Source: Pedobacter sp. PACM 27299
GTDB lineage: Bacteria; Bacteroidota; Bacteroidia; Sphingobacteriales; Sphingobacteriaceae
Assembly (NCBI RefSeq): GCF_001412655.1
Contig: NZ_CP012996.1
Coordinates: 3,720,001 to 3,784,000 of the forward strand
Direction: 5' to 3'
DNA: 64,000 nucleotides
Shown: positions 1-64,000 of the stretch, piece by piece
Layout: every line of letters starts with the position of its first letter
Position numbering within the stretch: position 1 is the stretch's first letter
Notes under the pieces: model-generated
Told to the model about the DNA's origin: nothing
The model's database searches: none
The model's input: only the letters and a program-made list of their open reading frames with translations
Made by a program: the position numbers and the translations under genes

Positions 1-3000
1 AAAAAGCAGGTGCTGACGAATTCAGAGGGCGCATTTAGCCTGAGTCGTATTGATGAGAATGCGGTCCTTGTCATTTCATTTCTGGGTTATCAGAATAAGG
101 AAGTCGCCGCTCAGGAAAATATGGGCAGTATCAATTTGACGGAGCAAACCGGGCAGCTGGAAGAAGTGACCGTTTCTACAGGATACCAGACTTTACCAAA
201 AGAACGCGTGACGGGTGCATTTTCCAGCGTACCTGCAAAGCAGCTTGAGCAGCAAAGACTCAGCAGTCTGGGCTCTTTACTTGAAGGCAGGGTTGCAGGA
301 TATAACAATGGCCTGATCAGAGGGACAACCTCTATGAAAGGTGTCACCAGTCCGTTATATGTAATCGATGGTTTTCCAGTAGAAAACACAAAATACAATA
401 CTACAGGATCAATTACGGAGAATGTACCGGGTCTGAATCTGGAAGATATTGAATCGATCACCGTCCTGAAAGACGCTGCGGCGGCCTCTATTTACGGCGC
501 AAGAGCGGCAAATGGGGTGATTGTGATTGTGACAAAAAAGCCTAAAAAAGGCAAACCTCAGATCTCTGCCTCCAGCACATTTACACTTTCCTCAGGCGCT
601 TTATATACCGACAACCTGACTAATTCGGCAGATATTATTGATCTGGAAAGAGAATGGGAAAGAAACAATCCAAAGTTAAAAGCTGCAAATTCGGCTGCTT
701 ATGCAGCGAATGTATTGACAAATATGGGCTATCAAAGCCAGGGCATTAAAGCTATTCTTGCAAAATATGCAGGAACATTGACGCAGTCGCAATTGGAGGA
801 CAAGTTAAATCAGCTGGCTTCTTCCGGTTATCAATACTATGATGATGTAGAAAAATACAGCAAACGTGATCCTTTCTATCAGCAATACAATGTCAATGTT
901 GGCAGTGCTTCTGAAAGCAACTCCTTTTATTCGTCATTGACCTACCGTAATAATAAGTCGGCAGACAAATATACGAAAGATGAAAGCCTGGGTTTAAACA
1001 TTAACAACATCACAAAAATCAATAAATGGCTGACCTTGGAACTCAGCAATTACCTTTCTTATAACGGCGGGAAACAGCAGAATTACAACACCTTATCACC
1101 ACAATACACTTTCCTGCCTTATGACCGTCTGAAAAATACCGATGGCAGCAATTTTATTTCTACAGGGGCTTCCAGACTGAGTGCGAATACCTTATCGCTG
1201 ATCAATAGCAACGGCCTCTACAATGTGGACATTAACCCATTGGATGAGCAAAGCAAAAACCTTGGGCAATTGAAAAGTTTCAACAACAGGTCCTTCGTTA
1301 AATTAAATGCGGAGATCACGCCATGGCTGTCTTACCGTTCTACTTTTCAATACGAGTTTAGTTCAGATCGTTTCAATAGGCTGTACGACAAAAGCACTTA
1401 CTATGTAAGAAATATGGTCAACAGCTTTGCGACGAAGGTTGCCAATGGGCCGGTTACTTTTAACCTGCCGTATGGAAACATCAATTACGATCAGGATCAG
1501 TTCACTTCTTCTTATAATTTCCGTCAGCAATTCAATATCGACAAAACCTTTGGAGATAAACATAACCTGACGGCCATCGTGGGTACAGAAATCAGAAATG
1601 CCAAGCTGGAATTCGAAGATCAATACCTATATAATTACGATCCGAATGTATTGACCTTTGACCTCATCAATGCCAAATCCTTAGGACTCTTACAGGGGCC
1701 GATTCTGGGTGGTGGAAATTTTTCGAGTAGTAACATAGCCAGTCAGCGGGAAAATGTTAACAGATTCGTCTCTATTTATGCGAATGCGGGTTATGCGTAC
1801 GACAGTAAATACCTGCTTACCGGAAGTTTGCGCTGGGACCGTTCTAACTTATGGGGGACCAATTCAAAATATCAGAATAAACCACTATGGTCTGTCGGTG
1901 CCGGATGGAATATTTACAAAGAGTCTTTCTTTAATGTGGATTGGGTAGACCTGTTAAAATTAAGGGTGTCGCATGGTATTGCCGGAAATATTTCCAAAGA
2001 TGCAGCGCCCTACATGACTGCCTATTACAACAACAATAACAATGTAGGTGGTTTACAAGGTACCATAGGTACCCGTCCAAATCCCCTATTGTCCTGGGAA
2101 AAAACCACCACTAACAACCTGGGCTTAGATTTTGCTGTTTTCAAAAACCGCATCAGTGGTTCCCTGGACTATTATAACAAACAAGGGAAAGACCTATTGG
2201 CAAGCACCATGGGGGTACCAACTGAGGGATTCGGCTATTCCACCTATGCGATTAACAATGGTGAAATGACCAATAAAGGGATTGAATTGTCGATCTCTGG
2301 TGATGTGATCCGCAGCAAAGACCTGACCTGGAATGCCAGTATTTTGTATGCGCATAACAAAAACAAAGTCACCTATGTGAATGTCGAGGCACCGGTATAT
2401 TACCTGCAATTGGATTACCCACAAGCCTATCCACGCATCGGAAATCCTTACAATGCGATTTATAGTTACCGTTGGGCAGGCCTGAGTGCCGATGGGTTAC
2501 CGCAAGTGTATAACGAAAAAGGAGAGAAAGTATTGAATTCCCCAGGTACCCTGGGTTCTATTGTGTACAGCGGTTCCACTGTTCCTACTTATAGCGGTGC
2601 ATTTAATAACCTTTTTGAGTATAAAAACTTCTCTCTTTCCTTCCTGTTAACTTTTGAAGGCGGACATAAAATGAGGAATACCTTCCTTCCGGTATTGGGA
2701 AGTGCTTACAATGCTGCGCTTGGAGGTTATGTGACTCAGATTACTGCGGTCAATAAGGACATTACTGACCGGTGGAAGACTCCTGGTGATGAGAACAGAA
2801 CAGCTATTCCGAGACTGGTTTTTGGAGAAGATCCTGCCTACAATAGTCAGAGTGCAGAGATTTATCAAAAAGCAGACATCAATGTGATTGATGCTTCAAA
2901 CATCCGCCTGAGAAACGTCTCCCTCTCCTACCGCTTACCGAAAGCGCTGGTTAAAAAGGCATATATGGAAAATGTAAGGTTCCAGTTTAATGTGGAGAAT

Positions 3001-3093
3001 GCGTTCACCATAGCGAAAAGCAAAGCAGCAAAGTATTTACTGAATGGATACCGCCCGGCAAATTTTGTATGGGGTGTTTATGTTAATTTTTAG
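1..3093 (+). CDS. SusC/RagA-family TonB-linked outer-membrane receptor (5' truncated by window edge)
   Basis: The reading frame is open from base 1, so the true start, signal peptide and most of the carboxypeptidase-regulatory-like domain lie before the window; the GTG at base 10 is only the first possible start codon inside it. Visible are the end of that domain (FLGYQNKEV), the plug region starting with the family motif VSTGYQ and containing YVIDGFPVE, and the DAAAASIYGARAANGVIVI stretch typical of SusC plugs. The remainder is a long beta-barrel ending in VYVNF, a C-terminal aromatic as in outer-membrane barrels. SusC proteins use TonB energy to import oligomers captured with SusD. The SusD gene starts 3 bp after this stop, and a TlpA-type thioredoxin follows, an operon type frequent in Pedobacter. 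The substrate cannot be told from sequence. Confidence 0.93.
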   Translation, partial: KKQVLTNSEGAFSLSRIDENAVLVISFLGYQNKEVAAQENMGSINLTEQTGQLEEVTVSTGYQTLPKERVTGAFSSVPAKQLEQQRLSSLGSLLEGRVAGYNNGLIRGTTSMKGVTSPLYVIDGFPVENTKYNTTGSITENVPGLNLEDIESITVLKDAAAASIYGARAANGVIVIVTKKPKKGKPQISASSTFTLSSGALYTDNLTNSADIIDLEREWERNNPKLKAANSAAYAANVLTNMGYQSQGIKAILAKYAGTLTQSQLEDKLNQLASSGYQYYDDVEKYSKRDPFYQQYNVNVGSASESNSFYSSLTYRNNKSADKYTKDESLGLNINNITKINKWLTLELSNYLSYNGGKQQNYNTLSPQYTFLPYDRLKNTDGSNFISTGASRLSANTLSLINSNGLYNVDINPLDEQSKNLGQLKSFNNRSFVKLNAEITPWLSYRSTFQYEFSSDRFNRLYDKSTYYVRNMVNSFATKVANGPVTFNLPYGNINYDQDQFTSSYNFRQQFNIDKTFGDKHNLTAIVGTEIRNAKLEFEDQYLYNYDPNVLTFDLINAKSLGLLQGPILGGGNFSSSNIASQRENVNRFVSIYANAGYAYDSKYLLTGSLRWDRSNLWGTNSKYQNKPLWSVGAGWNIYKESFFNVDWVDLLKLRVSHGIAGNISKDAAPYMTAYYNNNNNVGGLQGTIGTRPNPLLSWEKTTTNNLGLDFAVFKNRISGSLDYYNKQGKDLLASTMGVPTEGFGYSTYAINNGEMTNKGIELSISGDVIRSKDLTWNASILYAHNKNKVTYVNVEAPVYYLQLDYPQAYPRIGNPYNAIYSYRWAGLSADGLPQVYNEKGEKVLNSPGTLGSIVYSGSTVPTYSGAFNNLFEYKNFSLSFLLTFEGGHKMRNTFLPVLGSAYNAALGGYVTQITAVNKDITDRWKTPGDENRTAIPRLVFGEDPAYNSQSAEIYQKADINVIDASNIRLRNVSLSYRLPKALVKKAYMENVRFQFNVENAFTIAKSKAAKYLLNGYRPANFVWGVYVNF

Positions 3094-3096
3094 AAG

Positions 3097-4509
3097 ATGA
3101 AAAAGATATTATCAAATACACTAAAAATATGCGGTTTGCTACTATTAGTTAGTTTTAGCAGCTGTAAAAAGTTTCTGGAAATTGTGCCAAAGGGTGTCAA
3201 AATCCCAACCACACTGGCAGATTATGATGCCATGATCCGTGATGAATATGGAAATCAGCGGACGAATATTACCCAGGCGGTACTCTTATTGAATGATAAG
3301 TTTGAAACTTCCGCAAACCTGAATTATTATCCGCTGTATTCGGCGAATTATTTCTGGAATGAGCAGGCAGACCGGATCGCCCTGAACAATAGCGACGAAT
3401 CCACTTATTACAATTCCTATACAGGAATCTCTACCAGTAATTTACTGATTGAGCATGTGCCAGCGGCAACTGAAGGTTCTGATGCAGACAAAGCGCAGCT
3501 GGTAGCCCAGGCAAAAGTATTAAGGGCATTAAACTTTTACGTACTGGCCAACTATTATGCAGACACTTACGAAGAATCCAATGCGGCCAGTAAATTAGCC
3601 GTCCCACTGATTCTAAGTGCAGACATTAATGCGCCCTATACACAGGTGACTATTAAAGAGATTTATGCTTTTATGCTGAAAGATATCGAGGAAGCCATTC
3701 CAAATCTTCGTGCCAGCATCCCCACAGTTCTACATCCAAATTTAGGTGCTGCTTATGCATTTAAAGCACGGATATACCTGACGATGGGTCAATATGCCAA
3801 TGCCCTAAGCGCTGCAAATGAAGCCTTGAAGTATAATGATAAATTGTACGATTGGACACAGTATTATGCGACTTACAAAAGTGCGATTGAAGAGCCGGAT
3901 AAATACAACAATTCACCATCACCAATGGGTTTTGATTTCGTAGAGAACTATTATTTTCGTCATGGCAACACCAATAGCTCAGGACGCGAATCTGCGTTGA
4001 GAACCGATCGTGCACCCAGATTTGAAAGCGGTGATGCCAGGTTTGCTTCCCGCTGGAAGCTGAGAACTGTAGCTGCGGACACCTATTTCACCAGTATCAC
4101 CATTGGTTTTTACAACTATGGAGGACTGACGACTACTGAGGTTTACCTGATTAAAGCGGAATGCCAGGCACGCCTGAACAATGTTCCGGAAGCGATGAAT
4201 ACGCTGAATGCAGTGCGTGTGAAAAGGATTTTTGCGCAAAACTATGCTCCCCTATCTGCCTCAAATACCGTAGATGCCGTGAAGCTGATCCAACGTACAA
4301 AGGCGAATGAGCTGATCAACAGCATTACCACTTTCGCTGATGCACGCCGTTTAAATAAAGATCCGAACTACGCAACCACCTTAACGAAAACAGAAAACGA
4401 CAAGTCTTACTCGCTTTCTCCTGGTTCGCATTTGTGGACGATGCCTTTCCCACAGGGGGCGGCTAAAAACCCAGGCAATGGTACCATTCAACAAAATGTA
4501 ACTCAATAA
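3097..4509 (+). CDS. RagB/SusD-family outer-membrane lipoprotein
   Basis: A 470-residue protein with a lipoprotein signal peptide (residues 1-23; LLVSFSSC then KK), which places it on the outer membrane beside the preceding SusC. The N-terminal part has the alpha-helical TPR-like pattern of SusD (QAKVLRALNFYVLANYYADTY), and the C-terminal part has the usual EVYLIKAECQARLNN helix and DARRLN segment. At 470 residues it is at the short end for the family. The ATG lies 3 bp after the SusC stop, so the two genes are translationally coupled. SusD proteins cap the SusC barrel and bind the ligand; here the ligand is unknown. The TlpA partner downstream suggests that this pair is not a classical polysaccharide locus, as no glycosidase is encoded next to it. 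Confidence 0.92.
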   Translation: MKKILSNTLKICGLLLLVSFSSCKKFLEIVPKGVKIPTTLADYDAMIRDEYGNQRTNITQAVLLLNDKFETSANLNYYPLYSANYFWNEQADRIALNNSDESTYYNSYTGISTSNLLIEHVPAATEGSDADKAQLVAQAKVLRALNFYVLANYYADTYEESNAASKLAVPLILSADINAPYTQVTIKEIYAFMLKDIEEAIPNLRASIPTVLHPNLGAAYAFKARIYLTMGQYANALSAANEALKYNDKLYDWTQYYATYKSAIEEPDKYNNSPSPMGFDFVENYYFRHGNTNSSGRESALRTDRAPRFESGDARFASRWKLRTVAADTYFTSITIGFYNYGGLTTTEVYLIKAECQARLNNVPEAMNTLNAVRVKRIFAQNYAPLSASNTVDAVKLIQRTKANELINSITTFADARRLNKDPNYATTLTKTENDKSYSLSPGSHLWTMPFPQGAAKNPGNGTIQQNVTQ

Positions 4510-4527
4510 ACTTCTAATCATACGAAC

Positions 4528-5667
4528 ATGAAAAATAACATAAAATCACTCCATATACTACCCCTTTCGGCACTCCTATTATTTTCAGGCCTGCAAAGTT
4601 TTGCTCAAAATGGCAAGTACCTTTTAAAAGGAAATCTTACTCATTTAACGGGCAAGGTTTACCTTGGACATGAAGTAAATGGCAGCCCGGTAAAAGTAGA
4701 TTCTACGACACTGGTTAACGGGGAATTTGTATTTAAAGGAGCGGTTAAATCTCCTGAATTTTACAGTCTGACGCATAAAAACCTGAAATATCCTATTCAA
4801 TTTATTTTGGAGAATTCGGCGATTACAGTGACAAAACCGGCCGACAGTCTGGCTATGGCTGAAGTAAAAGGCTCAGCGGCACAGGATGTCTATATGGGTT
4901 TCTACAAAGTACCATGGAAAGAAATCACCGCAAAAGCAGGTCAGATTTACGGTAAAATTGACAAGGCTGAAGCTGCTGCAAAAGCTGCAGGAGTTAAAGT
5001 AGATTCATTGACACGTGCGAGTTTTGATCAGGAATTCGTAGCCCTGGACGCACAGAACAAGAATGCAGTGAAGGAATACATCGGTGAACACCCTTCCTCG
5101 GCAGGTGCTGCAGCAATTATTTATGACCGTTTTATTGCCTATCCGAATTTCCCTGTGGCTACTGAGTTATTTGCTGGTTTGACTAAAGAAGCCCAGCAAT
5201 CTACGATTGGTGCTGCTATTACGAAAGCAATAGCAATTGATGCAAAAACGGCTAATGGTAAACCTGCTCCTGCATTCAGCATGGCCGATAAAGATGGCAA
5301 GATCGTTCATCTCTCAGATTTTAAAGGTAAATATGTGCTGATTGACTTCTGGGCAAGCTGGTGCGGTCCTTGTCGGAAAGAGAATCCGAACGTGGTTGCT
5401 GCTTATAAAAAGTACCATGATAAAGGCTTTGAAATTATTGGCATCTCTCTGGATTCTAATAAGGAAGCATGGCTTAAAGCAGTTGATAAAGACGGATTAA
5501 CCTGGACGCACGTTTCTGATTTGAAAGGATGGCAATGCGCTGCAGCAACTACTTATGGTGTAAAAGCAGTGCCTGCAAGTTTCCTGATTGATCCAAATGG
5601 CAAGGTGGTAGGAAAAGATTTAAGAGGAGAAGAACTGAATAAGACTTTAGCTGATTTGTTTAAGTAA
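4528..5667 (+). CDS. TlpA-like thioredoxin-fold protein with DUF4369-type N-terminal domain
   Basis: A 379-residue exported protein. Residues 1-26 form a signal peptide ending SFAQ. Residues about 30-130 resemble the DUF4369 beta-domain found before many Bacteroidota thioredoxins (GNLTHLTGKVYLG and VDSTTLVNGEFVFKG). A helical linker follows, and residues about 245-379 are a TlpA/ResA-type thioredoxin domain with FWASWCGPC, redox cysteines C279 and C282, and the cis-proline region AVPASFLID. Such proteins reduce disulfides in the periplasm. It is 18 bp downstream of SusD and ends at a strong terminator, so it is the last gene of the SusC-SusD operon. The association suggests handling of a cysteine-containing or oxidised cargo, but that is inference. 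Confidence 0.9.
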   Translation: MKNNIKSLHILPLSALLLFSGLQSFAQNGKYLLKGNLTHLTGKVYLGHEVNGSPVKVDSTTLVNGEFVFKGAVKSPEFYSLTHKNLKYPIQFILENSAITVTKPADSLAMAEVKGSAAQDVYMGFYKVPWKEITAKAGQIYGKIDKAEAAAKAAGVKVDSLTRASFDQEFVALDAQNKNAVKEYIGEHPSSAGAAAIIYDRFIAYPNFPVATELFAGLTKEAQQSTIGAAITKAIAIDAKTANGKPAPAFSMADKDGKIVHLSDFKGKYVLIDFWASWCGPCRKENPNVVAAYKKYHDKGFEIIGISLDSNKEAWLKAVDKDGLTWTHVSDLKGWQCAAATTYGVKAVPASFLIDPNGKVVGKDLRGEELNKTLADLFK

Positions 5668-5685
5668 AACACCTTTTATTTTTAC

Positions 5686-5725
5686 AAAAACGACTGTAAT
5701 CTATGGATTTCAGTCGTTTTTTTTT
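5686..5725 (+). terminator. Rho-independent terminator of the SusC-SusD-TlpA operon
   Basis: The arms AAAAACGACTG (5686-5696) and CAGTCGTTTTT (5711-5721) pair perfectly, the loop can pair further (AATC with GATT), and a run of T follows. It begins 18 bp after the TlpA stop codon. Confidence 0.88.
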
Positions 5726-5822
5726 AAGTATTTTCACCAAGATCCATTTTGAATCCGGTAAAGAGAATAGTATACAAAACGGCTTGAACTGTCCTGTAAG
5801 CCTATATTATCATAGGAATGCT

Positions 5823-5830
5823 TACCTTTG
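5823..5830 (+). promoter_or_regulatory. Bacteroidota -7 box (TACCTTTG) of the histidine kinase gene
   Basis: The octamer matches the TAnnTTTG consensus exactly. No TTG lies at the usual 17-23 bp upstream, so the -33 element is weak or absent. Its position inside the longest possible reading frame argues that translation starts at the ATG at 5845, not at 5818. Confidence 0.45.
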
Positions 5831-5844
5831 TAAAAATTAATCGC

Positions 5845-7026
5845 ATGGTCGTTCCTACACTTTCAAAAGACATACAAAAAGATATCCAGGACATCTCCAA
5901 TATCCCCGTCATTCCAAGAATACTAGAAGTGATCTGCAAAACAACAGGAATGGGTTTTGCAGCTGTAGCCAGGGTTACAGATCAAAAATGGATCGCATGC
6001 AGTGTAAGAGATGAGATCAACTTTGGCCTGGTGCCAGGTGGGGAACTGGAATTAGAAACCACCATTTGCCATGAAATCCGCCAAAGCGGTCATGGCGTCA
6101 TTATTGACCATGTAGCCGAAGATCCGCTTTTCCTGAATCACCATACTCCATTGCAGTATGGATTTCAAAGCTATATTTCTATGCCAATTTACCGCAAAGA
6201 CGGTACCTTCTTTGGAACCTTATGTGCCATTGACCCCAGACCGGCGAGGTTAAAAGAATTCCAGGTGGTAGAGATGTTCAAATTATACAGTGAACTCATT
6301 TCTTTTCATTTACAAGGTCTGGATCGAGTGGATCTTGCCGAATTACAGTTAAAAGAAGAACGTCAGGCCTTAAAACTAAGGGAGCAATTCATTGCTATTT
6401 TAGGCCATGATTTACGCAATCCGCTCGGTGCTGTTTCCATCAGTGCGCAGATGATTTTACGACAGCCGCTGGATGATAAAACCAGAAAGCTTGCGGAGAT
6501 TGTAAAAAACAGCTCATTTAGAATGAAAGAACTGATTGAAAATGTACTGGATTTTGCCAGGGCAGATCAGGGTTCTGGTATTGCTTTAAACATTCAGGAA
6601 AATCAGCCGATCTCTGAATTGCTGCAGGAAGTGATTACTGAGCTTCAGGCCATTTATCCGGACAGGATAATAGATTATGAGGAGGATTTAGCCTTTGCGG
6701 TGAAATGTGATGGCAGTCGCATTACGCAATTGTTTTCAAATCTGCTGGGCAATGCCTTAACTCATGGAGATAAGAATGGGGTAATTAAGGTTCAGGCCCT
6801 TAGCGGTGCTGATTTCTTCCAGCTATCCGTGAGCAATGAAGGTAAGCGCATCTCCGAAGAACGGATTGCGAATTTATTTCAACCTTATGTTAGAGGTGAA
6901 GAAAAAAATGGTTCTGAAGGGTTGGGTCTGGGATTGTATATCTGTTCTGAAATTGCAAAAGCGCATGGTGGAAAGCTTGTGGTGAGTTCTGACGACCAGG
7001 AAACCTGTTTCCGGTTAGTGCTTTAA
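5845..7026 (+). CDS. GAF-domain sensor histidine kinase
   Basis: A soluble sensor kinase of 393 residues from the ATG at 5845. An in-frame ATG at 5818 would add nine residues, but a promoter -7 box lies between the two, so 5845 is preferred. Residues about 10-160 form a GAF domain (TGMGFAAVARVTDQKW and FFGTLCAIDPRPA). The HisKA dimerisation helix has the H-box LGHDLRNPLG with phospho-accepting H188. The ATPase domain has the N-box QLFSNLLGNALTHG and the G-box EGLGLGLYICSEIAKAHGG. There is no membrane segment, so it senses a cytoplasmic signal. No response regulator is adjacent, so it is an orphan kinase. Light or redox sensing by the GAF domain cannot be decided; the bilin-type cysteine context of phytochromes is not evident. 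Confidence 0.9.
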   Translation: MVVPTLSKDIQKDIQDISNIPVIPRILEVICKTTGMGFAAVARVTDQKWIACSVRDEINFGLVPGGELELETTICHEIRQSGHGVIIDHVAEDPLFLNHHTPLQYGFQSYISMPIYRKDGTFFGTLCAIDPRPARLKEFQVVEMFKLYSELISFHLQGLDRVDLAELQLKEERQALKLREQFIAILGHDLRNPLGAVSISAQMILRQPLDDKTRKLAEIVKNSSFRMKELIENVLDFARADQGSGIALNIQENQPISELLQEVITELQAIYPDRIIDYEEDLAFAVKCDGSRITQLFSNLLGNALTHGDKNGVIKVQALSGADFFQLSVSNEGKRISEERIANLFQPYVRGEEKNGSEGLGLGLYICSEIAKAHGGKLVVSSDDQETCFRLVL

Positions 7027-7167
7027 CACTTTTCAACCTATTTGTAAAACTGACTAGTAAGCTTATAACTGAGCGTCATTATTTCTGGCTGAGGATGATA
7101 TTCCTAACAAATGTCAAGTGTTTTTGGAAGCAGCTAAGAGAACTTTGTATCATCAATACAGATCAAT

Positions 7168-8184
7168 ATGATGACTACAAAAAAATTAGCAATGGTTTCC
7201 GGAGCAAACGGACATTTAGGAAATAATCTGGTCCGGTTCCTGATTGGCAAAGGAATCCCCGTAAGGGCATCCGTGCGTAACCTTAACGATAAAATTCCTT
7301 TTGCAGGACTTGATGTCGAGGTAGTTCAAGCGGACATTACAGACAAAGCCTCATTTGTAAAGGCCCTGCAGGGGGTAGAAACCTTTTATGCCGTTGGTGC
7401 AGCGTTCAAGCTCTGGGCAAAAGATCCTAAGAAGGAAATTTACGACGTCAATATGGAAGGCACTAGGAATACGATTGAAGCGGCGGCCGAAGCAGGTGTA
7501 AAACGGATCGTATATGTAAGTTCCATTGCAGCACTTGACTATACAAAGCTGCCTACTAAAGAAAGTTATGGTTACAATCCTGACCGCCGGGAAAGCTATT
7601 ACAACTCTAAGAATGATGGTGAACGACTGGCTTTCCAATTGGCGAAATCGCTGGGCATAACATTAGTTTCTGTGATGCCTGCTGCTATGATTGGCGGGGA
7701 AGCTTTTTTGCCGCTGAATGTCTCTTACAATATCCTTAAGCTCATATTGAACAAGGAAATCCCGATAGACACGAAAATTACGCTCAACTGGATCGACGTG
7801 AAAGATGTGGCAGAAGGCTGTTGGATGGCCGCAGAAAAAGGACGGGATGGCGAGCGCTACATCCTCGCAAATGAGCAATGTATGACCATCACTGAAAGTA
7901 CACAACTAGCCAGTACGCTTTACCCGGAGTTGAAAATTCAGATCCCTGGCACTCTTCCTAAATTCCTATTGTTTACCATTGCCGGAATCATGGAGTTTTC
8001 TGCTAGAATGAGGGGGCAGACTCCCGTAATCACCAGGAATAATATTGCCATGTTTTCAGGCTTACAGCAGGATTTTGACATCAGCAAAGCCAGGAAAGAA
8101 CTGGGTTTTCATCCTAAACCTCCTAAACAGGCAGTCCAAGAGGCAGTGGCTTACTTAATGACGCATAAGGCACTATTGAAATAG
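7168..8184 (+). CDS. NAD(P)-dependent epimerase/dehydratase, extended SDR family
   Basis: A 338-residue Rossmann protein. The nucleotide-binding motif GANGHLGNN is at residues about 11-19, and the catalytic YYNSK (Tyr-x-x-x-Lys) follows after the strand VYVSSIAAL. The arrangement resembles dihydroflavonol-4-reductase-like and NAD-dependent epimerase proteins. Members reduce or epimerise small carbonyl substrates, but the exact substrate cannot be read from sequence. Two start codons are adjacent (7168 and 7171). A Crp/Fnr-type regulator gene starts 35 bp downstream on the same strand, which suggests co-transcription. There is no signal peptide, so it is cytoplasmic. Confidence 0.85.
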   Translation: MMTTKKLAMVSGANGHLGNNLVRFLIGKGIPVRASVRNLNDKIPFAGLDVEVVQADITDKASFVKALQGVETFYAVGAAFKLWAKDPKKEIYDVNMEGTRNTIEAAAEAGVKRIVYVSSIAALDYTKLPTKESYGYNPDRRESYYNSKNDGERLAFQLAKSLGITLVSVMPAAMIGGEAFLPLNVSYNILKLILNKEIPIDTKITLNWIDVKDVAEGCWMAAEKGRDGERYILANEQCMTITESTQLASTLYPELKIQIPGTLPKFLLFTIAGIMEFSARMRGQTPVITRNNIAMFSGLQQDFDISKARKELGFHPKPPKQAVQEAVAYLMTHKALLK

Positions 8185-8219
8185 TTATTGTAATTTCAAC
8201 GATTAAATTGGTTTTACTT

Positions 8220-8798
8220 ATGCTGCAGCAGCAATTAATAGATTTTATCAAGTCCAGACATCCCCTATCAAAAGCGGATACGGATTTGATGATGCAATAT
8301 TTTGAACCGGTCCTATATCCCAAAAACCGCATCATTGAAGAAGAAGGAAAAGTACCTAAGTATCTTTATTATATTGTTTCTGGCTATTTGCGCCTGTTCC
8401 ATTACAATGAACATGGCGACGAGGTGACGACACATATTAATTGTCCGCCAGGTTTCTTCACGTCTTATTTCAATTTCATAAATGAGTGTAAATCGCCTGA
8501 AAATGTAGAGTGTATTACCGAATGTGAATTGCTTCGAATTACAAAGGCCGACCTGGAAACGCTGACTAAAAAAAATATGGCCATGAAAGATTTCAGTATT
8601 GAAGTACTGCAGGAAGCTATTATTTACAATGAAAAAAGGTCTGTGGAATTGGCCAGTCTGACTGCAGAGCAGCGTTACCTGAAGCTCATCAAAGACCAGC
8701 CTGGAATTTTGCACAATGTTCCAATTACCTACATCGCTTCTTTTCTGGGGATGAAACCTGAAAGCCTCAGCCGTATCCGGAGAAAATTGATGTCTTAA
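8220..8798 (+). CDS. Crp/Fnr-family transcriptional regulator
   Basis: A 192-residue protein from the ATG at 8220; a TTG at 8208 would add four residues and is less likely. Residues about 20-115 are a cyclic-nucleotide-binding-type beta-roll (YYIVSGYLRLFHYNEHGDEVT), followed by a dimerisation helix and a short winged helix-turn-helix (TYIASFLGMKPESLSRIRRKL). The class is common in Bacteroidota, where the effector is usually unknown and the cAMP-binding residues are generally not conserved. It follows the epimerase gene and ends just before a bidirectional terminator. It may control the epimerase, but no direct evidence is visible. A second, related regulator is at 41546-42076. Confidence 0.88.
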   Translation: MLQQQLIDFIKSRHPLSKADTDLMMQYFEPVLYPKNRIIEEEGKVPKYLYYIVSGYLRLFHYNEHGDEVTTHINCPPGFFTSYFNFINECKSPENVECITECELLRITKADLETLTKKNMAMKDFSIEVLQEAIIYNEKRSVELASLTAEQRYLKLIKDQPGILHNVPITYIASFLGMKPESLSRIRRKLMS

Positions 8799-8809
8799 AG
8801 AATACTTCC

Positions 8810-8855
8810 ATCATTGCGCTAAAATAGTTTCCGGAATTTTAGCGCAATGATTTTA
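8810..8855. terminator. Bidirectional terminator between convergent genes
   Basis: A perfect 16-bp inverted repeat (8810-8825 and 8836-8851) with a 10-base loop is followed by TTTT on the plus strand. It lies between the stop of the Crp/Fnr gene and the stop of the convergent phosphoesterase gene. Confidence 0.8.
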
Positions 8856-8874
8856 ATATCTGAGCTTTTATCGC

Positions 8875-10086
8875 TTACCGTTTGGCGACTAAATAGCTTC
8901 CCACCTCTTTGCCGGAATCATCTAACATACTGACCTGAATTTGCTTGTTTGTTGCTTTAATTTTAGTCAAAGTTCTATTGCCGTCTGTCGGACCTCCCCC
9001 AATAATAATCGGATAATTATTCATGCTTTTAGCTGGCGGGTGGATTTTACACCTATGCGTATGACCGCTTAAAACCAGGTCTACTTTTCCTCGGTTCATC
9101 AGGGGTTCAAATAGTTTTGTACAATGAGCAGCGCCATGTTCCTCACCAGAATAACGCGGAGGGATGTGCATCATTACCACACGGAAGGCTGCGTTTTTAA
9201 ACTCCTTGCGGTTAATTTCCTTATCCAGCCATACTGCCTGCTGTTCTCTGTATTGATCGAAATCCACGATCCCGGCGTATACCGGATGTGTATCGTCTTT
9301 GTCTTCACCGGTATCCAGGATCACAAACCGAACTGGTCCTAATGTAAATGCAGTATTCCCAACATGGTCAAAATAGGCTGCAAAATCACGTGCAAACTTA
9401 CCCCTGGTTTCATGATTTCCGCGTACATAGACAAAAGGGGTGTTTTTTGCAAAGTAGTCTACACAAGGCTGCAGCATATTATTTACGATCTGTTTTTCAT
9501 CCGACTGGTAATCGAAAACATCACCGTTGAAGAAGACAAAATCACGCTGATTTCCTTTATCTAGCTCCAAAAGATGGGCGATAGATTTAGGCCGGTCATG
9601 AATGTCATTGATCATCACAAAAGAAACTTCTGCTTTCGCAGGATCAGTATTTAAGACGCTTTCCGTATTGCCGGAAATGGTAGATCCATAGGTTAATTTA
9701 TAAGGTTGAAAATCTTTGATTTCCTTAGAAACCACCTTGTAATGGTAGGTGGTACCAGGTTTCAAATGCTCCAGTTTAACACAGTTTAAGCGACCTGCAG
9801 GTTTAAATCCCATCTCACTTTTGCCATAAGCTTTTTTATCGAGCTGCTCTGGCGATTCTCCGTATTCTACCCAACTGGAACTGTCTTTACTGGTGATCCA
9901 CAAGATGGAGATGCTATTGCCAAAATTAGTCTGCAGATAAGGGCCGGTAATGATTTTAAAATCATCCTCAAGAGGAGTCCGGGGACTTGAAATTGCCTTT
10001 TCTGGTTTCAATAAGGCCAGTCCCCCAAGCACAAGCCCTCCTTTCAGAAAGCTTCTTCTGTTTTCCTTCAATAAATTCTGTTTCAT
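8875..10086 (-). CDS. Tat-exported metallophosphoesterase (purple-acid-phosphatase-like)
   Basis: A 403-residue protein with a twin-arginine signal (NRRSFLKGGLVLGGLALL), so it is exported folded with its metals. Residues about 40-140 resemble the fibronectin-like domain of purple acid phosphatases (GPYLQTNFGNSISILWIT and LKPGTTYHYKV). The calcineurin-like domain carries the metal ligands in order: NDIHD, FNGDVFDY, RGNHETRG, MMHIPP and SGHTHRC. It hydrolyses phosphomonoesters or diesters in the periplasm or on the surface. It stands alone, convergent to the Crp/Fnr gene, with a LacI-like palindrome about 65 bp upstream of its start. Another Tat phosphoesterase of a different subfamily is encoded at 32113-33066. 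Confidence 0.9.
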   Translation of the reverse strand: MKQNLLKENRRSFLKGGLVLGGLALLKPEKAISSPRTPLEDDFKIITGPYLQTNFGNSISILWITSKDSSSWVEYGESPEQLDKKAYGKSEMGFKPAGRLNCVKLEHLKPGTTYHYKVVSKEIKDFQPYKLTYGSTISGNTESVLNTDPAKAEVSFVMINDIHDRPKSIAHLLELDKGNQRDFVFFNGDVFDYQSDEKQIVNNMLQPCVDYFAKNTPFVYVRGNHETRGKFARDFAAYFDHVGNTAFTLGPVRFVILDTGEDKDDTHPVYAGIVDFDQYREQQAVWLDKEINRKEFKNAAFRVVMMHIPPRYSGEEHGAAHCTKLFEPLMNRGKVDLVLSGHTHRCKIHPPAKSMNNYPIIIGGGPTDGNRTLTKIKATNKQIQVSMLDDSGKEVGSYLVAKR

Positions 10087-10149
10087 GCGGTTTTATTTGG
10101 TTCATCGCAATGCTAATTATAAATAACTGTGATTACAAACATTTTGCAA

Positions 10150-10163
10150 CGCAACCGTTTGCG
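10150..10163. promoter_or_regulatory. LacI-family operator-like palindrome upstream of the phosphoesterase
   Basis: CGCAACCGTTTGCG is a palindrome with one mismatched base pair, in the form bound by LacI/GalR regulators. It sits 64 bp upstream of the phosphoesterase start, and it is close to the two palindromes at 28550 and 28718. No LacI-family gene is in the window. Confidence 0.4.
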
Positions 10164-10182
10164 CATATTTATGGAAGATTTG

Positions 10183-10986
10183 CTAAGCTTTGGCGGCTTC
10201 CATTCCTGGCAGCTTAATTCCTGAAGCTTTTAGGTTCTCCAGCAGTTTTTCCTGAAAAATCAGCCTGGCATCATGAAAGCCATGGGAATTTAACCAGGCA
10301 TTGATCAGCACTTTATACCCGCTTTCTTCGAGTGTAGCAATACCTATTCTTTTCTCCGGCGTTTTTAAGATTGATTTAGATTCGGCAATCGTTTCATCGA
10401 CTACCTGCTTCACTTTTTGAAGGTCTACCCCATAATTAAATTTAAGCTCCAGATCTAAGCGCCTGCTGCCTTTCGCACTGATATTGATGATCACCTCATT
10501 GGATAATTTACTATTGGGAATCACCACGGTCCGGTTGTCAAAAGTAGTAACTACGGTAAAGAAGAGCTGGATGGAGGTGACTGTTCCCTCCTGTCCCTGG
10601 GCAATAATATTGTCTGAGACACGAAAAGGTTTCAATAAAAGAATGAGCACACCGCTTGCAAAGTTCTGCATGGTTCCAGAAAGTGCGAGTCCTGCGGCCA
10701 CCCCTACTGCGCCAATTAATGCGGCAAAAATCGTGAGCTGAATGCCTAAAATCTGCATGGTTAAAAAGATCAGCAGGATACGCAGAATTGCGACAGATAC
10801 GCTGAGAAAAAACGGAGACAAGGAGGAGTTGACTTTCTTTTTCTGCAAACGGCTTTGCATCCATCTGGAAAAGACCCTGATCAACCAAAATCCGATGGCG
10901 ATGACTGCAATGGCGAGTAAAATATTGGGTCCTTTTAGTATGACCCAGTCGTAGAATTTGTCGTAAAAATTAGCGGTTTGATTCAT
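10183..10986 (-). CDS. Small-conductance mechanosensitive channel (MscS family)
   Basis: A 267-residue inner-membrane protein. Three hydrophobic segments lie in residues about 18-115. The third contains the pore helix pattern rich in Gly and Ala (GAVGVAAGLALSGTMQNFASG), followed by the MscS beta-domain (FRVSDNIIAQGQEGTVTSIQLFFTVV and TVVIPNSKLSNEVIINIS) and the alpha/beta cytoplasmic cage. Its length matches E. coli MscS. It releases solutes on hypo-osmotic shock. It is a single gene; a much larger family member is encoded at 39168-41528. Confidence 0.92.
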   Translation of the reverse strand: MNQTANFYDKFYDWVILKGPNILLAIAVIAIGFWLIRVFSRWMQSRLQKKKVNSSLSPFFLSVSVAILRILLIFLTMQILGIQLTIFAALIGAVGVAAGLALSGTMQNFASGVLILLLKPFRVSDNIIAQGQEGTVTSIQLFFTVVTTFDNRTVVIPNSKLSNEVIINISAKGSRRLDLELKFNYGVDLQKVKQVVDETIAESKSILKTPEKRIGIATLEESGYKVLINAWLNSHGFHDARLIFQEKLLENLKASGIKLPGMEAAKA

Positions 10987-11157
10987 CTGATTGTGCTTTT
11001 AAATGGATATATGCTTCGTATTCTTTACAAAATAACCAATCAGGCAAAAAATTGTTTCTTGCAGTCGGCGGGAGCCCCTGCGAAAAGCGGAATGAAAACA
11101 TATACCAGATTGGCTTGTTTTAGTTAGCATAGATTCTCAATACAAAAAAGCAATACT

Positions 11158-11706
11158 ATGGGACAGTTAAATAATAGAAAGATTGCCGTTTTATCGGAGA
11201 GCGGTTTTGAAGAAACAGAATTGACCAGCCCGGTTCAAAGGTTAAAAGAGGAAGGTGCCACCGTTCATATCATCTCTTCCAAACCGGGCAAAATAAGAGC
11301 GATGAAGGGCGATCAGGAATGGACGATTGAGGTGGATGTTGATCAAATAATTACCGAAGCCAATTCAGAAGATTATGATGGGCTGCTCATTCCTGGCGGG
11401 GTACTAAATCCTGATTCTTTAAGGAAGAATGATGATGCTGTTGCATTTGTAAAAGAATTTTTTAGTGCTGGAAAACCGGTGGCGGCGATTTGTCATGGCC
11501 CGCAGGTATTGATCACTGCCGCGGTGGTGGAAGGCAGAAAGTTAACTTCCACCAAAACGATTAAGGTTGACCTGCTGAATGCAGGTGCGGACTGGTATGA
11601 CGAGGAGGTCATTGTTGACCGTGGACTGGTGACTAGTCGCAGTCCGGCCGATCTTCCTGCTTTTAACAACAAGATTGTAGCAGAGTTTGCCGGTCATGCT
11701 AAATAG
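11158..11706 (+). CDS. PfpI/DJ-1-family protein (class I glutamine amidotransferase-like)
   Basis: A 182-residue cytoplasmic protein with the DJ-1/PfpI fold: a first strand (KIAVLSESGFEETEL), the oxyanion-loop region (DGLLIPGGVLNPD), and the nucleophile elbow AAICHGPQVL with C112 and H113. The length and motifs fit the YhbO/PfpI subgroup, reported as chaperone, deglycase or glyoxalase-III-like stress proteins. Which activity it has cannot be decided from sequence. The next gene starts within its last codons. Confidence 0.88.
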   Translation: MGQLNNRKIAVLSESGFEETELTSPVQRLKEEGATVHIISSKPGKIRAMKGDQEWTIEVDVDQIITEANSEDYDGLLIPGGVLNPDSLRKNDDAVAFVKEFFSAGKPVAAICHGPQVLITAAVVEGRKLTSTKTIKVDLLNAGADWYDEEVIVDRGLVTSRSPADLPAFNNKIVAEFAGHAK

Positions 11707-12085
11707 CACGTATTGGTTCCCGATCCTCGCATTAGTGGTGGCTTGTATCAGCTGGACCGTTACTAAAGAAGAGGTGTTTCGGGAACCCCGTGACTGGTGC
11801 GTCGCAAAATCGAAATCATGCGGAAGCATTTGGAAAAGAAAGTTCTTTTACCTGTTTACTTGCGAATATTGTTTCAGTCATTATGTAACGCTGCTGCTCT
11901 TATTCATTACCCAATACAAATTACTTTATCCCAACTGGGTTGGCTATTTAATCGGAGGATTTTCTATCGTTTGGATTGCCAATGTATACATGAGTCTTTA
12001 TAGCCTATTGCGTGCTAAACTGAAGCATCAGCAATTGCTGAAAAAGAAGTTAAAAAGCGGAACTCAGGATGATAAACCCTTATAA
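11696..12085 (+). CDS. Small membrane protein of unknown function with clustered cysteines
   Basis: A 129-residue protein from the ATG at 11696, overlapping the preceding stop by 11 bp; a TTG at 11687 is an alternative start. It has a hydrophobic N-terminal segment (FPILALVVACISW), then a hydrophilic stretch with a CxxC-like pair (SCGSIW, then FTCEYCFSHY), then two hydrophobic helices and a Lys-rich tail. The Cys-x-x-Cys followed by His suggests metal or redox binding at the membrane surface, as in some DUF1360-like proteins, but I do not recognise the family with confidence. The overlap with the PfpI gene implies co-expression. Confidence 0.7.
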   Translation: MLNSTYWFPILALVVACISWTVTKEEVFREPRDWCVAKSKSCGSIWKRKFFYLFTCEYCFSHYVTLLLLFITQYKLLYPNWVGYLIGGFSIVWIANVYMSLYSLLRAKLKHQQLLKKKLKSGTQDDKPL

Positions 12086-12251
12086 GGGCTTGAGTATTGG
12101 TCGTAAATCCCCCTTTAAATTGTCTGAATTGGACCGTATGAAAGTCGAATTTTCCTAGCAAATTACAATGCTGATTAGCTCGTTAAAAAACAGCGTAAAT
12201 TGGCTTGGAGCAGCGACCAATAAAAACGGGCGACCCCGAAAAGCCAGATGA
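12069..12251 (+). pseudogene. Candidate 60-codon AT-hook-like mini-protein interrupted by an amber codon
   Basis: From the ATG at 12069, inside the tail of the preceding gene, one frame runs to TGA at 12249-12251, interrupted only by TAG at 12156-12158 (codon 30). The first half reads as a basic, protein-like peptide (KSPFKLSELDRMKVEF). After the amber codon the same frame continues and ends NKNGRPRKAR, whose GRPRK core is an AT-hook. A new ATG follows the TAG at 12168. It may be a nonsense-mutated small DNA-binding protein, or two separate tiny frames, or chance. There is no clear ribosome-binding site. Confidence 0.3.
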
Positions 12252-12265
12252 GTAGGAAATAAAAA

Positions 12266-12724
12266 ATGATGGTTATGTCAAACAATAGCGTTTCGTTACA
12301 CAGGGTACTCAAATCAACTCCGGAAAAAGTTTATCGTGCATTCACAGAACCCTTAGCCATTGCATCATGGCTGCCTCCCTATGGTTTTCTTTGTACAGTT
12401 CATGAAATGAACGTTGAAATTGGTGGTACTTTTCAAATGTCTTTCCAAAATTTTTCTACAGGGAATGGTCATTCTTTTGGCGGGGAATATATAGAACTCA
12501 AACCCAATGAGTTCTTAAAATACAGCGATAAATTTGATGATCCTAATTTACCTGGTGAAATGATTACTACTGTATCGCTTCGAAAAACATTAGTGGGCAC
12601 AGAGATTAAAGTGACACAGGAAGGAATTCCAGCCATGATTCCGGTGGAGATGTGTTATCTGGGCTGGCAGGAGTCATTGGAAAAACTGGCGAAGCTGGTA
12701 GAACCAGAGATTCCTGATGCCTAG
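12266..12724 (+). CDS. SRPBCC (AHSA1-like) domain protein
   Basis: A 152-residue cytoplasmic protein with the helix-grip START/Bet-v1-like fold. The N-terminal strand-helix VLKSTPEKVYRAFTEP is the family signature, the conserved SWLPP follows, and the C-terminal long helix is CYLGWQESLEKLAKLV. These proteins bind hydrophobic ligands or act as Hsp90-activator-like domains; no specific role can be assigned. Start codons at 12266, 12269 and 12275 are possible, and the last (MSNNSVS) gives the most typical N-terminus. It ends before a bidirectional terminator and appears to be transcribed alone. Confidence 0.85.
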   Translation: MMVMSNNSVSLHRVLKSTPEKVYRAFTEPLAIASWLPPYGFLCTVHEMNVEIGGTFQMSFQNFSTGNGHSFGGEYIELKPNEFLKYSDKFDDPNLPGEMITTVSLRKTLVGTEIKVTQEGIPAMIPVEMCYLGWQESLEKLAKLVEPEIPDA

Positions 12725-12821
12725 ATCAGCAGCAAACTGCTGCCTTACAAAACAAGCCATACCCCAAATAAATTATTTGGATTCTAAGGCGATTTGGAAT
12801 AAAATATCCTTCATTTGTCAG

Positions 12822-12853
12822 AAAAGAATCCGGCAGCACTGCCGGATTCTTTT
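12822..12853. terminator. Bidirectional Rho-independent terminator
   Basis: AAAAGAATCCGGCAG (12822-12836) pairs with CTGCCGGATTCTTTT (12839-12853). It has A and T tracts on both sides and serves the SRPBCC gene and the convergent glycosidase operon. Confidence 0.9.
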
Positions 12854-12863
12854 GTTCGTGTAC

Positions 12864-14243
12864 TTAAATAACGTTGATCTCTTTGGAAGTTTTAGGTTGT
12901 ACCCAAACTCCTTTTTTAATAATTAATTTCCCCTGATCATTGATAAACTGAGGCTGCCAGAGAATTTTCTTTGCCCCATTATTGGTTAGTCTTGATTTTT
13001 TATTGCCATCATGCTGAATGCTGATGAAGGTATTCAGTACAGGAACATCTTTTAACTCCGAGCTGCTGCCGCTTTTACCGCGATACAGGGTACTCAATTG
13101 ATCTTTCCTGGCATCGGCCGCTAAACCCATCAAACCTTCTGTAAAACCCTTAATTACACCAAAAGAAACTTCCGGGTATTCTCTTCTTTTCGTCGCAGGG
13201 TCTGTGAGATGCAGCATATAATCATAGGCTTTCTCTGCTTGTCCATTTTGATACATGATCAATGGAAAGTACGAGAGGTTTTCTACATTCCATTTGTTGG
13301 CCAGCAAATGCTGTATTGTTTTCTCTTTTCTTTCTCCTGCTTTTAAAGCATCAAACCAGAGTAAGAAAGTTTCTCCTTCATCATGACCAAATTTATGGTT
13401 ATCTGAATAGAAAGTATGGTAACGTGAATTGGCATCATTCCACCAATAAGTATCAATATTTTTCTGGTAAGCTGCTGCTTTTTGACGGTAAATTCCAGCT
13501 TGCTGAGTATGTCCTTTCAGTTCTAATATATTCGCGTAAGAATTTAATCCGCTGTACAGCGCTGCCACTAAATCCACGCCCATTTTAATATTAGGAACCC
13601 CTTCTGAGTAAGAAGGTAAACCACGACACCTATGGAAAGCATCTTTCTCATTGAAAGGTATTGGTGCATTTGGATGAGTAGGTCTGCTGAGCAGGGAATC
13701 TGCCTGTAATACCCAGCGCTCAATATAATCCTTGACAGACTTCTCTTGAAAATTCACAAAATCAGCCCCTTTAATGTACTCCTCATCACCCGTCCAAAGA
13801 TACAATTTCCAGCTGGCTGTGATGACATCAAAATTAGCGTTCAGGTTATACCAAAATGCTTGATCATCTCTGTAATCTTCTACAGCAGATTTCCCTAAAT
13901 GATTGATTTCCCAAAAAGAACACCAGTCTTTTGAGGCAGAAATGCCTTTCACAAAATGTCTCAGCATATTCTTGTTCTCTTTATGGAGTCCTAAAACCTC
14001 GCCACCTAAAGTCTGGTGTGCCACATCCCGCATACAAAATGCAGACCGTGGCGGCAATGCCGATTCATACCAGGGGCCTACCGGATCACCGATTTTCCCT
14101 TTGTAGCTCAAGGCCATATCTTTTGCCCTGACAAATGCGGTTTCTAGTGCGGGGTCGCTTGACTTAAAAGTCAGCCCGCTCTTCTGGGCATAAACACTGC
14201 CACAGAGCGCAATCAGTAGGTATAGAAAAAATGTTCTTTTCAT
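12864..14243 (-). CDS. Exported six-hairpin glycosidase-like enzyme
   Basis: A 459-residue protein with a signal peptide (residues 1-19, ending VYAQ). The sequence has the repeating helix-hairpin pattern of (alpha/alpha)6 barrels. The stretch ALPPRSAFCMRDVAHQ carries an RDxxHQ motif that in several (alpha/alpha)6 glycosidases includes a catalytic acid. Further conserved-looking acidic clusters are DYRDDQAFWYN and GHDEGETFLLW. I cannot place it in a numbered GH family. It is the last gene of the leftward SusC-SusD operon, starting 4 bp after the related enzyme upstream, so both probably act in the periplasm on oligosaccharides imported by that SusC/SusD pair. Confidence 0.75.
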   Translation of the reverse strand: MKRTFFLYLLIALCGSVYAQKSGLTFKSSDPALETAFVRAKDMALSYKGKIGDPVGPWYESALPPRSAFCMRDVAHQTLGGEVLGLHKENKNMLRHFVKGISASKDWCSFWEINHLGKSAVEDYRDDQAFWYNLNANFDVITASWKLYLWTGDEEYIKGADFVNFQEKSVKDYIERWVLQADSLLSRPTHPNAPIPFNEKDAFHRCRGLPSYSEGVPNIKMGVDLVAALYSGLNSYANILELKGHTQQAGIYRQKAAAYQKNIDTYWWNDANSRYHTFYSDNHKFGHDEGETFLLWFDALKAGERKEKTIQHLLANKWNVENLSYFPLIMYQNGQAEKAYDYMLHLTDPATKRREYPEVSFGVIKGFTEGLMGLAADARKDQLSTLYRGKSGSSSELKDVPVLNTFISIQHDGNKKSRLTNNGAKKILWQPQFINDQGKLIIKKGVWVQPKTSKEINVI

Positions 14244-14247
14244 GTGT

Positions 14248-16239
14248 TTAATTTAAGGTTATTTCTATTGCCTTGCGGCCATTCCAATTAATTTCTTGTT
14301 TTTCACCATTGGCTTGCGTGATGATAATTTGTAATTGTTTAGTGCCGGTTCTGCGTACCATAATGTCAAAATCCTGGTTAAAAGCACCAATATGCTCCAG
14401 AGACATTTCCTTCCAGTGTGCGGGAAGATTTGGCTGTAACAAAAAGGAGTTAAAACGTTTAGGCTGTATGCCAAACAAACCTTCTGTAATCGCTCTGCAA
14501 TACAAACCACTTTCCGCAGACAAATGACGCTGATCACCCTCTGGCCAGGCTTCTACCGCATAAGGGACATGCTCACCAAGCAAGCGTTTATCGGTATAAT
14601 ATTTCAGGTATTTCAATGTGGTATCGGTAATTCCTGCATTAAATAATCCACGGACAGCATATAAAAGCGAGCGGTCCCAAAACACTTTTGAGCCTGATTC
14701 GCTGAGCATTCCATCTTTGGTCCAGAGCTTGCTGGACAGCAGTGCTTTTGCCGTTTCGTCTTTTCTGTCATAAATCCCCATCACCAATGGCATTCCAATC
14801 CAGGACCTCAATTTATCATTGCCTTCATAGTAACGATAAGTGTCATAGCCCTGCACCTTAGCGCCAAAATACTTTTCAATAGCTAACCTCAATTCCGCTG
14901 CTTCTGCAGCCAGTTTTTCTGCAGTCTTTTTATCGCCCAAAGCGGCGGCAAGATCTGAAGAACTGACCAGCGCACCGTAAGCCAGGGTATTGGTGGATAG
15001 GTTTATTTTTCCTGCGGGAAACCTGCCTTCCAATTCGTCTGAATCTGAGGCTATCACACCATCCTTACTTTTCTTTCTTCTTGAAAATTCCAGGCACCAT
15101 TCAATTAATGGCCATAATTTCCGGGCTTCCACTGTATCCCCATAAGCCAATGCAAACCTGGAGGCACCATAGGCAATCATGGCCATATCACCACGGTCGC
15201 CGGCCCCGTTCCACATCCCCTCACCTTCTGCGATGATCGAGCTTGGGATAGGTTTATAGTCCTTATTCATATATTTGGCAAACATCCGGAAGCTGTTGAT
15301 CGCACTTTGATTTCCTTCGACATTGCCTAGAAAAGGAAATAGCGGATTCATATATTCTGCCTGATCATTGGCCCAGATTCCGGCATAATAAGCGCCTCCC
15401 CCCGGACTGTGCAACAATCCTCCTTTCGTATCAAAAATACTTTCTGAGGCCCTGATCTTTGCAAAAGAGAACATCTGATTCAGGGTATCATCAGGAGTCT
15501 TTAATACCAGTTTTTTAGTAATGTCATTGATGAGTTTTCTACGCTGAATGGCTTCATAGGCGGAAGAAAATTCATAAGGCTGATCTGCGGCTTTTCTTGC
15601 CGTGTAAACTATCGAGTATACCAGTGTTTCTCCTGGTTTTAAGCTAAACTTTCCTGCGCCATATACCTTTGTATTTAACACATAAACACCGTACACTCCT
15701 TTACTTTGTTCGGTACTATCGGTGTGTTCATATTCAGGGATAACAATATCTACGGTCTTTAAGGCCTTATTCTTAAAAGTCCCCTGTTCAATGAATGCGG
15801 GCTTATTTACCGCAGGAAATAGCTCACGAAGGATACTCAATCCTGCTTTATCAGACTTCACTTTAATCGTACCATTGAATGCAAAAACTGCTGGCTGCTC
15901 ATTTAAAACTTTTCCATTAATGGAAATCTCCGGAATTGGCTGATCAAAATCTCTGATCAGGCTGGCCCGCGTATCATTTGGGATGGTTCTCAGCATGGGA
16001 AAAACCAATTTCCTTTTTAAGATCAAACTCCCCATCTCATTTACCCCATAAGTAAGAATTGCGGAGATCTGTTTTCCGCTCATTTCGATCTGATCGGTAT
16101 GTGGAGTTCCTTTTTTTACGACCCATTCTATGCCTCCGCTTTTCACTAAATTCCAGCGTAAATTCTGGGCATGAACATCAATAAAACTATACAGTAGGGG
16201 CAGCAAAAACAACAGGCGTTTAATCGAGGGAAATTTCAT
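14248..16239 (-). CDS. Exported six-hairpin glycosidase-like enzyme (large)
   Basis: The reading frame could start at 16320, but the ATG at 16239 gives a clean signal peptide (LLFLLPLLYSFIDVHAQ), so a 663-residue precursor is preferred. An N-terminal beta-rich domain (residues about 25-250) is followed by an (alpha/alpha)6 barrel with AGIWANDQAEYMNP, AGDRGDMAMIAYG and EAWPEGDQRHLSAESGLY. This layout is typical of GH78-, GH95- and GH116-like enzymes, with acidic residues in the WANDQAE and EAWPEGD segments as catalytic candidates. The GH family is not resolved. It lies between SusD and the smaller six-hairpin protein; the encoded enzymes likely act in series on one glycan. Confidence 0.78.
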   Translation of the reverse strand: MKFPSIKRLLFLLPLLYSFIDVHAQNLRWNLVKSGGIEWVVKKGTPHTDQIEMSGKQISAILTYGVNEMGSLILKRKLVFPMLRTIPNDTRASLIRDFDQPIPEISINGKVLNEQPAVFAFNGTIKVKSDKAGLSILRELFPAVNKPAFIEQGTFKNKALKTVDIVIPEYEHTDSTEQSKGVYGVYVLNTKVYGAGKFSLKPGETLVYSIVYTARKAADQPYEFSSAYEAIQRRKLINDITKKLVLKTPDDTLNQMFSFAKIRASESIFDTKGGLLHSPGGGAYYAGIWANDQAEYMNPLFPFLGNVEGNQSAINSFRMFAKYMNKDYKPIPSSIIAEGEGMWNGAGDRGDMAMIAYGASRFALAYGDTVEARKLWPLIEWCLEFSRRKKSKDGVIASDSDELEGRFPAGKINLSTNTLAYGALVSSSDLAAALGDKKTAEKLAAEAAELRLAIEKYFGAKVQGYDTYRYYEGNDKLRSWIGMPLVMGIYDRKDETAKALLSSKLWTKDGMLSESGSKVFWDRSLLYAVRGLFNAGITDTTLKYLKYYTDKRLLGEHVPYAVEAWPEGDQRHLSAESGLYCRAITEGLFGIQPKRFNSFLLQPNLPAHWKEMSLEHIGAFNQDFDIMVRRTGTKQLQIIITQANGEKQEINWNGRKAIEITLN

Positions 16240-16332
16240 AACAATTTGAGATAAAAGGGAATAATTAATAAAGGATAACATCAGGTTTCGCTCGCTGCCC
16301 TGAAGGACAGCGAACGGCACCTGGTATTGGAT

Positions 16333-17991
16333 TTAATTGTAATTCGGATTTTGGATCAGGGCAGGATTTTTTTGTATTTCTGTCCTTGGAATTGGATAAT
16401 AATAGAATGAAGGCACCCAGGTACGCTCCTGAACCGTCATCAGGTCGTAGGTAAAGGTACCGTTAGGCTGTTTTTTAATGATGACACCTTTTGCATCTTC
16501 AGAACCAATTTCGGCAATGCCCCATCTTCTGATGTCAAAAAAACGGTGACCTTCAAAGCAAAGTTCAATTCTGCGCTCATGTCTGATTTTTTCCATGAGT
16601 GCTGCGCCTGTTGCATTGACAGGAGCCATACCTGCTTTTTCTGTTCTGATTTTATTCAGGTAGGTTAATGCTTCCGGATCTTCATTCAATGCTGCGCAGG
16701 CTTCTGCGTAGTTCAGGTAAATTTCCGACAAGCGGAATACCGCCCATTGTGTGGCATCATAGTCCTGAATATTCCAATCGTGTGCTTCGTTCACCATTTT
16801 CCTCACACAATAACGTGTTTTTGAGGCGTTCCATGGGGACAGCGGACTTTGCGGAGAATCATCTCCTCCTTCGTAAAAGGCAGTCAACCGGTTCTTAAAC
16901 TGCTGGTTATTGGCCAATACGGATGCATAAAATCTAGGCTCCCTGTTCAAATATGGATCTTTTGCCTGATCAGGATTGCTCCAGCTAAATTTGCTGCCAT
17001 CAGCCATCTCAAAATCATCCACCATCTGCTGCACTACATTGTACGCGCTATAGCCATTATAGCCATTCGGACTTAAATCGCGGCTCACCGTATTGTACCG
17101 GTCCGCCTGTACTAAACCACTATAGACTCTTGAAAAAATCATTTCAGAATTAAAGAAATCGAGGAAGGTTTTATTGTAAGTTCCATTTCCGGCATTCCCA
17201 TACAAAGCATAATTAGCTCCGGTAAAATCAATCAGTGCTTTTGCGGCCAGCTTCGCTTCTTCCCATAACTTCCTGTCGTTGGTTTTATTAAAATAAGGAC
17301 TTGCGGCATACAGCAACAACCTTGATTTCAAGGCCATTGCAGCACCAATTGTAGCTCTTCCTTTATCTGCATTATTGCTATACACTGCGGGCAGTAATTT
17401 GATGGCTTCTGCAATATCCGCCAGTATAAAAGCTTCTGTCTCTATCCAGCTGGCTCTTTTCTCAGCAAACGTTCTGTCGTTCACATCGTAAACCTTTGTA
17501 ATCAATGGTACACCGCCAAATCTTTTCAGCAGTTCGAAATAAGCCATGGCCCTTAAAAAGTAGACCTCCCCTTTCATCGTCCCTACTACTTTATCTGCGC
17601 CGGTGATGTTGTCAATTTTGCTAAAGAAAATATTGGTATAACGGATGGCGGTATACATTTTATTCCAATGGTTTAAAGAGCCCGAAATCTGGTTATCAGG
17701 GGTTGCTTCTCCACGAACATATATATCTTCATTTTTCCAGTTAAAGTTTCCATAGAGTTCATCGGTTTGCGCAGCCCAGCCAAAACCAGCATCCGGATAA
17801 GCGAGAACGGCTTGATCGTAAATACTATTTACAAAAACCTGGGCCAGTTTCGGGTCCGACCATACATCTTTTTCTGCGTAAGCGTTTAGCGGCTGCAGGT
17901 CCAATGCCTTTTTACAGCCTCCAAATAGCAATGCTGTACAAAGGAGCAAAGCGGTGCCATTTATTCTTAATTTATATAGGTTCAATTTCAT
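16333..17991 (-). CDS. RagB/SusD-family outer-membrane lipoprotein
   Basis: A 552-residue protein with a lipoprotein signal (LLFGGCKK, acylated Cys near residue 26). The N-terminal SusD domain shows GEVYFLRAMAYFELLKRFGGVPLI, the most diagnostic stretch of the family. The C-terminal domain has YLNYAEACAALNEDPEALTYLNKIR and RHERRIELCFEGHRFFDIRRWG, both strongly conserved in RagB/SusD. It begins 18 bp after the SusC stop. It captures a glycan on the cell surface for the paired SusC. The neighbouring alpha-galactosidase suggests galactosylated oligosaccharides, by inference. Confidence 0.95.
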   Translation of the reverse strand: MKLNLYKLRINGTALLLCTALLFGGCKKALDLQPLNAYAEKDVWSDPKLAQVFVNSIYDQAVLAYPDAGFGWAAQTDELYGNFNWKNEDIYVRGEATPDNQISGSLNHWNKMYTAIRYTNIFFSKIDNITGADKVVGTMKGEVYFLRAMAYFELLKRFGGVPLITKVYDVNDRTFAEKRASWIETEAFILADIAEAIKLLPAVYSNNADKGRATIGAAMALKSRLLLYAASPYFNKTNDRKLWEEAKLAAKALIDFTGANYALYGNAGNGTYNKTFLDFFNSEMIFSRVYSGLVQADRYNTVSRDLSPNGYNGYSAYNVVQQMVDDFEMADGSKFSWSNPDQAKDPYLNREPRFYASVLANNQQFKNRLTAFYEGGDDSPQSPLSPWNASKTRYCVRKMVNEAHDWNIQDYDATQWAVFRLSEIYLNYAEACAALNEDPEALTYLNKIRTEKAGMAPVNATGAALMEKIRHERRIELCFEGHRFFDIRRWGIAEIGSEDAKGVIIKKQPNGTFTYDLMTVQERTWVPSFYYYPIPRTEIQKNPALIQNPNYN

Positions 17992-18009
17992 GATATGCTT
18001 TGATAAGGA

Positions 18010-21000
18010 TTAAAAAGTAATGTTTGCACCAATATTGATCACACGTTGCTGCGGATAATATTGTCCTGAATTGTTAGGTACTTCCGGATCGAAAGAAGGA
18101 CCGAATTTGTCGATAGAAAACAGGTTGGAACCGCTCACATAGATCCTGGCATTTTGAATCTTTAACTTTTCGGTTATTGGTTTAGACAGGCTATATCCCA
18201 GCTCAACATTTTTCAGCCTGACGAAGGCGGCGTCTCTCAACCAGAAATCAGATTCCAGCGTGTTTACCCCATAGGTTCTGCCGGTTGGCCCGTTGAAATT
18301 CCGGGGATAAGTATTGTCGCCAGGGTTCTGCCATCTGTCATCAAAAAACTCGGTTACCATGTTTAATCCTGCTGGTGCCAGGTATGATTTCGCTCTGGCT
18401 TGTCCCTGAAAGAACACCGAGCAATCTATATTTTTCCAGGATGCGCCCAGTGCGAGTCCAAACATCAGCTCTGGTGTACGTGTGAGTGGCATTCTCACTT
18501 TATCCAGGTCGTTGATGAAACCATCATTATTTACATCTACGTACCTGATGTCGCCAGGTGCTGTATTTGCTGGATGCGGACTATTGTCGATTTCCTGTTG
18601 ATTTTGATAAATACCATTTGATTTATAAAGGAACCAGGAATCCACAGGGATGCCTGTTTTACGTTGATAATCTGGAATATTTGGTGCCTCATCCATAAAA
18701 ATCACTTTATTTCTGGCAAAAGTCACATTACCTCTCACATTGTAGGCGAAAGAGTTCCCAATATTATTGCGATGCGTCACTTCCAGCTCTACCCCTCTGT
18801 TTAATACTTTTCCCAAGTTTTCTTTTGGTAAAATCAGGCCGGTATAACCGGGAACAGATTCACTTCTGGGAATTAAAATATTGGAGCGCATAGACCTAAA
18901 AACATCTATGTTGACGCCCAGTCTCCCTTTAAAGAATTGAGATTCTACACCAATATCTGTGGTGGTGGCCAGCTCCCAGGTGATGTTAGGATTGGGTGTT
19001 GGTCCAAGCACTAAAGAGGTTACCTGTGAAGCCCCAGATCCCAATGAGTAGCCATAACCTCTACCTAATAAGTAAGTCTGAAGGTAGTTAAAGGCATTTA
19101 CGATGTCATTACCTGTTCTTCCCCAGGAAGCTCTCAACTTCAATTCATTCAGCACATCCGATTTGAAGAAATCTTCCTGAGAGATGCGCCATCCCGCAGA
19201 AACACCAGGAAAAAATCCATAACGTTTTCCTTCAGGAAAGTTCTGTGAACCGTCATAGCGCATGGTATAATCCACCAGGTATTTACTTTTATAGTTGTAG
19301 GATAAGCGACTGATGTAATTGACACGTGCCGATTTTGCTGCACCAGAATTATTTTGCTGACCAATCAGGCTTCCTGCAAACAACTGATCCAGGCTATTGC
19401 TCAGGAAATTTGAGCGCGAGGCACTAATGGTATCTGCTTTCCCATTGAAAGTTTCCAGGGCGACGAAAGCCTCTAAAGCATGGTCACCAATCGTCTTTGA
19501 ATAGCCCAGTTTCACATTGAGTAATCCTTCATTAATTGCGCCTCTTTGTTCAAATAAGGACGGTGCAATCGAGGAAGCAACTGCTACATAATCTTTCTTG
19601 ACTGCATCATATCTGTAGGCAGGAGGCGGTGTTTTGGTAAAAGATTTCGTTTTAACGTTGGTCACATCGTAGGCATAATAACCGTCTACAAACAATCCCT
19701 TGGTCACTTTGTCCAGTTTCCAGCTGAAAGATGTTTTGGTTTGCAGGTAGGAATTTGTAAACTGCTGATATCCCGCTTCACCGGAGGTGATATAGACCAT
19801 GCTATTGTCCGGACCGCCCCCAATCCCTACGCCCACCAATCCATTCGGATAAACCGGGGTCAGGTATGGGTAGGCCAGCCATAGTTCCCTGAAAATACCG
19901 CCAGCATCATAACCACGTTTTGCGGCGTTACGGGCTTCATTACGGTAAGATACATCCACACCAATCTTGAAATTATCCGTTACTTTTACATCAATATTTG
20001 CCCTTGCCTGATCTTGTTTATAATTGGCTGCATCGCCTTTATAAATCCCATCTTGCTGCTGATGCTGACCTGATAAAAAGTAGCTCACTTTATCTGTCCC
20101 GCCACTTAGCGACAGGATATGGTTCTGCTGCAAGGCACGTTTTTTCATAATCGCATCCCACCAGTTACTATTTGGATGCCCTAAAGGATCTGATCCATTG
20201 CGAAATAATTCGATATCTTCAGGTTTCCAGGTCAGCGCTTCTCCCCTTAACGCATTGTACTCATTTGTGGCCTGCGCATATTGGTAGGAGTTTAACATTT
20301 TTGGTATACGTGTTGGTTCAGTAGTCGCCCAGTTTGTCCCCAGCGACAATACCGGCTGTCCTGTCTTTCCTCTTTTTGTGGTGATTAGAATAACACCGTT
20401 AGCAGATCTTGCACCATAAATTGCGGCACTGGCATCTTTAATGACGGTGAAGGATTCTATGTCGGCAGGGTTCAATCTGGCAAAGCCTCCTGCACGGTCA
20501 GGAATTCCATCGATTACGACCAATGCGCCTGAGTTACCCAATGTGCTTTTTCCACGAACAAATACGTCTGCATTGTCATTTCCCGGCTCCCCTCCCCTTG
20601 AATTTACAATCAGTCCCGGCACCTGACCAGCGATAGAATTGGTTAAGTTAGTCGCAGGTGATTTTGCCAGTTCAGCGCCACTAATTGTAGCGACAGCTCC
20701 GGTCAGATTTGCTTTCTTTTTTGTGCCATAGCCCACCACTACAATCTCGTTCAATCCAGAACCTGCATCTTCTGTCATCTGTACCTCCAGGTGCTTCTTC
20801 CCTTTTACCGGAATTTCCTGGTCGGCAAAGCCGATATAGCTGAATACTAAAGTGGCATTCTCTAGAACAGTAATTTTGAATTTACCATCAGGGTCTGTTT
20901 TGGTACCAATCTGAGTTCCTTTAACGCGAACAGTTGCATTTGGCAGGCCTGCGCCCTGTTCCGTTACCCTTCCAGTAACCTGCAGCTGCGTCTGAGCAAA

Positions 21001-21099
21001 GCCCTGCGCATAAAAAATTAAACAGAGGAGTAAAAGGAGGAGCTTTTTCCCGAGTAAGTCAGGATAGCCCAAATTGGGAATAGTAAGTTTTAAGTTCAT
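18010..21099 (-). CDS. SusC/RagA-family TonB-linked outer-membrane receptor
   Basis: A complete 1029-residue receptor. The signal peptide ends GFAQ. A carboxypeptidase-regulatory-like domain (VTGRVTEQGAGLPNATVRVKG to YIGFADQEIPVKG) is followed by the family start VVVGYGTKKKANLTGAV, the plug (VVIDGIPDR and IKDASAAIYGARSANGVILI) and the barrel, ending INIGANITF. No STN domain is present, so it is not a signalling receptor for a FecR-type anti-sigma factor; regulation probably comes from the divergent GntR gene. It is the first gene of the leftward operon with SusD and two six-hairpin enzymes. Confidence 0.96.
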   Translation of the reverse strand: MNLKLTIPNLGYPDLLGKKLLLLLLCLIFYAQGFAQTQLQVTGRVTEQGAGLPNATVRVKGTQIGTKTDPDGKFKITVLENATLVFSYIGFADQEIPVKGKKHLEVQMTEDAGSGLNEIVVVGYGTKKKANLTGAVATISGAELAKSPATNLTNSIAGQVPGLIVNSRGGEPGNDNADVFVRGKSTLGNSGALVVIDGIPDRAGGFARLNPADIESFTVIKDASAAIYGARSANGVILITTKRGKTGQPVLSLGTNWATTEPTRIPKMLNSYQYAQATNEYNALRGEALTWKPEDIELFRNGSDPLGHPNSNWWDAIMKKRALQQNHILSLSGGTDKVSYFLSGQHQQQDGIYKGDAANYKQDQARANIDVKVTDNFKIGVDVSYRNEARNAAKRGYDAGGIFRELWLAYPYLTPVYPNGLVGVGIGGGPDNSMVYITSGEAGYQQFTNSYLQTKTSFSWKLDKVTKGLFVDGYYAYDVTNVKTKSFTKTPPPAYRYDAVKKDYVAVASSIAPSLFEQRGAINEGLLNVKLGYSKTIGDHALEAFVALETFNGKADTISASRSNFLSNSLDQLFAGSLIGQQNNSGAAKSARVNYISRLSYNYKSKYLVDYTMRYDGSQNFPEGKRYGFFPGVSAGWRISQEDFFKSDVLNELKLRASWGRTGNDIVNAFNYLQTYLLGRGYGYSLGSGASQVTSLVLGPTPNPNITWELATTTDIGVESQFFKGRLGVNIDVFRSMRSNILIPRSESVPGYTGLILPKENLGKVLNRGVELEVTHRNNIGNSFAYNVRGNVTFARNKVIFMDEAPNIPDYQRKTGIPVDSWFLYKSNGIYQNQQEIDNSPHPANTAPGDIRYVDVNNDGFINDLDKVRMPLTRTPELMFGLALGASWKNIDCSVFFQGQARAKSYLAPAGLNMVTEFFDDRWQNPGDNTYPRNFNGPTGRTYGVNTLESDFWLRDAAFVRLKNVELGYSLSKPITEKLKIQNARIYVSGSNLFSIDKFGPSFDPEVPNNSGQYYPQQRVINIGANITF

Positions 21100-21137
21100 A
21101 TTTGGTTTGATTTGATTAACAATAGCTCAGCCGACTC

Positions 21138-21150
21138 ACTAGTCTAGTCT
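21138..21150. promoter_or_regulatory. Candidate GntR operator near SusC
   Basis: ACTAGTCTAGTCT lies 38 bp upstream of the SusC start. Its first nine bases are the exact reverse complement of the TAGACTAGT found at 21398-21406 beside the GntR gene. A shared 9-mer in inverse orientation at both ends of a divergent promoter is what a common regulator site would look like. Confidence 0.35.
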
Positions 21151-21388
21151 ACTCTGTTCTATTGAAACATAAATATAAACGAAGTTTTATGGCATTTGCA
21201 AAATTAATTTGCCTGGCTAGGAAAAATAATAGGACTCTGAGCCAGAGCTCATTAAAAATTTCGGCCAAATAACGGCAATAAAACCTCATTTAACCAATTA
21301 TTAGGCACAGCACTTAGATTTGTATTTATTTTCTCATTTCCGGATTGGTTAAAAATAATTACCTTGTAAAAAACAAAATATTGCGCTG

Positions 21389-21406
21389 GTCTATTGATAG
21401 ACTAGT
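21389..21406. promoter_or_regulatory. Palindromic operator candidate upstream of the GntR gene
   Basis: GTCTATTGATAGAC (21389-21402) is a palindrome with 6-bp arms around TG. It is followed by the TAGACTAGT element shared with the SusC upstream region. It sits 24 bp before the regulator start, a position suited to autoregulation. Confidence 0.4.
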
Positions 21407-21426
21407 GCAGACCAACCCTAGCATTT

Positions 21427-22443
21427 ATGACCACCATCTTTGAAAAAATACAAGACCTGGAAAGTATCCCATCCTACTCCAAGCACGAGCAATTTGTGCA
21501 GGGCATCATCAATGCAATTGATGAAAGGATCATCGCACAAGGAGCGGCACTGCCTTCGATTAATGTGCTGATCAAGGAATTGGGCTTTGCCAGGGAAACG
21601 ATTATGAAAGGCTATCGGGAATTGATCAGCCGCGGCATTGTGGAGGCTAAAAACAGGCAGGGTTATTTTGTGGCGAATGACGATACGGAGCAGACTTTAA
21701 AAGTGGCTTTACTGATGTACCTCATCGATTCTTTTCAGGAACAGTTTTATAGAAACTTCCGAAATGAACTGGGCCCAAACGTCCATATCGATGTGTTTTT
21801 CCATCATGGCAACATTACCATGTTTGAAACCATGCTCCACATGATTAAAGGCAAATATGGCGTGTATGTGGTTTCACCGATCCCGCACCCAAAAACAAAA
21901 CATTTACTAGAGTTGCTGCCCATCAACAAATTCATCATGTTCGACCGCTATGAACCGATGAAGGGCGATTTTAACTACGTCAGTCAGGAGTTTGAGCAGT
22001 CTACCTATAAAATACTTTCAGCGCTGGCAGAAACGATAAAAACCTTTGATGAGCTGATCTTTTTCCATGTACCCGGTTCGTTGGATCCGGTGGAGATCAT
22101 TAAATCTTTCAAAAGATTCACCAAAGACTTTAACATCAATACCCGGATATTGAATGAATATGAACCTGGAAGTGTAGAAAAAGGTAAGGTTTATTTCACT
22201 TTAGACAACTCTGAAATCTGGAAGATCATGAAAGATTGTGAGCTCAAGCAATTACAGCCGGGCATCGATATCGGCATCCTTTCTCATAACGACGAGGTGG
22301 TGAAAGAGATCATTGGTGGTGGGATTACCACTTATTCTGCCGATTTTTCTTTAATGGGAAGAAGGGTTGCACAGGCGATTCTGAAAAAGGAAAAAGTACA
22401 AGAGATCATTCCAACCGTATTAATCAGAAGAAAATCGTTATAA
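21427..22443 (+). CDS. GntR-family transcriptional regulator with sugar-binding-protein-like C-terminal domain
   Basis: A 338-residue regulator. Residues about 10-80 are a GntR winged helix (LPSINVLIKELGFARETIMKGYR, split around the recognition helix, and SRGIVEAKNRQGYFV). The C-terminal ~250 residues resemble the periplasmic-binding-protein fold of LacI-type effector domains (NVHIDVFFHHGN, IDIGILSHNDEVVKEII). This architecture is known in Bacteroidota for monosaccharide-responsive PUL regulators such as the fucose regulator of Bacteroides. The symporter gene starts one base after its stop, so the two are co-transcribed. It probably controls both divergent operons of this locus through the palindromes between them. 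Confidence 0.9.
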   Translation: MTTIFEKIQDLESIPSYSKHEQFVQGIINAIDERIIAQGAALPSINVLIKELGFARETIMKGYRELISRGIVEAKNRQGYFVANDDTEQTLKVALLMYLIDSFQEQFYRNFRNELGPNVHIDVFFHHGNITMFETMLHMIKGKYGVYVVSPIPHPKTKHLLELLPINKFIMFDRYEPMKGDFNYVSQEFEQSTYKILSALAETIKTFDELIFFHVPGSLDPVEIIKSFKRFTKDFNINTRILNEYEPGSVEKGKVYFTLDNSEIWKIMKDCELKQLQPGIDIGILSHNDEVVKEIIGGGITTYSADFSLMGRRVAQAILKKEKVQEIIPTVLIRRKSL

Positions 22444-22444
22444 G

Positions 22445-24043
22445 ATGAATCCAGTTGCTTTTTCTACGTTTATTATCATTACGGTTCTTGTGGCGGCAAT
22501 TTCCTGGTATAAAACCAGGAAGCAGAAGATCACCACTTCTGCAGGGCTATTTCTGGCCAACCGCAGCTTAACCTTTACGGCTGTCGGCAGTGCCTTATTC
22601 TTTACCAATATCAGCGCCGCTGAATTTGTAGGGAATAGTGAGTCCGTTTACCTGAACAACATGTCTGTGATGGCCTGGGGCATCAGTTCGGTATTTGCGA
22701 TGGTACTGGTTTCTGAGTTCATCATCCCCATTTATTTAAAGGGTGCCATGTCTACCACTCCAGATTTTCTGGAGAACAGGTACGATCCGGGAACAAAAAA
22801 GCTGGTCTCCTTCCTTTTCCTGATCAGCTATGTTGTTAATTTATTGCCCATTGTATTGTACAGTGGTGCGGTTGCATTGAATGGGCTTTTTCATTTTTCA
22901 GACATCTGGGACATCAGCTATGGCAACAGCATCTGGGTGCTGATCTGGTGCATTGGCCTGATTGGCAGTTTATATTCTATTTTAGGTGGACTAAAAGCAA
23001 TTGTGATCTCTGATCTTGTACTCGGAGTCTGCATGTTTACCGGTGCCATTTTACTGGCTTATTTTGGGTTAAGACACATCGGCAGTGGTGATTCCATACT
23101 CGGTCTGCAAACGATTCTGACCACCAAAACTGAACATTTCAACTCCATAGGGGGCGATAAAGACGCGGTGCCTTTTTCTACGATATTTACAGGAATGATC
23201 CTGATGAACTTATTTTACTGGGGAACCGAACAGGTGATTGTGCAGCAGGCCCTGGCTTCGTCCAATCTGGAAACCAGTCAGAAAGGAATTGCATTGGCCT
23301 GCGTAGGCAAGCTATTAGGCCCCTTGCTTTTCATTTTGCCGGGTATCATTGCCGTGCATTTATACAGCAATTTACACAATACTACAGAAGCCTTTTCCAG
23401 GGTGGTGAGCGATGTCTCCCCTCCAATGCTGAGCGGTTTTATTGCCGCCGTGATTTTAGGCGCGGCCATCACTTCATTTTCTCCGGCACTGAACAGCGCG
23501 AGTACCCTATTTACCCTGAACCTCTACAAACCATTTAAAGAGAAGAATGGCAAAGCGGTCACTGAAAAAGACCTGCTTCGGAACTCCAGAAGATTTGAAA
23601 TGTTTGCGGCTTTACTGTCGATGTTTATTGCGCCACTGATCATTTTTTCCAGTGGTAATTTTTACACTTTTATGCAGAAGATGAATGCTGCATTCAGCAT
23701 TCCTATTTTCAGTATTATGTTTGTTGGCTTTGTGACTAAAAGAGTACCGCCTATTGCGGCTAAAATTGGCCTGGCTTTTTGTTTTACAGGTTATATCCTC
23801 ACGCAGGTAGTTTTTGATACCGGCATCCATTTCCTGCACATCCTAGCCATCCTTTTTGTCCTGACGGCGGCTATTATGCTGATCATTGGAAGAATTTTCC
23901 CTATGGAAAAACCCTATATCGCACAAAACAAACAAGTGGTGGACCTGAAGCCATGGAAAAACAGACACTGGATCAATGGCTTGCTGATCCTCATCATGAT
24001 CCTTTTGTTTATTGTATTTTCTAAATGGGGACTTGCCAGTTAA
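22445..24043 (+). CDS. Sodium:solute symporter (SSS family), probable sugar transporter
   Basis: A 532-residue polytopic membrane protein with about 13-14 hydrophobic segments. It contains the SSS-family region SALFFTNISAAEFVGNSESVY and GGLKAIVISDLVLGVCMF, and the later ILGAAITSFSPALNSASTLFTL, all typical of SGLT-like sugar/sodium symporters. It would carry the monosaccharide or small oligosaccharide released in the periplasm across the inner membrane. It begins one base after the GntR gene and precedes the alpha-galactosidase, so galactose or a galactoside is a reasonable guess. Confidence 0.9.
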   Translation: MNPVAFSTFIIITVLVAAISWYKTRKQKITTSAGLFLANRSLTFTAVGSALFFTNISAAEFVGNSESVYLNNMSVMAWGISSVFAMVLVSEFIIPIYLKGAMSTTPDFLENRYDPGTKKLVSFLFLISYVVNLLPIVLYSGAVALNGLFHFSDIWDISYGNSIWVLIWCIGLIGSLYSILGGLKAIVISDLVLGVCMFTGAILLAYFGLRHIGSGDSILGLQTILTTKTEHFNSIGGDKDAVPFSTIFTGMILMNLFYWGTEQVIVQQALASSNLETSQKGIALACVGKLLGPLLFILPGIIAVHLYSNLHNTTEAFSRVVSDVSPPMLSGFIAAVILGAAITSFSPALNSASTLFTLNLYKPFKEKNGKAVTEKDLLRNSRRFEMFAALLSMFIAPLIIFSSGNFYTFMQKMNAAFSIPIFSIMFVGFVTKRVPPIAAKIGLAFCFTGYILTQVVFDTGIHFLHILAILFVLTAAIMLIIGRIFPMEKPYIAQNKQVVDLKPWKNRHWINGLLILIMILLFIVFSKWGLAS

Positions 24044-24092
24044 TCCATCCATCACCATAAAACAAAACCAATATACTGACCTAGAACCAATC

Positions 24093-26279
24093 ATGCTCAA
24101 AAGATATCTTTACCCAACCTTTCTTCTCCTGATGACTTACCAAACCAGTATCGCCCAGCAGCAAATTGCCATCGAAACGAAGCACAATTCGTTGATACTT
24201 TCTACAGATGCCAGCAATGCTTTAATCTCAACTTACCTTGGCAAACGGATCGCCAACAAAGAGGAATATTCGATCATCCCTACCCTGGATAAATATACTC
24301 CTGGGTCAGACGACCTGTACAATAAACGGGAAGCTTACATCGCCTCTGGCTCCATTAATTTATTAGAACCCGCCTTGAGTGTTACTCATGCCGATGGTAA
24401 TAAGTCTACGGTATTGACCTTTCAGCGCGTGAAGGTTACGGAGCTGGATAAAAACAGAAAGCTGACAGCTGTGGTGCTGAAAGATCCCAAATACAATTTT
24501 GAGGTCACCTTAAATTACCTGGCCTATTATGAGGAAGATGTGATCGAGCAATGGTCGGAAATCCGACACCAGGAAAAAGCAGCTGTAGTATTAAACAAAT
24601 ATGCTTCCGCAAACCTGAGTTTAAGCGGGAAGAAGTTTTACCTGAAAAATCAATACAGCAGTGCGATGCGGGAAATGAGGTCTGAAGAACAGCAATTATT
24701 GCATGGACTTAGAACCCTCGATTCGAAATTAGGTACACGTACCAACCTTTTACACTCCTCCTCTTTTATGATTTCCATTGATGGCCCTTCTGCGGAGGAT
24801 ACGGGGAATATCATTGCAGGATCCTTAGCATGGACGGGAAACTTCAAGTTAGATTTTGAAACCTTTGATGATTATTATCTGAGGGTTACCGCAGGAATCA
24901 ACAACTTTTCTTCTGATTACACGCTAAAGCCAGGGGAGAATTTTATCACCCCACGCTTTGTCTATACCTATTCCAGCAAAGGAACCGGATTGGCCAGCAG
25001 AAACCTGCAAAACTGGGCAAGAAAATATCAGTTAAGGGAAGGACAAGGAGAAAGATCCACCCTGTTAAACAACTGGGAGACCACGTATTTTGACTTCAAC
25101 GACGAGAAATTAAATAACTTGGTACAGGACACAAAAAAACTCGGGGTAGATGTCTTTTTACTGGACGACGGCTGGTTTGGTAACAAATACCCCAGAAATG
25201 GCCCGGCAGCAGGATTAGGCGATTGGGAGTTCAACAAGCAAAAATTAAAGAATGGGATTAGTGCCATCGGTCAGGAAGCTACAGCAAATGGTGTGAAATT
25301 TGGCATTTGGCTGGAACCTGAAATGGTGAATCCTAAAAGCGAATTGTATGAACAGCATCCGGATTGGATCATCAGGCAGCCGGAAAGGAAAGAATACTAT
25401 ATGCGAAACCAATTGGTACTGGACCTGACCAATAAAAAGGTACAGGACTTTATCTTTAAAGTGGTGGATGAGACCTTTTCCCAGGTTCCAGATCTGGCCT
25501 TCATCAAATGGGACTGCAATTCACTGATTTATAACGCTAATTCTCCTACTTTAAAAAACCAGGATCATTTTTACATTGAGTATGTGCGCGGATTAAACAG
25601 CGTACTGGAAAGAATAAGAAAGAAATATCCGAAAGTACCGATGATGTTATGTGCTGGTGGTGGTTCCAGAGTGGATTATGCTGCGCTTCAATATTTCACA
25701 GAATTTTGGCCTAGCGACAATACCAATCCTTTCGACAGGATCTTTATCCAGTGGGAATACTCTTATTATTTCCCTTCCATTGCCGTAGATAATCACGTAA
25801 CGGATATGGGCAGACAACCCATTAAATTTAAGACCGATGTGGCCATGATGGGGAAGCTTGGCTATGATGTAAAGGTTCATGAACTTTCTGAAAAAGACCT
25901 TGCATTTACCCAAAATGCCATAAAAACCTACAATGGTTTTAAAGATATCGTATGGCACGGTCAGCAGTACAGGCTGCAGGACCCTTATCAAAATGATGTG
26001 GCTTCCATTTCTTATGTAAATGAGGCCAAGGATCAAGCGGTAGTATTCAGCTATTATATGGCCACCAGAAATGCAACCAAACAAGCGCTTCCTATTGCCT
26101 TAAAAGGTTTGGATGCCAGCAAACGCTACAAAATAGAAGAAATCAATCTTTATCCGGGCAGCATATCGCCGATAGATTCAGCGAAGGTTTATTCAGGTGA
26201 TTTTCTAATGAACATTGGGTTAAATCCGGAAGTTAGTGACAGAAGAACAAGTGTTGTACTTAAAATCACTGCGGTTTAA
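24093..26279 (+). CDS. GH36 alpha-galactosidase, exported
   Basis: The frame is open from 24012, but the ATG at 24093 gives a signal peptide (YPTFLLLMTYQTSIAQ) and the usual length for the family (728 residues). An N-terminal beta-sandwich is followed by the TIM barrel: VFLLDDGWFGNK, FGIWLEPEMVNP, FIKWDCN with nucleophile D474, and WPSDNTNP with acid/base D542. The 68-residue spacing of the two catalytic Asp residues fits GH36. It removes terminal alpha-galactosyl residues from oligosaccharides such as raffinose-type sugars or decorated mannans. It is third in the GntR-symporter operon, with 49 bp of spacer. Confidence 0.93.
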   Translation: MLKRYLYPTFLLLMTYQTSIAQQQIAIETKHNSLILSTDASNALISTYLGKRIANKEEYSIIPTLDKYTPGSDDLYNKREAYIASGSINLLEPALSVTHADGNKSTVLTFQRVKVTELDKNRKLTAVVLKDPKYNFEVTLNYLAYYEEDVIEQWSEIRHQEKAAVVLNKYASANLSLSGKKFYLKNQYSSAMREMRSEEQQLLHGLRTLDSKLGTRTNLLHSSSFMISIDGPSAEDTGNIIAGSLAWTGNFKLDFETFDDYYLRVTAGINNFSSDYTLKPGENFITPRFVYTYSSKGTGLASRNLQNWARKYQLREGQGERSTLLNNWETTYFDFNDEKLNNLVQDTKKLGVDVFLLDDGWFGNKYPRNGPAAGLGDWEFNKQKLKNGISAIGQEATANGVKFGIWLEPEMVNPKSELYEQHPDWIIRQPERKEYYMRNQLVLDLTNKKVQDFIFKVVDETFSQVPDLAFIKWDCNSLIYNANSPTLKNQDHFYIEYVRGLNSVLERIRKKYPKVPMMLCAGGGSRVDYAALQYFTEFWPSDNTNPFDRIFIQWEYSYYFPSIAVDNHVTDMGRQPIKFKTDVAMMGKLGYDVKVHELSEKDLAFTQNAIKTYNGFKDIVWHGQQYRLQDPYQNDVASISYVNEAKDQAVVFSYYMATRNATKQALPIALKGLDASKRYKIEEINLYPGSISPIDSAKVYSGDFLMNIGLNPEVSDRRTSVVLKITAV

Positions 26280-26310
26280 ACCCTCCTGCCTCGATTTAAA
26301 TCCTTCTGCA

Positions 26311-26351
26311 AAAAAAATAGCATTACGAGATCAAGTGACTCGTAATGCTAT
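26311..26351 (-). terminator. Terminator of the DUF2264 operon, usable in both directions
   Basis: A perfect 13-bp inverted repeat (26317-26329 and 26339-26351) is preceded by an A-tract, which is a T-tract on the minus strand. It lies between the converging stops of the alpha-galactosidase and DUF2264 genes. Confidence 0.8.
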
Positions 26352-26401
26352 GAAGTGTTTCCATCGAAATTCCTTTGTTCTTTTTTATTAAGGGCTAATA
26401 T

Positions 26402-27658
26402 TTAGTATTCCACATGGTAATCTTTTTTGAATGGCTGGCCAGACCATGCTTTTTTTGCGGTCCAGTCTGCTGCAGGAGCCGTCCAGAATTCATTGTCTGC
26501 CGGTAATCCCAGAGGCAAAAATCCAAGTGTTGCCATGTACAAGCTCCCTGTGGAGGTATAACTATCGGCGATCCCAGGCTGAGCGCCACAGAAACCCAAT
26601 ACCAGCCAGCCTGCTTTATCAAAGTTATTGCATTGTTCAAACATGCGGTGCATCACCGCCGTAAGTCCGGATCTCACTTGTGCAGGGCTAATTTGCGCAG
26701 GCAATTTACCCATCAATGCGACCTGGCCTAAAGCCTGAAAAGCAGCTGTTCGGTAAGTGACCGACCTCCCCATTGGTGGATACGTACCATCCGGCCCAAT
26801 GATCCGCTCTGAAAACTCTGAATAACGAACCATGCGTTTTACGGCAGTTTCGTACATCTCCGTATTAATTCTTTTCTTATCCGAAAGCACTTTAAAAAAA
26901 TCAACCAGCATCGGGTGGATCACGTAAGAGTTGTAGTAATCAATACTCAAACTTGGTCCGTCGCTGTACCAGCCATCTCCCTGGTACCATTCCAGGATTT
27001 TCCTCTTTGCAAAGTCCAATCGTGCGGGATCCGGCTGTTCGCCAATACTCAACAGGAAAGCCTCATTGATTCCAGCAAAAAGCAACCAGTTGTTATAAGC
27101 GCCTGTACGTGTTCTTAAAGCTTTAAATTCTTCTGCAATTCTTGACTTCGTCAGGTCATCTAATGGCTCCCACAATGCTTTTGGTGCTCTCAAAAAAGCC
27201 TGAGCCATATAGGCGGCATCTACGATCGGCTGACTCTCCGTTCTAAAGTTCAGGTAATCTGGATTTTCCGGATCTACCGCATTTGAAATTCCCTTTAACA
27301 ATGCCAGGCGCAGTTTTTTACGCATCAGTCCTTCTTTCGTCGCATCATCCGGCAAAGCGAGCCAAGGAGCTACCCCTGCCATGGTACGACCAACAGCTTC
27401 CAGATAAGTTACTTTTTTAAAGAAATCTGTCGATTGGCCTGGAGGAACTTCTACGGGCATATTCTTTTTCAAAGTGCCATCGGCGAGATTTAAGATCACC
27501 GGCGAAGACATTTTATACAGGAGTTCTGCCCAATACTGGCGGTCCTGAGCGCCGGCTGTCACTTGGTTTTGTTTCGTTTTTTTTGAGGATTGCGCCTGAA
27601 CAACAGGACTGGTCATCAGCATGGCGACCATCAAAAACATGCATTTAAGTTTATTCAT
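26402..27658 (-). CDS. DUF2264-domain exported protein
   Basis: A 418-residue protein with a signal peptide (residues 1-22, ending VVQAQ). The body matches the DUF2264 pattern: a helical (alpha/alpha)-barrel with TYLEAVGRTMAGVAPWL, NNWLLFAGINEAFLLS, WYQGDGWYSDGPSLSIDYYNSYVIHPML and GRSVTYRTAAFQALGQ. The family is found in polysaccharide utilisation loci, often near pectin- or glycosaminoglycan-degrading enzymes, and probably includes glycosidases or lyases, but no activity is certain. It follows the truncated GH105-like gene by 18 bp on the same strand; the two form one operon. Confidence 0.88.
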   Translation of the reverse strand: MNKLKCMFLMVAMLMTSPVVQAQSSKKTKQNQVTAGAQDRQYWAELLYKMSSPVILNLADGTLKKNMPVEVPPGQSTDFFKKVTYLEAVGRTMAGVAPWLALPDDATKEGLMRKKLRLALLKGISNAVDPENPDYLNFRTESQPIVDAAYMAQAFLRAPKALWEPLDDLTKSRIAEEFKALRTRTGAYNNWLLFAGINEAFLLSIGEQPDPARLDFAKRKILEWYQGDGWYSDGPSLSIDYYNSYVIHPMLVDFFKVLSDKKRINTEMYETAVKRMVRYSEFSERIIGPDGTYPPMGRSVTYRTAAFQALGQVALMGKLPAQISPAQVRSGLTAVMHRMFEQCNNFDKAGWLVLGFCGAQPGIADSYTSTGSLYMATLGFLPLGLPADNEFWTAPAADWTAKKAWSGQPFKKDYHVEY

Positions 27659-27676
27659 TAATCTAGTTCTTTAGGT

Positions 27677-28309
27677 TTATTGAGCACTAATTTGAAAATA
27701 TCTACTGGTTCCGCTGGAAACATCTACGCTGAAACGCAATACCTGTGGAAGTTCATTCACAGTGGTCATTACCAAAGGAATAAATTCACCTGTTGCGCCA
27801 TCTCTAACCAGTATTTTTTTAGGTTTCTTTTTCTTAATTTTCTTAGCTACATCAGACCAATTCAATGTGACCAGCATTTTTTTTGGTGCGGCAGTTCCGT
27901 TGTGGACTTCTTTGATCAATACCTGTTCTTTATGGTTCAGGTATAAAGGCAGCATTTCGCTCCCGGCAAGCAGGAAAGCCCCAACGCCATATACATCCGT
28001 ATCGTCATAGCCTACTTTATCAGGTGCGGCACCTTGTGCCTGTACATAACCTAACTTCCCATCTGGCTGTACCGCGGTGGTCAACGCTAACCATGCTTTG
28101 TTCAGCACTGGCAGGTACTTTTTGTCTGGAAGCAGCTGGTTGTTCATGCCCCAGGCCATCGCATAACAGATGAAACCGGTGCCACTGGTTTCTTTAGATG
28201 GATAGCTTTCAGGATCTAGTAAGCTGGCGTGCCAGCTTCCATCTCGTTGCTGCAAAGCGGCCAGTTTCTCCGACATCTTCAGGAATAGCCCTTCCAGATT
28301 TTTACGCAT
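27677..28309 (-). CDS. Truncated GH105/GH88-like protein (C-terminal part of the barrel only)
   Basis: Only 210 residues, whereas GH105 unsaturated glucuronyl or galacturonyl hydrolases have about 370 or more. Residues 1-115 align in pattern with the second half of the (alpha/alpha)6 barrel: ALQQRDGSWHASLLDPESY, KETSGTGFICYAMAWG and DVYGVGAFLLAGSEM. The N-terminal half, which carries an essential catalytic Asp in this family, is missing. Residues 130-210 are a Lys-rich beta-type tail (KKIKKKKPKKILVRDGATGEF) that may be the beginning of a DUF4861-like domain. There is no signal peptide. The upstream 430 bp look like a promoter, not lost coding sequence. It is probably inactive as a hydrolase unless it pairs with another protein. 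Confidence 0.65.
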   Translation of the reverse strand: MRKNLEGLFLKMSEKLAALQQRDGSWHASLLDPESYPSKETSGTGFICYAMAWGMNNQLLPDKKYLPVLNKAWLALTTAVQPDGKLGYVQAQGAAPDKVGYDDTDVYGVGAFLLAGSEMLPLYLNHKEQVLIKEVHNGTAAPKKMLVTLNWSDVAKKIKKKKPKKILVRDGATGEFIPLVMTTVNELPQVLRFSVDVSSGTSRYFQISAQ

Positions 28310-28549
28310 TGGTTTAATTTGGTGTCTACCTACTCTATTGGTGTTTACTTCATTTATTTTGTGCTGTGATCAATTCAGGACTGCTCATTATTGTGCATCC
28401 AGTATATTGCTTTAAGCCAAAAATGTAATAGTTTTCACAAAGCCAAGGATCGCTGCCCATAGGCTTTACCATTCTCCATCATTCTGGTTCTATAGCTAAT
28501 ATTACGTCAGGAAAGAGATTTTAAAAAAGAATTTACGCACTGATATAAC

Positions 28550-28561
28550 GCAAACGTTTGC
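28550..28561. promoter_or_regulatory. LacI-family operator palindrome, proximal
   Basis: GCAAACGTTTGC is a perfect 12-bp palindrome with the central CG typical of LacI/GalR operators. It sits about 240 bp upstream of the GH105-like start. Confidence 0.55.
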
Positions 28562-28670
28562 AGAGTGTAGCAGCAGCTTTTAATTCCATGCTTTCTCTCC
28601 AATCATTCAGGAACAGATCCTACTGTTAAAGACAGATTACGCTTACAAAACGGGGCCGTTTTACTGAAAA

Positions 28671-28714
28671 GAGAAATATCCCTAGCCTTAAGTAATTAAG
28701 AGTAGGGATATCTC
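28671..28714 (-). terminator. Terminator of the GMC oxidoreductase operon
   Basis: GAGAAATATCCCTA (28671-28684) pairs with TAGGGATATCTC (28703-28714) with one bulged A, and an inner stem CTTAA/TTAAG lies in the loop. On the minus strand a T-rich stretch follows. It lies 26 bp beyond the small-subunit stop codon. Confidence 0.6.
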
Positions 28715-28717
28715 TAC

Positions 28718-28729
28718 GCAAACGTTTGT
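28718..28729. promoter_or_regulatory. LacI-family operator palindrome, distal
   Basis: GCAAACGTTTGT differs from the perfect palindrome at 28550 only in the last base and shares the preceding AC. Its centre is 168 bp from the other, which is 16 turns of B-DNA, suited to repression by looping. Confidence 0.5.
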
Positions 28730-28739
28730 TTACCTGTAT

Positions 28740-29303
28740 TTAGGCCCAGGATTTGTCTCCTTTTTTATAGGGAACACTCCCTTCAAATCGCCCAGGCGCA
28801 GCCACATAACGCATGGCTTTTGTTGCGCCTATTTCAGAAGTAAAATATCCGAAAAAGGCCAGCTGCTTCATCATGGTAAAATAATGAGATGGCAAATCTC
28901 CCTTGTTCGCCTGATGGACTTTTGCTGCTTTATCCAATGCGAGCAGCAGGGACAAGCGCTGAGGGGAGCTTGCTTTTAGAAAATCGGTACCATGCATTTT
29001 TTTACAGGCTGCATCCAACTGTATGATTCCTTCCTTAAAGACTTTCTGATCTTTTTCTTCATAACAATCCTCCACAATCACGGTCATGAATGCGCCAACT
29101 TTTGCCGCTTTTGCACCTGGGCTTTTGGCTGTATCTGGCAATATTGTATCGGCTACTTCGTCTAAAAAATCCTGATCCTGCTTCGTAAATAAGGTCTGCT
29201 TTGCTCCTTTTTTAGGGCTGCAGCCAGTCAGCAGTACATCAGCGCCAATCATCGCCCCACCCGTGAGCAGAGCGATCATTTTCAAAAGTTCTCTTCTATC
29301 CAT
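28740..29303 (-). CDS. Gluconate 2-dehydrogenase subunit 3-like Tat lipoprotein
   Basis: A 187-residue protein with a twin-arginine start (MDRRELLKM) and a lipobox-like VLLTGC near residue 28, so it is probably a Tat-exported lipoprotein. The mature part matches the gluconate_2-dh3 pattern: TKQDQDFLDEVADTILPDT, SPGAKAAKVGAFMTVIVEDCY and FFGYFTSEIGATKAM. Such small subunits help export and stabilise the flavin-bearing large subunit encoded just upstream; the genes are 4 bp apart. No cytochrome c subunit gene is adjacent, so the electron acceptor is not visible here. Confidence 0.9.
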   Translation of the reverse strand: MDRRELLKMIALLTGGAMIGADVLLTGCSPKKGAKQTLFTKQDQDFLDEVADTILPDTAKSPGAKAAKVGAFMTVIVEDCYEEKDQKVFKEGIIQLDAACKKMHGTDFLKASSPQRLSLLLALDKAAKVHQANKGDLPSHYFTMMKQLAFFGYFTSEIGATKAMRYVAAPGRFEGSVPYKKGDKSWA

Positions 29304-29307
29304 AAAA

Positions 29308-30987
29308 TCAGCTGTTATTTTTCTTTAGTTCAGACACGGCATGGTCCGCTGCCCTGGCGGTTAAAGCCATATAAGTAAGGGATGGATTCTGACAGGCAGA
29401 GGAGGTCATGCAAGCACCATCGGTCACATAAACATTGGTACAATCCCATACCTGGTTCCATTTATTCAGCACTGAAGTTTTAGGATCTCTGCCCATTCTT
29501 GCGGTCCCCATTTCATGAATTCCGTGTCCTAAAGCATGGCCACCATCATAGGTATTTACGTTTTTCACGCCAGAAGCTTCCAGCATAGCACGCATTTCTT
29601 CCTGCATATCTTTACGCATTTTCAGCTCATTCTCTTTCATTTCTGCATCCATATTCAGTACTGGCAGTCCCCATTTGTCTTTCACATTTTTATCGAGTGA
29701 TACTCTATTTTCATGATAGGGAAGTATTTCACCGAATCCGGTGGCACCGATTGTCCATTGCCCAGGTTCGGTTAAAGCATCTTTTAAGTCGCCGCCAAGC
29801 TGTAATTCGGCAATCTCTCTGCCCCATCCTTGTCGGCCGGCACCTCCCTGATAACCGAAACCACGCAAGTAATCCCGTTTATCACCGCCTAGATTAACGA
29901 ATCTGGGGATGTAAAACCCATTCGCTCTTCTGCCATACACATACTGGTCTTCAAAGCCTTCTACTGTTCCTGAGGCTCCAATATTATAGTGGTGGTCCAT
30001 CACATTGTGTCCCAACTCCCCACTGCTGCTGCCCATACCTTCCGGCCAGACCTCCGTAGCGGAATTCATCAGAATCCAGGCTGTATTTAAAGTCGAGGCG
30101 CATAGAAAAATTATTTTACTTTTAAACTCGATAGTTTGATTGGTTTCGGTATCCAAGATCTCTACACCAGTTGCCTTTTTAGTATCCTTATCGTACAATA
30201 CCTCTTTTACCAATGAGTAAGGACGAACGGTCAGATTTCCTGTTTTCATGGCCGCGGGTAACGTAGAAGATTGCGTGCTAAAATATCCACCAAAAGGACA
30301 TCCTTCCCAGCAGCGGTTTCTAAACTGGCATTTTGTTCTGCCTGGAATCTCGGCGGTCAGGTTGGCTACCCTTCCAATGATTAAATGTCTTTTTTCATGG
30401 TATTCTTTTTTTATCCTTTCGGCGATGTCTTTTTCCACGCAATTCAATTCCATAGGTGGCAAAAACTGACCATCGGGCAATTGCGGAAGCTGTTCAATAG
30501 AGCCGCTGATTCCTGCAAATTTCTCTACATGGTCATACCATGGAGCGAGGTCATCATAACCAATTGGCCATGGCACACCCACATTATCTTTTTCATTCGC
30601 TTCGAAATCCATCGGACTCCATCGGTAAGATTGCCTTCCCCATAAGATAGAGCGGCCGCCCATTCGATAGCTGCGCCACCAGGTAAAAGGTTTGGTTTCT
30701 GTATAAGGACAATCCTTTTCATTTGCCCATCCATCCATGACTTCTTCGGCAGCTGCCCAACCCCGGTGAATCACCGGATTATTCTTTTTCTGTTCTTGTG
30801 TGGTACGTCCGCGATGTTCCATTTCCCAGGGATTTTTCTGAGCGGTTTTATAATCTTTAACATGATCATAAGGCCCTCCCCGTTCTAACATGATTACTTT
30901 TAGTCCCTTTTCACAGAGTTCTTTTGCGGCCCAACCTCCGCTTATGCCGGAACCGACAACAATGGCATCGTAAGTGTTATTTTCCAA
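29308..30987 (-). CDS. GMC-family FAD-dependent oxidoreductase (TTG start)
   Basis: A 559-residue flavoprotein. The FAD motif VVGSGISGGWAAKELCEKG is at residues about 11-29, the GMC signature MGGRSILWGRQ near 112, and the C-terminal active-site region has HALGHGIHEMGTARMG and the conserved SACQNPSLTYMAL. A cysteine cluster (CQFRNRCWEGCPFGG) resembles the one in membrane gluconate/fructose dehydrogenase large subunits. There is no signal peptide of its own; it is presumably exported with the Tat-bearing small subunit. The start codon is TTG at 30987: a TAA lies six codons upstream in frame and the next Met is inside the FAD domain. In Bacteroidota such pairs oxidise sugars or sugar alcohols, possibly to 3-keto derivatives; the substrate is unknown. 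Confidence 0.92.
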   Translation of the reverse strand: MENNTYDAIVVGSGISGGWAAKELCEKGLKVIMLERGGPYDHVKDYKTAQKNPWEMEHRGRTTQEQKKNNPVIHRGWAAAEEVMDGWANEKDCPYTETKPFTWWRSYRMGGRSILWGRQSYRWSPMDFEANEKDNVGVPWPIGYDDLAPWYDHVEKFAGISGSIEQLPQLPDGQFLPPMELNCVEKDIAERIKKEYHEKRHLIIGRVANLTAEIPGRTKCQFRNRCWEGCPFGGYFSTQSSTLPAAMKTGNLTVRPYSLVKEVLYDKDTKKATGVEILDTETNQTIEFKSKIIFLCASTLNTAWILMNSATEVWPEGMGSSSGELGHNVMDHHYNIGASGTVEGFEDQYVYGRRANGFYIPRFVNLGGDKRDYLRGFGYQGGAGRQGWGREIAELQLGGDLKDALTEPGQWTIGATGFGEILPYHENRVSLDKNVKDKWGLPVLNMDAEMKENELKMRKDMQEEMRAMLEASGVKNVNTYDGGHALGHGIHEMGTARMGRDPKTSVLNKWNQVWDCTNVYVTDGACMTSSACQNPSLTYMALTARAADHAVSELKKNNS

Positions 30988-31174
30988 TTTGTGTGTGGTT
31001 TATTTTAATTAAATCGCCTGCACCCATCCTTAACGTAATTTTAAATGTACCTAATTACCATACTCCTATTCAACTGTTATATGGCTAAAAAAATATGTTA
31101 TCTGATCAATTATTAGAATAAATACCCTTATTTTAGGTTAGAATAGCAGATGACCAACACACAAAACAGCTTTA

Positions 31175-32020
31175 ATGAAAACATTAATACAAAAAATTTA
31201 TGTGGAAGAACACCATTCTTTTGCTTGCCGGACTTATAAAACACCCAATTTTGAAACGGCCTGGCACAAGCATCTGGAATGTGAATTGATCCTGATCACT
31301 GCAGGAAATGGGACAGCTTTAATCGGTGATTACATTGGAGAATATAAGGAAGGGGATGTGTTTTTCCTGCAGAGTAATGTGCCGCATTGGTTCAGAAAAT
31401 TGCAGAATAACGCCATTGGCAGTGCCATTGTCCTACAGTTTTTAAGTGAGTTCTGGGGCGATGATTTTTTATCCTTACCGGAGATGAAACCTATTGCAAG
31501 GTTATTAAGACAGGAAAACACCGGGATTCAGCTACAGGGAACTTTATCTATGGAGATCACTGCCATCATCCGTCAACTAGAATATGCGGAAGGTCTGGAT
31601 CGCATTCAGCTCCTTTTGAATGCGATGCTGCGCATCGGTAGCTCTGCTGAATACAAGGTCATCACCATGGCGAGCAGCACAGGAAATAGCTCTGCGGAGA
31701 ATTCAGTCATAGAAACCATCATTGATTACTCCTTTAAGCACTTCCAAAGTCCCATCTCCCTAAAGGAAATCTCCGGAATCACCAATATGTCTATTCCTGC
31801 TTTTTGCCGTTTTTTTAAGCGCAACATTAAAAAAAGCTATCTAGATTTCCTCAAAGAGATTAGAATTGGCCATGCCTGTAAACTATTAAGGGATACGGAT
31901 CGTGCAATTTTAGACATCTGTTACAACAGCGGTTACAATAGCTGGGCGAATTTTAGTAAACAATTCAAGGTGGTCTCGAAACTCAATCCTTCAGCCTATA
32001 GAAAGCAGTATAAAAAATAA
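31175..32020 (+). CDS. AraC-family transcriptional regulator with cupin sensor domain
   Basis: A 281-residue protein. Residues about 20-90 are an AraC-type cupin (WHKHLECELILITAGNGTALIGD and KEGDVFFLQSNVPHWFR). The C-terminal ~100 residues carry two helix-turn-helix motifs (ISLKEISGITNMSIPAFCRFFKR and AILDICYNSGYNSWANFSKQFK). It is divergent from the GMC oxidoreductase operon, with 187 bp between them, so it most likely controls that operon in response to a sugar. A terminator follows it. Confidence 0.9.
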   Translation: MKTLIQKIYVEEHHSFACRTYKTPNFETAWHKHLECELILITAGNGTALIGDYIGEYKEGDVFFLQSNVPHWFRKLQNNAIGSAIVLQFLSEFWGDDFLSLPEMKPIARLLRQENTGIQLQGTLSMEITAIIRQLEYAEGLDRIQLLLNAMLRIGSSAEYKVITMASSTGNSSAENSVIETIIDYSFKHFQSPISLKEISGITNMSIPAFCRFFKRNIKKSYLDFLKEIRIGHACKLLRDTDRAILDICYNSGYNSWANFSKQFKVVSKLNPSAYRKQYKK

Positions 32021-32046
32021 GGCTGGTGGTCAAATACTTTCAATAA

Positions 32047-32082
32047 AAAAACTCCCTTGAAACGTATTTCAAAGGAGTTTTT
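32047..32082. terminator. Bidirectional terminator
   Basis: Arms of 16 bases with one mismatch (32047-32062 and 32067-32082) surround a CGTA loop and have A and T tracts at the two sides. It lies between the converging AraC and phosphoesterase genes. Confidence 0.85.
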
Positions 32083-32112
32083 AAATGATTATTCCTGTTT
32101 TATCTGATCATC

Positions 32113-33066
32113 CTAACCGATTTTGATCATCCTGTCCGAAATCACTGGCGTAGTTGGATAACCTGGATAATCTGAACCTGCGTATTCCTTACTGCCATCC
32201 ATATAGGTAGAACTTTTCCCTTTTACCTTCATCGTTCCATTGGCATAAATCGTCACCAATGCCCAAAGCGGATCCTTTGTATGCGCAAATTCATAATCTC
32301 TCCCTTTCCTGCCAAACTGATAAGCGGCGCTATTGATCTGAATGTAATTGATGCCATTGTATACGTTATGGTAATCTTCATGATTGTGTCCACTAAAAAC
32401 AGCTTTGATCTTTTCAAAACCGGCCTTTTTATTGGTTCTCTCAAAAAGCAGGCGCAGCATGGCACCTTCTCGGATTCCATCCAGGTCGTTATCAATTCCC
32501 TGGTGACAAAAGATCATCACTGGCAAATTGGTGCTTTCCAATTCATTTTTGAGCCATTGGTACTGGGTCGAACTGATTGACCTGGGATAACCTTTAGACG
32601 TATCATTCGCTGGTCTTTCATTTCCATTTAAGATGATAAAATGATAGCCCTTCAAATCAAATGAATAATAAATCCCTTTTGACTTCCAGAAATCTACCAC
32701 CTGATCATGGCTAAAACCTCCATCCACATCATGGTTACCGATGACGTGGTGCTTTTCGCCATTAAATTTATCCCAGGTTTCCATCAGCGTTTTGTTTGCG
32801 GGTTTAGGCGTACAAAAATCGCCGATTTGCAGGATAAAATCAGGCTTTACGCTATTCATTTCTTCCACGAAAGCCTTTACTCTGGCTACCCCATCTTTAA
32901 TCAGGTCATGGTGTAAATCCGTGAGTAAGCCAAAACTTAAAACTGCTTTTGCAGGGAGTTCTGAGGCGATTCCAGCAGCGGCCTCCAAAGGAAGTGCATG
33001 AAGTCCTGCCACTCCTGCCAGCATCAATCCTTGCTTTAAAAAACTTCTTCTTTCTTGCATTTCCAT
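32113..33066 (-). CDS. Tat-exported calcineurin-like metallophosphoesterase
   Basis: A 317-residue protein with a twin-arginine signal (QERRSFLKQGLMLAG). The metal-binding motifs are in order: LTDLHHD, QIGDFCTP, VIGNHDVDGG, FCHQGID and FSGHNHEDYH. The length and motif spacing fit single-domain phosphodiesterases of the calcineurin superfamily. It would act in the periplasm. The gene starts one base after the SusD stop, so it is the third gene of a SusC-SusD-phosphoesterase operon. This suggests that the SusC/SusD pair imports a phosphorylated organic compound which this enzyme dephosphorylates. Confidence 0.92.
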   Translation of the reverse strand: MEMQERRSFLKQGLMLAGVAGLHALPLEAAAGIASELPAKAVLSFGLLTDLHHDLIKDGVARVKAFVEEMNSVKPDFILQIGDFCTPKPANKTLMETWDKFNGEKHHVIGNHDVDGGFSHDQVVDFWKSKGIYYSFDLKGYHFIILNGNERPANDTSKGYPRSISSTQYQWLKNELESTNLPVMIFCHQGIDNDLDGIREGAMLRLLFERTNKKAGFEKIKAVFSGHNHEDYHNVYNGINYIQINSAAYQFGRKGRDYEFAHTKDPLWALVTIYANGTMKVKGKSSTYMDGSKEYAGSDYPGYPTTPVISDRMIKIG

Positions 33067-33067
33067 T

Positions 33068-34576
33068 CTATTTTACTGCCCAGGTTAGTCCATTTTGATT
33101 GTCCGCTCCAGCAAATTGACGCTGCAATGCGGCTTTTAAATTTACATCATTTACGGTATATTCTCCTGTTGGATAAGCCCATCTTGTTGGAATCAAATTA
33201 TTATTGGCATTGGCTGGACCAATATCAAACTTAGGAACTCCTGTTCTTCTGTAGTTGTAATAAGCCTCACGACCAGAATTCTGAAAGAAAGCTACATATT
33301 TTTGTTCCAGAATCTGATCCAAGCCTGCTTTAGTATTTCCAACATAGGCATTTTTTGTCAGGAAAGCTGAAATTACAGTGGGGCTGGTGATGCCATAAAA
33401 CTTGATGGATTCGGTGATGCCCTGTTCGTAATAACTGGCTGCATTTCCTGTTGTCCAGCCTCTGTTGATGCCTTCGGCGATGATAAAATTAGTTTCATAG
33501 GCACCCAGCTGAACCGCAGGAATCCCTGAAGGTGAAGAAAGCCAGTAGTCAAAATTGATCATACTCAGTTTTCCGGCAATGGCCTGATCTTTTAAGGTAG
33601 TCTGCAATTCGCCGGTGCGTCCTCCTTTAAATGAGCTGAATTGACTGGCATAACCAGGGTCACCACTTAATTTGGCAGAATCAGTCGGCAAGGCCACTAC
33701 GAATACCCTTGGGTCATTTGTTTTGGTCAGAATGTTCATATAAGTTGCTCCCAGATTATTCCGAAGGTCCTTTTTCAATACGACACCATTGGTTGGCCAT
33801 AGCGGATAGTTATTGGAAACATTCGAAGTATTGTAAACCAGCTGGAAATTATCCGCATTGCTCAGGATCAATGGGTATTTGGCGGGATTGGCTACAATTG
33901 CAGCAAACTGTTCTTTTATTTTCAAATCCGGCGTATCATCGGCACGTTTACTTAAAGAGATCAATACCCTCAGGTGTAAGGAGTTGACCAATTTCTGCCA
34001 TTTGGCAAGATCACCACCATAAAAGAAATCACCATCCACCTTGGCCTGTGCCAATACAAAGGGCGTTAAATCCGTATTTGCTTCTTCCAGCAATTGCAGC
34101 GACTGGCGATAAACTTCTTTTTGTTCATCATATTTAGGCTTAAAATTAGCTTCTGATGCCCCTTTTAAGGCTTCACTCATCGGAATATCGCCAAACATTT
34201 CCGTGGCAGAGATGAAGAAATAAGCTTTAAAAAACTTGGCCAGCGCCAGGTATGCTGTAGCAGGCTGTCCTACCCTCATCGCTTCGATTTCCATGCGCTG
34301 CACATTTCTCAATTGCGTATAAGCTGCATAATCCGAGGTGGTCCAATTGTAAGACTGGTTTCCATAGTAAGCTTCGTTCATTACCATAAACTGGTTATGG
34401 CGCTGATCTGTAGTCCATGGTGCCTGCGAGCTGTTTAGCAGTAAGCCTGTAAAAATCAACTTCGGCGAGACATTTAGGATGGCAGCAGGATCTTTTTGCA
34501 ATGCTTCCGTTTTTTTGCAGGAAGAAGATGCGATGATCAGCATACCTGCTAATATTGAATATATTTTAGTTTTCAT
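33068..34576 (-). CDS. SusD-like_2 family outer-membrane lipoprotein
   Basis: The frame is open from 34600, but the ATG at 34576 gives a proper lipoprotein signal (SILAGMLIIASSSCKK) and no overlap with SusC, so 502 residues are preferred. The sequence matches the SusD-like_2 subgroup, not classical RagB/SusD: QRMEIEAMRVGQPATAYLALAKFFKAYFF, split as RMEIEAMR and ALAKFFKAYFF, then TEMFGDIPMSEAL and a C-terminal YETNFIIAEGINRG. This subgroup pairs with SusC receptors for diverse non-glycan substrates as well as glycans. It is followed directly by the Tat phosphoesterase. Confidence 0.92.
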   Translation of the reverse strand: MKTKIYSILAGMLIIASSSCKKTEALQKDPAAILNVSPKLIFTGLLLNSSQAPWTTDQRHNQFMVMNEAYYGNQSYNWTTSDYAAYTQLRNVQRMEIEAMRVGQPATAYLALAKFFKAYFFISATEMFGDIPMSEALKGASEANFKPKYDEQKEVYRQSLQLLEEANTDLTPFVLAQAKVDGDFFYGGDLAKWQKLVNSLHLRVLISLSKRADDTPDLKIKEQFAAIVANPAKYPLILSNADNFQLVYNTSNVSNNYPLWPTNGVVLKKDLRNNLGATYMNILTKTNDPRVFVVALPTDSAKLSGDPGYASQFSSFKGGRTGELQTTLKDQAIAGKLSMINFDYWLSSPSGIPAVQLGAYETNFIIAEGINRGWTTGNAASYYEQGITESIKFYGITSPTVISAFLTKNAYVGNTKAGLDQILEQKYVAFFQNSGREAYYNYRRTGVPKFDIGPANANNNLIPTRWAYPTGEYTVNDVNLKAALQRQFAGADNQNGLTWAVK

Positions 34577-34586
34577 AAGTCTAATT

Positions 34587-37500
34587 TTAGAAAGTAACAT
34601 TTAAGTTGAGACCAAAGCTTTTTACCGATGGCGTCTGCAATCCGGCTCCGGATATAAACTGATCCAGGTCCATATTTCTGGTTCCTTTACCTGTGAAATA
34701 AAGGAGGTTTCTACCTACTAATGATAGACTTGCTGCACTCACAATCTTTGTTCTTTGCATGAAGCTTGCTGGCACACTATAGGTCAGCACCACTTCTCTC
34801 AGCTTCACAAATGTTCTGCTGCGCATCAGTTCATGGTTTGATCTGTTAAAGTTTCTGGCCCAGGTCTGGTACAATACCGGCACATCATTATTGGCAAAAA
34901 CGCGGGTATCAGAAATCACATTACCATCCTGATCGGTATTTAAAGCACCGCTAACGATCTTTAACCCATCTGTCATCACACTGCCTTTCCAGCTGGAATT
35001 TGCTCTGTTCTGCCAGTCCAGCAAACGGTAAGGGCTATCAGATGCTGGGGCAGTTCCGGAGTTCCATTGAGAATCATCCACTGCATTTGCAATCTTTCCT
35101 CCAAAACGACCATCCACCTGGAAGCTCAATCCGATGTTTTTGTATTTGAAGGAGTTGTTGATACTCGCTACAAAATTATTATCGCTATAGCCAACAAGGC
35201 TTCTATAAGGATTTAAAGCAGGTAATCCATTTGTACCTACAATCATTTTTCCGTTAGGATCACGCTGGAAATCGGTAATAAAATAACCATCGGCTCTATC
35301 TCCTACTTTGATCAGTCCATCTCTTTCCAGGATACCGTCAATTTTATTCAGCCAGCGGTGATTTGTTGACCAGTTCAGCACTACATTCCATAAGAAATCG
35401 GTGGTCTTTACCGGACTTCCGTCTACCGTTAATTCCAGTCCTTTTCTCACATAAGTGAACGCATTTTTTTGAGTAGAAGTCACTCCTGAAGTCGGACTCA
35501 CCGTTAGGTTGACAATTTCCGGCCCTTCAATATTATAGAATGCGGCGGCATCAAATCCGATCCTGTTGTTTAAGAATCTGGCTTCCAGTCCTACCTCTGT
35601 TGTTTTCACCCTTGCGGCTAAAATGTCAGGATTGGTCAGCACGCCACTATAGGTTACCCCTGTATTGTTGTTCCATCTGGTGGAATAAGGCGTATACGTG
35701 GAATTCAGTTTGTAGATGTCGTATTGGGCATCTTCTTTGGCAAGATCAGAGGCTACATTGGCATAAGAACCTCTCATTTTCAGGAAAGAGATCTCTTTTG
35801 GCAGCTCAATCATTTGAGAAATCACGGCACTTAAAGACGCTGAAGGGTAGAAATAGGCATTGTGTTTTTCAGGCAAAGTACTTGATTTATCATACCTGCC
35901 TGTTAAGTTCAGGAACAAATAGTTCTTATAATCAAGGTCGATCAAACCGTAGGTACTGGCGACTTGTCTGTGCCCATAATCGTTGGTTGGCACCGAAGGC
36001 AGCACAGTATTGGCCAGGTCATATACCCCTGGAACGATCAGTCCACCATTAGTACTTGCACTTAATGAGCTAACTTTTACGGTTCTTAAATTTGCAAAAA
36101 CTGAGGATTTGAATCCAAAATCTTTAAATCTATCGGCATAGCTGAATGAAGCTTCTGTATTGTTTTCCCAGAACTTATCGTACACTTCCTGGTAGCCACC
36201 TACTTGATTTACACCATCATTATAGAAGTTCCCTGATACCGGAATTCGCTTAGTGCGGGATCTGTTCCAGGTACTCACATTACTTCTCAGGTTAAAATTC
36301 AACTTATCGGTAATGCTGTATTTCATGGAAAGATGTCCGTAGATATCGTCTTTTGCATAGCTGTGCAAGTTTTCATAAGCCGTAAAATACGGGTTGTTAT
36401 AAATCGTATATTCTCTGTTATACTGCTGAATATTTTCCTGACCAGGTTTCCAGTAATTCTGAAGGTCTCTGACATCGTAATCTGCGCCACCCCAGATGTT
36501 CATCAGGTATACATAGCTGTTAGGGCCATAATTGGCATCCGGATAATTTGGGGTAATCTGTTTATTGTAATTGATATTGGCTTCAAACCTTACCTTTTTA
36601 CCTGCGTTTAATCCGCCAGAGAAATTAAAGTTTGTACTGCCCAATTTGGTATTTGGCACGGTACCGCGCTGCAGCATCTGCGAGAGCGAGACACGCATAT
36701 CCCCGACTTCACTTTTGGTAGAGATGGCTATATTATTTGTGCTCAGCAATCCATCACGCAGGAAGTTTTTCAGGTTATCTTTTCCCCTGGCGAGCCATGG
36801 GATAGGTACCAGTGCTTTGGTAACCGGATCTATTGGGCTATTGTATTGATTGATCAGCTGACCTTCAAACCTTGGTCCCCATACAAAATAGTCATTGTCG
36901 TTGATCCCACCACCTTTTCCATCTTTAAATTCGTACTTGAAATTATCACCAGCACCATAAGCTGTCTGGTAATCAGGAATCGCATTGTAACCGGTCTGTA
37001 GTTGTGTACTGGAATTGAAGTCGACAGTAAAGCCTTTATTGATGGATCCACCTTTTTTTGTGGTGATCAGGATTGCACCTCTCTGACCGCGGCTACCATA
37101 TAATGCCGCGGCATTGGCACCTTTTAATACCGAGTAAGTTTCAATATCATCCGGACTTAAATTCCAGGAATCTGAGCTGATGGGCACGCCATCTACTACG
37201 ATCAGTACCCCAGACTGGCCTCTCAGGTAGATCCCGGCATCTCCGAACAGGTTGGCACTTGGGGTAATTGTCAGACCGGCAACTTTTCCGGTCAGCGAGC
37301 TGATCCCATTAGGCTCCCTTGCCTTTACCAGGTCGCTTCCTTTTACTTCCTGAACGGAATAGCCTACTGCTTTTTTCTCCTTTTTAATACCGAGTGCAGT
37401 CACCACCACATCATCCAGCGATTTACTATCGCTCTGTAAAACGATGTTATTTGCAGAGATACTGCCTACTTTTACTTGTTTAGTCTTGTAGCCGATCGAT

Positions 37501-37724
37501 CTGATTTCCAAAAGATCTTCCAGTGCTCCAATGATAGTAAATCCCCCTTTAAAATCAGTTGAAGTACTTTTCCCGTTATTTTTGTTCGTCACAGTCGCAC
37601 CAGGAATGGGCCCTGACTCCTCTGCAACAGTCCCGGTTATTTTGGACTGCCCATACATGTTAATGCTGCAGAACATGAGAAATACTGTAAATAGTAACTT
37701 CCCTTTTGTGTAGAATTGATTCAT
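34587..37724 (-). CDS. SusC/RagA-family TonB-linked outer-membrane receptor
   Basis: A complete 1045-residue receptor with a signal peptide ending NMYGQ, a carboxypeptidase-regulatory-like domain (ITGTVAEESGPIPGATVTN), the plug beginning VVTALGIKKEKKAVGYSVQ, VVDGVPISSD and LKGANAAALYGSRGQRGAILI, and a barrel ending GLNLNVTF. It has no STN domain. It starts an operon with SusD-like_2 and a Tat phosphoesterase. Its promoter block is almost identical to that of the phosphodiesterase gene at 37891-38973, so the two units should be co-regulated. Confidence 0.96.
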   Translation of the reverse strand: MNQFYTKGKLLFTVFLMFCSINMYGQSKITGTVAEESGPIPGATVTNKNNGKSTSTDFKGGFTIIGALEDLLEIRSIGYKTKQVKVGSISANNIVLQSDSKSLDDVVVTALGIKKEKKAVGYSVQEVKGSDLVKAREPNGISSLTGKVAGLTITPSANLFGDAGIYLRGQSGVLIVVDGVPISSDSWNLSPDDIETYSVLKGANAAALYGSRGQRGAILITTKKGGSINKGFTVDFNSSTQLQTGYNAIPDYQTAYGAGDNFKYEFKDGKGGGINDNDYFVWGPRFEGQLINQYNSPIDPVTKALVPIPWLARGKDNLKNFLRDGLLSTNNIAISTKSEVGDMRVSLSQMLQRGTVPNTKLGSTNFNFSGGLNAGKKVRFEANINYNKQITPNYPDANYGPNSYVYLMNIWGGADYDVRDLQNYWKPGQENIQQYNREYTIYNNPYFTAYENLHSYAKDDIYGHLSMKYSITDKLNFNLRSNVSTWNRSRTKRIPVSGNFYNDGVNQVGGYQEVYDKFWENNTEASFSYADRFKDFGFKSSVFANLRTVKVSSLSASTNGGLIVPGVYDLANTVLPSVPTNDYGHRQVASTYGLIDLDYKNYLFLNLTGRYDKSSTLPEKHNAYFYPSASLSAVISQMIELPKEISFLKMRGSYANVASDLAKEDAQYDIYKLNSTYTPYSTRWNNNTGVTYSGVLTNPDILAARVKTTEVGLEARFLNNRIGFDAAAFYNIEGPEIVNLTVSPTSGVTSTQKNAFTYVRKGLELTVDGSPVKTTDFLWNVVLNWSTNHRWLNKIDGILERDGLIKVGDRADGYFITDFQRDPNGKMIVGTNGLPALNPYRSLVGYSDNNFVASINNSFKYKNIGLSFQVDGRFGGKIANAVDDSQWNSGTAPASDSPYRLLDWQNRANSSWKGSVMTDGLKIVSGALNTDQDGNVISDTRVFANNDVPVLYQTWARNFNRSNHELMRSRTFVKLREVVLTYSVPASFMQRTKIVSAASLSLVGRNLLYFTGKGTRNMDLDQFISGAGLQTPSVKSFGLNLNVTF

Positions 37725-37740
37725 AATTTAGCTATTGATT

Positions 37741-37802
37741 TGTTTAGCAAAACTAAACTCTGTTTATAAACACACTACTAAACATTCGTTAAGCATTTGT
37801 AA
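37741..37802 (-). promoter_or_regulatory. Shared promoter block A (upstream of SusC)
   Basis: The 30-mer at 37741-37770 differs by one base from 38989-39018, and the 15-mer at 37788-37802 differs by one base from 39036-39050, at the same spacing. On the minus strand it contains a -7 box TAGTTTTG (37755-37748) inside a GTTTAG/CTAAAC palindrome, 23 bp from the ATG. There is no -33 TTG, so an activator bound to the upstream TTTA-rich repeats is likely. Confidence 0.7.
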
Positions 37803-37833
37803 ACAGCAACCACTAAATCACTGTTTTTCTGGA

Positions 37834-37867
37834 TAAAAAAAGCCCGGTTCTTAATCCAGAACCGGGC
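37834..37867 (-). terminator. Terminator of the phosphodiesterase gene
   Basis: GCCCGGTTCT (37842-37851) and AGAACCGGGC (37858-37867) form a GC-rich stem followed by seven T on the minus strand. It lies 24 bp past the stop. Confidence 0.92.
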
Positions 37868-37890
37868 CATTGAGAATTAAATTAACATGA

Positions 37891-38973
37891 CTAATGACGC
37901 ACAGATTTTATTGGCGCTGCTACCGGGTGATTGGCTTTAAAATCAAATCCGAGTAAATTTGCAATGGTTTGGGCAATCTGATCCTGGTAAATCTGGCCGG
38001 AATCCTTCATTTCTCCCTGAGCAGGTGTATCTGGTCCCAATACCGCCAGCCAGGTTTCATTAGAATGTTTTGCGGATGAACCGTGGCCGGTCCATTGATC
38101 TCCTAAGCCCCTTCCATGATCCGGACAAATGATGAATGTGGTATTGTCTTTATAAAACGGATCTTCCTGCATGGCATTCCAAAGGTTGCCAATCATCGCA
38201 TCAAGATAGCTGCCGGCATCCAGGTAATAGTCGTATTGACCTGCATGACCAAGGTCATCAGGATCTACAAAATCTATATAGGTAAATTTAGGGTGATTGG
38301 CTTTAATATAAGTTTTAGCGATGGCATACGTACCCACATCCCAGCGTACAGAAGTACCAAAATAATTAGGGATATAGTTCTGGATTTCATTAGCCAGCTG
38401 CTGAGCTTCGGTTAATTGCTTTCCTTTTACTTTTTCAAAGGGGTTGATTAGGGTAATTTGGTTTCTATCTCTGTTTACAATTTTAGCTACGGGTTCCCAT
38501 CCTGCAATGGTGACGATCTTATTTTCATAATCTTTCTGCATGTTCAGGAAGTCCAGAATATTTTCATTCGGGTTATTTGGATAGGAATTTGAGTTTATAT
38601 TTTCATCATAATAGCCGGTAATCGTTTCACTTCTTCCGGGATAGGAGAACCAGTATTTATTTTTAACATTGACCAGGTTACCCAATTCCCGGTTTCCATA
38701 TAACTGTCCTTTTTTAGCAATGACATTCCAGAAAAAAGGCATCAGTTTATCACGGCGCTCGGCCGCTGTTTCAGCCCAAAACTTCTGGAATACTGCCGCA
38801 GAATCTTGTTTACGGTATTTCTTGTTGCCGAGCAGTGCGGAATCGGCACCTTTGAAAATCTCCTGCCAGCGATAGCCGTCAATAGAAATCAGCACTACAT
38901 TTCTGGTTTTTGTAGTTTGTGCAGTGGCCAGCTGAGTTAGGGTCAGCAGGATTAAAAGCAGTTTTAGTTTCAT
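37891..38973 (-). CDS. Alkaline-phosphatase-superfamily phosphodiesterase/phosphatase, exported
   Basis: A 360-residue protein with a signal peptide (residues 1-18, ending ATAQ). Metal and catalytic motifs of the alkaline phosphatase superfamily are present: LISIDGYRWQEIF (first Asp), WFSYPGRSET with S115 as the likely nucleophile, FVDPDDLGHAGQYDYY, CPDHGRGLGD and TGHGSSAKHSNETWLAVLGP. It resembles type I phosphodiesterase/nucleotide pyrophosphatase proteins. It would release phosphate from organic esters in the periplasm. It is transcribed separately from the SusC operon next to it but from a near-identical promoter block. Confidence 0.88.
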   Translation of the reverse strand: MKLKLLLILLTLTQLATAQTTKTRNVVLISIDGYRWQEIFKGADSALLGNKKYRKQDSAAVFQKFWAETAAERRDKLMPFFWNVIAKKGQLYGNRELGNLVNVKNKYWFSYPGRSETITGYYDENINSNSYPNNPNENILDFLNMQKDYENKIVTIAGWEPVAKIVNRDRNQITLINPFEKVKGKQLTEAQQLANEIQNYIPNYFGTSVRWDVGTYAIAKTYIKANHPKFTYIDFVDPDDLGHAGQYDYYLDAGSYLDAMIGNLWNAMQEDPFYKDNTTFIICPDHGRGLGDQWTGHGSSAKHSNETWLAVLGPDTPAQGEMKDSGQIYQDQIAQTIANLLGFDFKANHPVAAPIKSVRH

Positions 38974-38988
38974 GATTTAAATTTATAA

Positions 38989-39050
38989 TGTTTAGCAAAA
39001 CTAAACTTTGTTTATAAATGAATCATTTAGTAGAGGTTAAGGATTTGTAA
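38989..39050 (-). promoter_or_regulatory. Shared promoter block B (upstream of the phosphodiesterase)
   Basis: It matches block A at 29 of 30 and 14 of 15 positions in two segments with identical spacing, and lies at nearly the same distance from its start codon (15 versus 16 bases). It carries the same TAGTTTTG -7 box on the minus strand (39003-38996). Confidence 0.7.
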
Positions 39051-39167
39051 TGCGTGGGGAATATAAAGCTATTAAAACATATAGGTTATCACAATCTATT
39101 AACTATTTTTGTGAGATCCAGTAGCTTTCATGCTCCTGGATCGCTCTTCCCTACTTCTTATAAATCA

Positions 39168-41528
39168 ATGACAGAAAGACATTTTTTTTCCATATCCATT
39201 CGCCATACGATCGCCTTATTATTGGCTCTATGCCTTTCTATTCCTGCCTTTGCGCAGAAAAACAAACATACAGACCAGGACCATCAGGACATTTCTATCC
39301 TTTCCGACTCGGCTACACTAACGAAAAGCGATTACCTCAGCCATCTTGAAAAAGTATTTGAAACGGTTAATAAAGTTCCTGTTACGGTAGGCTCCTTTAA
39401 GAAGCTGACACCCATAGCCGCGCATTTAACACAGGATGAAGCTGCCCTTGCTTTACTTAAAAGCAGGCTCAATCAAAGTGATAGAACGCCGAACCTGCAA
39501 AATCTGCAGATGGATCAGACTTTATTGAAAGAGCTTCAAATTAACAATAAGGATTGCCTGACGGATCTCGAAGAATATGAAAAAGAATTAAGGGAACTAA
39601 AAACAGAAATTCTTAACCTGCGCAAGGATACGGTGCTGATTAAACTTTTTACGCTGCCCTCGATGCGTACGCTGTTTAAAGACGAATTTGCAGAGCTGGA
39701 GAAAAAACACCTGGTCATGGATAGCCTCCTAAAAACAACCACGTTATCCATAAATAACCTGCAGGCAAGAACTTCAGCGAACCTGATCAACATTAAAGAA
39801 CTGATGTACCTGACGGACAGACAGCTCGATGCAGTGAGTATCAAAGCTTTCGGGAAAGAACGACGTTACCTTTGGGAGTCTGCAACGAGTAACAATAGAG
39901 GTGTTGGCTTTCGTAAGTTCATCAATGGTGAGCAGGAAATATCAGCTTATTACTTCGTTTATACGCGCAGCAGCCGCATTTTATTGATCTTTACCTGCTT
40001 GACTTTCTTCTTCTGGGTATTCTTTAATTTCAGGAGCATGAAGCGGCACGACCGATTGGAAGCGCTCGACGATTTCTCCTTGCTGAATCCCCATCCCTAC
40101 CTGATTACCTTTATCATGCTGTTTACCCTAGCACCGATATTCGACCTCAAGGCACCGGCATTATACATCGAGTCTGTACAGATTATACTCGCGATTTTAC
40201 TGACATTTTTCTTCCGTAAAAGGCTTTCATCAAAGTTGTTTTACTATTGGTGCATCTTTGCAGTACTCCTGTTAGCGCCTGTTTTTCTCCGTTTATTAGG
40301 GATGCCTCCAAGATTTCAGCGCTGGCTCCTAATGTTCCTAAGCATCAGTTCTACGGCTTACGGAACCATCATTTTAAGGAAATTGGATGAGCAGGAAAAA
40401 AGATATAGAATGATCCTGGTGACTGGGTATATTTACACGATCTTCGCCTTCATTGCTATATTTTGCAATCTTTTCGGCCGCTTCACACTGACCCAGATTT
40501 TCTATTCCACAGGTGTCAATTCTTTGTTGAATGCCATTTCCTTAACCATCCTGGCTAAAGTATTGGTGGAAGCCTTTTTACTTCAAATGAAAAGCAGCAG
40601 GATTCGTAAAGGTTACCCTGAATATTTCGATTGGCACCCAGTGATTTCAGGTCTTAAAAGGATTACAGGGATTGGTGCAACCATCATTTGGTTCGTGATA
40701 TTCACCACCAACCTTAATATTTTCAATGGCCTGTATGAGTCTTTAATGGAAGTGCTTATAGAAAAACGAACGATTGGGAACTTCTCCTTTACCTTTGGTG
40801 GCATCGTCCTGTTTTTAGGCATCATCTGGACCGCCAACTTTTTACAGAAATACATTGCCTATTTCTTTGGAGATACTGGCGATGATGATATTGAAGACAA
40901 TAAAGGGCAGCGTTCAAAATTACTGATTACACGTCTGATACTGCTCATTGGGGGATTCATGATCGCGGTTGCCGCATCAGGACTTCCAATTGACAAGATT
41001 ACCGTCATCCTTGGTGCCCTTGGTGTGGGTATCGGACTAGGTTTACAAAATATAGTGAGCAATTTCGTATCCGGGATCATCCTTATTTTTGATAAGACTA
41101 TCCGGATTGGAGATGTGGTAGAATTGAGTAATAAAAAAGGAAGAGTGAAAGAGATTGGTGTTCGTGCCAGCACACTCCTTACCGAAGAAGGTGCAGAGGT
41201 TATTATTCCTAATGGCGCAATTTTATCGAACAACATCATCAACTGGACGCTGAGCAACAATCAGATGCGCATAGACATTTCTTTAACGATTGCTAAGCCT
41301 TTCAATTCAACCGAGGTAGTGAATCAGATCAGGGATATTATTATCAATAACAACAACGTCTTTATCAATAAAGAACCGGTGATCATGATCAGTCCGGTGA
41401 GTAAGCTGAACAGCAATATAAAAATATACTTCTGGTGCAAGGACATTTCCAATGCGGATATGACCAGAAACATCGTTATTGCACAGATATTTGAAGCCTT
41501 TGAAGAGAAAGAAATTGAGATCGTATAA
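39168..41528 (+). CDS. Large MscS-family mechanosensitive channel with extended N-terminus
   Basis: The frame is open from 39054, but the ATG at 39168 gives a signal peptide (HTIALLLALCLSIPAFAQ), so 786 residues are preferred. A periplasmic, coiled-coil-rich domain (residues about 30-260; LTDLEEYEKELRELKTEI) is followed by about ten membrane segments and the MscS core: ILGALGVGIGLGLQNIVSNFVSG, split across the pore helix, IRIGDVVELSNKKGRVKEIGVR and VIIPNGAILSNNIINW. The layout is like MscK/YbdG-type channels with long periplasmic parts. It protects against osmotic downshock. It is divergent from the phosphodiesterase gene and convergent with a Crp/Fnr gene. Confidence 0.9.
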   Translation: MTERHFFSISIRHTIALLLALCLSIPAFAQKNKHTDQDHQDISILSDSATLTKSDYLSHLEKVFETVNKVPVTVGSFKKLTPIAAHLTQDEAALALLKSRLNQSDRTPNLQNLQMDQTLLKELQINNKDCLTDLEEYEKELRELKTEILNLRKDTVLIKLFTLPSMRTLFKDEFAELEKKHLVMDSLLKTTTLSINNLQARTSANLINIKELMYLTDRQLDAVSIKAFGKERRYLWESATSNNRGVGFRKFINGEQEISAYYFVYTRSSRILLIFTCLTFFFWVFFNFRSMKRHDRLEALDDFSLLNPHPYLITFIMLFTLAPIFDLKAPALYIESVQIILAILLTFFFRKRLSSKLFYYWCIFAVLLLAPVFLRLLGMPPRFQRWLLMFLSISSTAYGTIILRKLDEQEKRYRMILVTGYIYTIFAFIAIFCNLFGRFTLTQIFYSTGVNSLLNAISLTILAKVLVEAFLLQMKSSRIRKGYPEYFDWHPVISGLKRITGIGATIIWFVIFTTNLNIFNGLYESLMEVLIEKRTIGNFSFTFGGIVLFLGIIWTANFLQKYIAYFFGDTGDDDIEDNKGQRSKLLITRLILLIGGFMIAVAASGLPIDKITVILGALGVGIGLGLQNIVSNFVSGIILIFDKTIRIGDVVELSNKKGRVKEIGVRASTLLTEEGAEVIIPNGAILSNNIINWTLSNNQMRIDISLTIAKPFNSTEVVNQIRDIIINNNNVFINKEPVIMISPVSKLNSNIKIYFWCKDISNADMTRNIVIAQIFEAFEEKEIEIV

Positions 41529-41545
41529 GCCACTGCAGGTGTGAA

Positions 41546-42076
41546 TTATGATTTTCTGTTCCTGATCCGGCTTAAAGAAACAGCGGTAATGCCTAAATAC
41601 GTCGCAATATAGTGCTGAGGTACACGCAAAAGAATTTGTGGATGCCGCTCCAGTAATTCCTGGTATCGCTTCTGGGGACTATCCTTGATGCGGGAAAGAA
41701 AAAGATGCTGATACCACAAAAGCCTGTCGAATGTATGGTCTTCTATTTTCTTTCTGACTTCCGCTGAGTTTTCCATTATCATGAGGAAGTGATTTCTGCT
41801 CAGGTAAAATAACGTGCAGGGCTCTATGGTTTCGACATTGAACTGACTCGGAGCCAGGTTTTTAAAACTCTCTATGGAAGCAATGCTTTGATTTTCAAAG
41901 AAAAACTGGCAAGTGACTTCTTTACCATCATTATTAAACCATATTCGAATACAGCCTTTTTTAATAAAGTAAATTTTATTGGCTATTGCCCCTTCCTTTA
42001 ATAGGACCGTCTTAGCAGGCAGTTCCACTGTCTCAAAAAGATCCTGATATTTCTCCCAGTCCGGTATATTCATCAT
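41546..42076 (-). CDS. Crp/Fnr-family transcriptional regulator
   Basis: A 176-residue protein (a second ATG lies one codon inside). The cyclic-nucleotide-binding-like roll is seen in LKEGAIANKIYFIKKGCIRIWF, followed by the dimer helix and a short helix-turn-helix (QHYIATYLGITAVSLSRIRN). It is shorter than the related regulator at 8220-8798 and ends soon after the recognition helix. A -7-like TAGCTTTG on the minus strand (42168-42161) lies about 85 bp upstream. Targets are unknown; no partner gene is adjacent on its strand. Confidence 0.87.
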   Translation of the reverse strand: MMNIPDWEKYQDLFETVELPAKTVLLKEGAIANKIYFIKKGCIRIWFNNDGKEVTCQFFFENQSIASIESFKNLAPSQFNVETIEPCTLFYLSRNHFLMIMENSAEVRKKIEDHTFDRLLWYQHLFLSRIKDSPQKRYQELLERHPQILLRVPQHYIATYLGITAVSLSRIRNRKS

Positions 42077-42283
42077 TTAGCTCAATGGTAGTTATAAATA
42101 TTTTAAATATGATGATGATCAGGCCGAAGCTATCAAAATCTTGCTACACCTACCAATGAACAAAGCTAGGAAACATTTTTTTTCCTATTATAATTTAAAA
42201 CAGTTAAACTACATTAAAACACTCACCATCAACACCTAAAGAACCCATATAAATAGTAAGAAAACATCTCATCCCCCTATCTT

Positions 42284-43584
42284 ATGAAAACACCTTTACT
42301 TAAGAACATTCTCCTGTTCTTATTTGTTCTAGGTACCCTCAAAGTCGCAGCTGAAGGTAGTAAAGAACTCACGGCCAAAGTTGGCGAAACGCTATATTTA
42401 GGTTCCAGTGCACAAGGGATTAGTTCAAAATCCAAATAGCTGGTACATTGAGGCTTTCGATGTTTCTGTAAAAGGCCTTGGTCAGACAGTTGTACCGGTA
42501 CGTGCGTTCATGAATTTGTTTTCCGCTAATGCCTCTAATGTTGCCAACAATTACGGCTCATTTAATGGTGTTTTCAATCTGCTCACAAGAGATGGTTATA
42601 AAAATACAGTAAACACCAATGGAATGCAGGGCGCCGCATTTCAGTTTTTTGTCAACAATAAAGGATTCAGAGATGGTGCTGGAAATGCTCTATATAAAAG
42701 TGTAAAGGGAATTGGCACCACATCCAGCGCAATTCCGGTTCAAAATCCAACAGCGCCTGATGATGCAACCAATGTAACCCATAAGTTATTTTTTAATGCC
42801 CCTTTGGGTGATCTCCCAGCTTCGGCACCATCAGCGTCAGGCCCAGTTTGGCTGGTCAATTCTATCGTTCATCCGATACTCAGTGCACTTAGTTTTAGAG
42901 GGATTGACGGAACGCCAAATCAGGCAGGAACCCACAGATCAATGGAAATAATCCCCACAACAAACAGTACTGAGATGATACAGATATTCCAAACATAGGC
43001 ATCCCCTCCAACCCCAAAAGAAATCTGGCAGGGATCAATAGCAGTACCAATGGCCATATCTGGAGTAATATCGGAGGGCTAATTTCGGAGATGATAATGG
43101 CATGGACAGCTGGGCATATATCCCAATTACGCCATTAATGAACCTTTTAGCCTTTCGCATTTTGGATACAGATCTGGAAGTAGTTTCCATCACTAGTTAT
43201 CCCACTTCAATTTGTGAAGGAAAAGCCGCTAGTTTTGTAGTTACAGTAAGAAATAATGGTCCTGATCATGTGTTAGGAGCCAAATTTCATCTGGATTTGC
43301 CTGCCGGACTTACCGGCAGCACCGTTACGCCATTAGTAACTGCAGGTAAAGCGCTGCTCAACTCTTCTAACCTTACTGCTGCAGCTTATGACGCCACATT
43401 GAACATGAACAATGCCGCAAAGCTGACATTTACCATTAATGCGACTGTTTCTACCTTACCTACCCCAACAAATCCTGATGCTGCTATATCCACCGATCCA
43501 GACCAGGAATGCAATGCAGTACCATCCGGACCAGGGTGTAACAACATCAAAGATGTGCAGATCAACGTTATACCCGAAGCTTAA
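42284..43584 (+). pseudogene. Decayed secreted protein with DUF11-like C-terminal domain
   Basis: ATG at 42284 opens a signal peptide (LLFLFVLGTLKVAAEG) but the frame stops at TAG 42437-42439. The protein continues in another frame from about 42413 (GLVQNPNSWYIEAFDVSVKG) to about 42940. It then continues in a third segment containing an in-frame TGA at 42971 (DDTDIPNIGIPS), and finally, after another shift near 43075, in the frame ending at 43584. The last part (DLEVVSITSYPTSICEGKAASFVVTVRNN, split near SYPT) is a DUF11-type bacterial Ig-like repeat with four or more cysteines. Three frameshifts plus a nonsense codon indicate a dead gene, while all neighbours are intact. The original product was probably a surface or adhesin-like protein. 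Confidence 0.8.
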
Positions 43585-43610
43585 TGCTCTAGCCTTCTGA
43601 AGCCTAATTC

Positions 43611-44402
43611 TTAATCAAATGAAGTGTCTTTATGCAATTTCCCAAATCGCTGTTCCTGCATTCGGTCATAGTCTTTCACATAATCCGGGTGTTCCGTTTT
43701 CATCCACCTGTCCCATACCCTTAAATACAATCCATAATTCCCTTTAAACTTCTGATGGTGCAGGTTATGAAAAGTAGAGGTATTTACGATTTCGAATAAG
43801 AACGTATTTCGGAAACCTTTGGGCATAATTTCATAGCCCAAATGTCCGTATACGTTGATGATAAAAGAGGATAAGGCGAACAGCGCCAAGGTGATTGGAT
43901 GCAAAGGCATGGCGAAAACCAATACAATCATCACTGCTCCTTCTGCTATGGCTTCCAAAAAATGAAAAGAATAAGACGTCCAAGGAGAAGGATTGGTAGA
44001 TTGATGGTGGACCAGATGTGTGGTCTTAAACAACCTTTTATGGTGTAAAATCCGGTGCATCCAGTAGAAATAAGTGTCATGAACCAATAAGGTCAGCAAC
44101 AGACTTACCGGAATCCACCATATCGGATATGCATGTAAATCGGTATAGATGAAGGTGTATCCACGAATTCCTTCGGAGAGCGCGATGATGGCCATGATGG
44201 CCAGCACGAGACTAGACACTGAAGAATGTAGAATTTCCCGCAGGAAATCGGCCTTACCCGCCAGCTTACCTTGGATCTTATTTCGCAGCAGGTTTTTGGG
44301 AAAAAGCAGGTAAAAAACTAAAAAAAAGATACCTGCGATGGTAAAATATCTACCTATAGTGAGGAGAAATGCCCAGCTAATATTTTCAAGCAATTGGTTC
44401 AT
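43611..44402 (-). CDS. Sterol desaturase/fatty acid hydroxylase family membrane protein
   Basis: A 263-residue inner-membrane protein with four or five hydrophobic segments. It carries the histidine clusters of diiron membrane hydroxylases: HDTYFYWMHRILHH, THLVHHQSTNPSPW, GHLGYE and FHNLHHQKF. Such enzymes hydroxylate or desaturate lipids, sterols, carotenoids or alkyl ethers using oxygen. It is the last gene of the long leftward operon and starts one base after the stop of the second permease/GldG gene. This tight link suggests that the operon's function includes modification of a lipid or a lipophilic ligand; the specific substrate is unknown. Confidence 0.85.
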   Translation of the reverse strand: MNQLLENISWAFLLTIGRYFTIAGIFFLVFYLLFPKNLLRNKIQGKLAGKADFLREILHSSVSSLVLAIMAIIALSEGIRGYTFIYTDLHAYPIWWIPVSLLLTLLVHDTYFYWMHRILHHKRLFKTTHLVHHQSTNPSPWTSYSFHFLEAIAEGAVMIVLVFAMPLHPITLALFALSSFIINVYGHLGYEIMPKGFRNTFLFEIVNTSTFHNLHHQKFKGNYGLYLRVWDRWMKTEHPDYVKDYDRMQEQRFGKLHKDTSFD

Positions 44403-44403
44403 A

Positions 44404-46692
44404 TTATTTACGTTTTCTGCGAATCAGGATTACCAGTCCGAGAAGGAAAAATACACCTGGGATTACGCCATAATAAATTATTTGTAAGATTTTTGTACTG
44501 ATCTTAGTCAGCGTTGTTACATTGTCTTTAGGATCGGGCCTGCTCGTATCTATCGGGAATTCTCCGTAGGCGAACCATTTGAAAATACCTAAAGCAAAAC
44601 CGCTGTTCATAGTCTGCATATTCATCCTTGAAAGTTCCGCATTGCTTAAAAAGTCGGCATCTCCGGAAACCATGATTCTTTGTTCTTTATGCTCGCGATT
44701 TCTGGTCAGCATCAAAGCAGTAGGAAAGCTTCCTTTCTGATCACCTGCCTTTGCATTAAATACTGCTGCTGCCGAATCCAATACCAGTTTTCCATTTTTC
44801 AGCCAGCTGCTTTCCGGGTTGGTCATCAACAAAGGATGAGCGGTAAAAGATCCTTCAGGATTATAGGCTAAAGCTGCTGCTCCTGGCATAGACACCACCC
44901 ATTTCCGTAGATAATAAGGCTGTAATTCCGGAGTCATCGCTGCTGCGGCAGCTGCTAAATTTGGCGTAACCAGATCATTTGAAAAATCTTTGCTCTCTTG
45001 AACCAAGGTTCCTTTCAGCATCTTCACACCCAGGGAATCCAGTAGGGGATTGATCACGCTTTGTTTACCAGCCTCTCCGGCAAGCATCAGGTTCCCACCC
45101 TGATCGATGTATTTCTGGATTTTAGTCATAGCCCGCGTACTAAAAGCCACTTTAGGATCTGCAATTACCAATGCCGCAATACCTGCAGGAATCTCTGCAT
45201 TTTCTAAAGACACACTGTCTACATCGAATCCCTGATTCACCATTGAGCCTCTGCTTAACTTTGTATTTGCCAAAGTTTTATAATCTCTGTCCCCTATTTT
45301 ATTCATGCTGCGCTGATAACCGTCCGTTGCAAAAACAATTTTCGGCGCATTTACAATCAGTCGTTTTAAGGCAGCACCAGTTTCTGCTTCTTTCGGCCAG
45401 AAATAGCTGTCAGGAGAAAAAGTACGCAAGAACGTAGTTTTACCCTTATACTTTAGCTGCATCACTACTCTTGCATTTTCACCTTCCAGGTTAATCTGCT
45501 CTTTAATTTCTGCAGGCGTCAAAAATTTGCGCAGGTCTAGTTTATTCAGGTTAGACATAAACATTACGTAATGACTAAAAGTAAAATTCTGCTGTTTCAA
45601 TTGTGCTGTGATCCCGGGGATACTATCGTAATAGTACACCCAATTTAACTTAATATTGGGTTTAAAACGTAGGTAAGGCTCCCATCTGGCAATATCTGCA
45701 ATCCGCTGATTCGGTTTCGCCTGGTTGTAAGAATCTTCCAGACCGTTGATGTATTCGGTCATTTCCACCGGCTCGTCACCCATTTTTTTAAGGATTTCCT
45801 GCGTGTTTTTACTGATGGTATTCTGTTTGGTGGCGGTGGCATCGTAATAACCAATCATCTGCTGACGGGAGCTGACATAAGTGATCGTTAAACCGACCAA
45901 TACAATCAAAGTATATCGCATCACTTGCTGCAACACGGTTTTCGATACCCGTTCCAATTCCAATTTAGTAATCGTTAAAGCAAGAAACATCCCGGAAATC
46001 ACCAGGTAATAAATGACATCCCGGCTATTCAGCAATCCAGACATCATTCTTGCCGTACGGTCCGGCATAGACAGACTATGGGTCAGGTCACGAATAAAAT
46101 CGATCCCCTGTCCTATTCTGCCAATGTAGTTCATAAAGGCCAGCACTACAAAAGTGCTGATCGCAGCTACCGCCTGATAGTTCGTTAAGCTGGATACAAA
46201 GATCCCTATGGCTGCAAAAGTGTTGAGCATTAAATAAATGGCCAGTAAAGCCACAAAAATATGTGGGTAGTCAAAATTCGGGATATAAATCGCACCGACC
46301 AATATAAACAGGCAAATCACGGCGATGATCATGAGGTTATACACCATCATGGCCAGAAATTTTCCATAGATCACCTGGCTTAGTTTCACTGGAGAAGAAT
46401 ACAGCAGTTTTATACTTCCACTACTGGTTTCCCTACTGATGATGCCCATGGTAATCAATGGAATATAGAGGTACAATTTATCCAGAATACCACTAAGCAC
46501 ACCGAAATATTCCGGATTGATAAATAGCTTATCTGTGAGCGCGCTGAGTCCTGCTCCGCGTGCTAAATCTGGTAATCTGGGGGTAAAACCCATACTCATC
46601 TGTACGAATAAGATGAGCAGCATGAGCCAGGCAATTGGTGAATAAAATAGCAGGCTAAGTTCCAGCCTGGCTATTTGTATAATTTTCTTCAT
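44404..46692 (-). CDS. ABC permease fused to GldG-like auxiliary domain (paralogue 2)
   Basis: A 762-residue protein. The N-terminal ~270 residues are an ABC-2-type permease with six membrane helices (IARLELSLLFYSPIAWL, then MGIISRETSSGSIKLLYSSP). After another helix, residues about 290-720 form an extracytoplasmic ABC_transp_aux/GldG-like domain (VFATDGYQRSMNKIGDRDYKT, split, and DQGGNLMLAGEAGKQ), and a final helix ends in RRKRK. In Flavobacteria GldF and GldG are separate; here they are one chain. It closely resembles the protein at 52163-54472, including nearly identical first and last residues, so one arose by duplication. It starts 10 bp after the M16 peptidase stop. Confidence 0.9.
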   Translation of the reverse strand: MKKIIQIARLELSLLFYSPIAWLMLLILFVQMSMGFTPRLPDLARGAGLSALTDKLFINPEYFGVLSGILDKLYLYIPLITMGIISRETSSGSIKLLYSSPVKLSQVIYGKFLAMMVYNLMIIAVICLFILVGAIYIPNFDYPHIFVALLAIYLMLNTFAAIGIFVSSLTNYQAVAAISTFVVLAFMNYIGRIGQGIDFIRDLTHSLSMPDRTARMMSGLLNSRDVIYYLVISGMFLALTITKLELERVSKTVLQQVMRYTLIVLVGLTITYVSSRQQMIGYYDATATKQNTISKNTQEILKKMGDEPVEMTEYINGLEDSYNQAKPNQRIADIARWEPYLRFKPNIKLNWVYYYDSIPGITAQLKQQNFTFSHYVMFMSNLNKLDLRKFLTPAEIKEQINLEGENARVVMQLKYKGKTTFLRTFSPDSYFWPKEAETGAALKRLIVNAPKIVFATDGYQRSMNKIGDRDYKTLANTKLSRGSMVNQGFDVDSVSLENAEIPAGIAALVIADPKVAFSTRAMTKIQKYIDQGGNLMLAGEAGKQSVINPLLDSLGVKMLKGTLVQESKDFSNDLVTPNLAAAAAAMTPELQPYYLRKWVVSMPGAAALAYNPEGSFTAHPLLMTNPESSWLKNGKLVLDSAAAVFNAKAGDQKGSFPTALMLTRNREHKEQRIMVSGDADFLSNAELSRMNMQTMNSGFALGIFKWFAYGEFPIDTSRPDPKDNVTTLTKISTKILQIIYYGVIPGVFFLLGLVILIRRKRK

Positions 46693-46702
46693 AGGGTTAT
46701 CA

Positions 46703-49486
46703 TCAAGGGTTAGTTTTTTCAGGCATTAAAACCAGTTTCACATAGTTTTTATCCTGAATGTATTTTGCAGCTGCTTCCTGAACAGATTTTGTACTGATGC
46801 CATTTAAAGCATTCCCATATTCAAAAAACTGGTTCAGGGATTCATTGTTCATCACTTGCGAAGCCAGGTAATCCATCCAGAATTCATTGTTCCTGGCCCC
46901 TGTTTCGAGTCCAACTTTACGTGCAGCTTTAAACTTCTGCAAGTTTTCTGCGGAAGGGCCTGATGTTCTCATTTTATTGAGTTCATCTTGTACTGATGCG
47001 TTCAGTTTCTCTACATTCTTTGGCGCACAATCGAAAGAGATGACCAATGCAAACCTGCTTTTCGGATATTTAGATAAACTAAGCTGCACATTTGGGGTAT
47101 AAGTTCCGCCCTCCTGATCACGAAGACGCTGCGTCAGACTAATAGTTAAAGCATCCGCTATTGCATTCATTTTAATTGTGTTCTCAAAATTGTAGTCGAA
47201 ATCACCTGAATACGCCAGAATTACACTTGACTTCTGTTCTGTGCCTTTATACACGGTTTTAGCAATCCTTCCGGCAGGAATGTTAATTCCAAGATCCTTT
47301 GCCTTTTCAACGACCCTTGTCGAAGGCAGGGAGCCCAGGTATTTTTCCAATAATGGTTTCAGTTTTTCGGCTGCTATATTTCCTACAAAAAGGAAGGTAA
47401 AAGCTGCTGCATTGCCAAAACGTGCTTTATAAATTTCAAAAGCACGGTCTAGCTGTATGGCTTCCAGGCGACTGATACTTTGTGGTTTTTTACGGCTGCT
47501 GTAATTTCCCAAAACCAGGTTCACAGTGTCCATAAACACTTGCGATCGGTTATCTTCTTTATTGATCAGCTGCTCTTTAGCTCTTCCGATGAGTGTCTGA
47601 AAAGACTCCTCATCCTTACGGGGTTCCATAAAATAAGCATGCAGCAACTCCAGCGCAGCTGGCAAATCTTCTGTAGTGGTACTGCCATTAAATCCCTGAT
47701 ACTGATCCAGGATAAAGGGGCTCAGCTGCACCTTTCTTCCGGTCATAATTTTCCCCAGCTGCAGGGCATCATAATTACCAGCTCCTGCAGCAGCTACGAT
47801 ATTCGCTGCATTCAGGGCACTTTCGTAATCTGCATCTCCAGATAAAGAAGTTCCGCCTGCAGCAAAGCCTTTGATCAGAATCTGATCATTTTGAAAGTCT
47901 GTTTTTTTCAACAATACCGTCATGCCATTGCTCAACTTGATCTTTTGAAGATCAGCTGGTTTAATTTCCTCTATAGCAGTAATCTTTCCTGGAACAGGTT
48001 CTTTTTTAAGCACTGGAAGGTCTAATTCCTCTTCTTCTACAGGAGGCAGATTTTGCGCATATACGCTTTCTATCCATTTCAGCAGGGTCGCTTCATCCGG
48101 AAGAAATGTTTTATTGTAAGCAGAAGATTTCACAATGATGTCCCGATCCTCAGCTTTCATATACGCCTTCATCAGGTTATTGATTTCATCTAATGAAACC
48201 TCAGGCAGTAATTCTTTCGTCAGTTCTGCCTCTTGAACGATCCCTGGAGCAGCATTACCTGTTAGAAAATGCTGGAGATAGGGTTTGATCAGTACTTCAG
48301 AACTGGTCTTATCTTTTTCTCTCAAAGCTTCATCCATTTGGAACTGGTAGGCTTTTTTCACCCTTCCCAATTCTGATTTTGTAAAACCTTGTTCTTCCAT
48401 CTGACGAAGTTCCAGCCATATACTTTTCAATGCCTGTTCGGTCTCTCCTGGCTTAGTGCTTAGGTTGACAGAGAAGGAAGTTATCCCCCCAGAAAGCGGC
48501 GTAAAACCGACAATCGGTAATCTTCTAAACCGAATACTCACCAGCTCTGCCAGCAATCTCTGTTTCAAATCTCCAAGGTAATCTGCCTTTGTCCTGATCG
48601 TATCCGCCAGCTGTTTCTTCATGATCTCTAGAGAGACTCCAGAAAATTCTGAGTCTATGAACTGCATATATTGGTTTTTACCCGTCAGGCTGACGCGATA
48701 GGCCGGACGTGCTGTTGCTTTTTCCGGGTTTTTCAAGTCTGAAAATTTGGCCTTGATGTCTTTCTCCATCTGGTCTACATCCACATCTCCGACTACCAAA
48801 ATAGCCTGAAGATCCGGACGATACCATTCCTTATAAAAACTGCGGATTTCTTCCGGTGTCACTTTTAAAAGTACTTCTTCAATTCCGATGGGTAAACGCG
48901 AACCATAACGGGAATTATTGGTATAAAAAGGCAGGCTTTTTTCCTGTAGACGTTGTGCAATCCCCTGACGGAAACGTTTTTCTTCCAGGATCACATGACG
49001 TTCACGCTCCACATCTTCCGCTTCCATATTGGCATCCTGCGCCCAATCGCGCATGATTTGCAGGCCATTGGCCAGTAATTCCGGATGGTCTGAAGGTAAT
49101 GGAAGCTGGTATACTGTTTCATCAAAACCAGTATTCGCATTGATGTCTGCTCCAAAACGTACCCCTGATTTTTCCAGGTAGTTGGAGAGTTCTTTTTTAG
49201 GAAAGTGTTTTGTTCCATTAAAGTTCATGTGTTCTACAAAATGGGCAATCCCTCTTTGCTGATCTGTTTCCAGAATAGAACCCACTTTATTAGCCAGGTA
49301 CATTGTGACCCGTTTCTCCGGTGTTTTATTTTTGCGGATGTAATAGGTAAAACCATTAGGCAGTTTACCCATTCTTAGTTCCGGGTCAAGCAGCAATGGC
49401 TGTCCATCCTGACTGGTTTTACAGGCAAAAGGAATACAAAGCGCCGCAAGAAATAAAAAGCTTAAATATTTATATTTGATGAACAT
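46703..49486 (-). CDS. M16-family zinc peptidase (insulinase/pitrilysin type), exported
   Basis: The longest frame starts at 49561, but the ATG at 49486 gives a signal peptide (YLSFLFLAALCIPFAC) and sits 7 bp after the MutS-like stop; 927 residues are preferred. The first M16 domain has the inverted zinc motif HFVEH (H82, E85, H86), followed by NTGFDETVYQLPLP and DVERERHVILEEKR, which supplies the third ligand. A second, inactive M16 domain forms the C-terminal half (MTVLLKKTDFQNDQILIKG). Such clamshell peptidases degrade peptides and unfolded polypeptides up to a few kDa. The cysteine at the end of the signal might be lipidated but the context is not canonical. In this operon it likely cleaves an imported or exported peptide. 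Confidence 0.92.
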   Translation of the reverse strand: MFIKYKYLSFLFLAALCIPFACKTSQDGQPLLLDPELRMGKLPNGFTYYIRKNKTPEKRVTMYLANKVGSILETDQQRGIAHFVEHMNFNGTKHFPKKELSNYLEKSGVRFGADINANTGFDETVYQLPLPSDHPELLANGLQIMRDWAQDANMEAEDVERERHVILEEKRFRQGIAQRLQEKSLPFYTNNSRYGSRLPIGIEEVLLKVTPEEIRSFYKEWYRPDLQAILVVGDVDVDQMEKDIKAKFSDLKNPEKATARPAYRVSLTGKNQYMQFIDSEFSGVSLEIMKKQLADTIRTKADYLGDLKQRLLAELVSIRFRRLPIVGFTPLSGGITSFSVNLSTKPGETEQALKSIWLELRQMEEQGFTKSELGRVKKAYQFQMDEALREKDKTSSEVLIKPYLQHFLTGNAAPGIVQEAELTKELLPEVSLDEINNLMKAYMKAEDRDIIVKSSAYNKTFLPDEATLLKWIESVYAQNLPPVEEEELDLPVLKKEPVPGKITAIEEIKPADLQKIKLSNGMTVLLKKTDFQNDQILIKGFAAGGTSLSGDADYESALNAANIVAAAGAGNYDALQLGKIMTGRKVQLSPFILDQYQGFNGSTTTEDLPAALELLHAYFMEPRKDEESFQTLIGRAKEQLINKEDNRSQVFMDTVNLVLGNYSSRKKPQSISRLEAIQLDRAFEIYKARFGNAAAFTFLFVGNIAAEKLKPLLEKYLGSLPSTRVVEKAKDLGINIPAGRIAKTVYKGTEQKSSVILAYSGDFDYNFENTIKMNAIADALTISLTQRLRDQEGGTYTPNVQLSLSKYPKSRFALVISFDCAPKNVEKLNASVQDELNKMRTSGPSAENLQKFKAARKVGLETGARNNEFWMDYLASQVMNNESLNQFFEYGNALNGISTKSVQEAAAKYIQDKNYVKLVLMPEKTNP

Positions 49487-49493
49487 GATGCGG

Positions 49494-52160
49494 TTATAAA
49501 GAAGATTTTTGAATGGCCTGATGCTTACCTTTAATGATGTCAACGATCTTTTCATTTTCAATGATGATCATACCTTGTCTGTCGGTGGTGATACCGGAAG
49601 CCAGTGTATACGGATAAGTAGGTACCCCATCTTTCATCACTGTAGGCAGGAAAGAGAATTGCAGGTTATCACATTGTTTCCCTAAAGCTTCCCCCACTTC
49701 AATAATGTGTGTAGAAACCACAAAGAAACTGTTCCTGTTTGCTGCAAAAGCTTTTGTTACGGCCAGTGTGGCATCATAAGCATCTTTTACGTTTGTTCCT
49801 TTAAACAATTCATCAAACAAAACGTACAGATCCAGGGATTCACTCACTGCTTTAGCCACAGTTTTGGTACGCAATACTTCCGCATAAAAATGGCTGTAGC
49901 CCATATCCAGGTTATCAGAAACATTGATCGAAGAGAACAAACCATCTTTCACTGAGAACTCCATAGTTTTTGCTGCGACGGGGAAGCCCATGTGGGCGAG
50001 GTAAACCCCAATTCCCATAGACTTCATGAAAGTAGATTTCCCTGCCATGTTAGCACCGGTTAAAAACAGGACGTTGCGGTCCTTCGTTAGATGCAGGTTA
50101 TTCGCAATTCCATTCCTCAATCCGGGATGGCGGAAAGCCTGCATGTTTAGCACCATTTGATCGGCAGGCAATGCTGTGGCATATACAAAATCATTTTCAG
50201 CGGCAACTGCGGCTACACCTGTAAATACATCCAACTCATAAATGAGTTTCAGCAACGTTTCCATCTGGTTCATCATCGCATGACGAATCACATGGTCGTT
50301 TTTAATCAGCTGCATTAAGGAAGGCTGCTCGGCTCCTTTCATAAGAATAGCTTGTAACCTGCTATCCTGAAGAATATTTATGGCAGTGTCGAGATATTGC
50401 TGATAGACGCCAACACCGGCTTTTCCTTTCAGCTCCGTGAAGAACTCCTGAAAGGCTTGTAAAACTTCAATCGTCACCGATTGTCCGGCTTGTAACTGCA
50501 ATAATTCTGCACTATGAAAAAGCGTTTGCTGGAACTTCTTGGTAAAGATGCCCCAGGCTACACTTGGCAATGCCGCACCTGCTCCACCAGCCAGATAATC
50601 TTCCATCGACTCCACCTGTGAGCGGATCACTGGAAAAATCACGCGGTGCTGCTGGAAAAATGCAAATAAAGCACTGCGTTTATTGATCAGTTCAGGCTGG
50701 TTCAAAGGCTGGGCAAACATACCTTCCAGCACTTTCTCTCCACCCCTGGTTTGCAGGCGATTGAAAAAACTGTAAATTGATTGCTGTTTAAATTTTCCCT
50801 GCAAATTCAGATCTTCAATAGTTTGTTGATCTGCCGTAAGATTTTGCGGTGTCTTTTTCGCTTCTTTTTGATCACTGATCAGCTCTAGGACACCTTCATT
50901 ATTGATGATGATCATCCCATGTCTGTCATCGGTAATTCCTGCTGTTAGCGTATAGGTATAAACTGGTTTGCCATTTTCCATTCGGGTAGGCAAATAGCGA
51001 AAAATCATGTTGCTGCATTTCTGCTGTAATACATCACCCGCTTCCATAATGTGTGTAGAAATCACAAATAGGGAATGTGGTTTACTGGCAAATGCTTCCA
51101 TGATGGCAATTGTACCTTCATAAGCATCCTTCACATTGGTTCCACGAAACAGCTCATCGAACACGACAAACAGGTTCTTTTCGGCACCAAGTTCAACCGC
51201 TACTTTTTTCACCCTCAGCACTTCTGCATAGAAATGACTGGCGCCCATGGCCAGGTTATCCGGCAGGTTAATGGTGGTGTACATGCCATCACATACGGAA
51301 AACTCCATTTGCTTTGCCGCAATTGGAAAACCAAGGTGTGCCAGGTACATCGCAATGCTGAGTGATTTCATAAAGGTAGACTTGCCCGCCATATTAGCTC
51401 CGGTTAGGAATACAATATTGCTGTCGGGGGTCATCTCCAAAGCATTGGTCACTGGCTTATTCAGTAAAGGATGACCTAGACCTTCCAGTTTTAAACGGTT
51501 GGCATCACGCTTTAATGCAGTAGCAAAGCTGTAACCTCGTTCCTCAGCTACCCTGGCGATAGAAATATATACATCCAGGTGGTAAATGTGCTGCAGGATT
51601 TTCTCCATTAGCGGACGCTGCTGAAAGCGTAAAATATTGTCGTATTCTACAATTTTACCGGAGGAGATTTTTCCTTTTCCATGGTCTGCAAAGATAATTT
51701 CCAATGCCCTGGAATTGACAAGTTCCAGGATTTTCTCCACTTCTTTACCGTAAGGATTATCGGAAACTTTTGGCTGAATGTCCAGCATAAAGCTTCTCAA
51801 TCCCTGTAAGATTTCCGTTAATGCGGTCACACTTTCTCCGGCCGCTTTAAAATCTGCCATGCTGAAACCCTGATTAGAAAGGCGACTGCGGGGATCGGTA
51901 TTGGCCAGGTATCTTTCTGCTTCTTCAAAACGGTTTCCCTGTAAAGGAAAAACAGCTTTATCGCCCTGAAAGTACCGCAGAGTGGCTACCCTTTCATTGA
52001 TCAGTTTCTCATCCGAAAGCGGATTCCGAAACAAATCTTCCAGTAATGCAGCTCCACCTTGAGTATAGGTTTTATTAAAAATATGGTAGATCGAATCGCT
52101 TCCCGACTTGGAGAAGATATTCAGATCATCGATCGTTTGTTTATCAGTTATAAAGCTCAT
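49494..52160 (-). CDS. Tandem double MutS-like ATPase (two MutS core+ATPase units in one chain)
   Basis: An 888-residue protein consisting of two repeats of about 444 residues. Each begins with a QTIxDLN segment, has a MutS-III-like helical core (GGAALLEDLFRNPLSDEKL; GGEKVLEGMFAQPLNQPEL) and an ABC-type MutS ATPase domain. Walker A is GANMAGKST in both (from G254 and G702), Walker B is VVFDELFRGTN and VLFDELFKGTN, and the signature region is DNLAMGASHFYAEV and DNLDMGYSHFYAEV. The mismatch-recognition and connector domains are absent, so it should not act in mismatch repair. Both sites look intact, so the chain may form an intramolecular counterpart of a MutS dimer. It is cytoplasmic and lies 2 bp after a permease/GldG gene and 7 bp before the M16 peptidase. 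The function is unknown. Confidence 0.9.
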   Translation of the reverse strand: MSFITDKQTIDDLNIFSKSGSDSIYHIFNKTYTQGGAALLEDLFRNPLSDEKLINERVATLRYFQGDKAVFPLQGNRFEEAERYLANTDPRSRLSNQGFSMADFKAAGESVTALTEILQGLRSFMLDIQPKVSDNPYGKEVEKILELVNSRALEIIFADHGKGKISSGKIVEYDNILRFQQRPLMEKILQHIYHLDVYISIARVAEERGYSFATALKRDANRLKLEGLGHPLLNKPVTNALEMTPDSNIVFLTGANMAGKSTFMKSLSIAMYLAHLGFPIAAKQMEFSVCDGMYTTINLPDNLAMGASHFYAEVLRVKKVAVELGAEKNLFVVFDELFRGTNVKDAYEGTIAIMEAFASKPHSLFVISTHIMEAGDVLQQKCSNMIFRYLPTRMENGKPVYTYTLTAGITDDRHGMIIINNEGVLELISDQKEAKKTPQNLTADQQTIEDLNLQGKFKQQSIYSFFNRLQTRGGEKVLEGMFAQPLNQPELINKRSALFAFFQQHRVIFPVIRSQVESMEDYLAGGAGAALPSVAWGIFTKKFQQTLFHSAELLQLQAGQSVTIEVLQAFQEFFTELKGKAGVGVYQQYLDTAINILQDSRLQAILMKGAEQPSLMQLIKNDHVIRHAMMNQMETLLKLIYELDVFTGVAAVAAENDFVYATALPADQMVLNMQAFRHPGLRNGIANNLHLTKDRNVLFLTGANMAGKSTFMKSMGIGVYLAHMGFPVAAKTMEFSVKDGLFSSINVSDNLDMGYSHFYAEVLRTKTVAKAVSESLDLYVLFDELFKGTNVKDAYDATLAVTKAFAANRNSFFVVSTHIIEVGEALGKQCDNLQFSFLPTVMKDGVPTYPYTLASGITTDRQGMIIIENEKIVDIIKGKHQAIQKSSL

Positions 52161-52162
52161 AA

Positions 52163-54472
52163 TTATTTACGTTTTCTGCGAATCAGCAGCACCATTCCGA
52201 ACAGGAGTATTGTGCCGGGAATCAGTCCATAATACAATATTTCTAAAGTGCCGACGCCAGTTTTGCTCAGCAGTAATTTATTATCTCTGGATTCTGGACG
52301 GGACATATCTATAGGGAATTCCCGGTGGACAAACCAGCTAAAAACACTGACACCAAAACTACCGTTCAGCACCTCTATATTACTCCTGGTCAATTCTTTA
52401 TTGCTAAAGAAATCAGCATCACCGGCTACTATAATCCGCTGTTCCTTGTTCTTTAATTTCCTGGTCAGCATCAATGCTGTAGGAAAAGTGCCTCTTTGAT
52501 CGCCATTTCTGGCATCAAACACCAAAGCTGCAGAATCCAGTACAAACTGTCCCTTTTTGATCCAGGCCGTCTTTTCATTGGTCATTAAAAGCGGATGAAC
52601 GTTAAAAGCTCCGATATGCTGATCGCTTAACGCTGCTGCACCGGGCATCGCTATTTTGGCTTTTTCCTGGTAAGCTTTTTCTAAATCAGGTGCCATGGTG
52701 ACTGCGGCGGCGGCTAGTGTTGGCGTAACCAATCCATAAGAAAAGTCTGTACTGCTCTGCACAAGCGTTCCTTCCAACATTTTTACGCCCATTGAGTCCA
52801 GTAAAGGATTCACTATGGATTGTTTCCCTGGCTCTCCAGCAATCAATAGGTTTCCACCATCTGCTATATATTGCTGTAGTTTGGCTTTTGCAGCCTGACT
52901 AAACTGAACTCTGGGATCACCGATTACCAATGCGGCAATGCCGGTTGGAATCTGGCCATTCTCCAAAGAAACACTGTCTATATCAAAACCGAAATTGATC
53001 ATCGAAGACCTGGCGAATTTATTATTAGCCAACATCTTATAATCCCTGTCGCCCAATTTATCGATGCTCCGCTGATAGCCATCCGTTGCAAAAACAACTT
53101 TCGGAGGAGTCACGATTAAACGTTTCATCGCTGCTGCGACTTCAGGCTCTCCCGGCCAGAAAGTAGCATCGTCAAAAGTCCTTAGAAAAGTAGTTTTCCC
53201 TTTATATTTAAGCTGAAAAACCAGCCTGTCATTTTCACCGCGCAGGTCTACCTGCTTGCGAATCTCTTCTGGATTTAAAAATCCAGCAGTATCGATTTCG
53301 AACGCCTTGGCTCGTTCTGAGAATAATGTTTTTAAGCTTTTCCCCTGATTCATGATATAGAACTGAGGATCGCGATAATCATAATAATAAACCCATTTCA
53401 GGTTGATATTAGATTTGAAACGCAGGTAAGGCTCCCAGCGTGCGGTGGCTGGAATACGGCCAACAGGTGCTGCAAAGCTATAAGAACCATGTAAGCCATT
53501 CACATAAGCGGTCACTTCCAGTGGCTCCTCGCCCATCTCTTTTAAAATATCCTGAGTGGCTTTAACAATCGTATTTACTTTTGTATAAGTTGCATCATAA
53601 TAGACAATTGCCGGCTGACGGGAGCTTAGGTAAGCGACCGACAAGCCAACCATCAATACCAGCAGGTATCTGCCCGCATGATAAAGAAAGGGTTTGCTGC
53701 CCCTACCCAGCTGTAGTTTTACAATCGTAAAGCCGATAAAAATCCCTGAAACCACAAGGTAATAGATCACATCACGACTGTTCAAAAGACCGGCAACCAT
53801 ACGTTCCGCCCTGCTTGGCATAGAAAGACTGTAAGTCAGGTCGCGCACAAAATCCAGACTTTGTCCGAAATTACCGATGTAATTCATAAAAGCAAGGACA
53901 GCAAAAGTACAGATCGCTGCCACCACCTGATAAGTAGTTAAGCTGGACATAAATATCCCGATTGCCGCATAGGCACTCAGCAGTAAAAAAGTAACCAGTA
54001 AGGCCACCAATGGGTGCGGATAGTCGAAATTATCAATAAACAAGACCCCGACAATCAGGAATAGCCCCATTAAAGCAATGATCACCATGTTATACACCAG
54101 CATGGCGAGAAATTTCCCGTATACTATTTGACTCAGTTTTACCGGCGAAGAATATAGCAATTTGATCGTTCCGCTGCTGGTTTCCCGGCTGATCATTCCC
54201 ATCGTTACCAGTGGAGTATACAGATACAGGCTGGAAAGAATGCCAAAAAAGATCCCATAAGGAAGATTGCCTACTTTGATGCTGATGGTAAAAAACTTAT
54301 CCGTCAGGAAAGAAAAAGCAGGAATAAATTGCTGGATATGCTGTATTTCGTCTATTGCAGGAATCAGGTCAAAGCTCATTTGCAGGAACAAGATCATGAT
54401 GAGCAGCCAGGCTATAGGGGAATAAAATAGCAGGCTCAATTCCAGTCTGGCTATTTGTACTGTTTTTTTCAT
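52163..54472 (-). CDS. ABC permease fused to GldG-like auxiliary domain (paralogue 1)
   Basis: A 769-residue protein with the same architecture as the gene at 44404-46692: ABC-2 permease helices (IARLELSLLFYSPIAWL and MGMISRETSSGTIKLLYSSP), a central helix, an extracytoplasmic GldG-like domain (VFATDGYQRSIDKLGDRDYK and IADGGNLLIAGEPGKQ), and a C-terminal helix ending RRKRK. It follows the ABC ATPase gene by 14 bp and precedes the tandem MutS-like gene by 2 bp. With one ATPase and two permease paralogues, a heterodimeric permease is plausible. Related GldAFG transporters are needed for gliding and secretion in Flavobacteria, though their transported molecule is not established. Confidence 0.9.
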   Translation of the reverse strand: MKKTVQIARLELSLLFYSPIAWLLIMILFLQMSFDLIPAIDEIQHIQQFIPAFSFLTDKFFTISIKVGNLPYGIFFGILSSLYLYTPLVTMGMISRETSSGTIKLLYSSPVKLSQIVYGKFLAMLVYNMVIIALMGLFLIVGVLFIDNFDYPHPLVALLVTFLLLSAYAAIGIFMSSLTTYQVVAAICTFAVLAFMNYIGNFGQSLDFVRDLTYSLSMPSRAERMVAGLLNSRDVIYYLVVSGIFIGFTIVKLQLGRGSKPFLYHAGRYLLVLMVGLSVAYLSSRQPAIVYYDATYTKVNTIVKATQDILKEMGEEPLEVTAYVNGLHGSYSFAAPVGRIPATARWEPYLRFKSNINLKWVYYYDYRDPQFYIMNQGKSLKTLFSERAKAFEIDTAGFLNPEEIRKQVDLRGENDRLVFQLKYKGKTTFLRTFDDATFWPGEPEVAAAMKRLIVTPPKVVFATDGYQRSIDKLGDRDYKMLANNKFARSSMINFGFDIDSVSLENGQIPTGIAALVIGDPRVQFSQAAKAKLQQYIADGGNLLIAGEPGKQSIVNPLLDSMGVKMLEGTLVQSSTDFSYGLVTPTLAAAAVTMAPDLEKAYQEKAKIAMPGAAALSDQHIGAFNVHPLLMTNEKTAWIKKGQFVLDSAALVFDARNGDQRGTFPTALMLTRKLKNKEQRIIVAGDADFFSNKELTRSNIEVLNGSFGVSVFSWFVHREFPIDMSRPESRDNKLLLSKTGVGTLEILYYGLIPGTILLFGMVLLIRRKRK

Positions 54473-54486
54473 TTGTGTGGTCGTAC

Positions 54487-55410
54487 TTAATTAGAGAATC
54501 TGGACAATTGGGCAAAGGTTTCATCTAATGAACTCTTCTCCATATTCAGTTCACGCAATCGCCATCCTTGCTTTGCACTTTCCAGTACCAGCGTTTCAGA
54601 GATGCTGCGATCGCCATTAAAGTAGAGTCTGAGCTGTTTTTCCGTCAGGTATTCTACTCTGGTGATGCCTTCAATGGCCAGCAACGCATCTGCCGGAGGC
54701 GCATTTTCCATTAAGGCGATCATGCTGTGCGGCGCTACATAGTTGTCGAAAGCTTCCATGGTATCTGAAAATACAATCCTTCCGCTTTCGATCATGACGA
54801 TCTGCTTGCACAGGTACTGCACTTCAGTCAGCACATGGGTAGAAAGAATGACTGCACGTTCTGTGGCAATGTCTTTGATCAGTCCGCGGACTTCAATGAT
54901 CTGATTGGGATCCAATCCATTAGTAGGCTCATCAAATACTACTAATTTTGGATGGTGAATAATCGCCTGAGCAATCCCTACCCTTTGCTTAAAACCGCCG
55001 GATAAATTCTTGATCAATCGTTTGCTGATCTGTGTTAATCCGCAGCGTTCTTTCACTTCATCCATGGCAGATTTCAGTTGTTTACTGTCTATCGAACGCA
55101 GAATGCCACAATGTCTGAGGTATTCATCAACTGTTAAATCCATATATAAGGGGGGAGTCTGCGGTAAAAATCCGATCTCCTGTTTCGCCCGTTCCGGCTC
55201 TCTACTCAGGTCGATCCCATTGATGATCACTTCTCCTGCGGTTTGTGACAGCACGCCGCAAAGGATGTTCATGGTCGTAGATTTACCTGCTCCATTGGAG
55301 CCTAACAAGCCTACAATCCCACTCCTTGGGATCTCTATATTGATGTCACGTATAGCCCAGCTGGTACTATAACGATGCGACAAACCGCTAATACGAACGA
55401 TTGGTTCCAT
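54487..55410 (-). CDS. ABC transporter ATP-binding protein (GldA/ABC-2 type)
   Basis: A 307-residue ATPase with Walker A LLGSNGAGKSTTMNIL, Q-loop FLPQTPPLYMDLTV, signature LSGGFKQRVGIAQ, Walker B LVVFDEPTNGLDP and the switch His in ILSTHVL. The C-terminal ~80 residues are the regulatory tail usual in GldA and other ABC-2 exporters. It is the only ATPase gene for the two permease/GldG genes downstream. It starts 63 bp after the DUF4397-like lipoprotein gene, the widest gap of the long operon, and that gap contains a hairpin. Confidence 0.93.
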   Translation of the reverse strand: MEPIVRISGLSHRYSTSWAIRDINIEIPRSGIVGLLGSNGAGKSTTMNILCGVLSQTAGEVIINGIDLSREPERAKQEIGFLPQTPPLYMDLTVDEYLRHCGILRSIDSKQLKSAMDEVKERCGLTQISKRLIKNLSGGFKQRVGIAQAIIHHPKLVVFDEPTNGLDPNQIIEVRGLIKDIATERAVILSTHVLTEVQYLCKQIVMIESGRIVFSDTMEAFDNYVAPHSMIALMENAPPADALLAIEGITRVEYLTEKQLRLYFNGDRSISETLVLESAKQGWRLRELNMEKSSLDETFAQLSRFSN

Positions 55411-55443
55411 AGTTAAATATTGGATTAAGAAAATGTATTGGAG

Positions 55444-55465
55444 AGCAGGCTTAAAAAAGCCTGCT
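55444..55465. other. Intercistronic hairpin between the lipoprotein and ABC ATPase genes
   Basis: AGCAGGCTT (55444-55452) and AAGCCTGCT (55457-55465) form a perfect stem with a four-base loop. On the transcribed minus strand no T-run follows, so it is more likely an RNA-processing or stability element, or a weak attenuator, than a full terminator. Confidence 0.5.
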
Positions 55466-55473
55466 TTTGTGTG

Positions 55474-56232
55474 TTAATAGTTGTCGAACAAAAAGGTTTT
55501 TTGTTTCAATAGCTCGGAACTTTCCCCAGGTAAGCCAATCAGGGCAATGGTAAAATTCCTGAATCGCCATTTATTCTCAGAGGGCTTTTCCAGTTCTGTC
55601 GTTGTATAGCTGGCAAGAAGCTCCTGTGTGGCCTGGTCCCGGAATTCAAAAGTGTAGTTGCCGGTTTTTAAAGTTGCAGTATAGCTTTTAAAGTTAGTAA
55701 TTCCTTTGTAAGCCAATCCTTCTACTTCTTTACGTTCCCCATCTTTAATCAGGTATACATTTATGGGTTTACTTCCATAAGAGAGGTTGATAAACCGAAT
55801 GCCAAATGTGCTGTCGGCTGCTTGATGAACGGGTGGAAGATAGGTGTCCAGCAAATAATCAGGATTTTCCTTTTTGCCTAAAAAATATAGCGTATTGATA
55901 CTGCCTTTTTTTAATTTAAGCTGGAGGTCAAATAGCGGTTTATCAGGCGACAGGGTATCCGGGTAGCTGTAAATCGCCAGAGGCTGATCTTCTTTGGTAA
56001 TGGCATATTTACCACCTACATTAAAGACCCCATAATCAAACAGTATAGCGAGGTAATAACGATTTAAAGGTTCAGTTCCTCTAAAGCTAGGCAGCAGCCT
56101 TAACTGCCCGGGCATCGCATTAAATAGTGTAAGATGCGTAAGCACAGGAGTTTGTTCTGTTTTTTTACAGGAAACAAATGCAAAGCATAGCAGACTAATA
56201 AATAAGATATATTGAAATTTATAAATTTTCAT
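55474..56232 (-). CDS. DUF4397-like outer-membrane lipoprotein
   Basis: A 252-residue lipoprotein from the ATG at 56232 (a TTG at 56241 would add three residues). The signal is YILFISLLCFAFVSCKK, with Cys as acylation site. The rest is beta-rich, with two probable immunoglobulin-like halves; FGIRFINLSYGSKPINVYL and TGNYTFEFRDQATQELL resemble DUF4397 domains (TLFNAMP...; RFINLS...). Genes of this kind commonly follow SusD as the third component of SusC/SusD operons and may be surface ligand-binding accessories. It lies 18 bp after the SusD stop. Confidence 0.8.
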   Translation of the reverse strand: MKIYKFQYILFISLLCFAFVSCKKTEQTPVLTHLTLFNAMPGQLRLLPSFRGTEPLNRYYLAILFDYGVFNVGGKYAITKEDQPLAIYSYPDTLSPDKPLFDLQLKLKKGSINTLYFLGKKENPDYLLDTYLPPVHQAADSTFGIRFINLSYGSKPINVYLIKDGERKEVEGLAYKGITNFKSYTATLKTGNYTFEFRDQATQELLASYTTTELEKPSENKWRFRNFTIALIGLPGESSELLKQKTFLFDNY

Positions 56233-56250
56233 GTGGTTCAATTTAGGTGA

Positions 56251-57696
56251 TTAGTAACCAGGATTTTGAGTCAGGTTATTATTTGACTGGATCTCAGAAA
56301 CAGGAATCGGATACAGCAGCTGGTAATCTCCTGCCCAGGGTTGTTTAACCGAAATAACAGAGAGCTCATCGTGTGCTTTTCCTGTTCTTTTCAGGTCTAA
56401 CCAGCGGTGTCCCCATTCTAAGAAAAACTCTGTTCTTCTTTCTTTCTCAATAGCGAGTACTACTGCTGCTTTGGAAAGCCCCATAGGAAGTTCAGTGACA
56501 CCCGCACGGGCACGAATGACATTTAGATCTTTAATTGCAGGATCCAGCTGTTGGTTTCCAAGGGTGATGGCCTCCGCTCTGATTAAGTATTGTTCGGCCA
56601 ATCTGAGCATGGTGTAATACTCTGTTATTGGCGCATTCACAGCAGAATTCCCTAATCCTATTTTGTATTTATTCACATAATAAGTGGTAGTACCTGCGAT
56701 AGCAACCGGCATCAGCCAGGAAGACTTTCTCTGGTCCTGATTTTCGAATACCTGTACCAGCTCATTCGCAACACGGTAGCCGTAATATTGACCAGGTATG
56801 ACTGCAGGAAAGGCTCTGAAAGCATACCCTTCAGGGGTCGCATTTCCACGAGGACTGATTAAATTACTCTGCTGTAATTGCCAGATGGCTTCCTTATTAT
56901 TCTTTAAAAAGACCTCATTTAAATCCGGCCTCAATTCGAATAATGCAGATTGATCAATCACTTCTGTTGCTGCTGCAGCTGCATTGGCATAATCTCCTGT
57001 ATACAGGTAAACCCTGGCCAGCATTGCTGTTGCAGCCCATTTATTGGCACGAATGCGTTCTCCCAGCTGCGATCCTGAAAAATCAGCAGAGAGGTTTGCT
57101 TTGGCATCCTGCAAATCTTTAATCACCTGTGCATACACTTCAGCTTTAGGTGTACGGGTCATCTTGGCCGTCTTGTTAAAATCCGCGGAGAGTGCCAATG
57201 GTACATCTCCAAAAAGATTCACCAGATAGAAATAGCTGTAGGCTCTTAAGAACTTAGCTTCAGCAGTCAGCTTGATTCTTACCTCCGTGTGTAATTTTGC
57301 AGAAGTGGAGGCACTGATCCCTTCAATAATGGCATTAGCATTATAAACATTACTATAAGCACCGACCCATAGTGCACGGGTGGTATAGTCTTCTGTTGGT
57401 ATTTTATTGCTGTAATATGGATTGGGACTACTGCTGGATAGGCTGAGTTCATCAGCACCCATGCTGCCCAAAGAAGTGGTTAAACCATTTCCAAAATTAA
57501 GTGCGCCTTCTTCATTAATCAATTGTGAATAGGCACCAGTCATTGCAGAATTGGCCTGACTGTCATTTTCAAAAACCTTATCTGTGGTAATGGTATTAAT
57601 GGGATCAGGAATCGCGATCATGTCCTTACAGGAAGCACACAACAGAATGACTGCAGTGAATAAAATATAGCGGTTTAAATTTCTCTTAATTGTCAT
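56251..57696 (-). CDS. RagB/SusD-family outer-membrane lipoprotein
   Basis: The ATG at 57696 (11 bp after SusC) is preferred over the longer frame from 57732, because it places the lipoprotein signal ILFTAVILLCASCKD correctly; 481 residues. Diagnostic SusD stretches are AEAKFLRAYSYFYLVNLFGDVPL, split after SYFY, AATAMLARVYLYTGDYANA, and RRTEFFLEWGHRWLDLKRTG near the C-terminus, ending NLTQNPGY. It binds the ligand together with the STN-SusC. No glycosidase is in this operon, which makes a peptide or other non-glycan ligand more likely. Confidence 0.94.
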   Translation of the reverse strand: MTIKRNLNRYILFTAVILLCASCKDMIAIPDPINTITTDKVFENDSQANSAMTGAYSQLINEEGALNFGNGLTTSLGSMGADELSLSSSSPNPYYSNKIPTEDYTTRALWVGAYSNVYNANAIIEGISASTSAKLHTEVRIKLTAEAKFLRAYSYFYLVNLFGDVPLALSADFNKTAKMTRTPKAEVYAQVIKDLQDAKANLSADFSGSQLGERIRANKWAATAMLARVYLYTGDYANAAAAATEVIDQSALFELRPDLNEVFLKNNKEAIWQLQQSNLISPRGNATPEGYAFRAFPAVIPGQYYGYRVANELVQVFENQDQRKSSWLMPVAIAGTTTYYVNKYKIGLGNSAVNAPITEYYTMLRLAEQYLIRAEAITLGNQQLDPAIKDLNVIRARAGVTELPMGLSKAAVVLAIEKERRTEFFLEWGHRWLDLKRTGKAHDELSVISVKQPWAGDYQLLYPIPVSEIQSNNNLTQNPGY

Positions 57697-57707
57697 CTCG
57701 ATAGGAA

Positions 57708-60700
57708 TTAAAAAGTTACGGAAAGGCCACATAAATAGATTTTGGCTGGTGGAAGCGCTCCAAAAGTCTGTACATCAGGATCAAAACCGGTCACATTGCT
57801 GATCACAAATACATTTTGAGCATTCATATAAATCCTCAGCGATTCTGCGCCTAATTTTTTCGCCCAATTTTGATTCAGCGTATAAGAAAGAGCCAGATTA
57901 GACAGGCGCACATAAGAAACATTTCTATACCTGCCATCAGAATTCGCAAACTGATTTGTTCCCTCATTAAACATCGTAGTTGCTTTTGGGTACAAGGCAT
58001 GGTCACCTGGGCCTTTCCAATAATTCCCCATGATCTGTCTGGGTAGATTGCCTAAGTTTCCAGCATATACGTCAGAGTTATAGTTGGGATCAGATCCTAT
58101 AAAATTATTATAATTGAAGGTGGTACTCAGGCTAAGGTTCTTATAACTAAAATTGCTGGTCAGTCCGCCGGTAAGTTTTGGCGAAAGGTCTAAAGACACG
58201 TATTGGTCGCCTTCACCAGCTAAACCATTGGTATTCTGCTCGATATTACCATTCTGATTGTAATCTTCCATCTTGTAAACACCAGTCAGGGGATCTACAC
58301 CTAAATAGTGGAAAAGATATTTGGTATTGATAGATTTACCTACTTTCAATGTATTTGCAAAAGGGGAATGCGCGATATCCGGATAAGAAACCAGTAGATT
58401 CTTGTTTCTGGAAGCAAACAGTGCCACCGACCAGTTAAACTTTTCATTTTTAACCAGATCTGCATTTACTGTTAAATCCCAGCCCCTGTTGTCTACTACT
58501 GCTGGCCAGTTGGATACTACACTTGGGAAACCGGTATAAAGCGGCGTAGGGAATTGGGTCAGCTGGTTGTCGCAGCGTTCGCGGTACAGATCAAACTGCA
58601 CATTAATCCGGTTTTCTAAGAAACCAATTTGCAGCGCCCCTTCCATCTTTTTATTCACCTGCCATTGGTAATTTGGATTTAAAGCCAAAATACTAACGAG
58701 AGAACTGGAACCATCATAATCAGGTAAAGCGGTACCATATTGTTTATTTTTAGCCCATTGTGCCAGGTATTTATAATCGCCAATCGCATCACTACCCGTT
58801 AAAGCATAACTTCCCCTCAGCTTCAGGAAACTGATAAATTCAGGAAGCGCTTTTCTAATGCCCTTTTCTTCTGTTAAAATCCATGCTGCGCCAATAGAAC
58901 CGAAATTACCGAACTGGTTGCCTGGACCAAATCTGGAGGATCCATCTCTGCGGAAGTTTAGGTTAAGAATATATTTCTCTTCCCATTTATAATTGATCCT
59001 GCCAAATACTGCCGCATATTTATAATAACCAACATCTCCGGTAGGGTTAAAAGTAGCAGGTGCCAGAAAAATTGACTCTATGAAATCATCGCTGTCATAA
59101 CCAATGCCTGTGATAGAATTGGCTCTTGTTATATTTTTTTGCAAAGATCCCCCTAACAGTAAGGAAAGCTGTCCATTGCTTATTTTCGTCTTGTAATCCA
59201 GCTGTGGTTCAACCAGCACATTCATATTGGTATTGCTGCCAAAAAATGACGATCCTGTTGGGTTGGTGATCGGATCCTGTGCCCGAATATAACTCAGGTA
59301 TTTATTGGTATTGTTGCTGTAATTGTACCCAAAATTGGTGGAAAAATTCAAGTTGTCCAGGATCTCATAACTCAATCGCAGGTTGCTGGTGATCATGTGT
59401 GTATCAGAAAAATAGGGATTATCCAATACGCCAAAAGGAAAAGTCACTTTTGAATCTGGAGCGGCTCTCCATGGACCAAAATTAAACAGGCCATCAGGTC
59501 CATAAATATCAGGAGCATTGGGAGGCAAAGTCACCATGCTTGGAATACCAGTAGTATTAACAGTCGTATAGGTATACATCCCTCCCAAATCTACTTTAAA
59601 CTTTCTATCTGCAGTTTTATGTCCTAGGTTAAAGGCTAATCCAGCCCTTTGATTACTGCCTGTGCTGGTCAGGATTTCGGTTTGTTTTCCATAATTAGCC
59701 CCAAGGCGAAATTGGGTTTGTACATCTCCACCGGTTAAACTCATGTTCACATTAGACTGTTTCCCAATATTTCCCCAAAGTAATTTTTGCCAGTCGGTCT
59801 GTTTATTCTGGTCCCAAAGCACTAGATCAGGTGCATTGCTGATATCAGGAATAATATTGTCATTTTTAAACGCCTCTCTTCTGATTTGCAGGTATTCCGG
59901 TGTACTGAGTACATCCCAGTGTTTTGTTACTTCAGAAAAAGCCTGTTCTACGCCTATTGAAAACTTAGTTGCTCCAGGTCTGCCTTTTTTAGTCGTGATC
60001 AGGATGACCCCATTCGCTGCCCTTGAACCATAAATCGCGGTCGCATCACCATCTTTCAAGACTTCAATACTTTCAATGTCTTTACTATTGATGTTAAACA
60101 TCGGACTCTGACCTCCTGTAGGGGAATGAATATTCTGGGTAATTCCAGTAGATCCTGTCTCGTAACTGGACATCCCACCTACTTCCAGGTTATTTTGAGG
60201 TACCCCATCAATCACGTACAAAGGATCAGAAACAAAATTAGGGTTAATGGATTTCCTGCCTCTGATTTCTACTTTCACCGGACTGCTTGCATAACCATTT
60301 GTAGGCGTTACAATAACGCCGGGAATCCTGCCTTGTAAGGCCAGTAAAGGATTCATCACCGGCTGCTGTTCTAATTCTTTAGAAGTGATTTTTGAGATGT
60401 TACCTGTGCTTAAACGGCGGTCTGTGGTACCATAAGCCTGCACCATCACTTCATCCAAAAAGGATACTGATGGCTCCAGCATGATGGTCAGATAAAAGCC
60501 TGCAGCTGTTTTCACCACGCTCACATCCTTAGAGAATGAACTCGTATTTGGAGCCATTTTTTCAAATTCTCCCAACCTTACCTGTACGGAATCAAATCCT
60601 ACAGAACTAAAGGTGATGACGCTATTTTCTTCTAGCTTCGGCAAAAAAAATTCTCCCTTAGCATTAGAACCGACGTTTATTTTTCTATTCTTTACTTTAA

Positions 60701-61160
60701 GTGTGACGCCGCTTAAAGGTTCATTCGTCTTTTTATTGACGATATTTCCGCGTACTTCTATATCACCTGCAAAAATTGCCGCGACACGATCCAGGATAGT
60801 CGGCACTTTTGCCTTCAGTAAAACGGTTTTATTTTCAATTTTATAAGTGATCGGCTGGTCGGTAAAACACTTTTCCAGCACCTCTTCTATCGATGCGTTT
60901 CTCACAGAGATAGAGATGGGTTTACTCGACTTGATGAGTGCTTCACTAAAAAGGAAGTCGTAACCACTTTGCGACCGAATGTCCTTTAACACCTTCTCCA
61001 ACTGGGTATTTTTCGTATTCAGGGTAATGCGCTGAGCGAAACTGCTTGCACTTACCTGCATCATTGTAGCTATTAAAATAACGGTGGTGAATCGTATCAT
61101 TAATAAAATCTTATTCGCATACTTTTTCAGTACGGATTTGTTCGTATAGGTTTTATACAT
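57708..61160 (-). CDS. SusC/RagA-family TonB-linked receptor with N-terminal STN signalling domain
   Basis: The ATG at 61160 gives 1150 residues; the frame extends to 61208 but without better features. After the signal peptide (ending ASSFAQ) comes an STN domain (residues about 46-118; TQLEKVLKDIRSQSGYDFLF and ASIEEVLEKCF), then a carboxypeptidase-regulatory-like domain (VRGNIVNKKTNEPLSGVTLK), plug (VMVQAYGTTDRRLSTGNISK, YVIDGVPQNN, GDATAIYGSRAANGVILITT) and barrel. STN domains contact FecR-type anti-sigma factors, here encoded immediately upstream with an ECF sigma factor. Ligand binding should therefore induce this operon. Confidence 0.96.
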   Translation of the reverse strand: MYKTYTNKSVLKKYANKILLMIRFTTVILIATMMQVSASSFAQRITLNTKNTQLEKVLKDIRSQSGYDFLFSEALIKSSKPISISVRNASIEEVLEKCFTDQPITYKIENKTVLLKAKVPTILDRVAAIFAGDIEVRGNIVNKKTNEPLSGVTLKVKNRKINVGSNAKGEFFLPKLEENSVITFSSVGFDSVQVRLGEFEKMAPNTSSFSKDVSVVKTAAGFYLTIMLEPSVSFLDEVMVQAYGTTDRRLSTGNISKITSKELEQQPVMNPLLALQGRIPGVIVTPTNGYASSPVKVEIRGRKSINPNFVSDPLYVIDGVPQNNLEVGGMSSYETGSTGITQNIHSPTGGQSPMFNINSKDIESIEVLKDGDATAIYGSRAANGVILITTKKGRPGATKFSIGVEQAFSEVTKHWDVLSTPEYLQIRREAFKNDNIIPDISNAPDLVLWDQNKQTDWQKLLWGNIGKQSNVNMSLTGGDVQTQFRLGANYGKQTEILTSTGSNQRAGLAFNLGHKTADRKFKVDLGGMYTYTTVNTTGIPSMVTLPPNAPDIYGPDGLFNFGPWRAAPDSKVTFPFGVLDNPYFSDTHMITSNLRLSYEILDNLNFSTNFGYNYSNNTNKYLSYIRAQDPITNPTGSSFFGSNTNMNVLVEPQLDYKTKISNGQLSLLLGGSLQKNITRANSITGIGYDSDDFIESIFLAPATFNPTGDVGYYKYAAVFGRINYKWEEKYILNLNFRRDGSSRFGPGNQFGNFGSIGAAWILTEEKGIRKALPEFISFLKLRGSYALTGSDAIGDYKYLAQWAKNKQYGTALPDYDGSSSLVSILALNPNYQWQVNKKMEGALQIGFLENRINVQFDLYRERCDNQLTQFPTPLYTGFPSVVSNWPAVVDNRGWDLTVNADLVKNEKFNWSVALFASRNKNLLVSYPDIAHSPFANTLKVGKSINTKYLFHYLGVDPLTGVYKMEDYNQNGNIEQNTNGLAGEGDQYVSLDLSPKLTGGLTSNFSYKNLSLSTTFNYNNFIGSDPNYNSDVYAGNLGNLPRQIMGNYWKGPGDHALYPKATTMFNEGTNQFANSDGRYRNVSYVRLSNLALSYTLNQNWAKKLGAESLRIYMNAQNVFVISNVTGFDPDVQTFGALPPAKIYLCGLSVTF

Positions 61161-61207
61161 TTCATCTGGTTTAGGACAAATTCTTAGCGGCCGATGAAAC
61201 CGTAACA

Positions 61208-61238
61208 TTGTATTAACTCACAATATTTGCTAAGTTTG
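61208..61238 (+). promoter_or_regulatory. Plus-strand promoter between FecR and SusC
   Basis: TTG at 61208-61210, a 20-bp spacer, and TAAGTTTG at 61231-61238 match the Bacteroidota consensus with correct spacing. It points away from SusC, although no plus-strand protein gene follows. Confidence 0.55.
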
Positions 61239-61244
61239 TTTGTC

Positions 61245-61328
61245 TGGTTTAGGTTGATAGGATCTCAAATTTTTATGAACGTATCCAGCATCGGTCAGGA
61301 GTGTTTCCAGCACTTCTGACCTCTTTTT
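61245..61328 (+). ncRNA. Candidate cis-antisense small RNA upstream of SusC
   Basis: A consensus promoter (61208-61238) and a terminator (61293-61328), both on the plus strand, bracket about 85 nt with no reading frame of note. The RNA would be antisense to the mRNA leader between FecR and SusC. In Bacteroides, cis-encoded antisense RNAs at exactly this place, between anti-sigma and susC genes, repress several utilisation loci (DonS type). The assignment is by position and signals only. Confidence 0.45.
61293..61328 (+). terminator. Plus-strand Rho-independent terminator
   Basis: GGTCAGGAGTG (61293-61303) pairs with CACTTCTGACC (61311-61321), with one G-U pair, and TCTTTTTT follows on the plus strand only. 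On the minus strand the same stem lies 30 bp beyond the FecR stop but lacks a T-run. Confidence 0.65.
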
Positions 61329-61350
61329 TGGATTACGTTTGGAATAGTAT

Positions 61351-62526
61351 CTATTTCTTAACGATAATCCTCCTTCCTTCAATTTTAAAGTGGACATTCC
61401 CTGTATAGTCTAGCATATTCAGTAATTCAGAGACATTTTTATCCCTGGAAATCTCGCCTTTAAATTTAAAATCAGGATCTGGCTGGCTTTCATAAACCAC
61501 TTCCACATCGTACCATCTGGAAACTTTAGTCATGATAGACTGTAGGTTTTCATTGAATTTAAAATAACCATTTTTCCAGGCCAGTACATCTTCCAAGTCT
61601 ACATCATTGATCACCTTCATATTTCCCGGAGAAACCTGTGCCTGCTCGCCAGGTTTGAGAATCAAAAATTCGATCCCTTTAGCTGCATTGCCTGCATTGG
61701 CAGAAACTTTCACACTTCCGGATAGCAAAGTGGTTTTTACGGTTTTCTCATCGTCGTAAGACATGATGTTAAAATGTGTCCCCAATACTTCCACTGTCTG
61801 CCCTTTTGCCAGGACACGGAATGGAGATTTTTTATTGTGGAAGATTTCGAAATAGGCCTCTCCTTTTAATTCTACTTTTCTTTCTTTAGCGGCAAAACTT
61901 ACAGGGTACTTTAAACTGGAAGAAGCATTTAAAAATACTTTTGAGCCGTCTGGCAGAATCACCTGCCACTGGCCGCCGCGCGGTGCTTCGATGGTATTGT
62001 ATTCCGAACTGCTTTTTCTGGAAGCATTTGGAGCAATCTGGTAGATCAATTGTCCGTTTGCCGTTTTACTGATGGTTACCCCCTCCTGCTGTGCCAACTG
62101 TCCATTTAGCGCATCAGTCAGGCTAATTTTCCGTCCGTCAGAAAGGGTCAGCACCGCTTTATTTTTACCAGGATGAATGTCATTTTTAACAATCTGAGGC
62201 CCAGCAGCATTTTCATCATTGCCATAGAACCATATTGCCGTCATCGAAATCAGTACTACAGCAGCGGCAGCGGCTATACTATAACGCCAGATTGATTTTC
62301 TTGAAGGGGGGAAACCGACAGTGCGTTCAATTATAGGGCGTTCAATTTGCTGGTCAATATTTAGCCACATCTGTTGTTTTACCTTCAGATAGTCCAGGTC
62401 TTCAGGCTGCTGCTGCTGGAGCTCAGATTGCTGAACAAACCAGTTTTCGACCAGGCGTATTTCTTCCTTTAAGGCAATGCCTTCATTATACTTCCTGATC
62501 AATTCTATTACCTGTTCGTTATTCAT
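61351..62526 (-). CDS. FecR-family anti-sigma factor
   Basis: A 391-residue inner-membrane protein. A cytoplasmic N-terminal region (residues 1-75; LIRKYNEGIALKEEIRLVENWF) is followed by one membrane helix (RYSIAAAAAVVLISMTAIWF). The periplasmic FecR domain contains TIEAPRGGQWQVILPDGSKVFLN (split at GGQW), SLKYPVSFAAKERKVELKGEAYF and FRVLAKGQTVEVLGTHFNI. The C-terminal part has the DUF4974/STN-like fold (SIMTKVSRWYDVEVVYE). It holds the ECF sigma factor until the STN-SusC signals ligand. It lies between the sigma gene (121 bp upstream) and SusC. Confidence 0.95.
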   Translation of the reverse strand: MNNEQVIELIRKYNEGIALKEEIRLVENWFVQQSELQQQQPEDLDYLKVKQQMWLNIDQQIERPIIERTVGFPPSRKSIWRYSIAAAAAVVLISMTAIWFYGNDENAAGPQIVKNDIHPGKNKAVLTLSDGRKISLTDALNGQLAQQEGVTISKTANGQLIYQIAPNASRKSSSEYNTIEAPRGGQWQVILPDGSKVFLNASSSLKYPVSFAAKERKVELKGEAYFEIFHNKKSPFRVLAKGQTVEVLGTHFNIMSYDDEKTVKTTLLSGSVKVSANAGNAAKGIEFLILKPGEQAQVSPGNMKVINDVDLEDVLAWKNGYFKFNENLQSIMTKVSRWYDVEVVYESQPDPDFKFKGEISRDKNVSELLNMLDYTGNVHFKIEGRRIIVKK

Positions 62527-62647
62527 CTACATGTATCAGTTTTATCCCTGATTTATAGTAATAGCCATGAAAAGCCCTCAGGGAGTAGATGGAAATGACA
62601 AAAAATAGAAAATAATTGTAATTAGCTGATTTTCAGTGTTAAATATT

Positions 62648-63241
62648 TCAGTTTCTTTTGGAAAGTTCAATAATAATTAGTCCGACTGGGGCATAAACGG
62701 CTAGTTTTGAACGAAGGATTTTCAAGGCATTGTTCACTTGCTTTTTTACAGTTTGATCAGAAAGACCTAGTTTATCGGCAATTTCTGCATGGGAAAGGTT
62801 GTCCTTACGGCTCATTTCAAAGATGATCCTCATTTTAGGAGGTAAATTGTCAATCTCGCGCTGTACAATGATTTTCAGTTCACGCTCATCAATGTCCTGG
62901 ATTGTTTCCATGCTCACTTCTGAAGCATATTTAGCCAAAGAAGCAATGTGATCGTTTTTAAGCTTGTTGCGCTTTATGAATTTTAAGACGCGGTTTCTGG
63001 CACCGATGTAAAGGTATCCGGCAATGTTATTGTCTTCCTGAACAAGTTCCGGTTTATCCCATAGGCCCACGAATAAATCCTGTACCAGGTCTTTGGATGG
63101 CTCCTCGTCCCTTAACATCTGATTTACCTTGTAAAACATCAGCACTGCATATCTATTGTAGATTTCTGCAAAGGCCTCATGGTTCCTGTCTTTTAAAAGA
63201 CGGACCAATTCAGAATCCGTAAATTCAGAATACATTTTCAT
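62648..63241 (-). CDS. ECF-type RNA polymerase sigma factor
   Basis: A 197-residue sigma-70 family protein. Region 2 shows HEAFAEIYNRYAVLMFYKVNQM and EEPSKDLVQDLFVGLWDKP, and region 4 shows LPPKMRIIFEMSRKDNLSHAEIADKLGLSDQTVKKQVNNAL, split at the helix-turn-helix. This is the usual partner of a FecR anti-sigma in Bacteroidota and should direct transcription of the SusC operon downstream. A second ATG two codons inside (63235) is possible. A housekeeping-type promoter precedes it, so it is probably made constitutively at low level. Confidence 0.95.
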   Translation of the reverse strand: MKMYSEFTDSELVRLLKDRNHEAFAEIYNRYAVLMFYKVNQMLRDEEPSKDLVQDLFVGLWDKPELVQEDNNIAGYLYIGARNRVLKFIKRNKLKNDHIASLAKYASEVSMETIQDIDERELKIIVQREIDNLPPKMRIIFEMSRKDNLSHAEIADKLGLSDQTVKKQVNNALKILRSKLAVYAPVGLIIIELSKRN

Positions 63242-63642
63242 TATAACCGATATTCCATGCCCCCCAGCATTTTAAAAAGAATAAAACAAGATTTGAGAAT
63301 TAAGGGGAAGTTCTTAGCAATTAGCTAACCGTATCATTATCCCCTCTTAACAAACGTACATAAATATTTTTTACGATCACAACTGAATTTGATTTGAGCT
63401 GATAGTCCAAACCTCAGGATTTCCTCCAATAAAGAGTCGAAATAAGGCCGGATTTAAAGGTTAAAAGCACATATAAATTAAAATTGACTTATAAATTTAA
63501 TTATGATTAGCTTAGAAAAATATATCTGAAAGAAATCAATAAAACAACTTGATTTATTTAAAAATATTAAAATGACATTTACCCTCACTCAAAGTCATAT
63601 ATAGATTAATTATCCTGAACAGAAAACACAAATACAAACCTT
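63242..63642. other. 401-bp AT-rich intergenic region
   Basis: It separates the sigma-factor gene from the divergent lipoprotein gene. Apart from the sigma promoter listed separately I see no gene, no strong hairpin and no clear plus-strand promoter. The half next to the lipoprotein gene (63470-63600) is very AT-rich. Confidence 0.6.
63351..63382 (-). promoter_or_regulatory. Housekeeping-type promoter of the ECF sigma gene
   Basis: Read on the minus strand, TTG (63382-63380), 21 bp, then TACGTTTG (63358-63351) match the Bacteroidota consensus. The predicted leader to the ATG at 63241 is about 100 nt. Confidence 0.6.
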
Positions 63643-64000
63643 ATGCGATGTAGTATTATTTTAATGATTTCCATTGGCCTGCTGCTTTCCTCCTGTGCTA
63701 AAAAAGACCCTTTTGGTCCCCTTTACCCTAAAAGAGACAAATGGGAACTCCCCTCTTTAAAAGATAGCACAGGTAAATCCTATACTTTTGCTTCGACCTA
63801 CGACGGCAAACTTGAACTTCGGGTACGGAAGCCTGATGGTTCTCTTTTACTTGCTCATGTCTATGAAAACATGGATTCCCGTCCATTGATAAAAGCTGAT
63901 ATCCGTTTTAAGCTGACTGCTCCAAAAAAGCATATTGACATCAATATGGCAACCATATCTGCTAGTATCGGTTCTAGTCCCATCAAGCTCCTGCAAATCC
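63643..64000 (+). CDS. Lipoprotein of unknown function (3' end beyond the window)
   Basis: ATG at 63643 opens a frame that stays open to the window edge (119 residues visible). The signal is short and lipoprotein-like: IILMISIGLLLSSCAKKD, with Cys at residue 18. The mature part begins KDPFGPLYPKRDKWELPSL and looks beta-rich, with alternating hydrophobic residues (KLELRVRKPDGSLLLAHVYEN). I do not recognise a family. It is divergent from the ECF sigma gene, so it need not belong to that regulon. Confidence 0.75.
   Translation, partial: MRCSIILMISIGLLLSSCAKKDPFGPLYPKRDKWELPSLKDSTGKSYTFASTYDGKLELRVRKPDGSLLLAHVYENMDSRPLIKADIRFKLTAPKKHIDINMATISASIGSSPIKLLQI

Follow-up and report, generated by a model that had tools for sequence, protein, structure and literature searches.

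The 64,000-nucleotide window of the Pedobacter sp. PACM 27299 genome that we analyzed contains a gene cluster in which all genes, from an ECF-type sigma factor to a membrane fatty-acid hydroxylase, are located on the minus strand, as judged from open reading frame calls and family profiles (Table 1). The gene list, the common strand and the tight spacing from the ABC ATPase to the hydroxylase reported in the initial annotation were borne out: the successive intergenic gaps are 14, 2, about 7, 10 and 1 bp, and 63 bp separate the ATPase gene from the lipoprotein gene. As called, the M16 peptidase frame overlaps the MutS gene by 68 bp; a signal-like sequence begins at Met26, and initiation at this codon, which appears probable, would leave the 7 bp gap. 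No excess of sigma-70-like promoters was detected (40 found against 44.2 expected).

Table 1. Features of the gene cluster, with positions given in the numbering of the window
Feature	Position	Strand	Evidence
ECF-type sigma factor	62648-63241	-	ORF; Sigma70_r2 and Sigma70_r4_2 above cut-off
FecR anti-sigma factor	61351-62526	-	Pfam FecR and FecR_C above cut-off
FecR-SusC intergenic leader	61209-61350	-	13-pair inverted repeat (G-T pairs counted) at 61293-61321
SusC/RagA TonB-dependent transporter with STN signalling domain	57708-61208	-	TIGR04056 611.9 bits (cut-off 368.25); STN 42.5 bits
SusD lid lipoprotein	56251-57732	-	SusD-like_3 and SusD_RagB above cut-off
Lipoprotein, weakly DUF4397-like	55474-56241	-	DUF4397 27.6 bits, below cut-off 30.6
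ABC ATPase, GldA-like	54487-55410	-	GldA 262.7 bits, below cut-off 402.6
Fused permease 1	52163-54472	-	NosY-fold membrane domain, further domain, IFT52/OST48-type (GIFT) domain and C-terminal helix (model)
Fused pair of MutS-core ATPases (domains III and V twice)	49494-52160	-	MutS_III and MutS_V, two stretches each; AF2 model, fold match
M16 metallopeptidase, PqqL/FusC-like, signal-like start	46703-49561	-	Probable start near 49486
Fused permease 2	44404-46692	-	Paralogue of permease 1, 61% identical
Membrane fatty-acid hydroxylase / sterol-desaturase family enzyme	43611-44402	-	PF04116 96.3 bits; motifs HRILHH, HLVHH, HNLHH

The same genome encodes a second, diverged copy of the cluster in which the gene order is kept and each mapped gene is a homologue of a gene in the first copy. 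Given that this order recurs in the second locus and in other Bacteroidota, the arrangement is more than a chance one, and the prospect that it is unique to the strain is refuted. Among the 104 ATPase genes for which 3.5 kb or more of upstream sequence is available, 100 adjoin the permease gene and 95 have SusC and SusD nearby; at three of the nine other loci (L158, L161 and L168), SusCD lies further downstream, with the ABC genes placed between ECF and FecR in L161 and L168, and at six (L096, L100, L164, L171, L188 and L189) no SusCD is in view. One genus of another family shows the order ECF-FecR-SusC-SusD-ATPase-permease-M16 in each of six loci from five genomes. The same ATPase and permease are directly upstream of the MutS pair in 76 of the 83 MutS-pair loci with enough upstream sequence; in four of the other seven, the pair is upstream of ECF-FecR-SusC-SusD, in a permuted order.

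Genomes with the MutS pair almost always possess the ABC transporter as well. The ATPase and the permease occur in the same 23 of 151 genomes, and the cassette MutS proteins in 10 of the 151, all within these 23 (Fisher p 9e-10); genomes in which the single 440-aa MutS homologue stands alone were excluded from the carriers, G029, with one cassette MutS, was counted, and G050 and G091, which have MutS fragments but no ABC match, were at first left out and then added as a check, giving p 5e-8. The ATPase is also present in seven of the eight genomes whose MutS locus has no ABC genes directly upstream; in G019, none of the six ATPase genes has a MutS gene in view, and a single MutS-MutS-M16 cluster is found on a different contig. 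Across 60 loci, co-variation, uncorrected for species relatedness, is strongest between the N and C MutS partners (r 0.94), ATPase and permease (0.92), and SusC and SusD (0.90), followed by MutS with the ABC proteins (0.75-0.79) and either of these with SusCD (0.54-0.59). Near-copies occur among the loci (L140 and L148 share 99% identity in their N partner, and in a few further pairs one gene is above 97%), so that the locus counts are slightly inflated.

The core of the cassette consists of SusC-SusD, the GldA-like ATPase and the fused permease, usually together with ECF/FecR; around it, lipoproteins, TlpA-like thioredoxins, the M16 peptidase and the MutS pair behave as interchangeable modules. 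The second copy and the loci of relatives support the earlier claim of a conserved, ECF/FecR-linked envelope system, although the gene set first proposed holds only in its core: the hydroxylase was seen only in Pedobacter, a second permease gene is found in a minority of loci, and the M16 peptidase and MutS pair are facultative (47 of 77 loci have no M16 gene near the pair, and 22 of 79 no FecR gene). Because much the same set is present in many Bacteroidota, the cluster appears to be a genuine system that has not been described before, and as a gene system it is well supported; in agreement with the initial annotation, which knew of no pathway joining these parts, no paper describing the set appeared among the literature matches listed.

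The ATPase and permease are distant homologues of the GldAFG transporter, with GldF- and GldG-like parts, including a GldG-type domain, fused in one chain, but all curated cut-offs are missed: besides the GldA score in Table 1, the best values are 73.8 bits against 288.5 for GldF and 22.7 against 389.85 for GldG. A closer GldA match, itself under the cut-off, lies elsewhere in the genome (375.8 bits, at 1205435-1206184), and a plain GldAFG transporter was therefore rejected. What had been annotated as a permease-GldG fusion is instead, according to the structural model and its fold matches, a NosY-fold membrane domain joined to a GIFT domain that resembles OST48 and IFT52. NosDFY is an ABC machine that works mechanically on an envelope protein, and a similar machine, which might for example free or unfold cargo, or mature an enzyme of the periplasm, while nothing crosses the inner membrane, is a tentative proposal, held at clearly less than even confidence but compatible with the explanation that we prefer below. 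However, the cluster permease differs from NosY in being fused to the GIFT domain, no NosD domain was found among the cluster proteins scanned, and the membrane fold is common to true transporters, namely PmtCD, ABCG and ABCA. The periplasmic-side domains of the permease are on average 42% identical and the membrane domain 50%; as both follow the ATPase more than SusCD, we rejected this domain-wise divergence as a sign of substrate contact.

The "double MutS" protein of the initial annotation is a fused pair of MutS-core ATPases that most relatives encode as two adjacent genes; parsimony yields nine fusion events, only two of which are forced by well-supported branches, and no fusion of MutS with the ATPase or permease, which would have pointed directly to contact between them, was seen among the open reading frames of the annotated loci. 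As in MutS/MSH heterodimers, MutS2 and KamC, the core domains III and V are present, the two subunits differ and the ATPase motifs are kept: Walker A is found in all 87 N and all 87 C partners, and Walker B is also present, with DE.FRGTN in every N partner and DELF[KR]GTN in every C partner. An AF2 model of the fused pair reached a pTM of 0.78, and the two halves may be arranged as a dimer. MutS ancestry, and public records that often read mismatch repair protein, might suggest a DNA repair or DNA-uptake factor sharing the operon by chance. Yet in the profile scan of the cluster protein, domains III and V were the only MutS domains found, with no match to domains I, II or IV, that is, to the mismatch-recognition, connector and clamp domains; the model matches Escherichia coli MutS from residue 265 on and contains no strands between residues 13 and 213, where the clamp would lie. 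Together with the linkage to and co-occurrence with the ABC genes, these observations make a DNA-related function very improbable; a repair role was rejected on the missing domains, and the cassette MutS proteins probably play no part in DNA repair. A KamC-type reactivase was likewise rejected, the KamC (NF052383) score of 196.1 bits being below the curated cut-off of 300.

The M16 peptidase aligns over nearly its full length with the periplasmic import proteases PqqL (214.8 bits) and FusC (147-150 bits). The HxxEH active-site motif is present in all 35 M16 proteins examined (proteins from loci L009-L180 that are longer than 700 aa and score above 800 bits, leaving out six from the genus of another family), and export was judged by eye, from signal-like starts. 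A study on Proteobacteria describes Fus of Pectobacterium and Ydd/PqqL of E. coli as a TonB-dependent receptor, a periplasmic M16 protease and a proposed inner-membrane transporter (PMC6793856), a combination that the present cluster shares. Unlike these systems, it has SusC-SusD in place of a receptor of the FusA/YddB group, a NosY/GIFT-type ABC machine, a MutS pair and ECF/FecR with an STN domain; a legend of the same study sets SusC far apart from the main group, with FusA at a similar distance. The kinship to PqqL and FusC, along with S9 peptidases in one genome (G531) and an M14 peptidase in another (G087) beside ABC copies, lends support to the peptide substrate guessed beforehand. Against this, the S9 and M14 peptidases that adjoin ABC genes (L188, L171) are at loci with no SusCD in view, and an S9 peptidase at L187 sits behind a neighbouring SusCD pair.

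The front end combines a SusC-family barrel with an adjacent SusD lid of the RagAB type (SusD_RagB 95.2 bits, cut-off 23.1). RagAB and BT2261-64 are SusCD transporters with bound oligopeptides, for which no ABC machine or MutS partner is described in the part of the report available (PMC7782687), in contrast to the present cluster. The solved relatives of the cluster SusC are SusC homologues and RagA; the PDB matches of SusC and SusD do not single out peptides, and sequence similarity does not favour RagAB or BT2261-64 over other SusCs. SusCD with ECF/FecR is a usual front end of polysaccharide utilization loci, the GIFT domain resembles OST48, and a GH2 gene adjoins one relative locus (L048), observations that would fit a polysaccharide or glycoconjugate utilization locus in which the ABC transporter is a chance inclusion. 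We consider this reading improbable, given that domain profiles revealed no glycosidase or other carbohydrate-active enzyme among the ten cluster proteins scanned, all mapped genes of the second copy are homologues of cluster genes, and proteases recur in relatives; the absence of glycosidases noted earlier holds for these ten proteins.

The explanation that we prefer, and hold with about even confidence, is that the cluster encodes a system that senses peptides or small proteins at the surface, takes them up and processes them, following a Fus-like logic with Bacteroidota parts and with a MutS-assisted ABC machine; the substrate, the direction of transport and the role of MutS are inferred. 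Judging by family, SusC-SusD would bind and import the substrate, and the STN domain would signal through FecR to the ECF factor, switching the cluster on. The M16 peptidase, in some copies perhaps with a TlpA-like thioredoxin, may then cut or unfold the cargo in the periplasm. An ATPase dimer and two NosY/GIFT chains, presumably permeases 1 and 2 here and products of one gene in most relatives, could use the energy of ATP hydrolysis to drive movement or transport on the periplasmic side, and the MutS-core heterodimer might serve, from the cytosol, as an ATP-dependent clamp on this ABC machine or as its regulator. Specificity would reside in SusCD and the lipoproteins, the inner machine being generic. 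The more specific proposal, that the heterodimer, here a single fused chain, is an ATP-driven cytosolic clamp on a NosY/GIFT ABC machine coupled to SusCD import and periplasmic proteolysis, with one pair serving several receptor-ABC cassettes in trans in some genomes, is speculative, and we would not put it at even chances.

The hydroxylase has no place in this scheme, and the loci with no M16 or FecR gene near the MutS pair, the ATPase loci that show no SusCD and the SusC and SusD matches in the PDB weigh against it. As ABC-2 permeases are often exporters, efflux or immunity is possible: the receptor would sense antimicrobial peptides or lipopeptides, M16 destroy them, the ABC-2 machine expel them and the hydroxylase alter membrane lipids. 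Weak similarities point this way, namely those of permease 2 to lantibiotic-immunity permeases (21.8 bits against 145.2), of the ATPase to lantibiotic-protection ATPases (183.1 against 309.75) and of the hydroxylase to OlsE (25.2 against 475), as do PmtCD among the fold matches and the ECF/FecR control. We nevertheless regard defence as unlikely: the near-constant SusCD importer (95 of 104) would bring the agent in, variation is concentrated in SusCD and not in the ABC part, the hydroxylase is present in only 10 of 72 loci, and the anti-phage models of PADLOC, run on the seven proteins from the lipoprotein to the hydroxylase, gave partial ATPase-type matches to the MutS protein and the ATPase and none for the other five, which would also make an anti-phage system improbable for these seven.

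Bacteroidota take up nutrients mainly through SusCD systems, but the passage of non-sugar cargo beyond the periplasm is poorly known. The conserved cluster, in which SusCD is combined with an inner-membrane machine driven by ATP and a protease of the Fus type, makes this passage testable in easily grown soil bacteria. If the MutS-clamp proposal is true, a MutS-family ATPase pair has been recruited to membrane transport; MutS would then have a role away from DNA, in an active uptake system of a new kind that extends across the entire envelope. The analysis also exposes a large protein group: of 8,000 candidates scored, 5,479 matched at E<=1e-10, not all of them of the cassette subfamily, and among the 120 matches listed many of the named ones are "DNA mismatch repair protein MutS".

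The lipoprotein annotated as DUF4397-like is present, but its assignment to that family is weak. In relatives, this slot is occupied by DUF4843 and PKD_2 proteins or other lipoproteins, or is empty. The idea that the DUF4843 and PKD_2 lipoproteins might be the known BT2261/BT2262 proteins was dropped, with no match found among solved structures; an LP_HExxH assignment for a 307-aa lipoprotein was also dropped (of two proteins scanned, one scored 15.4 bits, against 75). A further protein, which counts against the peptide reading, is common to L140, L142 and L148, and its L140 copy is weakly esterase-like.

The gene cluster in the window represents a conserved gene system built on a SusC/SusD (SusCD)-ABC transporter core, to which protease, MutS and lipoprotein modules are added interchangeably; a description of this gene set was not found among the matches listed in searches of open-licence papers. 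The ORF map of the window contains, in a single orientation, the complete set of nine genes reported in the initial annotation along with the ECF/FecR pair, and the families guessed there for the cluster genes match the profile assignments. Between the ABC ATPase gene and the hydroxylase gene, successive genes are spaced by 14, 2, about 7, 10 and 1 bp. The nearest relative of the double MutS protein, among the matches listed, comes from Pedobacter sp. N36a (96-97%), which points to a host in or near the genus Pedobacter. The gap between the FecR and SusC genes contains an inverted repeat (see table) that is terminator-like on the plus strand only, and thus is read as a leader hairpin for the minus-strand operon.

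The source genome (6.15 Mb, one contig) carries a paralogous cluster, L009, with the same order of genes (SusC, SusD, ATPase, permease, double MutS, M16, permease, hydroxylase) but, unlike the window, without a lipoprotein gene. Identity between the two clusters is 51% for SusC and 55% for SusD, compared to 63 and 69% for the permeases, 68% for M16, 83% for the hydroxylase, 84% for MutS and 86% for the ATPase. The surface receptor is the diverging part of the system, and the inner machine is the retained part.

The N and C partners of the MutS pair (MutN and MutC) are fused in the window and encoded by two adjacent genes in most relatives. Loci were collected by a MutS protein search in 151 genomes of the family and by a scan of named genome contigs with MutS that confirmed at least 579 relatives, of which the best 80 were kept, yielding 79 distinct loci. 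Because the loci were selected by likeness to the window MutS, the counts, obtained from gene maps made with home-made HMMs, hold for this MutS subfamily. Loci were detected, among other taxa, in Pedobacter, Mucilaginibacter, Sphingobacterium, Chitinophaga, Niastella, Pseudoflavitalea, Odoribacteraceae, Butyricimonas, Rikenellaceae, Prevotella, Aestuariibaculum and Robertkochia. Upstream sequence of 4.5 kb or more is present for 83 loci (71 from named contigs and 12 from the source and other genomes), and in 76 of these the ATPase and permease genes are located directly upstream of MutS; the order is not unique to this strain. The exceptions are L042, L094, L116, L121, L129, L138 and L145; the last four, as well as L157, where little upstream sequence is present, show a permuted order, with the MutS pair followed by ECF-FecR-SusC-SusD, two lipoprotein genes and the ATPase gene. 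Where 8.5 kb or more of upstream sequence could be inspected (79 loci), SusC and SusD score above thresholds in 70 and FecR in 57. M16 is present in 30 of the 77 loci that extend 3.5 kb or more downstream, and the hydroxylase in 10 of the 72 that extend 7 kb or more, all 10 assigned to Pedobacter from record titles or, for the source genome, from the MutS match.

The ABC core is distributed more broadly than the MutS pair. At cut-offs of E <= 1e-90 (ATPase) and E <= 1e-40 (permease), the two proteins were found in an identical set of 23 of the 151 genomes. Cassette-type MutS, that is, the MutS-core pair of the cluster type, is present in 10 of these (a pair in nine, a single gene in G029) and missing in the other 13. 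The 13 MutS-less ABC loci include SusCD in 11 cases (all except L164 and L171) and M16 in seven, counting the L161 and L168 copies that are cut by the stretch end; at these two loci, the ATPase and permease genes are inserted between the ECF and FecR genes. Among 395 phylum-wide genomes, 12 have ATPase matches and 11 of these also have permease matches; the twelfth, G331, has a weak ATPase match. In five of these 12 genomes, from one genus of another family, all six loci have the arrangement ECF-FecR-SusC-SusD-ATPase-permease-M16, and MutS is found at none of the six. Of all ATPase genes in the annotated loci, 104 are preceded by 3.5 kb or more of sequence; a permease gene adjoins 100 of these, and SusC and SusD genes are near 95. 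In L158, L161 and L168, SusC and SusD lie farther downstream, and none are in view at L096, L100, L164, L171, L188 and L189. Mapped by parsimony on a quick tree of 108 ATPases, MutS takes 9 changes, M16 13 and DUF4843 6; MutS and M16 show no association (M16 in 29 of 68 MutS loci versus 11 of 25 others). In eight loci (L113, L115, L117, L134, L139, L146, L147 and L150), a related ~306-348-aa lipoprotein-like protein occupies the SusD-ATPase slot in place of the DUF4397-like lipoprotein of the window; a Pfam scan of the L117 copy gave no match.

Distance correlations over 60 loci, which are raw values that include shared species descent, reveal three tight blocks, MutN-MutC (0.94), ATPase-permease (0.92) and SusC-SusD (0.90), with 0.75-0.79 between MutS and ABC and 0.54-0.59 between either of these and SusCD. 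SusC has a mean distance over loci of 0.72, compared to 0.37 in the case of the ATPase. Judging by alignment coverage, 64 of 70 SusC rows include the STN region.

The dependence runs one way: genomes with cassette-type MutS have the ABC transporter, but not conversely. The transporter is encoded in 10 of 10 such genomes versus 13 of the 141 others (p 9e-10; 151 genomes) or, when two ABC-less genomes with MutS fragments are counted, in 10 of 12 versus 13 of 139 (p 5e-8). These cassette-like fragments (L063 in G091 and L070 in G050, genomes without an ABC gene match) look like decaying remnants. Eight genomes were chosen because no ABC genes immediately precede MutS at their locus, which in three cases is a contig shorter than 7.5 kb. 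Seven of the eight encode the ATPase somewhere in the genome; for L121, L129 and L138, this may be the copy that closes the permuted locus itself. The remaining genome, a Prevotella MAG, has a MutS that is more distant. In genome G019, none of the six ATPase genes has an adjacent MutS; SusCD is in view at five (L174-L178), the sixth lies on a contig of 3.6 kb, and a single MutS-MutS-M16 cluster is found on a separate contig; this separation suggests that the MutS pair acts in trans.

Features with coordinates in the window and in the genomes and loci searched
Feature	Sequence	Position	Description
Inverted repeat	window	61293-61321	13 pairs, counting G-T pairs, within the 142 bp between the FecR and SusC genes
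Paralogous cluster	source genome (L009)	near 2.30-2.32 Mb	
Tandem S9-type peptidases	L188	4210-12426	914 and 917 aa, with outer-membrane beta-barrel protein; near ABC ATPase-permease pair and ECF gene
Tandem M14 carboxypeptidase-like proteins	L171	11417-17050	two, beside permease-ATPase-permease triple; SusCD not in view
Single-gene MutS-core homologue	G000	4672242-4673543	~440 aa

All 35 M16 proteins examined (> 700 aa, > 800 bits) contain one copy of HxxEH within the first 300 residues, and their N-termini, judged by eye, are signal-sequence-like, and lipoprotein-like in Pedobacter. Nearly full-length structure matches of the window M16 are 9ldy, an M16 structure of unstated origin (474.7 bits), PqqL (214.8) and FusC (147-150). 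In Proteobacteria, clusters of the FusA/FusC type are described as systems that import proteins, in which FusD is the hypothesised inner-membrane transporter (PMC6793856). Judging from the protein families, SusCD would import the substrate, ECF/FecR would induce the cluster, and the cargo would be cleaved in the periplasm. More tentatively, the ABC machine might either transport the product through the inner membrane or perform mechanical work at the periplasmic side, and the MutS pair might be its ATP-dependent cytosolic partner. Other loci encode S9 peptidases (L187 and L188 in G531) or M14 (L171 in G087), and TlpA-like thioredoxins occur at several; L188 possibly represents a version of this system that lacks SusCD.

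Many genomes of the family also encode, in various gene neighbourhoods, a separate MutS-core homologue that is a single gene and about 29-41% identical; it accounts for most of L051-L080. In public records, one relative of the N partner, P0028 from Mucilaginibacter sp. L196, is named adenylyl-sulfate kinase, and others DNA mismatch repair protein MutS.
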